Below, in pieces: positions 1 through 64,000 of a stretch of 64,000 nt of DNA. Source of the DNA: Membranipora membranacea (Eukaryota > Bryozoa > Gymnolaemata > Cheilostomatida > Membraniporidae). Where the stretch lies: NCBI GenBank assembly GCA_914767715.1, contig OU612072.1:9610001-9674000 (forward strand), read 5' to 3'. Each line of letters opens with the position of its first letter. Positions within the stretch are counted from its first letter, which is position 1. The notes under the pieces were generated by a model that was given only the letters and a program-made list of their open reading frames with translations, was not told where the DNA came from and made no database searches. The translations under genes and the position numbers were made by a program.

Positions 1-84
1 GCAGGAGGTTCAAGTGCTTGCACAACCTCTGAGGCTACAAAAACATGCTGCAGCAACACAGTTTTAAGCTGCTCATGTGGCTAA
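1..84 (+). CDS. Partial (3' end): last exon of a cysteine-rich peptide precursor, array copy 0
   Basis: The window opens inside the last exon of a member of the peptide family described at 4477-6187. The 27 visible codons read A-G-G-S-S-A-C, then a Thr-rich stretch, then T-C-C-S-N-T-V-L-S-C-S-C-G and a TAA stop at 82-84. The cysteine spacing C-x8-CC-x6-C-x-C is identical to the complete copies downstream. The anchor exon, the middle exon and the cleavage site lie before the window. The frame is open and every family-defining residue is present, so the copy is probably functional. The family is unrecognised and no function is claimed. Confidence 0.6.
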   Translation, partial: AGGSSACTTSEATKTCCSNTVLSCSCG

Positions 85-120
85 CCAAAATATGATAACC
101 TCAAAGACTCACGGCACACT

Positions 121-296
121 TCATAGGCGCTGCATACATACTGTGTACACGGCATGCACACTATATACACACCGCATAGACACCCCATATGCAACACATA
201 CATACAGCATACACTGCATACACACCGCAAACACGCCGCATACACACCGCATATATACCGCATACCCACCACATACACAACACATACATAAACCTT
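121..296. repeat. Imperfect short minisatellite, unit about 11 bp (CATACACACCG-like)
   Basis: This is a run of degenerate copies of CATACACACCG-type units (gcatacacacc, gcatatatacc, gcatacccacc and others). It begins about 40 bases after the stop codon of array copy 0. The open frames seen here on both strands are a consequence of the repeat and are not taken as genes. Confidence 0.7.
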
Positions 297-959
297 TCTA
301 CTTCTAAAAACTCGCATTTTTATTCTTGATTTTCTCCATAAAATAGTATATTTTCAAAACTTGCATTTGTTTTTCTTTATCTTTCTCCATAAAATAGTAA
401 ATTTCTTAATTGCGATAATCTTGTGTCAGTTGAGCAAAGGAGGTTAGAATTTCCTCATGCCGTACAGCTAAAACTTCTAATTTACAAAAGCCTAGATAAT
501 GAAATTAATAGCAACAGTTGTTTCTATCATGTATAATAGGACTTCACTAGTTCAGAGTCAATGATGTATAGATGGCCTATGTATGTAAGCTTATGTTTTG
601 ACAAATTGAAATGTATGGCCATTATATATTAGGAATATTTATGCATCATGTAGGTTTTGGTGATGGACCAAAGAAATATTTGCCATATCGTTGAACTATT
701 GAACTGTTGAACTTTCACATCAAGATCAGATTTGACTGTGATATACTCTTTCTTTGTACCACATGGAATGAAATACAATCAAATTTCAATTCTTGACCAA
801 TTTATTGTTCACTATGTAACAGTTTCCAGTGCCATTCTGTGGACAAGTGAGCCTCTCTACAACGTAGAACGGATGAGTTAAAATGGTTGTTAGTTGTGAA
901 GCATAGGTAAATGACCTGAATTGATATGTGCACATTAGCAAGGAGGTGACCGATGCTAG

Positions 960-1165
960 ATATACTGGAGGAGTATGAGGTAGCTCAGTTGGCTAGAGCG
1001 CCGGCCCTCTAATGCTCAATCGTTAGAGATCTTCGGTTGGAATATTGCTGCAGTCTACCCACCACCGGGGCTTAATTGACGCCCCAGGTGTGCTCCCACC
1101 TACCTGCAAACTGAGAGCAATTTGGAGTCGAATACGGCAACCGTGCCCTTAGGGCACTGTTATTT
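960..1165 (+). mobile_element. tRNA-derived SINE-like repeat, fullest of three copies
   Basis: A tRNA-like head begins near 975 with the A-box-like TAGCTCAGTTGG at about 981-992. A GGTTGGAAT-like stretch about 50 bases later could be a decayed B box. The tail (about 1088-1160: GTGTGCTC..ACCT..CTGCAAACTGAGAGCAA) recurs at 13160-13235 and 44070-44150. A pol III type head joined to a dispersed tail is the usual SINE layout. The ends are not sharply defined and no target-site duplication is clear. Confidence 0.5.
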
Positions 1166-3619
1166 CTCAGTCTTTGGACAGTGACAAACTTGCGATTTCA
1201 AACCCTTTAACCCCAGATGACTGTGCGAATAATGAGAATGATGAGCTTATGGTAATGGGGAAATTTGAGAAGTTGACTCTATGGGGAAGAATGGAAGTCC
1301 TGGTGACATACCCTTGAGCATCTATCATGATTGATTCTATTTTAAGCTGGATAGCCTGTAGTAGCATTTCATTATCAACCACCTTCCTAAGCGCTTAAAC
1401 TAGATTGACTCCCATTAATATTTGTACCAGGTGCATCCAGTGTTAGAGTAGCATCTTTCTGCTGGAAATCCTGTTTAGTTGACACTGACACTGGAGTATT
1501 TAGGGGTCATTATTATCATACTATATTTTTATTTTGAGTTGACTTACCCTATGTCACCTGATCTTTTAATAATGAATCATTGAGCAAAGGGGATGATCTA
1601 TCAGCCACCAACAGTTGGAAAGCCTGATCTGACATTTTTAATTGATGTATTTGTTATGACATTGATCTGGGCACACGAATTATTCTATTTTGGCAAAGTC
1701 TTTCCATAACAGGCCACCACAGGACAACTGCGTACACAATTTTCCACCACGTCCAGGTACAATAAAACACAAACACATATCTATATTATAATCCTTCAAA
1801 CAGGAAGCATTTTATTCTTACAACATTATGTCAAGCACCGGCAACTATTTGAGATGATGCATCGTTTAATCGATGTTTGAGAACTTTCACACTATGGAAG
1901 CCCATTTGACCAAGAATGATGATAAATATAGATTCCAATGACCTCACTTAGTGCGCTGTGTCACAATATCTCATTATAGACAGACAAATAAAATTAGCCA
2001 TGCATTCATTTATTTCCAGGTGCGTAACATGCACTCATACTAGACATTCTCAGTCATAATAGGGCATTTAAATATAACGCAATACTTACTCCAAATTCTG
2101 TTGATGACTTTGACTTTATGGTCTTTGGTTGCCATTATTAGATGAATTTGTGAACTCAGTTGAACAGGCTTGTGTCTGAAGTTGTCCCTCATTAAATTTG
2201 GAGCTGAACAGAGGAAACCTTGAATTAGTACCTATTTATATAATTTATCATCAGGGAGGTCATGAATGATATTGCTAATAGGTCAAAACAATATATTACT
2301 ACATACTACTTTGTATAGCAACCACTATATCTCACCTTGATATTGTAGGTTTGAAAACAGACAGGTCAATATGAGCCAAACCTAGAACTAATTATATAGA
2401 AGTTGGCTTCCTTTTTGACAGAGGAAGATCAAAAATTGATGGAAATAGTCCTAAAAACAGAGGTCTAAATGTTTATATACAACTATGTTATTGTCACTGT
2501 ATCGTAAAAGAGAAAACGACCTTCACATATTTCAACCCACTAATATTTTGACCACATTGCGGAAACAGTTTTTAAATTGAGCCATAATCCAAGTAGGCCT
2601 GCATTTATGAGTTTGATATCGCGCCAGAAAGGGAAGAACGACATGTACTGCTGACTTCATGAAACTAAATATCATACATTTCCTCAGATTTTTTTAGTTC
2701 AACAATATTGTTATTAGTATAAGAAGCGTTGGTGCTGATTTGGACAGTAGGCTCCAGCACCGAAATTAAGCCATGCTCGGGTCAAGTCATTTAGAGTATT
2801 CGACCACAGTTCTTCTATGCATGCATGTGGTTCTTTGTGAACAACTCGATAGGTAAACGCAAACACACAGAAGGGAGTCGATCTACTCCTATAAAATGGG
2901 TAGAAAACTCAATCAAGATCATTTCCTGGCAAAGATGTTATAGAATGGCTGCCAAGATATGAACTGGCAACGCTTGCGGGTATGCTGTATTGTAGCAGTA
3001 GCAGAGATAATTGAATTGCATGTTAATATACAGCACATAACTAGAACTGACAGCTCGACATGACAGAGTAGAACATACAATAAATAGTCTTTGGCATTGA
3101 CTCTACTTCACTCTCAGTATTTTTTTCTCAGCTCTCACTCAATAATTAAACACACAATTTGATCATGGAAATTGTTAGCATGATAATTGCTATGGTCTTA
3201 CATATTCCAACATTACTCGTTTTCCAACAAGCTGGTGAAATCTTGCTGGTCACTAGCCCCATGGGTGGCCAAGCTAGGCTCAGGTCAAGTTGTCACATCT
3301 CCAAATCATAATACCATAGGATCATAGGATATATATATAATAAATATGGCTCTTAGGCTGATGAATGATACCAAAGGTGTCAAAATATGTAAGGAATCTT
3401 CATCAATATCATTTCAATATTATATGATATCATTGAGAATAAAGAAACTATAGTGGATCAATTTGGAAGGTGTCAAAATAATAAGGCCTTGTCTTCCATC
3501 TGCAAGTTTTTGACTGAAGAAGACACCACTTCTTGTACGCTAGATGAATCTCCCAGTTCTCAGAGAAGTGATAATTGGAAAGTCAAAGAAAAAAGAGGGT
3601 ACAGCCTCAAGTTGCAACA
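1166..3619. other. Intergenic, no gene seen
   Basis: No coding stretch here resembles the flanking family or any gene I know. The open frames are short and have no supporting splice context. One stretch at 2752-2812 resembles 5S rRNA weakly and is reported under findings. Otherwise I see ordinary AT-rich DNA. Confidence 0.5.
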
Positions 3620-3750
3620 ATGGAGGATAAATCGGCTCCTAGTAACAGTGAGGTAGAAAATCTGAAGCTGCGCCTGACGTTTTACAAATGATCTACTATT
3701 CTATCGGGAATTATACTGTTCAACTGTCTAGGATTGATAACCTAAGATGA
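3620..3750 (+). pseudogene. Broken anchor exon (exon A) of the peptide-precursor family
   Basis: An ATG in the same context as the intact copies (gttgcaacaatg) is followed by M-E-D-K-S-A-P-S-N-S-E-V-E-N-L-K. The frame is then broken by TGA straight after F-Y-K and by TAA near I-T. The remains of the membrane segment (L-S-G-I-I-L-F-N) can still be read. No donor and no exon B or C belonging to it is visible before the next copy at 4477. Confidence 0.7.
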
Positions 3751-4476
3751 AAATTCCGCCCCCAGCACCCTCAGGTGTATATACTTACTTCAGTGGTCGC
3801 TGTCATTGGCTTTCTCTAATCAACTACTGCCCACCATTTTGCACTTGGTGTGAAATAACAGAAATATTACAAAATGATGTGCCCAATAACGTAGAAATAT
3901 GTATATGTCTATGGATGAGCCTAATTCACGGTGCTAAATAGAAAGTTGCACTTAGTGATGACATCAATGGAGTAGTTTTCATTTTATGGAGAAGCAGTGT
4001 GTAAGGGTGTCAAAAGGGACATATCCCATGGCCAATATACCTCCAAGTTTGAGAGATATGCAATGGATATCGGTTGTTATTTATTTGCTATAAGTAGCCT
4101 TAACAAATTATTTTGGAAGGAATATTTTGTTGCAATATAAACCATACAATTAATTACACTTATCGGAACTGAAAATTATTATCATTGGAGTAACCAAACC
4201 GCTAACATTGATTAACAGATGTTTAGAAGTTGCCTTGGCGCCCATGGGTGTCCAAAAAGATGACATATAATATCCAGCAGGGATAATCATGACAAATGGC
4301 CGATCAATTATTTTGACCTGATACTTTTCTCGAAGAAACTGCAAATTGACAGGCTAAGCATCAAAAATAAAAATTGCCTGTGCAAGAATGAGACTGCAAA
4401 ATACCACCATGAAATATTGGGGATGGAGTATAAAAACATAGGTGGCAGTAGGAGGTTGAAACAGACAGTTGCAACA

Positions 4477-6187
4477 ATGAATGATAAATCAACGACAGCC
4501 AACAGTGAGGTAGAAAATCTTTATCAGCGCCTTCAGTTTTACAAACTATCTACTTTTATCTTGGGCCTTCTTCTGTTCAGTTTTCTAAGCTTGATAACAT
4601 GGCTCATAGTGACAGACCATCTTCATATTCAACTTCGATCTTTTGAGAAAGGTGATAAGAATACTCAAAAAGCTAAGGTGAGACTAGATATGATGCAGAA
4701 AAAGTTTTGAATTTGATTGATTGTGTTGCTGTTTGAAAGATAACCTGTCTAAAGGAAACAATAGCCGAACAAACAGCGATTATCTTTTGGAGGTGTTTAT
4801 TACAATATTATATATTGAAATGAATGATCTGTCATTCCTTTAAAATATTATTTCCAATTTTAAAAGAAACAAAGATAGGTAGATAGGTTTAGCTCTTTCA
4901 GGATAGACATGTGGCCATAGCTGTAGATATTCTGTACTACACCTCCAATCCACAATGAATCTGATTACTATAAACCAACTATGGCACTGTTTACCAGTTG
5001 TATGACCCATGTTTGTGAATAAAAGATACAATACATAGCCTGAAGGCCTTAGGCATTGAAAACAGCTTCATATTTATTCGGGCACAGGAACACAGCACGA
5101 AAGATCAAGTGAAGTTTTCACAGGAGTGGATGAAGAAAGGGAGAGGGGGAAGAAGGGGATGGCCTGACATGTCAGCAACAAAGTATGGGAAAATACCAAT
5201 AGCAAAAGGGTTAGTGACAAGTATAGGTACAGCATCTAGTCTGATACCAAGACCAAGTTTACCTACTACTAAGGTAAGTTATATTATATTTGCGTGCTAA
5301 ATATTTCCTTTCAAGAAAAAGCGATTCAAACGGACTCAAATCTAGTTCTTTACATTAGAGTTTTATTGTAATTAGTCATGTGTGGTCCCATCTCAGTCTA
5401 GCCAATAAAGGAGATTGGGTTATGCCTTGTTTGGATTTGATTGTCTTTTTGTGACATAACAACTGCAGGATGAATAAACCCTGGATATGGTTGCAATATT
5501 AAAAGATCCCCCCCCCCTCCTCCTCATATTGATTTGGTGGAATGAAAGAGCCAATAACAGGTCATATGGTACTTTCCTAAAATTAACATTTGGGCTTGTC
5601 TCTACCTGTTTGTTGAATAGGCCCACTGAAAACATATGATCTGATAGCGAAAATAGTAGAGCGCTTGCTTCGTAACTTTGAAAATGTCTGTTTGAACCTT
5701 AGATCTAAAGCATTATCTCACAATGATAAAAATGGCAGGCTATGTCAAAGTCAAATGTATGTTACTGTAAGTGCCATAATGACCTTACATTGGCTCCTAT
5801 CCCAAGCCAACCAAACAGTGCCAACACACTGGTTAGTCGCAGGTTCATTGAAAAAGATGTGAATCTTTAGTTAGTATTAACTCTCACAGCGAGGTAGGCT
5901 TTTCAGATCAAAGTGCCATAGAAAGACAGATTTGTGTGTCAAATCTGGTCAAGCATGGATTTCATTATGTTCAGGTTTGGCTCCACAAGAGCTTACATTC
6001 TAAACTTTTTCTTCTAATATTTCAGTTTACCTCTAAAGGAAATTGGGAAAAACGGAGCAAACGGCAAACTATAGTTGTACAAGGTGCTGGTGCAGGTGTA
6101 AGCGGAGGTTCAGGAGAAGCTTGTACAACCACGACAGCTGAACGAACATGCTGCGACAACACAGTCTTAAGCTGCTCATGTGTTTAA
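4477..6187 (+). CDS. Unrecognised membrane-anchored precursor of a secreted cysteine-rich peptide (array copy 1, reference copy)
   Basis: Three exons, 4477-4677, 5088-5273 and 6026-6187, join in phase 0 at GT-AG sites (donors GTGAGA and GTAAGT) to give 182 residues. The ATG at 4477 is chosen because its context (gcaacaATG) is shared with other copies. Exon A (1-67) has a short cytosolic N-terminus with N-S-E-V-E-N-L and one hydrophobic segment at about 25-46, read as a type II signal anchor. Exon B (68-129) is basic, with G-R-G-G-R-R-G. Exon C (130-182) has E-K-R-S-K-R, a furin-type site. The released part would begin with Gln, pass through Gly-rich sequence to G-G-S-G-E-A-C, and end with cysteines spaced C-x8-CC-x6-C-x-C. 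AATAAA lies at 6311. I infer a membrane precursor that sheds an extracellular peptide. The peptide's role (defence, signal or venom-like) is unknown. Confidence 0.68.
5470..5845. mobile_element. Foldback MITE-like element in the copy 1 intron (family also at 21265 and 23977)
   Basis: The left part (about 5525-5585) reads GGTGGAAT..AAGAGCCAATAACAGGTCATATGGTACTTTC. The right part (about 5775-5840) is an approximate reverse complement, ending with GTGCCAACACACTGGTTAG. Both arms match the arms of the elements at 21265-21605 and 23977-24251. A C-run lies near 5511. The boundaries here are uncertain. Confidence 0.45.
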
Positions 6188-6843
6188 CTAAATATCAATC
6201 ACCGTAAAAATCCCATCTACATATGAGTGGTCCATCCATATTATTTCATTCAAAATCTTGACCTGCAACCTGCAAAAATTTTTAAAAATATGATGCCGAA
6301 AGACGATGGAAATAAAGGGAAATAGAAAAGGACAGTTTGAATGGGCAATCTACCTTTAATTTTATTTTAAATTGTAAAAAACTCACTCAATCAGCTGTCA
6401 TTGGGACATCTAACTTTAAAGACCATCCAACAAACAAGGCATTGTGGAGTCAGCAAACTAGGACTCTTTTAGTTGCATGGAAAATAAATAATTCAGAAGT
6501 GACAGTATATAAGATTAGCATGATAGAGACAGATCGTTGACACAGCAGAAATGGGATATTTGTGTTATCTGTGATTCTTTCACATAGAGCTTTTAATATT
6601 CTTTTCGTTAAAATCTCACAATGATACATCAGAACAAGCTGCCCTATTATAAAATTGTTCCAAACTTTTGGTAGTCTTTTGGTTTCAACTCTGATGTGTT
6701 AAATTTTATCAACACATTTCCCTGAGGAGATATTGGTTCAACCTTTACAACTGCTGCGCCTGTTGACAGATTTTCTATTGCCATCCTTGAATTGTTATAT
6801 CCTACATTAGGAATTTAATAATAAGGAACACTGTGTGATGCAC

Positions 6844-7228
6844 TTAAAGGGCAACCAAGGTTTCAAACAACTTCTCATTGATGGCCATTGATTAATAGCA
6901 GATTGCACCTTCTGCATGGGGAAAAAGACAAAATATAATTCAGATGATTATTCGCCCAGAATTCTTGTGAAACATTTCTTCCATCAGGTACTCAAACTCA
7001 GCTAAAAGAGAATACCACATAGCAGTCTCCTGTTCCTGTTATTATTTAGCCTGTGCTCTATAATTATTACAGCACAGTCTTGGAACCTCCCCTAAACTGA
7101 AGTGTTACCCAGCTTAGAGTCAGCAACTACTTTGAGCTTTGCATCGCGTAATGCACAAAGCTGATGCTGCCCAGCACATTATTCGCTACCCATTAATGCA
7201 TTGCTGCGAAACCTTGGTTGCCCTTTAA
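6844..7228. mobile_element. Short non-autonomous DNA transposon with TTAA ends
   Basis: A perfect 21-base terminal inverted repeat bounds the element. The left end at 6844 reads TTAAAGGGCAACCAAGGTTT and then C. The right end at 7208-7228 is its exact reverse complement. The outermost TTAA is what a piggyBac-type TTAA target duplication would leave. No transposase frame is inside. It fills most of the gap between array copies 1 and 2. Confidence 0.65.
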
Positions 7229-7470
7229 CCTTTCAAGACCAGGAAATTGACATACTTTCATGGATATATGTGTCATGGCTAGGACTTCGACAAGATCAGA
7301 AAATTGATATTAATTAGCTATATATTGTGTCACATTGAAGCTAGGTCAGGAAACTCATTAAAAGGTTGTCAATGCATCAAGAAATATGTGGGATATGAAG
7401 GAGGTCAGTTGCAGAAAAGTCTCATTTTAATCTTCAAGGCGAAACAAGGATGCAGCATGAATATTGGACA

Positions 7471-9304
7471 ATGGAGCATAAGATGACTGCTGGTAACAGT
7501 GAGGTAGAAAATCTGAAGCAACGCATAAAGACTTATAGAGCCTCTACTATTATATTGGCAATACTACTTTTCAGCGTTCTGAGCGTGATGACTTGGCTCC
7601 AGGTTTCAAGAGAACCTCGATCATTTGATTGTGATAAGAGGTTACGACAATTGGAGGTAAGGCTCACATCTGAGGTAGGGACATAGGTAGATGCTGTGGA
7701 ATCACAGGTGCAAAATGTTGAAAGAACAAATCAAAGCAACAGTTACTTATCTTTCTGCTGTCAATTTAACGCTTGTGCATTTGGTTGAAAGACTATGGAT
7801 GGTTAAAAGAAAGCCAATAGTGGATCAGTTACCAAATTGACATTAGTTTTTTTTCTCATTTTGCTTTTCATGCTAAAAGATAGAAATATGAGTCTATCTT
7901 TTTCAGAATAGATCATCATTACACGACACCTTAAGTTTTTTTGGCTGCAGTTCCTTTTTCAAAACAACAACCCTTTGGTGGATTCCATGACTATGAACCA
8001 CTAGAGCATTATAAGAAGCGACACATTGGTATTGGCTTAGCACTCCGTGTGGCTATATATTTATATGAATTTATATGTCCATATTATCCATATCGACAAA
8101 ACCTGCAACAACGAAAACAACGTCATTTTACAATCTCCAATTTGGGCACAGGAACAGATAGTAGAAGATCAAGGATCAAGATCCCTTGAGTGGAAAATGA
8201 GCAAGATTTGGGTTAGAAGGGGATACATTCTAAAACCAAAGTACAACAAAGTACCATCAGCAATAATTTTACTAACACCTACTGCTGCTACATCAAAGAC
8301 AAAGTCAAATTTACACTCATCCAAGGTAAATTGTGAGTTTGTGTGCTAAATATTGTTTTGTATGCTGAAAACAGCTCTAATGTACTTACACTATGTATTT
8401 ACGTATGAGATTTGGACCAACCAGATGTGCTCATTGCAGAGTTTCCAACGATGAGAATTTGGCGCAGATTTGGATGCACTTTGATGTCAACTTGGTACAT
8501 GTGCGTCAACAGGATTTACCAAGGGGTGCTCATTTTAGCTGTGGAGTTGTTAGTGGCATGTGTAAGCGGGGAGGGTGCGGGAGGGGCGCCCAAGCGCCCT
8601 CCTACCGACGGAATTTTTTTGAAATTCGAGACCCAAAAAGAGACATTCTGGTACATACCAGCCAACTTTTATGGATGAGCAACACCAAGCATGATACCAA
8701 AAGTATTTAACAGCAACAGCCTCTTGCCCGGGCCCCGATTGAAAGTTCTAGCGATAAAGAAAACATTGAGTTCCAATTGTTAAAAAAAAATCTTTTAAAA
8801 GCTCCCAAGGGGTGCTCACTTGAGCACCCTGAGCACCCCTTCTGACGCCCATGACTTGGTAATAAAACAGCGTAAGGATGAACAAACCCAGGGAACAGGT
8901 AGCCTAGAACTTTTTATCTGAAGCAAGATGTGGTGCCCCCCCCCCCCCCCAACTCCCCCTGAGAGTGGTAAATTCTTTGCTTCGACAAAATTCTCACAGG
9001 ACAGTACGGTAAGCATATCGAGTACCGAGAAAAAGATGAAACCACGCTATTTTCTGGGCAGCATTATGAGATTCCAAAGCATTGATTTCCCTGTGTTTGT
9101 TTGGGCCCAACAGACGGCAATTATTTAGAATTACTGTTTCTCTTATTTCAGTTAACTACTAGAAATTACTCCAGAACAAGGAACAAACGTCAAACCCTAT
9201 CCGGTGGCTTTGGGTCCAGTGGAGGCTCAGGAAATGCTTGCTCAACCATATCTGCCTCAAGAACATGCTGCGACAACACAGCCATAAGCTGCACTTGTGT
9301 GTAA
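7471..9304 (+). CDS. Unrecognised membrane-anchored precursor of a secreted cysteine-rich peptide (array copy 2)
   Basis: Exons 7471-7656, 8152-8325 and 9152-9304 join in phase 0 to give 170 residues. The ATG at 7471 (M-E-H-K-M-T-A-G-N-S-E-V-E-N-L) aligns with the start of copy 1. An upstream in-frame ATG at 7450 is less likely. The anchor lies at about residues 24-45 (S-T-I-I-L-A-I-L-L-F-S-V-L-S-V-M-T-W-L). The region after it differs from the other copies: the D-H-L-H-I-x-L-R stretch is replaced by S-R-E-P-R-S-F-D-C. Exon B keeps I-W-V-R-R-G-Y and K-P-K-Y. Exon C has R-N-K-R followed by Gln, then G-G-S-G-N-A-C and the C-x8-CC-x6-C-x-C pattern, ending T-C-V. All frames are open. Confidence 0.66.
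8808..8842. repeat. Small hairpin, AAGGGGTGCTCA / TGAGCACCCCTT type
   Basis: AAGGGGTGCTCA is followed shortly by GAGCACCCTGAGCACCCCTT, a compact inverted repeat in the second intron of copy 2. A related CAAGGGGTGCTCA stands at about 8518-8530, so this may be a remnant of a small repeat. Confidence 0.4.
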
Positions 9305-9529
9305 CTAAATGCCAATCAAGGCAATGAGGCTAGTAAATGAAATATGATACATCAATTTCACATTTTTCTGAGCAGGTTATGTTACAAACCCTAGATCTAT
9401 AGTTACTGTTGATAAATTTCCAAAAGCCTTCCTTGTATTTTTCTTTCTGTCTTTAATGTAGATCAAGACATTAATAATGATGTGAAATGGCAAATGTTTG
9501 TTATGACTAGGTCAGGAATTAAATAATAA

Positions 9530-9720
9530 GGATATCCAAATTCTCATCGTAATCATATCTCCGCTTTCCTTTTCCTTATCCTGTTTTATAAAAAGATGAG
9601 AGAAACGACTCTGTTTAAATGGCTGCCCAGCCAGCTCAAGATTCTATCATATCAACTACAACTATTACTATGGTATGCAGTATCCATCGCTTTAATACTT
9701 ATGAACTGATTTTAAACAGT
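9530..9720 (+). promoter_or_regulatory. Conserved 5' flanking module of the peptide family (decayed copy)
   Basis: This block carries ATTCTCATCG..CTTTCCTTTTCCTTATCC and then TATGGTATGCAGTATCCATCGCTTTAATACTTATGAA..GATTTTAAA. The same order of motifs is found at 13395-13560 and 13690-13850, upstream of copy 3. Conservation ahead of exon A suggests promoter or 5' UTR sequence. Its function is inferred only from position and repetition. Confidence 0.45.
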
Positions 9721-9859
9721 GGTGTGTATCAGCGTCTGAGTAAAGAAGAGTATTTTAAGTTATAATAACTAGTATGAATAAATTCCGGTTATAAGCCTAT
9801 TGGACAGCATACTACCAGCTGCAAATTGAGACCCATTTGATTCTCAAAACAAAAATTTA

Positions 9860-10045
9860 ATGAAGGATAGACCAACTGCTTCTAACACTAAGCTTGAATA
9901 TCTTAAGCAGTGCCTAACAGTTTTATATTTCTATCTCATATATAATATTGACAATGCGTCTGTTCAGACCCCCTTCACAAAGAACTAGGCCTATAATCAT
10001 TTGAGAAGTATTATACAAATAACAGAAAGATGAGGTAAGGTTGCC
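9860..10045 (+). pseudogene. Decayed anchor exon (exon A), close relative of copy 3
   Basis: ATG at 9860 starts M-K-D-R-P-T-A-S-N-T-K-L-E-Y-L-K-Q-C-L, recognisably the N-S-E-x-E-N-L-x-Q-C-L start of copy 3. The membrane segment is lost to frameshifts and stops. The 3' edge (gatgaggtaaggttgcctttagaggtaggg, about 10030-10058) still matches the copy 3 donor region. No exon B or C follows. Confidence 0.6.
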
Positions 10046-10855
10046 TTTAGAGGTAGGGATACAGGGGGAGATTTATTTAAATAATATAGTTGCAGAGTGA
10101 CTGTGACTGTAACTGTAAGCCAAATTTGAGCTCAAGCTATCTAACCATATATTATACCAAACGTCCCTCCAAGCATGAGTAATCCATGTGATCTGCTTAC
10201 AGCGTGAGCTTGTGATGTGTTAGGTTGAGACAAAGTGCAATTATTAGGGCTGGAACGGGTGCCATTAATTAGGACTTGGTTGGGTTTTTTGGTTAATCTC
10301 TCGGGGCTAAAGCTCACCCAGGTAGGTCAAAGCAAGTACTGGTCGAGCATCGAGTTTATCTAATGATGCGGACATGGGTAGGGTACATGAGAGACAGCAC
10401 TACTGAACCTGTATTTGCTGCTATCTGGTAGAATCATTTTATATTCAGCAAAGGATACAGAAAGTACTTCAGTTCAAGCAAAGAGTCGTATTCAGCTCCA
10501 AACTTTTTTTCTTTCTTTAAACTGTATTGGCAAAACTTTCATTTGGTGAGAATGTTTTATAAAGTAAAGGAAAATAAGGAAAGAAAAAGAAATTTTAATC
10601 AATGTGAAGAAAAAGGTAATCAGAAAAATTATATCTGAATGATAAAAGCTTGTTTATTGAACTTAAATTAATTTGTATGTTGTTAGAAGTTGAAACAGGA
10701 ATGACTGAAAAATTTAACCACCAGACTTTAAAGAAAATAACTATAGTCAATACCAAATTATTTTGGATAGGATTTTAATATGAAATGTGTCATCACAACT
10801 AATCTGGCATTGGTTTCCCTTACTTTACAAGGAGAATGAAAAGGATAATGTAGTT

Positions 10856-11210
10856 AGGATAGGATAGGACAGGGCAGGACAGGGCAGGGCAGGGCAGGGC
10901 AGGGCAGGGCAGGGCAGGGCAGGGCAGGGCAGGGCAGGGCAGGGCAGGGCAGGGCAGGGCAGGGCAGGGCAGGGCAGGGCAGGGCAGGGCAGGGCAGGGC
11001 AGGGCAGGGCAGGGCAGGGCAGGGCAGGGCAGGGCAGGGCAGGGCAGGGCAGGGCAGGGCAGGACAGGACAGGACAGGACAGGACAGGACAGGACAGCAC
11101 AGCACAGCACAGCACAGCACAGCACAGCACAGCACAGCACAGCACAGCACAGCACAGCACAGCACAGCACAGCACAGGATAGGATAGGATAGGATAGCAT
11201 AGGATAGATA
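10856..11210. repeat. Segmented pentanucleotide satellite (AGGGC / AGGAC / AGCAC / AGGAT)
   Basis: Perfect 5-bp units are arranged in blocks by variant: AGGAT and a mixed edge (10856-10880), AGGGC x36 (10881-11060), AGGAC x7 (11061-11095), AGCAC x16 (11096-11175), then AGGAT x4 with AGCAT, AGGAT and AGATA to about 11210. The minus strand is open in several frames (Cys/Pro/Ala/Leu repeats) only because the 5-bp unit lacks stop triplets. It is not a gene. Confidence 0.95.
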
Positions 11211-11309
11211 AAAATGTTGCAGTGTTGTACCGTTATAAAATGATACTCAGAAAAATGTTTTATTTAAAAATTTGATGCATTGTGCTCTAAAACAGTTCTT
11301 ACGAATATC

Positions 11310-12560
11310 AACTCTACATTTCAAGGCACGGTAGCGCCCTGAAAGTAGCTTACCTGGCTCAAAAAGAGGGTCATTCTAGGGCACTTATTGTGAAAGCAAC
11401 GTTCATAGATATCAGATATGTTGGAGAATCTGCATCCTGATAGATAACCTGCTGTGGAGATCACATTGTCAATAGATTTTTCACATGAATTAAACATATG
11501 ACCGAAAACAGTGCATAGATAGTAAATAAAAACGCACTCAATGAACGTGACATAGCATCTCAATCTGATTGGTTTAGGCACTTTGAGGAATGATAGATGT
11601 TTCATAATAAAAAGCCGTTTTCTAGCTTTCCTAACGACAGACTGGGTATGATCTTTTAAAAGTGAGCTTTGATTCAATAGAAGTGCCAAGGTATACAAAT
11701 TGATCGACTGGTTGAACCTCAGTACCCTTAATGATGATGTTATCACAGCTTGGATTATCACGTTTGTTACTAATAATCATTTCCTTTGTTTTTGTGGCAT
11801 TTAATATGAGGTCATTGGCACAAAACCAGTTAGTAAGGAATTCCGCAGCTGAGTCCAGTGTTGATGGTGTCTTAGGTGTGCAGAGCTCTAATAGGATAGT
11901 GTCATCTGCATATTTGATCAGGTGGTAGTTACCATATGGTGGTAAATGCATATTCTGGACATAATATGTCCAGAATATGCCTTTACCACCTATGTACGCT
12001 GCTTGTTTGTTGATTTTACGTGTGCTTTTAACACCATTAGCCCCAATACGCTGATAGACCAACTCGCAAATTCCCCCCTACACGGCAACATCATCAACCT
12101 TATATACAACTTCCTGATAGATAGGAGACAAAAAGTGGAAGTTAAAGGTCAATTCTATGCTGTCAAAAAAACATCCACTGGCAGTCCACAGGGGTGCGTC
12201 TGGAGCCCACTGCTATTTTCCATATATATATTACGAGTTGGTCTATCAGCGTATTGGGGCTAATGGTGTTAAAAGCACACGTAAAATCAACAAACAAGCA
12301 GCGTACATAGTTTTTAGAGTTGGAGTCAAGAAGTTTAGTAACTATATCAAGTAACATCGCTAGTGCATCCTCTGTAGACCTGCGCTCTCTGTAGGCGAAC
12401 TGGGACTCGTCTGTCATACAGCCAGATATAATAGGTTTGGTGACCCTCTCAAATGTTTTAGCCACGATAGACATAAGGGCCACTGGTCGATAATCCTTGG
12501 CTACGTTGGCGTTTCCTCAGCAAGCGTATAAACTTGGGTGGCATAGAGACTAGATTTAGC
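11310..12560 (-). mobile_element. Non-LTR retrotransposon fragment (CR1/Jockey-type reverse transcriptase), rearranged
   Basis: Minus-strand reading gives K-D-Y-R-P-V-A-L-M-S-I-V-A-K (about 12450-12510), then F-A-Y-R-E-R-R-S-T-E-D-A and V-D-F-T-C-A-F-N-T-I. Further on come K-Y-A-D-D-T-I-L-L-E (about 11900), V-Y-L-G-T-S-I, and a C-terminal region with R-K-A-R-K-R-L-F-I-M-K to about 11321. The piece between, with S-T-G-S-P-Q-G-C, is on the plus strand (12067-12235), so the middle of the reverse transcriptase is inverted. A frameshift near 11640-11700 and another near 12500 also break the frame. The element is 5'-truncated and cannot make an intact protein. These motifs are typical of LINE reverse transcriptases of the CR1/L2/Rex type. 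Confidence 0.85.
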
Positions 12561-12659
12561 ATGCACTGCTCAGCATTTGAACTTAGGGGATTTGTTTTGA
12601 CCAACAAGTAACATAATGTACTTGTAATTGATCGCACAATGATGTCACTGACTAGACCA

Positions 12660-12770
12660 GATTAGCGGGTAATAACAAACCCAAACCATGTCGTCACAGT
12701 CCGACCTGGGGAGGCAATACCTGCAGGCCAGCACAGGGTTCAAAACCCGTTCCAGCCCTAGTTATTTTGT
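12660..12770 (+). mobile_element. Possible tRNA-related SINE tail next to the LINE
   Basis: The stretch contains AGGGTTCAAAACCCGTTCCAGCCCTAG, whose GGTTCAAAACC resembles a pol III B box. The reverse complement of its end (TAGGGCTGGAACGGGT) recurs at about 10243-10262, on the other side of the satellite and LINE. It may be a SINE or shared transposon ends. The limits are unclear. Confidence 0.3.
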
Positions 12771-13159
12771 TGCATTTTTGTTAACCTGTTTCTGAGATTT
12801 CTTCAGAATGAGCAATAGTTGGTTGCCAATCAGGGATAAATCTCACTTTGTAGACCATCCATCTATCATAAATTCTGTAGCCAGGCAACTAATTGTTCCG
12901 TATGAAATATGTTGGACTAGTACAGTGCAATGAACTAAGTGTCATCCACATCCATTAAAACTCCATCAAACATGATCTAAAACGTTTGTGCATTTTTACT
13001 CTGAAGAGCTTTGAGTATATTCATCAGTCAAGTCTTACACACTACAGAAGTTCTAGCTGCTTTATTATGAAAGTGCATTGGCATGTGTATGTTTGAGTTT
13101 CAGCTTTGTCCTACGAAGTTAATAAAATAATATGACATTGGAAACACATAATTCAGAGC

Positions 13160-13240
13160 AGGTGTGCTACAACCTGCCTCCAAACTGAGAGCAAAATGAC
13201 GCAGACATTGCAGCCTAACCCCTCAGGCACCCACTGTTTT
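13160..13240 (+). mobile_element. SINE-like tail copy
   Basis: GGTGTGCTACAACCTGCCTCCAAACTGAGAGCAAAATGACGCAGACATTGCAGCCTA matches the tail of the element at 960-1165 and the one at 44070. Only the tail is seen here. Confidence 0.5.
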
Positions 13241-13304
13241 GCTGCCCATACTACATAAGTCGGTGAGCAACTATACCTTACAATTCTCTTTGCCAACAGA
13301 TATC

Positions 13305-13850
13305 GATCAGGAAATTAACAACAAGGATAAAATGCCACATAAAAGTCAAAACTGATTAACAAATAATTGACATAATAAATATATTAATCATAATAAGAAT
13401 TCATTGTCCGTTTTCCTTTTCCTTTTCCTTATCTGATTCTATAGACAGAAATGTCCCGATTGATGACGTCACACAGTGGCATTAATTTGGGGTCAGCTCA
13501 TAAAACTATAAACTCTGGCATGCAGTATCTATCACTTTAGTATTTATGAATAGATTTTAAAAAGAGGGTAGATTCCTGGCCCTATGAATATGTTTACACC
13601 CCTGGTTTCAGCCTTGTCCTACAAAATTAATACGAGAGTATTACGTTGAAAACATATTATTCAGAGCAGATAGCGATAAGGATATATTAATTATATTATC
13701 GAATCGATTGTCCGTTTTCCTTTTCCTTATCCGGTTCTATTGACAAAAATTTCTGACATCACACAGTGCGCAAATATCAACTCTGGTATGCAATATTCAT
13801 CACTTTAATATTTATGAATGGATTTTAAAGAGTGGAGTGAATGAGTTTTT
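13305..13850 (+). promoter_or_regulatory. Conserved 5' flanking module of the peptide family, present twice in tandem
   Basis: Two successive copies (about 13395-13560 and 13690-13850) share TTGTCCGTTTTCCTTTTCCTTATC..GTTCTAT, a short spacer with CACACAGTG, then CTCTGG(C/T)ATGCA, TATTTATGAAT and GATTTTAAA. The first carries a perfect cAMP-response type palindrome TGACGTCA at 13464-13471; in the second this is degraded. Just upstream is AGGAAATTAA..AAGGATA..TGCCACATAA, which recurs at about 16885-17000 before copy 4. I infer a promoter module from its position ahead of exon A. Confidence 0.45.
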
Positions 13851-13947
13851 AAAAATCGAAGAATATTTCACAGTCGGCGACTAAACAGTGAACGAAGAGG
13901 CAGACTGCCAGTTGCAGGTGAAGTGCCATTTGAATCTCAAGTTGAAG

Positions 13948-15067
13948 ATGAAGATTGAAATTGCAGCAAAGGTGGATAAATTAGCAGCTGCCAACAGTGA
14001 GATGGAAAATCTCAGGCAGTGTCTGCAGTTTTATAGAGCAGTTACGCTTGTATTAACAATTTTTCTGCTCAGCTATTTCAGCTTGACAATTTGGCTCAAC
14101 AACACAGAAGATATTCATAGAGAAGTTCGAGTCTCCGAAGATCGGGATACGAAAACACATGACACTAAGGTGAGGCTGCCTTTAGGAGTAGAACCATGGT
14201 TGGGGGTTGTTACAAATAGAGATGCAAAAGTATGTTTGGTTGCATTGCCTGAACCCGAACTAAACTCTAGTCGAAGGAACGGTGAAACAATTTCCACTTA
14301 TTGTCAGTTAGTTTTTCATAAAGGGTACGATGTTGAGACTACATGTATCAGGAAGGAAATCGCAACAGTATATTTTCCTAAAGAGTGATTATTATGACTA
14401 ATGATTTCATCGCAGTGTTAGCTACGTAATGTAGTGAGCGTACGACTGCACAACACACAGGTCTTATACCAAAAACAAAGCCCAGTTTTGAAGCCTTCTC
14501 TAGTTCAACATCATAAAAACATCATGGCTGGCCTCAGCAGCATGATGCCACCCCTGTGTGTTGATCAGCATCTCATTCCTTCACTCTAGCCCTCAGTGCA
14601 TTTCGGATCTAGTTCGATTTTGGAGAAAACGTGCAGACCAAATTTTTGTTTCAGGGTAAACATTTCCTCAGATACGGGTTAGACCTTGTACATCAGTTTT
14701 ATAGAACAGCAGGATGATTACAGCCAGGAGACAAGTAGCCTGAGACACTGTAACTGGTGGTGTAATGGAGTGGGTTACCCTTGCCATATGGTTGCCTCCT
14801 CTTAGAATTTGCAGTTTACACATGGTACATATTATTAGATCTTTCAATCTCTGTGTTGAGTTTGGGCTCAACAAGACACGATTTTAAAATTTTTTATTTA
14901 TTTTATTTCAGTTAGGCCTAACCTACACAAAGAACTTCGTAAAGCGGAGCACACGAGATTCGATCAAAACCAGAACCTTAGCTGGAGGCTCGGCGAGTGC
15001 CTGCACAACCACAGAGGTGATTGGAACATGCTGTGACGGCGGAGTTGTGAGATGCTCGTGCGAATAG
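13948..15067 (+). CDS. Unrecognised membrane-anchored cysteine-rich peptide precursor lacking the middle exon (array copy 3)
   Basis: Exon A 13948-14169 and exon C 14912-15067 join in phase 0 to give 125 residues. The ancestral ATG has become GTG here (gcaaaGGTGgataaa), so the next ATG upstream, at 13948, is taken. The N-S-E-M-E-N-L motif and the anchor (L-V-L-T-I-F-L-L-S-Y-F-S-L-T-I-W-L) are intact. No convincing exon B lies in the intron; a weak trace may be at 14459-14515. Because every exon in the family is phase 0 on both sides, skipping B keeps the frame. Exon C has V-K-R-S-T-R, a weaker R-x-x-R site, then L-A-G-G-S-A-S-A-C and C-x8-CC-x6-C-x-C. It ends C-S-C-E. AATAAA is at about 15098. 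The frame past 14169 stays open to 14388, so an intron-retained product is possible. Confidence 0.55.
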
Positions 15068-15490
15068 ACAAATAGTCAAATAGTCAAAATAGTCAAATAA
15101 AATACAACCTCATGGTATCAACATCTTCTGATTATTATTTTCTTTTGTTCCTCGTTCTTCCCATATATTTTAATAACCACAGTATTTAGTTTTGCTCTGC
15201 ATGACGTAACAAATTTTGATCAACCATGTCAAATTACACTCTCATACTTTTACCACATGTAGCCTATTTAATCTTGAGTTTTTTTGCTATCTCAGAGTTG
15301 CCTATCTGTTATTTACTGTTATTATACTTTCAAGCCAATCTCTATAAATAAATAAATAATTAATCAATTGTGTCAAACACATCATAAGACTATGTCACTG
15401 TACGCACAGTCGATACAAAACACTACTCCCTCTTCAAGTTATCCAGCTGGGATCCATTAACGATCTGGGGGTTGGAGTTGGTTTATTTTT

Positions 15491-16195
15491 TCACAGAGTA
15501 AGGATATACAGAGGGGACAGTTCAATGATAGTTATAGTGCCTGGGGTTTTTGATTCACTGGGGGAAAATTGTGCACAGCTGGATGCCAAAAACTCATTAT
15601 CTCTATATGTTATAATGGCATTTTTCTTGCAGACATCCCTACCTTTGATGGGCCATAATGCATTCTGTATTTATCCTAAAGACTGATTTCCAACTTTGCT
15701 GGAATGTCCAAGCTTCAAGCTATACACCATATTGTTGTCATTTTTTGCTAGGATTCATAGGCTAAGAGTAATCCAGGTTTTTGAAATGAGTTTTGTCATA
15801 TAGATTTACATGTGACAATTGATAGACGGCTGGTCATCAAAATTAGGAAATGTCCGTGCATTGACCTAAGCCCTATGTAAATTTATATGATAAAACTCAT
15901 TTTAAAAACCTGGATTACTCATAGCCTATGTATCCTAGCAAAAAATGACAACAATATGGTGTATAGCTCGAAGATTGGACATTTCAGAAAAGTTAGAAAT
16001 TAGTCTTTAGGATAAATACAGAATGAATTATGACCTATCAAAGGTGGCTATGTCTGCATGACAAAACTCCACTGTAACTTATATATATTCTGAAATTGGC
16101 AGGTGGCCAGATTGATGAATTTCCCCCAGTGGATAAAAACCGCAGGCACTATAACGATCATTGAAGTGTCCCCTCTGCTTATCCTTACTCTGTGA
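15491..16195. mobile_element. Long inverted-repeat (foldback) element
   Basis: Two arms of about 320 bases are near reverse complements: left about 15491-15812, right about 15874-16195, with a spacer of about 60 bases. The outer ends are TCACAGAGTAAGGATA and TATCCTTACTCTGTGA-type. Inner landmarks pair along the whole length (for example CACCATATTGTTGTCATTTTTTG on the left and CAAAAAATGACAACAATATGGTG on the right). There is no transposase frame. A transcript across it would form a long double-stranded hairpin. Confidence 0.85.
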
Positions 16196-16372
16196 TTTTA
16201 TGTTTGAAAGCTGCAGTTATCTCATCCACCTCTACTGGTTAGTAAGAAATGTAGAGCAATTTTATTGCCACATCAACTCTAGCAAAATGTATGACTACAG
16301 ACAAACGGAAGCTGATATTGTCCTCCAAGGGATATGCTCGGAGATGTATACACCGGAGGATGCCGGGGGCTG

Positions 16373-16512
16373 AAACAATCAACCTTGAAAGCTCCCTCAG
16401 TGGGACTCGAACCCACAACTCCTGCTGCACCAATCGCCTGGCATTTAATAGCAAGCACGAATACCGATTGGGCCATCTGGCCATCTCACCATTCCCAGGT
16501 GCAAAGGGCCAA
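16373..16512 (-). mobile_element. tRNA-derived SINE or tRNA-like repeat
   Basis: On the minus strand the stretch holds an A-box-like TGGCCCAATCGG and, about 60 bases later, GTGGGTTCGAGTCCCAC, an exact pol III B box (GGTTCGAGTCC) inside a T-arm-like stem. No proper acceptor stem or anticodon loop folds around them, so it is a SINE or pseudo-tRNA and not a working tRNA gene. Confidence 0.55.
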
Positions 16513-17200
16513 AGCCCTACCAAGTAACATATTCGTTTTTTTGTCAATATTTTGAAACTCTATAACTTTTTATTTTATGACAAACAAAAATAGAATGTTA
16601 TGCATTGAATTTAGAATAAACTTAATCATGTAGCATTAGTTGGGTATGTCTTAAAAATGGGGCAAGATAATCTTTTTAAGAAGTAGAAGTAGTTTAAATG
16701 GACTTGACTAATCGAAACAAAAGTTAGAATTTTGCCCGGTCATGCTAAGATATTGAAAAAATACAAATATATTTCAACACAATGGTACAAATCCTACGTC
16801 TGCCGTCACTGGTGACAGATTTATGATCGGTTTCCTTGAATTTATCTATTTTGAATCTATAGGATAGGAGACTATTTACAAGGATGTGTATGCCACATAA
16901 TTGACATGATCGTGAAATTAATAAAAATTATTTTCCACCACATATGGAGCTTAAGTGGATGAGGAAATTGTTAATAAGGATATCTTTGTCACATTCCTCA
17001 CATGTCACAAAAATGCTTACCACGATAAGGAAGTGAATCGCTAGATTATTGCGGTTTAGGAAGCGCAGAACCTGCTGGTCGAAGCATGTACACAAAAAAG
17101 CAGCGGCTACAATTATAGTTTATGGGAAGAAACTATCCTCCTGAACTTCAACCAAATTTTTCAGATAATGAAAACGGTGAACAACTGGTGGCCATCATGA

Positions 17201-18192
17201 ATGTTTGCCACTCTCTGTTTCTTCTTCTCTTGTTTCATTTTATTCACGCAATTTATGATACCATGCTTTCATCATCCTACTCACGATATAGTATTTAACA
17301 CCCTACTACTTAAATCTTATTATTCAATTCATCTTGAACTTCGATCCTTGGTCGGTTGTGAAACAAGTACACGTAAAGCTAAGGTGAGACTGGATTGATT
17401 AAAACGTTTCCTGGTTGATGGTCTTCATGGTGTGGAACGGGAACTATATATAGTAAGATTTATAATGTGATTGAAAGACAGAAAAACATTCAAAATAATG
17501 AGCCTAGTTCTCATTTTCCAGATCCAGTGGCGCATTGAATACATCATGATGTTTTTGTCTCAAAAGATAAGAATTTTGGCACAGGTTCACAGAACAGAAG
17601 TTCCAGTTAAGTTATCTCAAGAGCAAATAAAGAGAGGAAAATGGGGAAGGAGGGGTTCGCTTCACATGACAAAACCCAAGTACAGGAAAGGGCTATCAGC
17701 AGAAGAATCAATTGGAAGTGCTAGTACTACATCCTTGCTGACTTCAGCTCCGCCTTCCTCCCAGGTAAGTTATGTTTCTGCTGATGAGATAAATTGTCCT
17801 TGGAGAATCTCAAGCAACTCAAACATACAAACACTTTTATACGTGATTTGCAGGATACACATATAAGACTCAGCCCAGACAGTCATTAGGCATCAGGAAT
17901 GGGTTAAAATATTTTTTGAAGTTTCTTCATCCATCCACTTGAATCCGGAGCAGATTACTCCCCATTCAAAGTATCGAAACATAGTGAATAAAGCAGGTCT
18001 TTGAGTTTAGAGTTTCCTGATCAAAATGAATTTTATATTGGTAAGTCTGCCTTCTTTCAGTTAACTACAACAAACCAGGTGACAACACGGAGCAAAAGGG
18101 GTAAGCGCCAAGAAGGAAGCTCAGTTGGAGGTTCAGGGGGTGCTTGCCAAACCACAAGGGTCATAGGAATATGCTGCGACAAACAAGTCTAA
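17201..18192 (+). pseudogene. Decaying array copy 4: altered anchor exon and frameshifted cysteine peptide
   Basis: Exons 17201-17383, 17585-17764 and 18061-18192 still join in frame (164 codons incl. stop positions aside). Exon A lacks the N-S-E-V-E-N-L start. It begins with an unrelated hydrophobic run (M-F-A-T-L-C-F-F-F-S-C-F-I-L-F) and rejoins the family only at I-H-L-E-L-R-S-L. Exon B is one of the best preserved (K-R-G-K-W-G-R-R-G-S-L-H-M and K-P-K-Y-R-K-G). Exon C keeps R-S-K-R-G-K-R, G-G-S-G-G-A-C and I-C-C-D. A one-base deletion after the V codon (compared with copy 5) then brings a TAA stop and removes the last cysteines. It may still be transcribed. I call it a pseudogene, though a three-cysteine product cannot be excluded. 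Confidence 0.6.
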
Positions 18193-18335
18193 CAGTCTCC
18201 TGTGTGTAACTAAATATCACTTAGGAGGAGAGGACTAAAAGACTTCATCACTCCTTGTATGAGTTATCCAGCTGTAATAGACTACACCGTTGACTTTTTG
18301 TTTGTTTGAGGCGTAATAAACCATGACAAGACCAC

Positions 18336-18890
18336 ATATAGCGGAGATATAGCGGAGATATAGCGGAGATACAGCGGAGATATAGCGGAGATGTAGCGGA
18401 GATGTAGCGGAGATGTAGCGGAGATGTAGCGGAGATGTAGCGGAGATGTAGCGGAGATGTAGCGGAGATGTAGCGGAGATGTAGCGGAGATGTAGCGGAG
18501 ATGTAGCGGAGATGTAGCGGAGATGTAGCGGAGATGTAGCGGAGATGTAGCGGAGATATAGCGGAGATATAGCGGAGATATAGAGGAGATATAGCGGAGA
18601 TATAGCGGAGATATAGCGGAGATATAGCGGAGATATAGCGGAGATATAGCGGAGATATAGCGGAGATACAGCGGAGATATAGCGAAGATATAGCGGAGAT
18701 ACAGCGGAGATATAGCGGAGATATAGCGGAGATATAGCGGAGATATAGCGGAGATACAGCGGAGATATAGCGGAGATATAGCGGAGATATAGCGGAGATA
18801 TAGCGGAGATATAGCGGAGATATAGCGGAGATATAGCGGAGATATAGCGGAGATATAGCGGAGATACAGCGGAGATATAGCGGAGATACA
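18336..18890. repeat. 11-bp minisatellite, about 50 units of (A/G)(T/C)AGCGGAGAT
   Basis: Near-perfect tandem 11-mers ATAGCGGAGAT lie just 3' of array copy 4. A block of 15 consecutive units (about 18391-18555) carries the variant GTAGCGGAGAT, and ACAGCGGAGAT units are scattered elsewhere. On the minus strand all three frames stay open for over 200 codons with the same 11-residue period (Y-I-S-A-I-S-P-L-Y-L-R), because 11 is not a multiple of 3. No start context, splice site or domain supports a real protein. Confidence 0.95.
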
Positions 18891-19860
18891 TTGATGTGCG
18901 GAATGTGGTGGAGTGAAGACATTGAGAATGTGCTTACTCACGCTTATCATTGATTTGCACAGCCAAGTGGAAACAGATCATACAATCTATTTCCATCTTA
19001 AACAATTACTTTTTCATGAAAAAAACTGAAAAAGTTTTATAACCAGAGTTTGACCATTAGAGCAAAGTGAAATGATTACACAAATAGAATTATTGTTTGA
19101 TGAACCCTATGTTCACTGCAGCATTTAATCGTTCCACATGCCTAGTTTTCCTTTGACTTTCTATTTCGATGACCTCTTCCGATACCTCAAGTATTATACT
19201 TGGTCAATAATATGAATTTGTATGGTCGAAAAAAGTCACACAACACTTCTTGAATCATTCTAATCACTAACATGCATAAGGCTCTTTGTAAAGGAAAAAT
19301 TAATAGGCTCCTTTAAAGGGTGGCGCATTTTTGACGGGATATTTGAAATTATAACCTTTTAATTTTGGTTTATTCTTGGAAGGCTGATTTTGTAAAATAA
19401 TCTCATCAAGTGAAAATTATGCTAATAAAGTTTTAAAAATATAAAAATAAAATAACCAAAAGAACCATGTACTTGGCGGTTCCAAATATAATATTAGCAT
19501 TTCAATACTTTCTCGTGGTTCTGTTTTTTATTTTATGTGATCATGACGACACCAAGAAACTGAGACTCAATAATACAATTTTTCGATTTCATATTACTGC
19601 ATGCACAAGACTGGTTGATGTCCCTGAGCCAGTGCAGCTGTATCAACTAAGTTCGGTGAAGATCTGCCTGTTGTGGCCCCCTGAGCACAACTCACCCAAA
19701 TATATGCAATAAACAAGCGAATATTTAGCCTTGCCCTCTGGTGTGGACATCCTCCATCAACAATGCTGTGTCGGACAGGCTCTAGTGTTCCATTATGGTC
19801 TAAGGTGGGTTTTTAACAAATTATTACTTTCAATCTGAAAGGAAAAACCAGAAAGTTACT

Positions 19861-19932
19861 ATCAGGTGCCTTTAAAATCTAGCTGAGATCCAACATTTGT
19901 AATAGTGTTGGATCTCAGCTAGGCACCTGATT
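19861..19932. repeat. Near-perfect hairpin (17-bp arms, extendable)
   Basis: CTAGCTGAGATCCAACA (19879-19895), a 10-base loop, and its exact complement (19906-19922) form the core. Outside a 7-base bulge the pairing continues through ATCAGGTGCCT and GGCACCTGAT. It could be a tiny MITE or a small-RNA precursor. Confidence 0.7.
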
Positions 19933-20513
19933 GGTCAACCTCAACATATGTCATCACTAATGGTGGATGGCAGGGGAAGAAGATACTCCTTACATTTTGA
20001 GAGCTCATATAACACCATTCAAAGCTACTGGCTAGATGTTTTGATGCCACAACTCTCTATTTAAATTTTTGACTGGTGGCTATGCTGGGCAAAGCCCAGC
20101 TGTGGCAGAAGTCTGGAATAGAAATAGAACTATAAAATTAACAAGATCAGATTGGTAATTTGAAAAATGCTCAAATAATTGGGCCTGGTTTTAATTCTCT
20201 GAGTGTCTAAGTTGACGCAACTGCATTTGAAGTTTTGATAAGAAATATTTCATTGATCAGTAAGAGTTGATCTTGATTCCAACATTCAAACTATAAGCCA
20301 TAGAATAGAAGTTCTAACATTTTAAATTTGATGAATGACTTCAAAAGTGTTTCCTATGTGTACATAAGTGTGAGTCGAGAGAAGGGATTCATATAGCAAC
20401 TAGAATGGACATAATTATGAAATATTTGAAAATTATTGGAAATTGTCAGTGACAGGAGATATGAATCATTAAAAACTACAGGCAAAGATAGGGTGCAGTT
20501 CAATGGCTAAACA

Positions 20514-20673
20514 ATGAAGAACAGCTCAGCTGCAGCTAATAGTGAGGTGGAGAGCCTGAAACGTCGCCTGCAGTTTTACAAAACATCTACATTGGTATTA
20601 TCTATTCTACTCTTCAGCTGGCTAGCCATGATAACTTTCCAATTATTTTCACATATTATGTGAAAATAATTGG
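20514..20673 (+). pseudogene. Truncated duplicate of the copy 5 anchor exon, ending in a perfect palindrome
   Basis: From 20514 the sequence is nearly identical to the true exon A of copy 5 that starts 234 bases later (M-K-N-S-S-A-A-A-N-S-E-V-E-S-L). It breaks off at I-T-F (20638). A 35-base palindrome follows at once (20639-20673: CCAATTATTTTCACATA, one base, and its complement), and then the 5' flank begins again. The frame stops inside the palindrome, so this piece cannot splice to exon B. Confidence 0.8.
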
Positions 20674-20747
20674 AAATTGTCAGTGACAGGAGATATGAAT
20701 CATCAAAAACTACAGGCAAAGAGAGGGTGTAGTGCAATGGCTAAACA

Positions 20748-22696
20748 ATGAAAAACAGCTCAGCTGCAGCTAATAGTGAGGTGGAGAGCCTGAAACGTCG
20801 CCTGCAGTTTTACAAAACATCTACATTGGTATTATCTATTCTACTCTTCAGCTGGCTAGCCATGATAACTTGGATTATAGACACAGACCACCTTCATATT
20901 GAACTTCGATCCTTGGAGGGTTGTGAAACGAATATACCTAAAGCTACGGTAAGACCAGATTCAATCAAACAACTCTTGGTTGATGGACTATATCATTTTG
21001 AACAACTGTCAATTATTAAAAGAAAGAAGGTGAATTAAACTGTTTCACTACATGTATGAGATCACTCACAGGTTCAGTGACTTTAAGTCTTTTATTATGA
21101 CCACACTCCTACTAAGTGACCTCCAAGGTTGATCAAATGACCTCGGACTACTAATGCGGTGAAAGGACTTCCGCATCACCATCGAAATGGAGATTTGTTG
21201 CAATTTTGTAGGCAGACAATGGAAAACTTTTAGGGCAGACAATGGAAAACTTTTAGGGCAGACATGTTAGCCAATGTCTGGGCTTTGACTTGAGGGTGGG
21301 GAGAAGAAGAGCCTATGCCAGGTCATATGGTATTTTCAGGAAAGTATGTTGGGCCTTGACCGTTAAATAGGATATTGTATAAGATGAAAATAATATGTCA
21401 AGATGTGGTTTCGAAACCACAAGTCACCAATCTTAATCCAGGACAAGTGCTGTTAGATCACAGATCATTTAACCTATCAAAGCCGGCCCAAAAAGTTAGG
21501 TAATGTCAAGGTTGAAGGTACTTTGCTGAAAGTACATTATGACCTGGCATCGGCTCTTCATCTCCTCACCCCCAACCAGATCCAACACATTGGCTAAGAT
21601 AGATAGTAAGATTTACAATTTTACGACATGAATAGGAAGGGTTAATTCAATAGATATTGAGCCTAGTTACAATTCTTCAGATCCAACGACACATTGAATA
21701 CATCATGATGTTTTAATCTAAAGAGTATTATTTAATACAGGGTCACAGAACAGAAGTTCCAGTTAAGTTATCTGCGGAGCGATTAAAGAGAAAGAAATGG
21801 GGTAGGAGCGGTTCCCTTCACATGGTAAAACCCGAGTACAGGAAAGCGCTATCAGCAGAAGAATTAATAAGAGTTGCTACTACTATGCTGACTTCAGCTC
21901 CGCCTTCCACCCAAGTAAGATATTTTCTTGCTGATGAGATAAATTGTCCTTAAAAATCTCAAGCTTTGCAAACATACACACATTTTCAACATGATTTGCG
22001 GAACAAGGCTGCATATGTTATAGGGACTTATTTCAGCCCAGACAAATACTAGGTATCAAGGCTTCGACTTCACTTCCATTCTAGGAGTTATCAAATTATG
22101 GAAACAGCATTGGTTCAACTTTCGGATAATGGTCACTCATTGGCTTTGGAGAAGCATATTGGGTTCATTGCATCAGCATGGATGAGTAGATAGCTTCCAA
22201 GACTGAGAAAAGGGAGGCCTGGATTCAAATCTTTTGAAGTTTCTTCATCATTGGAATCATTAGCATCCATTTCAATCGGGAGCAGAAAACTCATTTGATG
22301 CCCACCCCCCCTCACCCCATTCGAAGCATCAAAACATCGTGAATAAAGCAGGTCATATAACTTAAGTGAAACTCATATGGAACGTTAGGGTTTAATAGAT
22401 CCAAATAACTTTCATAATGTTAAGTGTGTGATTTCTCTGGTCAAGAATATTTGCATTCCCAGTACAAATCTAGTTAAGTATAGGTTCTACTTGCTCCGTT
22501 TTTCTCAAGTTTGCGCTTTGCCTTGTTTCAGCTATCTACAACAAACCATGTGATAACACAGAGCAAAAGAAGTAAGCGCGTCGTTACTCGCAAAGTCGGA
22601 GGATCAGCAGATGCTTGCACAACCACAAGGGTCTTAGGAACATGCTGCGACAACACAGTCCTAACATCCTCCTGTGTGAAATTGAGTATCACTTAG
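20748..22696 (+). CDS. Unrecognised membrane-anchored cysteine-rich peptide precursor (array copy 5, altered C-terminus)
   Basis: Exons 20748-20948, 21741-21914 and 22532-22696 join in phase 0 (donors GTAAGA and GTAAGA) to give 179 residues. The anchor lies at about 25-46 (S-T-L-V-L-S-I-L-L-F-S-W-L-A-M-I-T-W), followed by D-H-L-H-I-E-L-R-S-L-E-G-C-E. Exon B has R-K-K-W-G-R-S-G-S-L-H-M and is closest to that of copy 4. Exon C has the double basic run Q-S-K-R-S-K-R, then V-G-G-S-A-D-A-C and G-T-C-C-D-N-T-V-L. The usual S-C-S-C-V-stop is replaced by T-S-S-C-V-K-L-S-I-T: one cysteine is lost and the former stop codon is read through, adding five residues. The whole frame is open. It is either a diverged functional copy or an early stage of decay. 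Confidence 0.6.
21265..21605. mobile_element. Foldback MITE-like element in the copy 5 first intron
   Basis: Left arm about 21265-21365 (GTTAGCCAATGTCTGGG..GAAGAGCCTATGCCAGGTCATATGGTATTTTCAG). Right arm about 21505-21605 is its approximate reverse complement, ending CCAACACATTGGCTAAG. Same family as 5470-5845 and 23977-24251. Confidence 0.65.
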
Positions 22697-24732
22697 GACA
22701 AAGGGACTCTAAGGCGTCATCACTTCATGCACCACTCACCACTCACCACGCACCACGCACCACTGTATTGGGATGTTTTCTTGAACTGCAAATTTAATTA
22801 GCCTATTCATGAATTATCGAATTATTATCTCCTGTGTGGTTTTGCAGCAATGTAAATTGTCTTATGTCTTATCAGTATCAATTAAAAATTTGACAAATTG
22901 TTTAAATTTGTGACATCAGGTCAGGTCGCCAGCAAAACCATGAGGCCAAATTTGTTGTGACCTCACTCAGATTGCTGCAGAATCCATATTATCATTACCT
23001 TAGTCATATTGTCATTATTACCTTAGAGAAGCAAGTCAAAGCAGGACTCTCTCGTTATTTTACTCTCTGCACATTTAATCAGAAAAATGTAGCCAGAGTT
23101 TTATTTACAAAGTTTATCGGCTATCAATTCATCTTCACTACAATACTGACTTACGTGGGAGATGTATTATATATTATATTCAAGTACTGACTTTTCAAGA
23201 GGACATAAACCTGATGGATCAACTAGTATGTATGCCTGACACACTTATTAGATCGAGAAGTGACCTAACCAGTCACCATTTGGTACAATAAATAAAATGA
23301 TTCGTTGCCAAACTTCTCTATCCGATACAACCACGCACCACTCAATGTATGAATTATCCAGCTGTGGTGAACTTACGACCTAGTCTTATTTGTTGGTTGG
23401 CATATAAATCGTGACAAAACACTTTGCACAGCTTCTGCGAGGAGCTGAATATGATGACATAACGACATAGTGTTTTCTCATATTTATCATTGTTTTGCAG
23501 TCCACGGCCAGGTGATAATTGAATACGCAATTTTTTTTTCTAGAAGAATTAGGATCCTGGATAAAAAATGGGAAATTATTGATTATGGAAGTTTTACCCT
23601 ATTATGATAAGTTTTTTTATATTTCCGAAGACTTGATCATTCTTAATTTCTTTGTTTAAAAAAAGCGGGAAACGGCTCATTTTCTCATGCATGAATAATA
23701 AAATAGAAAATCATGTACTTAAATATTTCATAAATGAATTTGGAAAACCTATAATTTCTTTTGTTTTCGTTTTAAATGTTTTGTAATCAGGACAACACCA
23801 AGAAACAGACTGAACGCCTCGATTTTTCAATTCAATATTATTGCATGCAAAGGCCTGAATATTTGACATGGCACCCTGAGCACGGCTCCGCCCTGTATAC
23901 AATAATCTATCAAGCGATTACTCTGCCATTATCTTATCAAACATGTGGGCGTTCTCTAGAAGCATGGCCATATGAAGGGCATGCTCTAGCCAATGGATTG
24001 GCGTTGAGTGATTGGTGGGGAGAAAAGCCAATGCCAGGTCATATGGACTTTCAGGAATGAAACGTTGACCTTGCCATTGCCTAACCTATAATAAATGTAA
24101 GATATTGCAAAAGATGACCAGATGTTCTCTAAGCAGGCACTCTATCAATTGCCAAGGTCGAAGGCCAAGTTTCCTGATACCTGACCTGGTATTGGCTCTT
24201 CTTCGCCCAACCCACCAATTGGAGCCAACACATTGGCTAGGCATGCTCTAGTGTTTCGATACCATCTATGGAGGATCTACCGAAGTATTTATATAAGGGA
24301 ATGTCTGCACACGCAGCAGGCTTTCTGCAGGAAAAACTCCCTGACGGTATTAGCTGAGATCAAGATGTTTGATTTGTTCAAGCCTCTTATTGACAACAGT
24401 ATTACTTCTCAGACCTCAAAACTTTCATAATGACTAAGAAGCCCCTATTATAATCAGTGGTTTGATCTGTACCAAACACATCTTTGATGTGTATGGATAT
24501 GAAAGTATGTAAGCAATCCTCATCATTACCCTATCAATATATATCATATCATTGTCCTTAAAACACCACAATAGGAAAAATTGAAAAAATGTCCAAGTAA
24601 TGAGGCGTTTGTCTTTCATATCTGTGGCTGCGAATGACGCCACACGTTGTATGGTACTGGAAACTGGCGCAATTGCGGTGTAGTGATAATTGGAAACTCA
24701 ACACAAAAAGAGGGACAGCCGTAAGTTACAAC
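22697..24732. other. Intergenic 3' flank of copy 5
   Basis: No gene is supported. The flank holds a short CACCACGCAC-type run (22729-22765), the segment shared with the flank of copy 4 (about 23340-23930) and the foldback element at 23977-24251. Confidence 0.5.
23977..24251. mobile_element. Foldback MITE-like element with flanking direct repeats
   Basis: Arms GCCAATGG..TTGGTGGG..AGAAAAGCCAATGCCAGGTCA..TCAGGAA (left) and the reverse complement of the right arm agree along about 100 bases. GGCATGCTCTA stands directly outside both ends (about 23978-23988 and 24239-24250), as a target-site duplication would. This is the best-bounded member of the family. Confidence 0.7.
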
Positions 24733-25722
24733 AATGAAGAATAAATTGGCTGAAAATCTGAAGTAGCGCCTGAAGTTTTACGGAGCATGTACTATTATAT
24801 TGAGAATTCTACTGTTCTGCTTGCTAGGCATGATAAAATGGCTTTGAGCCACAGGACATCTTCAGATTGAACTTTGACTCTGTACTACGACCTAATACTA
24901 CCACTATGTCTGACTCAAGATTTAGAGGGGTGGAGGTAGCACTTAATTTTGGCTAGCCTATGCGCGAAAAAGCAACCTTTGCTTCCTGCAGATACCTTAC
25001 TCCGCTAGGTTATACACTTTCGAGGACCATCAGCATGTGTGGCCGGCAGTTATAGCCCTGTTCTTAAACAAGACACACTTTCCCCTCTTGGCACTATAAA
25101 ACGCTCAGACACAGAACTAACTGCCGTAAGCATTGTTACCATTATATAGCCGCCAAAGCCCTCAACAGTGCATTATTCTAGTCTTTTGTATTTTATACTT
25201 TTATTCTCATTTTACAATTTGTAGTTTTATACACTTCTTAATTTGTGCATTTTGAGACAGAGCTCAAATCTTTTAGACAGCACGGCTGAAACGTTTTGTT
25301 ATTCATGCAAATGAATCACTAAAGGAACATACATACATACATTTAGTTTAACAGGATTAGCAAATGCAGTGACAACAAGCCTGAGATAGTCAATCTGCAG
25401 TTGAGATGAGGTGGGAACCGGAGAAAGCCCAACTCAATTGAGTCAAAAAAGTTGGGAATTTTTAATACTGAGAGACTCTCAAGGTATTTCAAAGAAAAGT
25501 CCTGTTCTTTTCTTTCAGGTTCAATACATTACTTTTCTAAGTTAAGGCTCCTCGGGCAATGGAATTTTTAAAATTACAACTTGCGTTGTTACAGTTTTTC
25601 ACTCCAGACAATGTGATAACACCAGTTAAGTGCAGCCAAGGAACTGGATGAGGAGCTGGAGGATTTGGAGACACTTGTACAACCACAACCGCAACATGAG
25701 CATGCATTGTCTTAAGCGGCTC
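24733..25722 (+). pseudogene. Relic of array copy 6 (exon A and exon C traces)
   Basis: Exon A trace 24733-24890 begins M-K-N-K-L-A-E-N-L-K and is then stopped by TAG. R-L-K-F-Y-G-A-C-T-I-I-L and L-L-G-M-I-K-W-L remain before further stops. The exon C trace at about 25600-25722 keeps GGAGGATTTGGAGACACTTGTACAACCACAACCGCAACATGA, that is G-G-F-G-D-T-C-T-T-T-T-A-T and a stop. The CC motif is deleted. No exon B was found. The whole copy is dead. Confidence 0.65.
24930..25345 (+). mobile_element. Possible retroelement 3' end with a short CATA tail
   Basis: A sequence of different composition interrupts relic copy 6 between its exon traces. It ends with CGGCTGAAACG..CATGCAAATGAATCACTAAAGGAACATACATACATACATT. 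A short tandem tail after an unrelated stretch suggests a 3' retroelement end, but no coding part is present, so this is tentative. Confidence 0.25.
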
Positions 25723-26844
25723 CGTTTATTATGACTACATCACTGTACATGCAGCTAACATGCCAATGCCAGCAACCAGGGCAATAAGTTTGAACACTCT
25801 AACTAACTAAATAATACACACCACAGCAAAATTTGATGGTATTTCCTAGCAAAGGAGAGAGGATAATTTTGATGGTCAAAACAAGCCGAAGTCAAGGTCA
25901 CCGTTGGGGGTAACCCATAGAAGAGGGAGTGCATTGGGTAACCAAGCTTAAGTGGGCAGTGGTTGAAAATAGAAAGCAATATTTTATTTTTCTATAATCA
26001 CTTCACCGAGCAAAGTGTTGGTTGACAGTTAACAAGGTTCATAGTATAGGATATCGTTTAACTAGAATAAAACTTTTTGAACCAAAGAAGGGATTGAGTA
26101 TTTAATTTATTTTGATCTAACATAATGATCATATAGTCATCATTATAAAAAAGATGAAATAATCACTCTGTAAAATTATCTCTTCTGGCAGGACTTGCAT
26201 AAAATATTTTCAAGGCTCTTCTTAAATGCACAAGAAAATCATCGGTCATTCATCAAAACTGCAGCGTATAATAATTACACTCAGCTAATAATAATTTGGC
26301 AATCTTGGAATATTATATGGAATATTGTAAACAATTTTTGATCATATTAGTTTCATTGATAGTTAACTGTTAGTACAAAAAAGTTTAACAGGATAACTTT
26401 CAAGGGATATTAATTTGTATGTATTTGAATGTTGTCCTGTGTTACCATTTTGTCTGCAAGGGGTCTCATTAGTGATAGACAGAATTAAACTATTTTTTAA
26501 AATTGATTATGCATTTTGTATAATTATAAATCTAGGCCACTTACACTACTATCTGGGCAATGATAACTAGATAGATTATGATATGAATGAGGTCCTGAAA
26601 CTAAAATTGATAGCAGGGGTTATCTAACTAATGTGTTGGCTCCTATCTGATTGGGAGGAGAGAGACCCTTTAGCCATGCCAGGGAAACCATTTATTGAGA
26701 TATAGTGATAGTGATTCGGTTTCACATTCACTTAATCTAAATAGGTACTTTCATGGACATACCATCTGATTAAAAACTGAACAACAGTCATTGGCTCTCT
26801 CCCTCCCGTCAGACAGCCAATCAAAATCACCGGATTGGCAAGGT
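25723..26844. other. Intergenic between the peptide array and MOSPD2
   Basis: AT-rich DNA with no coding signal. At about 26635-26830, GTTGGCTCCTATCTGATTGGGAGGAGAG and CATTGGCTCTCTCCCTCCC are loosely complementary. They may be another foldback MITE that ends just beyond the MOSPD2 stop codon. Confidence 0.4.
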
Positions 26845-29800
26845 TTATCTGGCAAGTAACAGGCCTATGACTAGTACTAGCAGAGATACAAGTATTTTAA
26901 GTAGAAGTTTGATTTGGTTGACATCAGCCTGAAGTTTCTCTAGTTTGGCTTCCGTCTGCGGAACTTGTCTGGCAGCTGAAGAGCTCTATGGAAAAATAAC
27001 ACACAAAAAAAGAGAATTTATAGCCTTATCAACTGTTGGTCTTCCTCAAGATCAAGTGCATGCTTTTGCAGTATTTGCACAACTCACACAGTATTACTTA
27101 TTTGATAGCATGTGCACTATTGTGTCATAAGTTCCCATGGTGACCCATACTACATGTTTGGTTTCAAATCTTCTATTACACATGTAAAGAGAGCAGAGTT
27201 TTTTTTCCTTCTGCTGCTGCTGGGACCATATTGCTCCCAGTTCAAAATGAGTCAGTGAATATTAGCACTTTGACGTGAGGAAGGACTAAGGATTCAAACA
27301 AACATCTTTCTGCGCTTCAATTGTACCTTCCTAATAGCAGCACACCTTACTCATACTTTGCTTTTGTTTCAATTGGTTAGTGAGTATTACATCCTGGAAA
27401 TTGCTTGGACTCCCATAACAATTCCCTTCACGATAGATAATCTCTACTACAAGTGTAGTGTGAGCTCACAAAACTCTTGCCGCCACCTGCCTGACACCCA
27501 TTCCCAAGGACTGAGTTATTTAACACTCACCTTACTAAGTACCGATGTATAACTGACACTACTAGATGTATTATTTAGCGTAGAAGTGTTAGCTGGAGTA
27601 TCAGTATCATCTAAATCTAACTGCACGGCCTCGTGACAGCGTAACTTGTGTTCATGTATCTAAAAAATCCATGATAATGCTGATGATAATGATGATTATG
27701 GCGATGAAGCAGAAAATCCAGTGTACAAATAAATTCTTTCCAATTGTAGGAATTGTAGTAGTGGTTCAAAAATTATATTCCACAACAACGAGACAGAATG
27801 TCAGAAAAAGTTGTGGTGATCATCAATAGTATATTTGCAAGTAGTGCTGTCACAATTTTGTTTTTGGCTGAGGCTGCCTCGATTCTGATATTGGCATCGA
27901 TTTTACCGATTTCGATTGTTCGATTTTACACCTTCGATTTCAACCAACCCTTGTCCCGATTTCGATTTTCGATTTCTCCATTTCGGTGTTTTCGATTCTA
28001 GGTATCGACATATGGTTTTAATGATGTGGTCAAGAAGAGAAGCACAAGGCCCTAAATTAGAGATTTCATTCTCAGCTGCAGTACATCCAAAGATGTAGCC
28101 TATGCAAAAAAGGCACACTCAGGCTTTGACCACAAAAAGCTATTCAGAACATGGACATATAGTATAATATTGAAAAAATAAGAGTTAAGAGTATAAGAGT
28201 TGTATGTCCTGTGTGTATTGTTTGGGAACATTCTTGGGAATTCCAAGTGGGTTGGCCAACTGGAAAATGTCAACAAATGACGTCATATGAGTTAATATGG
28301 GAAAAGACGAGACTGGAAACTGAATGGAATAATGACAACAAACTTATGGCCGATCCAGATAGTGTCTTGCTAATCGCCCTATCAATCATAATGTGTCAAA
28401 CATCGATCATCTAAACCAACAAATTATGCAATGTCAGACATTAAGGATTGTGTTAATACTAACTAGGGACCATTGGTGAGTTACATAACCTAACTGAACT
28501 GAATAATACAGCGAGAGAGGGCATACCCGTTTTACAGTACTGATTTTTCGACATGTTAGATTGACAAACACCAGACCTGGCAGTGATACCAGTACTGCTG
28601 CTGCTCCTGCCCCTTGACCCCTGAAGTGGGTCTGAGGCAGCGTCCTCCCCATACCCAACACTATCACCAAATGTCTCATCACTGTTGGCTGATGAAATTT
28701 TGTACTGTTTTGAATGACGCTTGTTCGGATCCTTCTGAGGCTTTTTCAGATTTTACACTGTACCATGCATATCAGTTTTAGCATCCAATCTTTCCAATAT
28801 GTCAAAAGAATTCCACATGTCTGACTATTTAGAGGGCATGATGGATAACTAATATATTCTTCAACTCTAACTGCAGAGTTACAGTATTTATGTCTTGTCT
28901 CTTCCTAATGCTGAAGCCAATGATGCAGCGCCATCAAAATAGGCAAAGATCCTATTCTATTACACCCTATTGATACAAACTGACAATATCATCCCCGAAA
29001 TACAAGCAAGTTTTAGCAAGATTAGCAATGGCTATGAGTTTTTATAAACTTTGAGATTAGTTTGAGAGTGAATAGAAGTGTGATAAGGTATTGTGTGAAT
29101 GAAAAGAGGAATCGTAAAAAACCTATATCGGACTATAGTAACCGGGCCAACAGTGACACCTAAATTGATGGCTGTGGAATCGACTTCAGATGTCACCTAA
29201 TTAAATCACGATTATGAGGTATGAATGATTAGGTATTCCCTATATAAATCGAATCGTGACAGCACTATTTGCAAGTGTTCAAGGTAGGGGTGCATACAAC
29301 AACTCCTGACCGAATTCCTGAAGAAAGAGTTTTTAATGAAGAACAAACTTTTACCTGGGCCTTAGATGTGTTTTTCCAGAGAGCAGACAATTCACTAGCT
29401 GTAACGTCGTCTGAGTTGAGTTTGGTAGATAGCACCAGGAATTTATCCCTTTTTATCTCTTTACCTGCAACACAAAATATTAGTAGGTGTAACATGTCAC
29501 CAACATTTGGGATCTTGAGATAAAATCGATATGCTATTCAAGCATTCAATTCTGAGCAACCAGATCCATGATAGTTGACTTAATCGGGTTTTTCAGAGCT
29601 CTAGTTGAGCTTGTTTCCATACTGGAGTAGTTACATGGAATCATATGAGAGAAATTTAAACCACAAACAAGATTGATCGAACCAAGCATAAAAACAGGGT
29701 CAGAGTCACAAAGAGATAACAGGGTCTTGAGAAGGATATTTAAGCCCGGGAAGTAACTTTTAATCACTTTGTCTTTGGGGGTGGAATATTACAGGGAGAA

Positions 29801-32800
29801 AATGTCATTGATTTGAAACAGTCAACTTGCTGTGGAACCATAGCCAATCAAAAAGCAGTTTACCATGGTCTACAATGTGATTTTCAATCTATTATTAGCA
29901 TTAGAATACACTAACCTGCTAGAAGCGTGATATGCACTGTCTCAGATTGGTTGGGTTGTAACATGCCCCGTCCCTGCTTTACTCGGTAATTTTTAGGATC
30001 CGTAGTGCGTACTTTATATGCCAGTGTGATCGTCTGTTCATTGGTCAGTTTGATAGAACACGAGGCTTCCTGATTAATCCCCGGTCTGCTGAACTGGAGC
30101 TCTGATTTCGGACTGCAATGTAAATAAAATCAATTTAACAAATTATTTTTTTAACTGTATGGATATATTATAGTCAGTATAACTATATAATAATATGTGT
30201 ACGTATAAAGTATTTGCACATTTACATTAATACCTAATAGTTCATCTAGGGACATTCATCTGATGATTGATCACTCAACTGTCTATGAACTAGACAGCCG
30301 TTTGAGAATGCCTTTGAACCACAAATATCTCAGGGCCTTCGACATCAATTTGGAGTTGTCCTTCCAACATCAAGGAGCAAACAACTCCATTCAAATTAAC
30401 TTGCACCAGTGTAATTTCTGAGTATGGACACAGCTATATGTGACATTGGGTGTAATGTAAATTCTGTTGCCAATACATCTCCCATAACAATCTGACAGGG
30501 GAACAAAGGTTTCTCAACACAGACCACTGGTGAGATTCATTGAGCAAGAGCTCCTCCTACTAGGTTTCTCAAACCTAACATAATTAATGCATGGATGTAA
30601 ATAGTTAATACATGTATGCATCTGGTTACTTGCCTGTGCACGCCATCTGAGAGTGGATAAGACAATGAGTAATCGTAAATCATTGTATATAGTTTGCCAT
30701 GATCAAGGAGAACAACTTACATGATGGTAATTCGGTAAGCTGTGGGTTTAGTAGGGGATACACTCCCACTATCTACAGAGTCTGTCCTTCCTACAGCCTG
30801 ACTAGAAGTCGCGACCTCTGCACCCCCTGACCCCGATGTAGAAGTGACATCTAGTGTCGATGGTTTAGGTGATGAAGGAGGAGTAAACTCCTTAACATCG
30901 TCTTTGGCTGCCCAGTTTACCTGATAAATAGTAATATACACTTTGTAGACTATGTTACTGAATATAACAAAATTGATTTTGTATAAACGTGAGTAACAGT
31001 AGAAAAAATGATGGTCGTTATTTCATGTTATTTGAGCACACATTCAAATGAATCTGGAACATTGAACTTGGTCAACAATAATCAACTGATTTCACATATA
31101 ACATACCCTCCATATTAATGGATGAGCAACATTGGCAAGCAAAGAAAAGATCATTCCCATACCCTTTTGGTAATCCGTCGCAGGATTCCCTGTTGATAAA
31201 TATAAACCACATTTGATGCAGGAGGGCTAAATCTAAATATCTATATTGTACATTGCAAAAAAAGTCACATGATTTGTTCCCGTAGCATACAATGGAGTAG
31301 ACCTAGATTGGATCGAGTGTACACGCTGTTTTGATTTGATTGGTTTGATTGATTTTATTGATTAAATTCAATATTAAGCTAGTGATAGATTGTTGTTTGT
31401 TGTGCTATGCTGGGCCCACCGTTAAGTTTTATCTATGCATGTAAGCGGTTCAACTTAAACCGATCAACCACTTTATTCACGTCCTCATCCAAGACGACAA
31501 GGGTGTGTTGCCTACTCACATGTTTCTTTGTAGTGGTAGGCCTGTCAGCTGCGGCAGGCACCTGTTGAGCGATGTCAGGTAGTGATGATGTCACAGTACC
31601 ATTACTGGTACTTGAAGTGTTTGCTTCGGTGTTGTCTCCACCTGAGCCTGTGAAGTTAGAGTAGCAAATAAATAACAGCGATGGATTCTCTATTCACAAG
31701 GTAGATATATGTTATAGTATCAACAGGTTTCTCAACAGAATTTGTAAAAAATACTAAGAATGCAAAAGATGGGTATTATTTGGAGTTGCCCCCTTGGAGA
31801 AAATTGAATCATATTTGATCTAGGTATTATCAATAGCAAGTGTTTTTGGGCCACATTCTCATTTATCTTAGTATGCAAGTATGATAGCCTGGAATTTCTC
31901 TTTCCGAGATATTTGGTCCCAGACTCCCTGCTGAACTAGTGCAATACTTTGGAGTTGTGTACCTAAATTTACTGAGTTCAAGGGTGACACAATTCAAAAA
32001 ATGAGCCTGCACCAGGTTGTACTAAACACCCTGAGTGAATCCAGGAAAACTAAGTAACTGTTTACAACCCACTAGCTCACAATATGGCGAGGCTATGATT
32101 GCCTAGTGAAAATCATGTCCTCTATTTAATTCAACTGTATGACAGAATCAATTCAAACCAACTGATTTATGTATATGATCAACAAGAGACGAGTGACTGA
32201 TGTGACTGGTTATCACTTAGTTATCATGAGAAGAGCTGGCGATACTTCAGTTGTCGGTAAGAGTATATCATATCAAAATTTGGTACACTCCCTACACAGT
32301 GGCTTTCCCCAGAAAAACAAAATGTCAAAGCCGGCCCTATCTGATTGGTCAAGACTGCGTTTGAGAGAATGTAAGTACTCATACAAAAATGGCAATGGAT
32401 TACAAAGACTGCGATGTATACAAGTACCGATTCAATAAACCTTGCAAAACCATTGACTATTCAACCATTTCAAAACCAGCGATGCTTAACTAGATGAGTA
32501 AAGTTTTCGAAAAAAGCCATTTCGTGCAGTCTTGAGAGAGCAAAATTTGAGGCTTTACTCAACCTCAAACCCCCACCTAAGCGAATGGGATTCGATGCTA
32601 GCTAACATTAAGTCACTCAACTAGCTAAACTAAACTCTGTTTGATAGCTAGTATTTCCCCCTCTAGTGTATGTACAATGCCTGTAAACTCACCGTTATCA
32701 TCATGGTGATCCTCTGTCTCCTGGAAAGCCCCGTTATCATCCTCGTCCTCAAACACTGGCTCCGAGTATCGATATATAAAATTATCCTGAAAAGAAAAAT

Positions 32801-35800
32801 AAGAGTCCTCCATAATCAATGACGAAAACAGCAATGGATCTTATTAGCCTGTGATCCAGCATTGACCGCCCTAGTCGGTTTCTGTATCACCCCAAAGTTT
32901 GCTGACTGGAAAGAGGGTTATATTATCTTAATTATTCTGGAACTTAGTCTAAATTGCAATGGCAAACAGATATTTCAATTTTCAGTGTGTGTTTCAATGT
33001 ATTTGATTTCAATATGAATATGTGGTTAGGGCAAAGTCTGCTAATGACATAACTCGGTCTAGATTTATCCCATCAAATCATTATGGAGGAAGATTTCAAC
33101 AATGATATACTATGGTTGGTGGTGCGGAAATGCTGGCGGTCTGCAACGTTTAAGACCTTAAGTGAAGTGATGCTCAATCATGTGTATGTAGTACTATTCT
33201 GGAATCTATAACAAAGGATTACTCCCTACTTTCTGCGAAAAGTTCAGACAAAAACCCAATGAGGATCAATTGGTTAAAATTCTACAAAAAAATCCAGGGA
33301 GGGAGAGGAGCTATTCTAGATTTCGAGCTGTGGGGGTGAGTTCATAACAATAATGTGTTCAAAGCGATAGATTGCAGCACGTAAAAAACATATCTAAGTG
33401 TAATTATACAAGGAAAATGTCAAGATTTTGCAAATTTACGGAACAATAAGGTACATACTATCTAGTTCTTTTGAATAAAGCAAATGAAAAAACTCAAAAA
33501 TCGTCATGCAATAACCTAAAAATCTTCAAGAGATCTGATCAATAATAGCATAACCTATGATAACCAGGGACTCATATTGCATTCTGGGCATATCATATTG
33601 ACACAATGGATAACTCACTGTCCCGCCCATATGTGGCAGCAGTTGACTCTTTTCTATGTGCTGCTGTATGCTGTTCTTCTTACAGAACACCACATGTTTC
33701 TGTTCTTCTTCACTGAGCATAACTTTGACCAACGACCAGACAGCTGAAACACAAAGAAATCAAAGCATGATGAGCCATATCAAGCCTTGTCAAGGGAGTG
33801 TAGTAAACATGTTGTGTATTGTTTTCCTTAGCTTAGTTTTAAAGCATGTCTATGGACAATCTGGGACTATTGTACATGAAAACACTGCAGCTCCTAAAGA
33901 TCATAGGTTAGCATCAGTCTCCTCAGCAACCATGAAAATGTGGATTACCAGGCAAACAATGCCCACAAAGTTTTGATTGTCATTCATGAGGAAAAAATTG
34001 AGTAGTTTCACAAATTAATTTAACTTACAGTTCACAATCCAGGGCATATCATATACTAGCAGCATATCTGCAAAAAATTAAGAAATATAAGTTGTATAAG
34101 TATAAAAAAGGTGGGACAGTCTGACAGACCTATATCTTTTACTCCGACTCAACCGCTCTATATATTAGGGGTCATGATGCAGAAACAATTTATCAGTCTG
34201 CAATGTTAAGATTAACACATTAATGGATTAACCTTCAACATGTTTACATGGAAATTGTATCACTGTTCAAACATGAAATTTAGCTTCACTAAAAGGCAAA
34301 CCGACAATAGACTAAAGACATGCCGTCAGTAGAACAATGAAACAAATTACATTATTCGACTAAGATATTCCTAGCTTGCCTGCTGGGTCGGTGGGAGTGA
34401 CAATCTATATCATCATAACAGAAGGGAACTACTAGTACAAAGGCAATGTTTATGTACTTAAACTACAGCATAACCAAATGAGCAGAGAATGGCAGTATGG
34501 GATACCTGGCTTGAAGCAGTCATTACAAAATATGTAAACATAAATTGTGGAACCAGAGAACTCACCAAGCATCCCTGGGAAATAAGTAGTGAAGCAAGAG
34601 ATAAGAAATTTCGTCAATCCGATATCCTGTAACCAAATCATAATTTATTTTTAAATTTGAGTCGTTCTTATTCAATAGAATATTTGAAGAACATTTTGTC
34701 CGTCAATTATCCAAGAGAAGACAACTCCATAAAACTAGATTTAGCTTATAGCCTTGTAAGACACATATCATAGTTAGGCAAACTCTACATCTCTTAATTT
34801 TCTAATGGACCATAACACTAAATCAAAATCAAATATTTGGTAAGAGTTTAGATGGACTGGATTTTTTTGGTACATATTTAAGTAGCTTGCCAAAGGCAAA
34901 TCTCCAGAGCAAATTTTTTATGTTTGAATGGTGAAAGAAACCAGCATTTTTACCGCAACCAATACCAGCAAACGACTGTGATATTCAAATGTGCTGATAA
35001 CCATCAATGTAACGCACACCCAGTACCAGTATTGTATAGTATAGTATAAATACATAGACTGACAATATATACATAAGCGATTTCCTTGTGAGGTTATCTG
35101 ATCAAATGAATCATGTCATTGTCGGGGAGGTTTGTGGTCACGGTAAGTCACAATAGGCTCACTTTAAGTAGAGATTATTCCTGGAGGAGTAACTATTTTC
35201 TACAGTTTAGTTTCTCTAGCTTCGGGACTCAACGCCGGTTACAACAAATTTTTATTAGCTAAGGTCGGAGTTCTTAGAACACATTTTGGTGAGAAAGTGT
35301 AAGCTTGCAATAAATTTATAAAATAGCAAAATTTTTACTCCGGCGAACAATTTACTCCTCTTGAATATATCATCTGTTCAGGCTAGAGAAATCTAACCCA
35401 TTTTTTATTATTTGTGACATGCAGGCTGTGTAGAAACGAGGCTGGGGATATAAATTACACATACCACATTAGAGAGTCCGACACCAGTCATATCGAGTAG
35501 AGCGACTATTTTACGTAGAGGATTACGTCTCTGATACTGATCGAGTAAGTATACTATCATATTACGTGACGCCTTCATATACTCCTCATCGCCTTTCTTA
35601 TTTAACTTTATCACAAATGTTACTGTAAGGAACAATGTAAGAAGTGGCACATGGGTTAAGTTGTGGTAGGGTATGTAAGCAATGCAATTGTAGTGAAGGA
35701 TTACCGGAGAGTCAAACTATCAGTTAATCCTATAAGACAGACCGATTTCAAAAGAGCTCAAATGCTTTCCCAGTCCCTGTAAGTGGCAACAAATCCCATC

Positions 35801-37938
35801 TGCCGCCAATCTGTTATTGGTATGTGGCTGATAATGGAATACTTCTGAAAGCAACCTGGGCTGGCTTTGAGCGCAGTAACTATGAATTCACTAGCTTTGT
35901 GAAGGAAATATCCAAAGAGAATGAAATTGTCTTCAAACAACTAATATTGACATTGCCAGCGTTATCCAATCACACATGACTGGAGATGATAATGTGTTTT
36001 GGATTACATACTCAGGCTCCATATCAACCTGACATAGCCTTGTCACACGGCCACGTGACAATGCTAAACCTGATAGTATTAGTGATATGAGGTTTTACTT
36101 ACTTATATCATTTTGATTGAGACTTTTGTTGTGGAAATACACAGCACCGATTTCTCTGACGTGTAATGGAATCATGTCTTCTCTTACATCTAAAGATAGA
36201 ACAAAATAGTAGTCATTTTTCTCTAAATGTCATACTAGGGGTGAATAGTAGATTTCAGTACAGTCTAGCCCCTTCCCTCCATCAGAAAATAACCATTATA
36301 TATTAGCTCAAGTAATCGGAAATCGGAAAGTCTTTCCTCTCTCCTAACAACTAACAATCATTGCAATAGCCACAGAGGTGTCAAGTTTGACTCATTTTAA
36401 GAGTCGTCCTCACATGCATTGATAGTAACCTGCTTGTTGACCTTTGATTGTTATGTCAACAACAATTTTGTTATCAATTGAACAGTGCTGGAATTTGACC
36501 TGAAACATGTGACTCAGCTTACAAGCAGCTGATGTGAATCTAAACAAAACTGCACTTTAAAGGAGTCGGTAGCAGACCAGTATACATTAAATCATATCCT
36601 GACTTGGTGCGTCCAGTCCATATTTTGTTGCTCTCTCACCTGGAAACATTAGTTATTACCCTCTAATGGTCACAGACCCAAATCTTAGACAACTACTCAC
36701 TATTAACACCAAAATCTTTCCTCCAAGTTAAAACAGCATCCATCATCTTGACGGCGTTCGGAATGATGTATTTTTGGTGCAGTAGAAAGTGTCTGAGCCA
36801 CGTGTCCGACTGTCGAGCTCTGTCCAAATCCTGACTGTCATATTTTTTTGGAGTAGCATCTGTAACAAAATGTGACAATTATGAAAGACTTCAGCTACTG
36901 TTGGCAACATTTAAGATCGAGATCAACTACCATGAGAAATATGGTTTAAGTCAGTCCGCTGCAATGCAAGAATAATGAATGATTCGTTTATTATTCCCCA
37001 TCTTATGACCGCATCATTCCCACAGAAATCTCAATAAATTTAATAAAGCAATTTTACAAGCATCCAAAAATCACAGTAATTGAAGATTAAATAAAATAGT
37101 TACAAATTAACTAAATTTAAACTCGTACTACTCTATACATATCAGGCATTAGCCTACTTCTCACACCAACCTCCATGCTGTGTAAAGAATGCAGTCCTGA
37201 GATCCACAGCATGTTTCTACAAATATATGAGTTCGGGATTGACACAGGAAAACATAGTTGATCCACGCAGTTTTCAATCAGATTTGTTTGAAAAGAATCG
37301 ATGAGCTGAGGCGCAGGCGTTCTGCGCAAAGTCCAGTGGACAAGTAACCCAGTAGATGAGGCTTCCACTCCAGCGCTGGGGTACTTGATCACTGCAATTA
37401 GTTGGCCTCATCTGAACAGTTACATTATTATAACAATGCAGGGCCCTATCCTCATATGTATATCATAACAAGTGACACTGTGCACAAGAAAAGCAGTCCC
37501 TCCCATCCGTACTCTATTTTCACTAAAACGCTAGGAGAAGGGGAATGGAAGGAATGGGGGAGGAGATGGCTGGACTTTCAGTTCCATCTTTCAGCTCCCA
37601 TATTCAGTTGCTGTATGTGACATCTATTGAATGCTGGTCTCTTAGAGTTTGTTTGTGATTGGAAACTGAAAATCAATCATCATGCAAGCAATGATTTCAA
37701 TGAAGGTTTAGTTCATTGATGCAAGGCACAAAAACAAGAACACTATTAGCAAGCTATTTTAGTATTCATAATGTGAATGAGCATGTTTACCTAAGTCCAA
37801 ATAGTATGCCTGCAACAAAGCTTCCTGATATGCACAAAATAAACTCATTCAAGCAAGGAAACTGTATTAAATGTGTCTAATGTAAAGAATTCTTACCAAA
37901 ACTTCACTTTCCGGAAGCTCTTCATAGGGAGCAGCCAT
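26845..37938 (-). CDS. MOSPD2: Motile sperm domain-containing protein 2 orthologue (CRAL-TRIO + MSP, membrane-anchored)
   Basis: Sixteen exons in transcript order: 37897-37938, 37791-37824, 36701-36859, 36103-36189, 35465-35622, 34566-34626, 34029-34067, 33619-33743, 32693-32786, 31520-31647, 31163-31189, 30721-30920, 29916-30112, 29355-29464, 27531-27659, 26845-26985. All phases agree and give 576 residues (human protein about 518). Residues about 26-235 form a CRAL-TRIO lipid-binding domain (W-L-R-H-F-L-L-H-Q-K, Y-D-M-P-W-I, L-P-H-M-G-G-T). About 236-384 is an acidic and then Ser/Thr-rich linker. About 385-505 is the MSP domain (L-T-N-E-Q-T-I-T-L-A-Y-K-V-R-T-T-D-P, Y-R-V-K-Q-G). About 531-576 is a short coiled coil and a C-terminal anchor (L-L-V-L-V-I-G-L-L-L-A-R, stop). 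Family members sit in the ER membrane and tether it to other organelles through FFAT motifs. The 27-base exon and the 34-base second exon are the least certain pieces. Confidence 0.9.
27860..28000. repeat. CGATTT-rich degenerate repeat
   Basis: GATTTCGATT, TTCGATTTTCGATTTC and similar recur about ten times between the last-but-one MOSPD2 exon and the cassette-like stretch at 28527. It is intronic, with no coding support. Confidence 0.5.
28527..28734 (-). other. Unplaced open stretch, possible cassette exon of MOSPD2
   Basis: This lies in the intron between the MOSPD2 exons at 29355 and 27659 and is richer in GC than its surroundings. With an acceptor at 28689 and a donor at 28526 it is a 162-base, phase 0/0 exon that could be inserted without breaking the frame. 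In another frame (from 28734) it reads K-D-P-N-K-R-H-S-K-Q-Y-K-I-S-S-A-N-S-D, then an acidic and a Ser-rich run, which looks more protein-like but would end in phase 1. Direct joining of the flanking exons matches the known family alignment (W-K..H-E-H-K-L-R-C-H), so this is not in the main transcript. Confidence 0.35.
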
Positions 37939-38940
37939 GTTGAATAGTCTCTAAAACTCAGGAAACATAGCCTTAAAAATCAAATTTTTCTCACATTGGA
38001 CCAATCATACTCCAGTATTCTGTTTACATGAGTTGTAGTGCTGGCTGTGTTGTCACTTGATTTTTTTCTTCACATTTCTTATCCAGCAAGTTTGCAGCCT
38101 GTTTTCAATCTCATATGATTCTGATCGCTAATACTTTGGGGATATGATCCTGTTTATTAATTGAACAGGGATCTGATTGAGACAAGATAAAGTGGCAGGT
38201 AAGGTGAGCCGAAGTGTATGCAAAGTAAGAAGTCTCCATTTACCCCAACCAACCATTTCTGAACAAAAAATATAATAAATGGCCTTTTACAGGCCCAGGG
38301 CCTATCATTTGTATTTAAAATATAGTGTGTGTGTTGCTTGAAGGCTACCATCATCAGGCAATAAACAGTGAAATTCATCTCAGCATGGAGCAATGCGAGA
38401 CCAATTTAGGTTGCAGATCCAAAACATAAATGCATTGCTATGGATAGGCTATATTGAGTTTGCAGAGGCTGAGAGGGCTAACCTGCCTGCCCTTTCTCTG
38501 TTGTCTATTCTCTTCATGATGATGGTGGCACATACATGATGCCATGGTGGTAGCTGTCTTGCAAAGGTTTATCGGAGACAAGCTGCTAGTAATCATGGAA
38601 CCGGGACAATCACGCAGTGTAGTGTCATTCCTAAGCCTGACAATGCTCAATTTGATGATCAGGTCATGCATGGTGCGACTGACATAACCGGGTATTTCTC
38701 CCCTCAGCAACCCTGATTTACTACTGGCCTTTTGTTTAAGAGCGGACACTAATTGACTCAAGTTGATTCCTTACGCTAGTTTGTATGCTGACTGTGCAGG
38801 GAGAATCCCACTGTATGCCTAATTGTCTTTGGTGACTTTGATTCTAGATTTGCCGAGTCTGACTGGATTGTATTCGGATGTAAGTACTGTTCTAGGAGCT
38901 TTGGATATTTTCTTTAGCGCATATCTAACCCACAGTAGCT
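37939..38940. promoter_or_regulatory. Shared upstream region of the divergent MOSPD2 and SLC39A9 genes
   Basis: The two start codons face away from each other across about 1.0 kb. That is short compared with the introns here, so a bidirectional promoter is plausible. I see no clear TATA box or CpG-dense core. The open frame at 38438-38761 on the minus strand has no recognisable content. Confidence 0.4.
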
Positions 38941-41900
38941 ATGGATGACTGGTTTGTGGTGCTCAGCTTATCGTTTGCCATGTTAGTCGGCTGTTATCTG
39001 GCTGGATGTATACCACTGGCTTTCTCATTCTCAGAAGTAAGTGTGATTTTCAATATCGGAGCTTTGGTATACTGGCTACTGGTTTCAGTGTGCACAAGCC
39101 TTTTTAAATGATGGATCATTTATATTGGCTTTTGTTTCTACAATTTGTGTCCCAGGCCACAGCTCGGAAAAGATAACAGCCCTCCCGCAGTAATGATCTA
39201 GAAGGCTTTATTTTTAATCCCTTAGCAGTTCAAGTTTTTTATCACACAGGATCTGGAAATTAACTGCAAGTGTGTTTGTGTGGTGGTGTTTGGTTACCAG
39301 CTTATCAGTTTAGCATCATGTTCAGTCGAATCATGTGGTCGCCGCATATCATATATTAAAATGCCTTGCCATTTACTGCAAGGTCGAAATTTATATTCTA
39401 GGAGAAACTCAAGTTGCTCACTATATTTGGTGCTGGATTACTAGTCGGCACAGCATTAGCTATCATTATTCCAGAAGGAATCAACGCAATATACTCAAAT
39501 GGTGGAGGCGGGCATAGTCACACAGAACACGGTAGGTTATCAGGCAGTTTATCCAACTAAAGTTAATAGATTGGTCAGGCATACACGACTGCCGGGATTG
39601 AGGGTTGAATCATTTCTCATTTGCAGCTCACACTGCTTGCAGATCAACCCTGTGATACGAGTCTCTCTGCACCGTAGCGTTTGGATTATCCAAATGTGTT
39701 TGGGTTCTTAAACTGGAAAGTGGACCCACCCAAACTGGAGAACTGGGAAGCACGTTTGAATTAATTTAGTCGTTACGGTGCAAAGATAACCAACCTGAAT
39801 TGATGGGTGCACATGCGCAAAGTGTTTGCAGATTTTGCCAGAAATACAAATTAATTCTCTTTTAATTTTGACCGTTACAATTATGCTAGCTACAACCTCC
39901 AGCTTGATGTAATATTAGAAAGGAGTGGGGTTTGTGCAGCATGGCCTACTCATAACACAACACAACAGGGTGATGGATGAAATAATACCTATTTATAAAT
40001 TGCTCTGCAAAAAGAGGACAACAACAGAATTATAGCCCAATAACACTCTGGCAACCTGCACATCAATCATTCTTGAAGTCACCATATTTTCATGCTTAGA
40101 CTTATAAGTTTGATTGATGTGTAACAGAGTACAATTATAACCTAGCGTGTCCGGCTTGACCACAAATCAGATGCATTCTGGGTACTCCACAGTCACTCAT
40201 AATATTGGTATAAATAATGCAAATTTAACCATAGTTGATATTTTGGGAAGGAATATAAAGCACAGTCCTGCATTATAGTTTTACTAACACAGTGTACCGC
40301 CTCCGATATTTATTCTCTATATGTCACAGCCATACAATAAATGATGTAGCCAGACTGTTATGTATTCGTGGCCTGTGATCATACCAGCATATCAACGCAA
40401 TGAAATGGTTGACATTTGAAACTGGTTGATTATATGCTGATATCGTTGGATCAAACAAAATCTAAACCTAGGAGTCTACCTTGAGGCGTTACTGTTCTGT
40501 GCATAGTGGCATTAATGTCTGTCTAATAAGGTATCCTTGTTGACAGTAGTTCTGTGTGCTCACATCTAAATCGACATACACATCTGCAGTAAGCTAGGAG
40601 TCCCACTAATGAAAACTCCTTTATGACTTAACCAATACATGATCAGATGATTATGTTTATCCAGAGTGGTTTTCTTGCATCAATTCTGGTACAGGTTCTT
40701 AAATTGCCGCAGAACATTGACATTAGATAAATATGAGGTAGCAGTTAAAGCAAACTTGCTATCCTGGGCTAATGAGCACCTCTGCCCTGTACTCTAAGAA
40801 TTAGTGTATTGTCCCCTTAAAAAGGCAATACAAGTGTAGGGTGTCGTCCAAGTCTGCATAGATTTCTATATGATGAGCTCAGCCCACTCTGCCTACCCTC
40901 TATTTAGTCATCATCATCATCATTGTAATAAGTTCTTTGCTTGCTTATTATTACAGCTGCCGCCATAGGACCCATACCGGACGCTGGTCACCTCGGGCGT
41001 AAGTTACGTGATGTGCAGGTACCGGCTGTAGCTAATCCTCCTGTAGAAGGGGCCGTACAGACAGAACACGCACATCATCATGACCATGAGCACGCCCACG
41101 AGGGCGGAGATGAGACACATATACACACCGCTGAAGAGTCACACGATCAGCACGCTGAACACGAGGAGCACGCACACGGGAACGAACATAAATCCATAGG
41201 AGTATCTCTTGTCGTCGGCTTTGTGTTCATGCTTGTTGTGGATCAAGTCGGCGGAGGTCACTCTCATGGTGGAGGAGGTAGGTACTGAGAAATCTTTGCT
41301 TTTGACCAAGGAGTTAGTCTCTAACTCATTGGTCCTTGGTGTATATTTTCATCGATTGCTTGTGATTGGACATATATTGCCGTATATTGTGATGTTTGAT
41401 GTGGCTGCTCAGTGCAAAGGGGATAAAAAATCACTGCACATGCGTTGTAACCCAAAAATAGCTGTATTTTGTCAAATATAAGCCTAGTATGGTGATTAAA
41501 CCTCATCCCCTGACAACTCATTTCCTCTCGACTCAAGTTTTGTAATGATATTGATAAAGAATACATAAGGGGTCAAAAACTGAATATCCAATCCATGCCA
41601 TACAGGGGTCTTGCTGCTTTTCCTATCACTCAATCTTGACTCACTATTAAATTGTTTTAGCCCATGAATTCACATTACACCCAGTAATTTCCCTCCTCAC
41701 ACGGCTGTGAAATAACAGTTATTAGAGTATTAAGGTTGTCCTCTTAAATTGCCTACACAGCTTACAAAGTGATCCCTAGTGATATCAATCTGTACACCAG
41801 CTAGGGGGTGAAAGCATGAAAGGGCACAATGATTATCCTTAGGTTTGGGCTGCTTTTAGTCGCAAATGCAAACCCACTGTTGCTGATGAACACTTCCTAA

Positions 41901-44900
41901 AGTAGATAGTTTGATTATGCAGTCCAGGTCATGTCTAGGTGATTGCAAGAGCAACCATGTGTCAGTACAATTTGACAAGTGACAGCATTTCCTGACTTTA
42001 GCCACTAAAAGGTCATTGTGTGCAATCTCGAATGTCACATCCTCACTTTTATCAGTAATTGCATAAGAGAAACGTAACCCATTTTGAGTTCATTACCCTT
42101 AGAAGCTTCCAACTCATAATCATTAACCTCCAGTCTGTACTTTACTAGACAAGACATCAAGACCGCTACGATGCTACGATACGGTGTAGACCTGGCATAC
42201 CATATTCATAACATGAGCAATTCTACCATCAGATGTGGCAGACAGGTCTAATATTGGAGATTTGTAGGCTGCCACAACATGCTTTCATTTTAAGGAAGTT
42301 AACACTCATGAACGTACACTGCCATATATATTTGGTAATCACTGATGAATTCCTCTTGTCTTTTCAGACACAGAAGCGCAACCATCGCACACACATTCCA
42401 GAAATAAAATAACAGCTACACTCGGCCTTTGTGTACACGCTGCAGGTAAATATTGTATTCTATACATTGATTTAAAATCTCATTATTTTGCATGCGGCTG
42501 CAGGACAGTTTTGGGGTCAAGTAGTCCACTCCGAGTGATAGCACTGTGTGCAGTTGATTGTTTTGCATGCGTGTGTATAGGCTATATAGCAACTGCGTTG
42601 GGTGTGCCTTGACTGCTTCATGCCAAAGTAAAATATGGGGACTACCCTAGTACCCTTCCATGCATCCTTCAGTAAATGATAGATTATTGATATTGGTTTA
42701 GGCTGTCATGCACACAGCAACTAGTAGGGCATTATGTGTTCAAAGAAACTTATTAGCAAGGTACCAGCTTAAATAAGGAGGGCATGTCCGGTTTTGATCA
42801 TAGGAAAATATTGCCTGTTGTGTAAATTCACCAAGTAGGATGTCATTTAGGAAGCATTTGATAAGTTATCACTTCCACATCTTAAATGAATGAGATTTTT
42901 TTGGCCTGCCATATGACGTTGCCTCTAAAGGGTCATGCTATAAGCTGCATGATGTTTGACCACCGCAAACTTTTGGGATTTCCATATACTGGAAAATAGT
43001 CCAATCTTCTTACAATCGTCACCGCAAGAATAAACAAGTAGGCCTGCATTAACATTCTCATTGTTATACTTTATGTATTACAATTAAATATTAGATTTTA
43101 ATGTTATATTGTTATGCATATATTATATTTTACAGCTGATGGTATAGCACTCGGAGCAGCCACAAGTGTATCACAGACAGGTCTCACTATTATAGTATTT
43201 GTAGCCATCATGCTACATAAGGTAAGGATGATAACTCCACCTAGATCAAAGACCTGATTCCTCTCAAACTGTTTCACTTTAGGAGGGGGGGCTGACAATA
43301 AGCGCCTATTATAAGCTTAGGTTGTAAGCCTCTTAAAAGTAAGGCTAATGAGATAGTGGCCTTAAAGCGGTTTGGCTTTATTATTCAATGCGCTGATTTA
43401 CCGACCATTATGGCCAGCTGCTGCACGGATGAGCATTCTGTTGTGATGCTAGGCAGCATAACTCAATGTAGATGTTAGCTAAGATAGGATAATGCTATAA
43501 AACTGGAAACTCTGCAAAAGAACTTGTTAAACTGGTCTATGAAATCAAGGTGTAACAGTAAAATCCTCTAACACTCCTTAGGGAATAAAATAAACATGGG
43601 ATTATACCATCATTGCAGGTTTGAAATGATTTGGATACTTTAGGCCTATTGGTAAATTATCAAAATGATAATATCCTAATGTTTCAAACCTTTCACAATT
43701 GCTACCAAACTGGTATCCAACTGAGGTCTCAAGCGTTTATACTTTATTTGGGTGTTGCGTTCAAAGTTACAGCTTCTTGCTCATGCATTTTTGACACCAG
43801 CGATATTGTATAAATTGAGCCTAACAGTAGGTTACAGATCCTACAATTATAGGATGTCTAATTATAGGCTTAGTTTGAGGGTTCTGTGGAGGGATCTGAT
43901 AAGATTGATGAGGAGATTGCCGTATAATCAATCTAACTCTCTGTGACCAGCTGTCACACCTGTTTTTCATTGTCTCCTGTTGTTAACTATATAGTGTTGA
44001 TTAAAATGATAGATAAAAAGGTGTAAGAGGAATCCACTGCAGTCCATTGACTTCTGGGATTTGGCCCCCATGTGTGCTCTGACCTGCCTGCAAACAGAGA
44101 GCAACCTGGCGCAGTTATTGCGACTTATCCCCCAATAATGAACAGCACATCTCTATTCTGTCTGTGAATCATAGAGCCATAGCCAGGTCATAAAACTCAT
44201 AGTTTCTCTCAGGAAACTAATCCCATCAAAGAAACTATGAATTTTGTAAGCTGGCTAGTTTGAGGATTGGCAGATAAAGTTGAGTTGCGCTGTTCATTAT
44301 TTGTACGAAAAATTTTGAATGTTACTCTTAGTTGTCTCAAAACTCAGAATTGATTAGCTGTTGATTAATTCTGCATATCCCTCAACTTGCTTGTCAAATG
44401 CTTGCAGGTTTCGGCTTTAATAATTCATTTCGCTGATCAATTTATCTGTCATGCAACCATGGATTTAGATTGGATTAGGTTAGGCCAAGGGCGTAGAGGT
44501 TGTACAATCAGGCATTATACATTGTAACCTGGAGCAATCGAATAACTCTTGAGGGAAATGCTAAAGGTCTTGCACGGATAATGACTTGTCAAACGGCTAG
44601 TCTGTATGGTGACTAATCCTTCTAAACTTATCTTAAACTTCCATTTAATGTAAGGGTATGTGTTATGTTACAGGCTCCCGCCGCGTTCGGTCTTGTATCA
44701 TTCCTCCTACATGACGGGCTTGATCGAGGAAGAATCAGAAAACATCTATTCGCTTTCTCAGCTGCTGCACCTATTGGAGCAATTCTAACATTCCTAGTTC
44801 TTAATCATGTAAGTTCAGCTACAACCCGTCGCTTATCGAATATACAACAAGTGTTCCCAAATAGTTAATTTCATCAATATGGATATAGTTTGTCGGTTTA

Positions 44901-45563
44901 GCCTTCTAGGTAGCTGTGTGACATGGCTAGTGTCTAGAGTCTTATTAGCAAACCGATTAATTCACATATGAATATTTCCTTTTTCCTGAAAAGTCTCACC
45001 AACCGTAGTACTGTGCCTCGCTCACCCCCTTCACCCTTGCTTTACACAATGATATCAAAGTTTCTCACAAATATTTCAACTAACTAAGGAGTTATGTACT
45101 CTTTGAATTAAATCTCAATGAGAAGATAACTTACATTTGCAGTGATCATTATATAAACAAAAATAAATTAATAATTCCAATGGTTACTGCGTTATTAATA
45201 TATTTTCTTTTATATGTTGATGAGTATTGATACACTTGATTACTCCTGCTGGTCCCATCCACAACTGTGAATCGAGTTGTTACTCTATCGTAATACTCTT
45301 GTCTTTTGTAGCAAAGTAAAGAAACCTTACAATACTATAACGCTACAGGAATAGCAATGTTATTCAGTGCTGGTACGTTTCTTTACGTCGCCACTGTACA
45401 TATACTACCTGAAGTGTCCAGCAAAAGTACAAGGACTATAGCCAGTGATGGCACTGTTATTGTCAGGGAACACAAAGGTTTCACTAAAACAGAATTGCTT
45501 GCTATTATTGTTGGTTCTTTGTTACCTGTCGGTATATCACTTGGCCATGGGCACAGCCATTGA
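38941..45563 (+). CDS. SLC39A9: Zinc transporter ZIP9 orthologue
   Basis: Seven exons, 38941-39036, 39402-39531, 40957-41277, 42368-42445, 43136-43221, 44674-44808 and 45312-45563, join with matching phases to give 365 residues. The start [19 protein letters not shown] is typical of the family. ZIP signatures are present: [12 protein letters not shown] (metal site in TM4, across exons 4 and 5), then [12 protein letters not shown] (TM5, across exons 5 and 6), and [14 protein letters not shown] near the end. Exon 3 holds a His-rich cytosolic loop ([11 protein letters not shown]). That loop makes the protein longer than human ZIP9 (about 307). The C-terminus is G-H-G-H-S-H. The family imports zinc into the cytosol from Golgi or outside; ZIP9 also acts as a membrane androgen receptor in vertebrates, not implied here. 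Confidence 0.95.
44065..44165 (+). mobile_element. SINE-like tail copy in an SLC39A9 intron
   Basis: ATGTGTGCTCTGACCTGCCTGCAAACAGAGAGCAACCTGGCGCAGTTATTGCGACTTA matches the tails at 960-1165 and 13160-13240. No tRNA-like head is seen. Confidence 0.5.
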
Positions 45564-45587
45564 GCTGGATAGAACAAAATTCCTGGG

Positions 45588-48500
45588 CTTTTGTATAAAA
45601 TATGATCTGAATTATCATATATCAAGTAATACTTTTTATCAAGGAGGTTATAATTGCAACATCTCATATTTGTTGCTGTATAAATTACGCAAGCTGGAAA
45701 AACCCAAGTGTTAGCTTGGCTGATTGATCTCTTCAGTATCAGTAGGGATGTTTCCGTGAACCAATCTAAGAGAGATCAAATTATAACCAGGAATTGGCTA
45801 GCTCTATGAAGGGACTCCCCCCCCCCCCCTGCACTGAAGAAGCTCTCTGTTAACGGCTTATTTTTTAATTGTTCATGGCAGTTTTATTTTGTTCTTTGCT
45901 ATTTCGTTTAACTCTGTTTATACTGTGGCCACGTGTATCTGGCAGCTAGCAACTGAATAATTCTTAGGATGAAAAATGAAATGCATAATAACATATGAAT
46001 GTAAGTTACTGTCTATGATTCGAATGTTGTTCTCTCAATTTATTCTTCGGGAATTCAATGATCAGAAAAGGTTACATACTTATATATATGTATTTGAGCC
46101 GAAGCCGTCTGTGGTGTGGGCTATCATACATGACGAATATACCACAATGATCAACTTGTGTCTTATTTACCTGCATTTGGAATTGTCCCGATCGTTCTGC
46201 CAGGGCTCACCAGCAGCATAGCATCCAGGCAAACGGATCAAAATCGATCTAGATGATACCCTTCCAACTCAAAGTATAATCACAAAATAAGATTTGAATT
46301 AAACATCACAAGTCCTCTAGACTCTCGAAGAATAGAACCATCTTTGAATTTGCTGAGCAGTGAGATTTGCTGAGCAGTGAGCAGTGAATTTGCTGATTGC
46401 GATGCGTTGTTATGGAATGATATACACAGCACAAATATACTCAGCAGATATAGCATCATAAGATTTCGTTGGTAACTGATTTGAAGAGAGTATATCATCT
46501 TAGTATATGTGAAAAGTGTGTGGTTGTAAGAGAGGTATTATATTACATGGTCTTTTGTTTGATTAAATTTCTTCTGGTGAAAGAATAAATTTAGCCAAAC
46601 CCATGCAATTTAGTTAAGTTTTGCAGAATGAAGGCTACCATTCCCGCAGTTGTGTACTATGCTTTATGCCTGTTTTGTTTTCTCATGCTGCCATTTGATG
46701 ACAGTACAATACCGCCCTCGGACCTTAGGGTTGGCTTAGCCTGAGCCAATCACTGCGAAGTTTAATATTACAGATGAGGTTGCTGCGTAGGTCTTACTTT
46801 CATGGAATATAAGGGTAGCTCTGCAACGGTTTCAGTAGCCAGCATGATCACATCAGGGTAAAAAATTTAATACAACAAAAGACTTATCCTAAATAATTGG
46901 AAGCCGGTTAAATTTGTATCTCTTAGATTAGCCTCAAAATTTTTGCAGTTTTGGGAGGATGGAAGTTGTCATAACTAGCACAGAAAATATTAACACATCG
47001 TCGCTGCATGTATTGATATTGATCGCCTCCTAACTATAATGTTATGAAAAAATAGATAAAAGTTATGAAAATTTATACAATTTATATAACTTATATACAT
47101 ATTATCCTACTCACTAGAAGACAGTTGCGAAACTTTGGCTTGGGCTATGAGAAGACAACTATTATTTTAGTAACATGGTAAATTTGCTGCTCTGGCTCTA
47201 TCTAGATGACCCATTAACAAATTTAGTCAGAATAGTAAATTAATTAACTGTGTCCTTTGAGGCCATCATAAATATATCCAGTAAAGTACAGAAGACATCT
47301 CTTTGTCACAGTTTTACAGCTTCATCATAACATTAGTTTGGACTTTAGGAGCTGCGGTGTTCTCAAGATGATCTGTATGTTTTCAAGCGAGTCCCCTACA
47401 ATAGCGTTTCCGATCTCTCATTTTATCAGGTTAGCTGGTAATACTGTATAATGCTCGACCTGTAATCAGCCACAATGAGAGTGTCACCATATATGTCCAT
47501 ATCGTATATTGATGCTGCTCTGAATCTTTCTTCACCTGTTAGCTCACCTATATACTCTCCTGTTAACAAAAAATAAAACTTCTACAATCTGAAGTCATTG
47601 TACAATGTATGCATGTCAACTAAACTGTGACATGAGTTTTATTATTATTATTATCATGTTTTTATTGAGGTTTTCATATGTATAAGTATGTTATAAACAA
47701 AGGGAAATTTTGCGTGCCAAACCTCGCAAAGAAGTTTTATTGTCAATCATGTATTTAAATTTTAGTGAATTGAAGTCAACTGTTGTTTAGGTTAAAATTT
47801 TATAGTATGAGAGGGCCTAGATGAAAACCAATGTGGATGTGATTGTTTGAATTTAATAAATCATGCCATACACAACATAATAATTTCATGTAATTTATCA
47901 TAATTTAATTTACACTTGAATGTAGCTGATGAACCGAATTGAAACTACAGGATGGGTTTCAAGTAGAATATAGCCAGTAAAAACATATCATATTATGTAA
48001 AAGTCTCATGTGTGATGAATATTTAGGTGTTAATGTATCACCTGTGTCTACATCCAGTATCCATATCCTTGTGTCGGAGTAGTGATTAGTGACCAGTACA
48101 TATCTGTTCTTATAGCAGACAACTCCCTGTGGACATTCTACACGATCAGATCTCCACATCACCTCACCACTGTCTATATTTATTCTAAATACTGTATCAG
48201 TATTATGAACAGTCACAACTAAAGAGTTATCCCCTACTGTAGCCATAGCTATGACGTCACCAGTACATAAGTCACATGGTATATGTTTAACGAGGTCACC
48301 AGTTTTGGAATATACCACAAGTTGTTTGTTCTTTGGGTCAGGAATGATAATTTTGCTGTCAATTATCCTGTGTTTGATGGAGCAAATGACTTGAATGGAA
48401 GATGTCCAATTTCTCAAGAGTTGATTTGTTCCACCATGGTACTGAATTTTGAACTTCTGGTCACCCTTGCCCACAAGGACACTCAGTTTATCAATGTCCA

Positions 48501-51500
48501 CAGTGATGCTACTTCCATACTTATCAACTTTAAGAAACCCTTTCTGGACTTGACCATCTTCACTGATTCTATCTACTGATCCCTCACACCCTACATAAGT
48601 GTACTGTCGGTAGTGACACACTGATTCCGGGTAACTGCTGACCTCACATACTAGCAGTAGAGTCATGGCTTTGGGAGGTGTTGGCTGGTGTGGGATTGGC
48701 TGGTGAGGGGCTAAGTTAGGTTTTCCGGTTGGTTCCAGAGGTGACAGTAGTAGATCATCACTTGCTTTGATATCAAGAGCAGCTTCTGACTCTGTGTCTG
48801 CAATTTATGCGACAAAAAGTACTAAGTAAACAAGTAATAATTAATAATCATGCTCAAACAATAAACGTTGGTCAACTAACATAATCATGCCAAAAATTTA
48901 GTATAACACCCTAGAGGAGTGAAGCATTCCCGGATGAAAAATTTAAGGCGTGCTAACATTCACATCTGCTTAAATTTAACTAACTGATAGCTAACAAAAC
49001 CAGCCCAACTTGACTCTAGCTTACATTTACTCCTATAGGGTATACATGTGAATGTAAATGTAAATGTTCACAGCTGATCTCTATCTTACCCCTAACTACA
49101 AGTTTGACATGATTTTCTGAAGGTTTATATACTGGTATTTCTATATTCATCAGTTCAGTGGTCAGTTTATCCGTCTCCTCTATACCTCTCACTATATCCA
49201 CCTGAAACAAATAGATATAAAACTACTTTGGGCACAAACAGTCAAAGATTCCTGGGAATTTACCATACTTATCAGGAGGAAAATTGTGAAATACATTGGT
49301 TATATTATTGTTTAGATGCAGGATTCAAGGGCGTAGGCTATATTTCATCAAAAGCGCATCTTCAGTATGTTTGGGATATTCAAGGCTTAATTGGCTTTAA
49401 AAGTCCAACCCGCATGACATTTGACATCATTTGAAACAAGTCAAGACATCATGAGAGCGCAAAATCTGCATTTAACATTTTGCTAAGACAAAACAGGTTA
49501 GGAGTCTGTTGATTCTACAAGTGATACAGTCTAGCTATCTCTGAATTCAAAGTGAATTAACAAAATACAAGGGGTTACCTCACCTGGTGGTGATAATAGA
49601 TTCTAGACTCAATCCTCTTCACTCCTCTGCTGATCTTATCCAGTTTGATGCCAACATTGTCATCCAGAAAACTTGTCACTTCTGTCTTAGACTGAGATCT
49701 GCAACTGATCAGCTTGTTCTCCAACTCATCGTACTTTCGCTGGAGTTGTTTTATCTGATGAAAGGTGAGAAGTTTGTGTAAGAATGACACCCCTGTCAGG
49801 GCATTTTGGATGAGAAAACGTTGCTTTGCTGATTCAAAAATGTGGAGTGAACTTTAGAGTTTTATAATGATTATCTGGGTAATTTAAGTGGACAAAAATC
49901 AAATGTCTGGCAAAATTAGACAACAGATATATCAAACTCAGAGCAAAGTCTCGTCGCATGCAATGAATTGAGACCCTGATAAAAATGTGATCTGCTCCAG
50001 TGATAGCATATATAAAAAAGAGCAAATACATGGTCTCATCTGTTTAGCACCCCCTATAACAACTCCTGACATTGATCATCTGAACAATAACATAAGTGGA
50101 AAAAAATTAAATCTCCAGCAAAATCAGGGAGCAGAGGTTTCAAACTCAGAGCCAATTTTCAGCGCAGTCAATGACTTGAAACCCTAAGAAGATCGATGCT
50201 TGCATGTCAGACCTTACTGTAAGAGAACTAGTTTATGCTCCTGAATTCATTCAATGACTTACATTATTTAAAATATACATCGATTTCAGTTGATCAATTC
50301 TCTCTGTGTGGAGTTGTCCAACTCACCATTTAAAAGCAATATTGGAAAACAAAATGAATCAATCATTGAGGGAGATGGCCATACACTAAAACCTTTAAAC
50401 CAGCAGCCAGAAACACAACATGGCTGTGATTGGTTATCGATATTGTGTTTTGCTGAGTTTGGTCCCACCTGGTTATCTCTGGCGTCATGTAATATGGTAA
50501 TCATCTCCTCAGTATCATTCTCCCAGTCTGATAAGATTCTAGTTAACTGTTTGACTATTCCGAGTAGACACTCTTCTTTATCGAATATCCACAGCTTCAT
50601 ATCGTTGATAAGCTTTACAAAGTCATCATTCAATATTTGTAAATCCAGTAGATGATGAGGCAGATCTGTTAATGAAAATCATGATGTCAAAGGAGCTACA
50701 GATTGGACAAACTTCAGCACTCTCAATCATTGCTATAAAAACATGAAACTAAATTGGGGATATAACCATCTAAGATCTAGGGACCTAGGTAAAACACCTT
50801 AAAATTCTAAAGAATTGATTGAATATAATTTGAGTAAATTTCTCAAGACAAGTCCTAAAACTTACTATCGGTGCAGAGCTGATGTCCCATCATACATTTT
50901 GAACAGAAAACTTCATTACATTTCTTACAAGCTAAGGAATAGACTCTGTCGGTGTGCTTCTCACAGTTTCTTATCTCTACCTTTCTATACTCCTTCTTAT
51001 ACTCATCCATTGTTATTCTCTTATGATCATCCAGAGCAAAGTTGTGACCCTGTAAAAATAATTGTGAAGCCCTCCCCATCACACTCTCATATTTGTGTTG
51101 GGTGCGATCAAGGAGTCAACTCTTTGGGGTGAGGGTCTAGCCTTGTCATCCGGCCACGGATTTTGGTTTTTTGGTTTACCCAAAACTGAAAAGAAAAAAA
51201 CCGTGGCCACATGACAGTAGCAATGCATATGCATGGAGAAAAAAAAGTTTCTGCCAGATAAATCAAATTCCATTTCATCAGTCGGGTGCTAAAATCTGAT
51301 CCGACACAGCTCATCAGATCCATAATTTCAATATTTGCAAGAAATTCCAGAGCAGATTAAACATGAAGCTTACATCCATGTGGGGCTTACAGAACTTCTT
51401 CTGGCAGATTACACAGTAAATCTGAGCCATTCTTCTCCTATCATCCTTTCCCATACAAACATCACAGCATAGAAACTTGTCTAGTGGCGCACCTGCAGAT

Positions 51501-52922
51501 GGGATGTCATCTATACCTTCATCGAACACAGTTCTACAACCAAACACAGCAGCGATGAGGAGATATGAGAGATTTCAGGTTTTGATTTACATGACTCCCA
51601 AACTTAAAGTGACTATAGCCAGCCTATTGAATGAATGGTGTTGTCGAGGTAATATGTCCATACAGGTCACCTTTTGAAAAGATTGCTCAAAACAGTGTCT
51701 AGATGCCCATATTTATTTTTCAGAATCCCAAAACCAGCCGAGCCAGGCGGAAAGAAAGCAACCAGAAGTACTAGCTTCATTAGGTAACTCAAGCATTCAA
51801 TGTAGGGTTATTACATCAAGTGGGGTCCGAGATAGTACAATACTGTCAAAAGAAAATTTCAGTCTATCAAAATAAAAACATAGACACAATGAATTACCAT
51901 ATTCTGAAATCGTATGAGCAATAATATGTTACCAAACCTGCAGAGCGGACACTTGACGATCTTAGTAAGTTCAGAGTCTTTTGTCAGACACTTAACACAG
52001 TAGATATGGTCTGGATGACAGGTTAACCTCTTCAGATCATCGTTTTCGAAGCAAAGACCGCACTCCAAGAACTTTGGTTCCATTGAAAACTGTTCATCAG
52101 CAGTCGGTAGGATCGATGGAGCTTTTTCTGCCATCGCTATGTCTGCTTATTGTATGCTACAAATAGAAAGGAAATATCATATGTAAATCTGTAACAAAAT
52201 AAAAACAGTGTCACTGCCTAATAGTGTTCAATAAATGTTTAAGAATGGGTTTGCATAGTCATATAAGTTCGCCCAAGCTGGTTGGTAATAGCTTTATGAC
52301 GAGGGTTCGCACAGTGTAAGGCCAGTAAAATCCATGCCCTTTGTAACAGTGCTATAATAATATCTCACATCTTCTCTAATGCTACTGCACGGTTGGTGGT
52401 TGCAGGGAGAATGGTGGTTGCAAGAATATGTCCAACCACACCGGGAAAAGGCTTTCAGCCAGCCTTCAACAGATCCGATTTGACAGAGTCTGTGATTGAG
52501 CCGATTTGTTTTTCTTCCACACTAAAATAAGTGTTGTGAAATGACTGATGCCAATGGTGTATTTTTTGCAGAACAACTGGAGGGTGAATTGGTTGCTGTA
52601 GTGGCAGTATTTTACAACTGTCTCAAACCAATTGGGAGAGGATCATCCTTGATGTTTAGGATTTATGTATCTATTCTCCTTGTACATGATGCATGTCAAA
52701 TGTGGCCGTCATATTCTGCTGATGCATCTGGCTAACAAAATGGTCACATCTGGATGTGGTCAGTCAAACACACAAAGCGCGTGGCTGTGATTCAGGAATC
52801 AACTGCTTGGATTCTATGATCACTCAGGACTGAAATTCAAGACTGACCCAACTGGTAGCTGGGACTGTGTGTGTACTGATGTTGTAGTGTAGATCCAGCC
52901 TGCCTTCCAACTAGTCTAGGCT
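45588..52922. repeat. Segmental duplication, left unit (TRIM-like gene 1)
   Basis: This unit matches 56112-63241 in the same orientation, through exons, introns and both flanks. It starts just after the SLC39A9 stop codon (cttttgtataaaatatgatctgaattat) and ends at ccaactagtctaggctaat, after which the two copies diverge abruptly. Its first 1.8 kb (45588-47425) holds no gene. Confidence 0.9.
47426..52134 (-). CDS. RING, double B-box, coiled-coil, beta-propeller (TRIM/NHL-type) E3 ubiquitin ligase-like protein 1
   Basis: Eight exons, 51938-52134, 51374-51533, 50866-51049, 50469-50665, 49584-49754, 49090-49201, 48042-48797 and 47426-47559, give 636 residues with all phases matching. RING at 25-65: C-G-L-C, C-H-P-D-H-I-Y-C-V-K-C and C-P-L-C, a C3HC4 set. 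First B-box at about 84-118 (C-C-D-V-C, Y-C-V-I-C, F-C-K-P-H). Second B-box at about 145-178 (C-E-K-H, C-K-K-C, C-S-K-C, G-H). Residues about 185-305 are helical and coiled-coil-like. Residues about 350-636 are repeated beta strands (Y-T-Y-V-G-C-E-G-S-V-D-R-I, R-I-W-I-L-D-V-D-T-G, I-V-A-D-Y), an NHL-like propeller too diverged for me to count blades. By family it is a cytosolic ubiquitin ligase whose propeller selects the target; the target is unknown. Confidence 0.88.
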
Positions 52923-53283
52923 AATGAGCAGTGAAAACAAGCAAGATACCAACACTCTGTGTTAGCATTGACTATGAACTTTAAGGGATTACTCTCAGCA
53001 TTGGTTGGATATCACTGGATTGAATTGGTTTGGTACTAGGTTAATTACTGTAACATGGTAGGCAAGTCTATCTATGCAATGCTATGCAATGCTATGTATG
53101 TAATGAGTTGAATGACTGAATGAGTAAAGGGGGATGATGAACTGACTTGAGAATCATCTGCCAAGAGTGAGTTCATTAGTTTTACCCCTCATTGTAATCT
53201 CAAGCTGCAGGGATTCTGTGTTTTGTAGAAAAACAGGCAATATATGATACTTACATGGAAACTGACCAAAGAGCTTGTGACTG
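52135..53283. other. Upstream region of TRIM-like gene 1
   Basis: Conserved with the region upstream of gene 2 up to 52922, so it probably includes the promoter and 5' UTR. A short minus-strand frame near 52440-52526 (V-E-E-K-Q-I-G-S-I-T-D-S) is shared by both copies but stops after about 22 codons. After 52922 the sequence is unique. Confidence 0.4.
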
Positions 53284-54892
53284 GTGAATGAATCTCTTGT
53301 CTTTCCTCAGGTTTTTTTACTGTGGCAGTGTTTGTTTGTTTGTTTGCTAGTATTTATTCCTATAAGTTTCAGTTTCACTTTGACTAAAAGCATCTGGCCA
53401 ATCAGTGCAAAGATTTATAGTTTTCTACGTAGTACTGTCAATATACAAGAAGAGATAACTTCTAGAACTAAAATGCTGCACTTATTTTTGAAAAAGTGGA
53501 AGGACCTGTTTTCACAAACAGAACTACTCCTGTTGATATTGTGGGAAGGGATGGCGATAAAGATAAATATTATCATGTATGCTTGCAGAGTCGAGTTAGT
53601 GTTCCCATTGGTTTGTAATATTATGATATGCTGAGACTACAGAGTCGCACATGTCGTGCACGTCTACCTATACAGTCGGGCAGGAGTTCGGAAAAATGCA
53701 GAGTTCCCATGCTTGTTGAGCTAGCCATTCAATAACCCCATGTGATCCAACACCCCCGATAGTTCTACCTTTCCATTCTCCTATCCAATTTGACAATTTG
53801 AGTTGCAACACCAATTTATCTCATAACCAGTGCTGTATGTATGGGTGTACAGTGTTCATGTTCGATCTTGCTGGCGTCTCTATAATCATCAAATTACCAA
53901 CACAGCAGAAGACTGACTGTGAAAGAAAGTGCATTCATGGTACTGCATGTTTTTAGGATCTACCCAGATTGCCAACTTCCTTACAAAATTTCATTCATTT
54001 GAGCTGTGCTAAAATAGACTCACAATTAGATAGGCCATTTCCTGATGGCTTTTGAAGTGATTATTGTCCAACTACTGAGAATATTATTTGCGACAAAATA
54101 TATTCTTGAAGTGAAGATGTATGAAAATATGATAGCATTGAGTCTAAACTTAATTTTTCCTCCTTGACGTAATAGACTTGCAACATCAACTGAGCTGTTG
54201 TGAGCTAATGGGTATTCAGAGGGTATGGGATGGATAACATGTTTTTCAAAATGATACTCCTGACGTAAGGATCAAAACATACTTGGTAGCGTGAAATCCT
54301 AGAACAATCTTTCTTCATTTCCTAGTAGCTTTGCCACATTTAAACCCAGCCAGGAACCTTCATAAACTGATGGATTCTGACTGTCTTAGATCCAGATTGG
54401 TCACTGCTGAGAATATTTCAACACAAAGTGTATTTTTGAGGTGAAGATTTATGGCAATAAGACACGTAGTCACTGACAGCCAGTCAGGTGCAAAGAGTCT
54501 AAAGTGATTAGCCAAAAGAATATGTTGAAGAGTATGCCGGTTTAGGACCAAAGAAAAATGGGCCGAGAATCAGCCATTAGAAACAAAGAGTCATGATGGT
54601 AATTATATAGACATTACTAGGCAAAAATCTCATTCCAAACAATGATGATGAAAATTATTGAACTGACTGGGAGGTCAGAAAGAGAAATTTCCTACATACA
54701 GACAGTTGCGATTTATGAAAAAGCTGTTCGACATTTAAGAAAAATAATGAGAGAAATGCCATTTAAATAAAATAATGTATTCTCATTATTTGTACAATGA
54801 TCTTATCATATTGTATCAATATTTAATTATGCATTAATTATATATCATAGTTATTTCATTTATGGAATGCATAATTTTAGCAGCATGTGCAA

Positions 54893-54945
54893 AAATGGCT
54901 CCAAAAATGTGCCCAAAGGAGGTGAGAGTGAAAACTAACGGAAGA
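54893..54945 (+). repeat. Inverted partner of the stretch at 55662-55718
   Basis: ATGTGCCCAAAGGAGGTGAGAGTGAAAACTAACGGAAGAAGACCCAAG is nearly repeated as the reverse complement at 55662-55718, next to the 15-bp minisatellite. The two lie about 750 bases apart, so they are the ends of a foldback or two dispersed repeat copies. Confidence 0.55.
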
Positions 54946-55705
54946 AGACCCAAGCTAAAACCCAACTTTAGCCTGGGCAGGCTGGGGGGGGGGAAGGTTG
55001 GTGGAGAGGGACAGCCAGGGTTAATCCTTTGTGATGTCTTCAAGGTCACGACACAGACCAGACTTAGAAGAAAGTCCAGGAGAAAGAAGGAACGTCAATA
55101 GTGGAGGGGATATCTATCACCTACAAATAACAGTGAGTCAAACTAGAAAAGGTACCAAGACATGTTTTTTTGGGAAAGCATCTGATCAGAGGTTTTAAGA
55201 CACATTTCTCATGCTGAGCGATAGCATAACAAAAAACTTTGCGTATTATTCTATCTGCTAAGCTGTTTTTTGTCTTTACATGATTGGTGTTGTATGTAGG
55301 CTCAAATCAATTCTGCAATATTGTTCCATCACAGTAAGCAGCTTTGAAAAAGATTCCATCCGCAGGGCCGTAGTTTAGAAATAATGGTAGGGGAGGCAAA
55401 AGTCCGAGGCGAGACCAAAGCATCACCAGGAGAGGTGCTGTTAGTTCCTCCCTAAACAATTTAAGGCTTATATTTAGCAAATGGAGATCTCAGAGGAGCT
55501 GATTCTGACATAGATAGTTCAATTATAGTGTTTTAGGCCGCTGTATTAGCCTTCTAGGGGAAGCAGTGCCTCCCTGCCCCACCTAGATCTACGGGCCTGC
55601 ATGGTACATACTTCATATTATGATTATCTGCTCCTGTGACATCAGAGTTGGTTCCACTTGGTTCTTCTTCTTTTTTATTTTCACTCTCACCTTCTTTGGG
55701 CACAA

Positions 55706-55980
55706 TTTTGAAGCCTCGACTTTTGCAGCCTCGACTTTTGCAGCCTCGACTTTTGGAGCCTCGACTTTTGCAGCCTCGACTTTTGGAGCCTCGACTTTTG
55801 GAGCCTCGACTTTTGGAGGCTCGACTTTGGAGCCCCGACTTTTGGAGCCTCGAGTTTTGGAGCCTCGACTTTTGGAGCCTCGACTTTTTGAGCCCCGACT
55901 TTTGGAGCCTCGACTTTTGGAGTCTCGACTTTTGGAGCCTCGACTTTTGGAGCCTCGACTTTTGGAGCCTCGACTTTTGT
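55706..55980. repeat. 15-bp minisatellite (TTTTGGAGCCTCGAC), about 18 units
   Basis: Tandem 15-mers with small changes; TTTTGCAGCCTCGAC units cluster at the left end. Because 15 is a multiple of 3, open frames of over 120 codons appear on both strands with a five-residue period (K-V-E-A-P, S-R-G-S-K). I do not take them as genes, because nothing but the repeat supports them. Confidence 0.9.
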
Positions 55981-56111
55981 CGTCGCTATAAGACAATAAA
56001 TGTTTGGTAATCCTCAGGGTTAAAATCTGATGACTGATGGATGATTACAGATATTATAGGTATAGATAACAATGGCACGTTTGTAATATAAACTCTTGAT
56101 AAGACCAAGGA

Positions 56112-59100
56112 GCTTTTGTATATAATATGATCTGAATTATCCTTATGAGCCCGTATAAGAAGCATTGGTTTTACCAAGGAAGTTAAAATTAGAACATCTC
56201 AGATTTTTTGCTGTATTAATTACGCAAGCTGGAAAAAACCCAAGTGTTAGCTTGGCTAATTGATCTCTTCAGTATCAGTAGGGATGTTTCTGTGAAACGA
56301 TCTTAGGGAGATCAAATTTTAACCAGGGATTGGCTAGCTTTATGAAGGGACTCCCCCCCCCCCTTTGCACCTGAAGAAGCTCTCTGTTAACAGCTTATTT
56401 TTTAATTGTTTATGGCATAGTTTTATTTTGTTCTTTGCTCTTTCGTTTAACTCTGTTTATACTGTGGCCACGTGTAACTGACAGCTAGCAACTGAATAAT
56501 TCTTTGGATGAAAGATAAAATATATAATAAGATATGAATGTACTGTCTATTATTTGACTGCTGTTCCTTCGATTTTTTCTTCGGCAATTCAATGATCAGA
56601 AAAGGTTTCTTACTTATACATAGATATATGAGCAGAAGCCGTCTGAGGTGTGGGCTATCATACATGACGAATATACCACAACGATCAACTTGAGTCTTAT
56701 TTACCTGCATTTGGAATTGCCCCAATCGTTCTGCCAGGGCTCACCAGCAGCATAGCATCCAGGCAAACGGATCAAAATCGATCTAGATGACACCCTTCCA
56801 ACTCAAAGTATAATCACGAAATAAGATTTGAATTAAACATCACAAGTCCTCTAGACTCTCGAAGAATAGAAAAATCTTTGAATTTGCTGAGCAGTGAGAA
56901 GTTATTTGATTGCGATGCATAGTTATGGAATGATATACTCAGCAGATATAGCTTCATAAGATTTCGTTGGCAACTGATTTGAAGAGAGTATATCATCTTA
57001 GTATATGTGAAAAGTGTGTGGTTGAAAGGTAGGTATTATATTACATGGTCTTTGTTTGATTAAATTTCTTCTGGTGAAAGAATAAATTTAGCCAAACCCA
57101 TGCAATTTAGTTTAGTTTTGCAGAATGAAGGCTACCATCCCGCAGTCGTGTACTTTACATGCTTTATACCTGTTCTGTTTAAACTCTGCTGCCATTTGAT
57201 GACATTGCAATACCACCCTCTGACCTTAGGCTTAGCCTGAGCTAATCGCTGCATAGTTTAATATTTCAAATGAGGTTGCTGTGTAGGTTTTCCTTTCATG
57301 GAATATAAGGGTAGCTCTGCAACGGTTTCGGTAACCAGCATAAGCACAACAGGGTAAAAAATTGACTCTTAGATAAGCCTCAAAATATTTGCAGGTTTGG
57401 GAGGATGGAAGTTGTCATAACTTGCACAGAAAACATTGACACATCGTCGCTGCATGGATAAATGTTGATTTACTCCTAACTGTAATGTTATGAAAAAAAG
57501 ATAAAAGTTATGAAAATTAATATAATTTATATACATGTTATCCTACTCACTAGAAGACTGTTGCAAAACTTTGGCTTGGGCCATGAGAAGACAACTGTTA
57601 ATTTAGCAACATGGCAAATTTGCCGCTCTCGCTTTATCTAGATGACCCATTAACAAATTTAGTCAGAATAGTAAATTTATTAACTATGTCCATTGAGGCC
57701 ATCATAAATATATCCAGTAAAGTACAGAAGACATCTCTTTGTCTCAGTATTACAGCTCCATCATAACTTTAGTTTGGACTTTAGGAGCCGCGGTGTTCTA
57801 AAGATGATCTGTATGTTTTCAAGCGAGTCCCCTACAACAGCGTTTCCGATCTCTCATCTTATCAGGTTAGCCGGTAGTACTCTATAATGTTCGAGCTATA
57901 ATCAGCCACAATTAGAGTGTCATCATATATGTCCATGTCTGGTTTTGATGTTTCTCTTGATTTCTCTTTCCCTGTTAGCTCGCCTATGTATTCTCCTGTA
58001 AACAAACAAATTTCTATGATATGAAGTTGTTTGCAGATCAACTTAGGGAGACACAGAATTTCTCTGCACCACAAAGAAAAGGCATGCACCGCATATTTAC
58101 ATGATGTTGTCATTGCATATTCTTTTTTCAAATTGTGAGTGGGTAATTCTCAGCAAGGGACCACAATCGAGTTAATTTAGTCCCAAGAAAAACAAACTGG
58201 GTTGACTGGAGCAACTGACCGTATAATTGTCCTAAGAATAAGTTTTAATGAATAAGTCTAATTCCATACTTTTCAATTACCAAACATAGTAGAAAGCCTC
58301 AAATTAACACCAATACCTGTGTCTACATCCAGTATCCATATCCTTGTGTTAGAGTTTTCATTAGTGACCAGTACATATCTGTTCTTATAGCAGACAACTC
58401 CCGTTGGACCTTCTACACGATCAGATCTCCACATCACCTCACCACTGTCTATATTTATTCTAAATACTGTATCAGTATTATGAACAGTCACAACTAAAGA
58501 GTTATCCCCTACTGTAGCCATAGCTATGATGTCACCAGTACATAAGTCACATGGTATGTTTTTGATGAGGTTGCCAGTAAAGGAATATAAACCTAGCTGT
58601 TTGTTTTCCGGGTCAGGAATGATAATTTTGCTGTCAATTATGCTGTGTTTGTTAACAGTGATGTCTTGAATAGGGCATGTCCAATTCCTAAAGAGTTGAT
58701 TTGTTCCACCATGGTACTGAATTTTGAACTTCTGGCCATCCTTGCCCACAAGGACACTCAGTTTATCATTGTCCACAGTGATGCTACTTCCATACTGATC
58801 AATTTTAAGAAACCCTTTCTGGACCTGATCATCCTCACTGATTCTATCTACTGATCCCTCACACCCTACATAAGTGTACTGTCCATGGTGACAAACTGAC
58901 TCTGGTCCATCGCTGACCTCACATACTCGCAGCAGAGTCATGGCTTGGGGAGGTGTTGTCTGGTGTGGGGTTTTATTGGTCTTACTGGTAGGTTCCAGCG
59001 GCGACAGTAGTAGATCATCACTTGCTTTGATATCAAGAGCAGCTTCTGACTCTGTGTCTGCAAAATGAGTGAAAGAAAATACTTAATCAAAAGTATTATC

Positions 59101-62100
59101 TGCACCATGGCTCATAATCATGCTGAAACGATCAAAGTTGGCCGTTCGATAAAATCGTCTCATAAATGTGCTAAATTAGGGAAAGTGAAATATTAAAATA
59201 GTGAAGTATTCACAGATGGAAAATTAAAGGCTAGCTAACATTCACTTGTCCGCTACCTTTAAGAAGATGCCTATCACAGCAAAAGTTTATTGCTAGCCAA
59301 CATTAAGTCACCTCAAAACTAGCTTTACTTGACTCTAGCTTACATTAACTCCTATAGGGTATACATGTGAATGTAAATGTTCACAGCTGATCTCTATCTT
59401 ACCACTAACTACAAGTTTGACATGATTTTCTGAAGGTTTATATTCTGGTATTTCTATATTCATCAGTTCAGTGGTCAGTTTATCCGTCTCCTCTATACCT
59501 CTCACAATATCCACCTGAAACAAATAGATATAAAACTACTTTGGGCACAAACCGTCAAAGATTCCTGGGAATTTACCATACTTATGAGAAGGAAAATTGT
59601 GAAATACATTGGTTATATTATTGTTTAGATGCAGGAATCAAGGGCATAGGCTATATTTCATCAAAAGCGCATCTTCAGTATGTTAGGGATATTCAAGGCT
59701 TAATTGGCTTCAAAAGTCCAACCCGCATGACATTTGACATCATTTGAAACAAGTCAAGACATCATGAGAGCGCAAAATCTGCATTTAACATTTTGCTAAG
59801 ACAAAACAGGTTAGGAGTTTGTTGATTCTACAAGTGATACAGTCTAGCTATCTCTGAATTCAAAGTGAATTAACAAAATACTAGGGGTTACCTCACCTGG
59901 TGGTGATAATAGATTCTAGAGTCAATCCTCTTCACTCCTCTGCTGATCTTATCCAGTTTGCTGCCAACATTGTCATCCAGAAAACTTGTCACTTCTGTCT
60001 TAGACTGAGATCTGCAACTGATCAGCTTGTTCTCCAACTCATCGTACTTTCGCTGGAGTTGTTTTATCTGATGAAAGGTGAGAAGTTTGTGTAAGGATGA
60101 CACCCCTGTCAGGGCATTTTGGATGAGAAAACATTGCTTTGCTGATTCAAAAATGTGGAGTGAACTTTAGAGTTTTATAATGATTATCTGGGTAATTTAA
60201 GTGGACAAGAATCATATGTCTGGCAAAATTAGACAACAAATATATGAAACTCAGAGCAAAGTCTCGTCGCATGCAATGAATTGAGACCCTGATAAAAATG
60301 TGATCTGCTCCAGTGATAGCATATATAAAAAAGCACAAATACATGGTCATATCTGTTTAGCACCCCCTATAATAAGGGGCAACTCCTGACATAACCCTAT
60401 TGATCATCTGGACAATAACATATGTTGAAGAAAATTAAATCTCCAGCAAAATCAGACAGCAGAGGTTTCAAACTCAGAGCCAATTTTCAGCGCAGTCAAT
60501 GGCTTGAGACCCTAAGAAGATCGATGCTTGCGTGTCAGACCTTACTGTAAGAGAACTAGTTTATGCTCCTGAATTCATTCAATGACTTGCATTATTTAAA
60601 ATATACATTGATTTCAGTTGATCCATTCTCTCTGTGTGGAGTTGTCCAACTCACCATTTAAAAGCAAGATTGGAAACCGAAATGCAACCAACATTGAGGG
60701 AGATAGCCATACACTAAAACCTTTAAACCAGCAGCCAGAAACACAACATGGCTGTGATTGGTTATCGATATTGTGTTTTACTGAGTTTGGTCCCACCTGG
60801 TTATCTCTGGCGTCATGTAATATGGTAATCATCTCCTCAGTATCATTTTCCCAGTCTGATAAGATTCTAGTTAACTGTTTGACTATTCCGAGTAGACACT
60901 CTTCTTTATCGAATATCCACAGCTTCATATCGTTGATAAGCTTTACAAAGTCATCATTTAATACTTGTAAATCCAGTAGATGATGCGGCAAATCTGTTAA
61001 TGAAAATCATGATGTCAAAGGAGCTACAGATTAGACAAACTTCAGCACTCTCAGTCATTGCTATAAAAACATGAAACTAAATTGGGGATATAACCATCTA
61101 AGATCTAGGGACCTAGGTAAAACACCTTAAAATTCTAAAGAATTGATTGAATATAATTTGACTAAATTTCTCAAGACAAGTCCTAAAACTTACTATCGGT
61201 GCAGAGCTGATGTCCCATCATACATTTAGAACAGAAAACTTCATTACATTTCTTACAAGCTAAGGAATAGACTCTGTCGGTGTGCTTCTCACAGTTTCTT
61301 ATCTCTACCTTTCTATACTCCTTCTTATACTCATCCATTGTTATTCTCTTATGATCATCCAGAGCAAAGTTGTGACTCTGTAAAAATAATTGTGAAGCCC
61401 TCCCTATCACACTCTCATATTTGTGTTGGGTGCGATCAAGGAGTCAACTCTTTGAGGTGAGGGTCTAGCCTTGTCATCTGCCCACGGTTTTTGGTTTACC
61501 CAAAACTGAAAAGAAAAAAACCGTGGCCACATGACAGTAGCAATGCATATATGCATGGAGAAAAAAGAATTTCTGCCAGATAAATCAAATTCCATTTCAT
61601 CAGTCGGGTGCTAAAATCTGATCCGACACAGCTCATCAGATCCATAATTTCAATATTTGCAAGAAATTCCAGAGGAGATTAAACATGAAGCTTACATCCA
61701 TGTGGGGCTTACAGAACTTCTTTTGGCAGATTACACAGTAAATCTGAGCCAGTCTTCTCCTATCATCCTTTCTCATACAAACATCACAGCATAGAAACTT
61801 GTCTAGTGGAGCACCTGCAGACGGGATGTCATCTATACCTTCATCAAACACAGTTCTACAACCAAACACAGCAGCGATGAGGTGATATGAGAGATTTCAG
61901 GTTTTGATTTACATGACTCCCAAACTTAAAGTGACTATAGCCAGCCAATTGAATGAATGGTGTTGTCGAGGTAATATGTCCATACAGGCCACCTTTTGAA
62001 AAGACTGCTCAAAACAGTGTATAGATGCCCATATTTATTTTTCAGAATCCAAAAACCAGCCGAGCCAGGCGGAAAGAAAGCAACCAGAAGTACTAGCTAC

Positions 62101-63241
62101 TAGGAAACTCAAGCATTCAATGTAGGGTTATTACATCAAGTGGGGTCCGAGATAGTACAATACTGACAAAAGAAAGTTTCAGTCTATCAAAATAAAAACA
62201 TAGACACAATGAATTACCATAATCTGAAATAGTATGAGCAATAATATGTTACCAAACCTGCATAGCGGACACTTGATGATCTTTGTAAGTTCAGAGTCTT
62301 TTGTCAGACACGTAACACAGTAGATATGGTCTGGATGACAGGTTAACCTCTTCAGATCATCGTTTTCGAAGCAAAGACCGCACTCCAAGAACTTTGGTTC
62401 CATTGAAAACTGTTCATCAGCAGTCGGTAGGGTCGATGGAGCTTTTTCTGTCATCACTGCAAATAGTACGCTACAAATAGAACGGAAACATCATATGTAA
62501 ATCTGCAACAAAATAAAAACAGTGTCACTGCCTAATAGTGTTCAGTAAATGTTTAAGAATGGGTTTGCATATAATCATATAAGTTCGCCTAAGCTGGTTG
62601 GTCATAGCTTTATGACGAGGGTTCGCACAGTGTAAGGCCAGTAAAATCCACGCCCTTTGTAACAGTGCTAAAATAATATCTCACATCTTCTCTAATGCTA
62701 CTGCACGGTTGCTGGTTGCAGGGAGAATGGTGGTTGCAAGAATATGTCCAACCACACAGGGAAAAGGTTTTCAGCCAGCCTTCAACAGATTTGATAGAGT
62801 CTGTGATTGAGCCGATTTGTTTTTCTTCCACACTAAAATAAGTGTTGTGAAATGACTGATGCCAATGGTGTATTTTTTGCAGAACAACTAGACGTGAATT
62901 GGTTGCTGTAGTGGCAGTATTTTACAACTGTCTCAAACCAATTGGGAGAGGATCATCCTTGATGTTTAGGATTTATGTATCTATTCTCCTCGTACATGAT
63001 GCGTGTCAAATGTGGCCGTCATCATCTGCAGATGCATCTGGCTAACAAAATGGTCATATCTGGATGTGTTCAGTCAAACGCACTAAGCGCGTGGCTGTGA
63101 TTCAGGAATCAACTGCTTGGATTCTATAAATATGATCACTCAGGACTGAAATTCAAGACTGATCCAACTGGTAGCTGGGACTGTGTGTGTACTGATGTTG
63201 TAGTGTAGATCCAGCCTGCCTTCCAACTAGTCTAGGCTAAT
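56112..63241. repeat. Segmental duplication, right unit (TRIM-like gene 2)
   Basis: Direct copy of 45588-52922, offset by about 10.3 kb. Differences are small indels and scattered substitutions; introns align almost base for base across most of the gene. The last MOSPD2/SLC39A9 sequence is absent, so only the TRIM-like gene was carried. The 1.75 kb before its gene (56112-57861) holds nothing else. Confidence 0.9.
57862..62454 (-). CDS. RING, double B-box, coiled-coil, beta-propeller (TRIM/NHL-type) E3 ubiquitin ligase-like protein 2
   Basis: Eight exons, 62258-62454, 61696-61855, 61194-61377, 60797-60993, 59897-60067, 59403-59514, 58317-59057 and 57862-57995, give 631 residues, all in frame. 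The ATG at 62454 corresponds to 52134 in gene 1. All RING and B-box zinc ligands are kept; between the ligands, K48 of gene 1 is T here (C-V-T-C). The propeller exon is 15 bases shorter, lost just upstream of its M-T-L-L-R start-like motif. The last exon differs most (K-E-K-S-R-E-T-S-K-P-D-M-D in place of E-E-R-F-R-A-A-S-I-Y-D-M-D), and the propeller carries more changes than the RING. Both copies look functional. Sequence change concentrated in the target-binding end would fit divergence of specificity, which is inference. Confidence 0.88.
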
Positions 63242-64000
63242 CCCAGCCGGCAAGGTTAAGCCAGCAACCTTCTGTAGAGGTTGCCAATGGGCAGCTTTAT
63301 TGTTGGCCAATATCCTCTGACATCACCCGTCTTTGATAGGTGTGCCAGAAGGAGCCAGATATCCCCATTTCCCAGCAACAGATATAATTGGTTGTAGATG
63401 CTTCTGCTTTTATACTCTATTTTCTTGCCATTGGCGGTTGCAGATTCAATAACTTTTCTGGACTGACAACACATAGCCAACACTAGTTTAAGACCTCAAA
63501 CGGTGCAAGATGCTGGTAGAGGCATTTCATTATCAACCACTTTCTCCCCTCCGTTTAAGTACATACCCATAAAGTGCCACAGTTATGGCACCATGTTTAA
63601 AGAGGATAACTCCAAACATTCCGTAAAAATTGAGATGGAGCTAGATAAAACGACTGGTTATACAAGAGAAAAAGGTTTTAAGCAAGCTAATGGATAGTTA
63701 TGTATAGGCAATCAAGACATATTGTTTCATATCCATCATACCAATATGCTGACAAGTTCCCAGGGGGTCTTTCAATTAGAAACAGCCAAAATCGCAATCA
63801 TATCACTCACTCAGTTTAGCCCGAGTTACTCAGATTTTTGGGTTCAACTCAGGCTTCTCAGGGGATTTTAGAATGTAAGCTAAAAACTCAGATTTTGCTC
63901 GTTGGCAGAGGTGAATAATATATAAACAATGCTAAATGTTACCTTACAATAATTTATGCCATATTATTAATGAATGATCAGGTATTAGATTCTAGTTGTG
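63242..64000. other. Sequence beyond the duplication, no gene seen
   Basis: The matching sequence ends at 63241. The short open frames after it (63256-63483 minus, 63503-63697 plus) have no recognisable content or splice context. Confidence 0.5.

Follow-up and report, generated by a model that had tools for sequence, protein, structure and literature searches.

The window analysed here, the whole 64-kb stretch of DNA, carries nine related loci arranged in tandem on the + strand of its first 25.7 kb, as established by tblastn, BLASTN and alignments. Full gene models with three exons (A, B and C) can be built at three of the nine loci: g2, spanning 4477–6187, g3, spanning 7471–9304, and g6, spanning 20748–22696. 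The g4 locus (13948–15067) comprises exons A and C, and no exon B was found between them. Four of the nine loci are decayed, namely a decaying gene (g5) and three sets of dead pieces (fA0, fA2 and c7), and c1 is cut by the window edge. The individual parts are as follows.

1–84, +: c1, 3′ part of an exon C truncated at the window edge; five cysteines, ending Cys-Gly-stop
3382–3742, +: fA0, dead exon A (3620–3742, in-frame stop) with about 240 bp of upstream sequence, similar to c7
4477–4677, +: g2 exon A, predicted N-terminal tail and transmembrane anchor
5088–5273, +: g2 exon B, basic stalk
6026–6187, +: g2 exon C, RSKR site, cysteine peptide and stop
7471–7656, +: g3 exon A
8152–8325, +: g3 exon B, divergent
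9152–9304, +: g3 exon C, RNKR site, cysteine peptide and stop
9650–10060, +: fA2, dead exon A (start near 9860) with a g4-like upstream region, assigned by DNA similarity and alignment
13948–14169, +: g4 exon A, with an ATG upstream of the position used in the other copies
14912–15067, +: g4 exon C (156 bases), R-S-T-R site and cysteine peptide; acceptor AG at 14910–14911 read by eye
17327–17382, +: g5 exon A remnant with donor
17585–17764, +: g5 exon B, open
18061–18210, +: g5 exon C, decaying, with an early stop within the cysteine peptide
20514–20639, +: partial tandem copy of g6 exon A, within a 234-bp repeat that also covers sequence upstream of it
20748–20948, +: g6 exon A
21741–21914, +: g6 exon B
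22532–22696, +: g6 exon C, RSKR site, four cysteines instead of five, five extra C-terminal residues and stop
24502–24880, +: c7, dead exon A beginning at 24734 and carrying in-frame stops, with its upstream region
25637–25705, +: c7, dead exon C

Extent of the array and gene models

Twelve exon peptides were used as tblastn queries against the 64-kb window with a cut-off of E≤0.05. Cross-copy matches ranged from E 3e-24 to 0.003, all of them on the + strand and within the first 25.7 kb, and a decoy search of the reversed window returned a single match (E 0.032). No family copy was detected at this cut-off between 26 and 64 kb, and BLASTN of positions 1–26 kb against the remaining window gave no match at E≤1e-6. 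A looser search (E≤10) added weak matches across the window, which reached E 0.36 at best in the part past 26 kb; at the E 0.05 cut-off all of them fell away. The first-pass annotation had reported a tandem family on one strand, built from a three-exon set, with open, decaying and dead copies side by side; this observation is confirmed by the nine loci listed above.

Splicing and expression of the array genes are predicted from the gene models. Every modelled junction is GT-AG and in phase 0, and length is divisible by three in all 12 open exons (exons A and C of g2, g3, g4 and g6, and exon B of g2, g3, g5 and g6). Among the older copies, BLASTN similarity is found mostly at the exons and their edges, with some exceptions. 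Firstly, the sequence upstream of g4 resembles that upstream of g3 and that between g3 and fA2. The second exception is the roughly 240 bp upstream of exon A that fA0 and c7 have in common, the match between fA0 and 24502–24836 reaching 69% over 363 bp. Finally, short repeats such as 5546–5576 recur in introns. In the younger g5-g6 pair, the introns are still shared (81% over a 357-bp stretch that contains exon B).

The least secure assignments in the array are g3 exon B and fA2. No tblastn match to g3 exon B was obtained from the other B exons (E≤0.05); its tie to them consists of position, phase and an acceptor, GGGCACAG, shared with g2, together with a shuffle test against the three other B exons (p≤0.0006). 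The fA2 piece, at 9.9 kb, likewise has no tblastn match at E≤0.05. Outside the exons, upstream regions were checked by eye only, and no common promoter motif is claimed. An AATAAA or ATTAAA word lies within 215 bp of the end of exon C in five of seven cases (g2, g3, g4, g5 and g6, not c1 or c7); such words are common in AT-rich DNA and are given no weight here.

Predicted precursor anatomy and the C-terminal cysteine peptide

The open copies encode predicted proteins of 182 (g2), 170 (g3), 179 (g6) and 125 (g4) residues. Each of the four has one strong hydrophobic peak, with a Kyte-Doolittle mean of 2.10–2.58 over 19 residues starting at residue 26–32, so that 25–31 residues precede the hydrophobic stretch. 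The N-terminal tail contains a conserved NSE(V/M)E(N/S)L motif. In all four proteins the flank on the N-terminal side of the hydrophobic segment is more positive than that on the C-terminal side, by a margin of one charge in g3. A more positive N-side flank is expected for signal anchors with the N terminus inside. Between the anchor and the cleavage site, the predicted lumenal part has a net charge of +14 in g2, +13 in g3 and +8 in g6, and of +2 in g4, which is without exon B.

An R-x-x-R motif directly precedes the peptide in all five C exons that reach that far, and four of the five have the fuller R-x-K-R form: RSKR in g2, RNKR in g3, RGKR in g5 (overlapping an RSKR) and RSKR in g6. In the exon C alignment, the g6 site lies three residues past the column of the others, and the g4 site (RSTR) is a minimal form only. 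The R-x-x-R motif alone is not specific, because it occurs once elsewhere in each of the four proteins (RGGR in g2, REPR in g3, REVR in g4 and, within exon B, RLKR in g6). The layout put forward in the first-pass annotation, in which an anchor is followed by a basic middle region, an R-x-K-R site and a cysteine peptide, is supported.

Cleavage at these sites would yield peptides of 40 (g2), 37 (g3), 38 (g6) and 36 (g4) residues with net charges of -2, 0, +2 and -1, respectively. The predicted peptides are Thr/Ser-rich and near neutral, and they begin with a Gly/Ser-rich lead followed by a cysteine core with the spacing C-x8-CC-x6-C-x-C. This spacing is kept in four of the five C-terminal ends with a proper stop (c1, g2, g3 and g4); g6 has a serine in place of the fourth cysteine. 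The terminal Cys-Gly of c1 is a possible amidation signal. Of the four open copies whose exon C is complete, two (g2 and g3, not g4 or g6) would have glutamine as the N terminus after the cut, a residue that could be converted to pyroglutamate. AlphaFold modelling of exon C was uninformative (mean pLDDT 44).

Conservation is unevenly distributed along the precursor. Mean pairwise identity is highest in the cysteine core (0.60) and the cytosolic tail of the anchor (0.56), which are the best-kept parts, followed by the transmembrane segment (0.50), exon B (0.40), the pro part of exon C and the linker (0.35 each) and the stalk (0.31). The region between the anchor tail and the cysteine core may act as a spacer.

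Constraint on exons A and C

Selection was assessed with four sequences per exon, using a neutral null in which transition and transversion counts are fixed at those observed and combining disjoint pairs by Fisher's method. The combined tests show constraint on exons A and C, with mixed results for single pairs, and none detectable on exon B. In exon A, the silent excess has Fisher p values of 0.0027, 0.029 and 0.0032 for the three pairings; three of six single pairs fall below 0.05, and the others are g2-g4 (0.12), g3-g4 (0.18) and g4-g6 (0.07). The corresponding values for exon C are 0.022, 0.019 and 0.025, again with three of six single pairs below 0.05 and the rest above it (g3-g4 0.11, g3-g6 0.39 and g4-g6 0.18). 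Exon B gives no silent excess (combined p 0.33–0.57), and none of its six pairs is below 0.05. As a control, two dead exon A pieces were compared, and no silent excess was seen in this small sample (33/35 codons; ps 0.07, pn 0.23, p 0.98).

Nei-Gojobori dN/dS spans 0.31–0.56 in exon A (six pairs), 0.54–0.99 in exon B (six pairs) and 0.19–0.81 in exon C (10 pairs), ratios that are rough because silent sites are often far diverged; dN exceeds dS in none of the 10 exon C pairs. Uncorrected silent differences amount to 0.46–0.57 in exon A and 0.39–0.73 in exon C, and the protein-guided alignment itself also reduces apparent amino-acid change. Keeping the transition bias in the null gave larger p values in five of six exon A pairs than a null that ignores it. 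The c1 sequence was left out of the main test; its four exon C pairs have p values of 0.26, 0.39, 0.02 and 0.43 under the null ignoring transition bias.

Related precursor designs and possible roles

Profile and sequence searches of Pfam, NCBIfam and PDB sequences returned no credible match to the family, one further library search gave no match at E≤10, and Rfam had no match within the 64-kb window. All weak library matches were below curated cut-offs where such exist, and they are regarded as chance. They comprise Pox_LP_H2 (E 0.024), TSC22 (0.086) and RMF (0.14) in one search; Pox_LP_H2 (0.065) and DUF2721 (0.29) in Pfam searches with the spliced proteins; and ribosome modulation factor (0.036), MecC (0.11), ribosomal eL28 (0.13–0.17, three sequences), Hcp1 (2.2) and acetylcholine receptor (3.8). 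A viral origin was rejected, since none of the 94 stretches of viral contigs that fit the pattern was confirmed and the introns also speak against it; the same holds for a bacterial origin, with 33 bacterial and archaeal contig matches to the pattern and none confirmed.

Bri2 and chondromodulin are BRICHOS-type precursors with a transmembrane anchor, and the BRICHOS domain carries a conserved cysteine pair. The best match in design to the array proteins is a set of annelid BRICHOS precursors. An annelid transcriptome study describes the predicted precursors HfBRI-20, -23, -25, -28 and -54 as an N-terminal piece, transmembrane segment, pro-domain and mature peptide in that order, with a dibasic furin-like site (PMC10745061). 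The array genes share with them the short N-terminal piece, the transmembrane helix, the lumenal region, the dibasic site and the short C-terminal peptide (PMC10745061). The N-terminal hydrophobic peak (four of four array proteins, 2.10–2.58) and the predicted cleavage site (R-x-K-R in four of five copies, R-S-T-R in g4) agree with this design. The same study mentions a Thr-rich part with one cysteine in HfBRI-54, and singles out HfBRI-75 and -91 as exceptions to the cationic C-terminal peptide of BRICHOS antimicrobial peptides (PMC10745061).

Membership in the BRICHOS family nevertheless fails on several grounds. No Pfam match to a BRICHOS domain, which would occupy about 100 residues between the transmembrane segment and the mature peptide, was obtained at E≤1 in spliced g2, g3 or g6, a very divergent domain being possible. 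Unlike BRICHOS precursors, the array proteins have no cysteine pair in the lumenal region, the number of cysteines between the transmembrane segment and the site being 0, 1, 1 and 0 in g2, g3, g6 and g4 (counted by eye). Finally, their peptides are not cationic, in contrast to those of most BRICHOS antimicrobial peptides.

Other precursors resemble the array proteins in fewer respects. A sea-urchin study describes strongylocins and centrocins as short cysteine-containing peptides cut from precursors with a predicted cleaved signal peptide, with six cysteines in EeStrongylocin 2, 23–29% positively charged residues and one light chain seemingly blocked by pyroglutamate (PMC4805251). Compared with these precursors, the array proteins differ in the 25–31 residues ahead of their hydrophobic stretch and in their non-cationic peptide (PMC4805251). 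The MACIT collagens (XIII, XXIII and XXV) are described as furin-shed type II membrane proteins with conserved C-terminal cysteines, and the predicted type II topology and furin-type site of the array proteins are similar (PMC4678570). However, the array proteins, at 125–182 residues, contain no Gly-X-Y tracts by eye and no Pfam collagen match. EDA, APRIL and other TNF-superfamily ligands also combine a type II anchor with furin release of a C-terminal ligand. Unlike these, the array proteins have no TNF domain, and their C-terminal part measures 36–40 residues. The topology of type II shed ligands, with the N terminus inside and the C terminus outside, agrees with the computed flank charge bias in all four proteins, the bias being small in g3.

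Our best reading is that the array proteins may work in the manner of BRICHOS peptide precursors with a membrane anchor, although no BRICHOS domain is detectable in them. The precursor would have a short cytosolic tail with the NSEVENL-like motif, a single type II signal-anchor helix and, on the lumenal side, a stalk that is basic in copies with exon B. Insertion of the signal anchor would be followed by folding of the cysteine core in the endoplasmic reticulum, and a furin-like convertase acting late in the secretory pathway would most likely free the cysteine peptide. The five cysteines would be expected to form two intrachain bonds, leaving one free thiol or one interchain bond (dimers). 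Expression, splicing, topology, cleavage and disulfides are all deduced here from the DNA, and the biological role of the released peptide is a guess. Cross-copy splicing, joining any exon A to any B or C or skipping B as in g4, is conceivable because all modelled boundaries are in phase 0. It seems improbable that the array represents an unnamed animal peptide family with a precursor design of its own (a signal anchor, no pro-domain recognisable as chaperone-type, and a five-cysteine peptide) in which splicing across genes might produce a mixed set of precursors.

Overall, we consider it reasonably probable that these small protein-coding genes form a tandem family whose intact copies encode membrane-anchored precursors with furin-type release of a C-terminal cysteine peptide. 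The peptide would most likely serve outside the cell, as an effector or ligand in the interaction of host and microbes or of cells with one another. The interpretation in the first-pass annotation is, as a whole, partly supported. Nothing was found in favour of venom, and defence, though plausible, stays conjectural, with net charges of -2 to +2, unlike typical defence peptides, which are cationic, and no exon C pair with dN above dS. If expressed, the family would offer a compact, testable case of secreted peptides born and lost by tandem duplication, a membrane anchor taking over from the cleaved signal peptide. The alignments of exons A and C have the specificity needed for finding the family in other animals, and the peptides are of a length that allows synthesis and assay.

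Two narrower forms of this reading can be weighed. One holds that the products are secreted innate-defence peptides, in which microbes are killed or bound by either the cysteine peptide or the basic stalk, the birth and death of copies being the outcome of an arms race; we regard it as possible, though short of probable. The co-occurrence of open and dead copies in a tandem array, the cysteine-containing peptide behind a furin-type site and the net charge of +8 to +14 in the lumenal part of g2, g3 and g6 are consistent with this role, as is the domain order shared by the five predicted annelid peptide precursors (PMC10745061). Against it, the predicted mature peptides are not cationic, compared with the 23–29% positive residues of the sea-urchin peptides (PMC4805251), and their near-neutral charge counts against a classical membrane-lytic peptide. 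In addition, the basic exon B is without constraint and missing from g4, and an excess of dN over dS is absent from all 10 exon C pairs. The other form, a shed signalling ligand or recognition molecule whose cytosolic tail would serve sorting or reverse signalling, is only slightly less likely. The tail ranks near the top in conservation, the mature peptides are near neutral and Thr/Ser-rich, and exons A and C show a silent excess, all of which fit a ligand, but decay at four of nine loci is less usual for a fixed ligand.

That the family has already been annotated or described in related animals is possible, though less likely than not. Pfam, NCBIfam and PDB sequences yielded nothing credible, a literature search with short peptide words of the family gave no match, and one by precursor architecture found no description of it. 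'Undescribed' is meant here only in terms of these three collections and the literature searches. A largely dying family, in which the copies still open would be pseudogenes of recent origin or functionless relics with weak expression, is improbable: full models at three of nine loci, the decay of fA0, fA2, g5 and c7, the seemingly unconstrained exon B and the half of single exon A and C pairs that are not significant would fit it, but g2, g3, g4 and g6 keep canonical splice sites, lengths divisible by three and frames that are open despite silent differences of 0.46–0.57 in exon A and 0.39–0.73 in exon C, and the combined tests reveal a silent excess in both exons.

A retroelement remnant, possible mobile elements and repeats within the array

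The tandem array contains a broken retroelement and a putative hairpin element.

11634-12516, - strand: reverse-transcriptase fragments with a match to Pfam RVT_1
15491-16195: nested inverted repeats between g4, which has exons A and C, and the decaying copy g5

The retroelement has an RVT_1 match above the Pfam cut-off (E 4e-8), a second reverse-transcriptase piece below it (E 0.0017), and an accompanying 89-nt inverted repeat with 94% identity. The nested inverted repeats, with 191-nt arms (90% identity) and 61-nt arms (92% identity), resemble a hairpin or MITE-type element. The interval 955-1100 contains the stretch GAGGTAGCTCAGTTGGCTAGAGCGC, which we take to have the appearance of a tRNA-derived SINE; ARAGORN found no tRNA. 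Long simple arrays also lie between copies, one of 5-bp units totaling ~340 bp (10866-11207) and the other of an 11-bp unit repeated ~50 times (18336-18888), and unequal exchange aided by these arrays is possible.

The repeat upstream of g6

A 234-bp repeat, with copies 96-97% identical, spans 20423-20871. Through this repeat, exon A of the full copy g6 (exon A encodes the membrane anchor) is preceded on its upstream side by an additional, truncated exon A start, and g6 may therefore have two competing starts.

Sequences downstream of the array

An open frame at 40932-41288 encodes a His-rich loop and an 18-residue stretch. We take it to have the appearance of a ZIP9-type zinc transporter; its only Pfam match is a weak one to CbtA (E 0.023), below the cut-off. 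Further downstream lies a tandemly duplicated block of ~7 kb.

45587-52925: first copy
56112-63241: second copy

The copies are 92% identical over 4973 bp and 85% identical over 2029 bp. Weak RING-finger and weak beta-propeller (PQQ_2) matches on the - strand of the block, all below Pfam cut-offs, hint at two TRIM-like genes.
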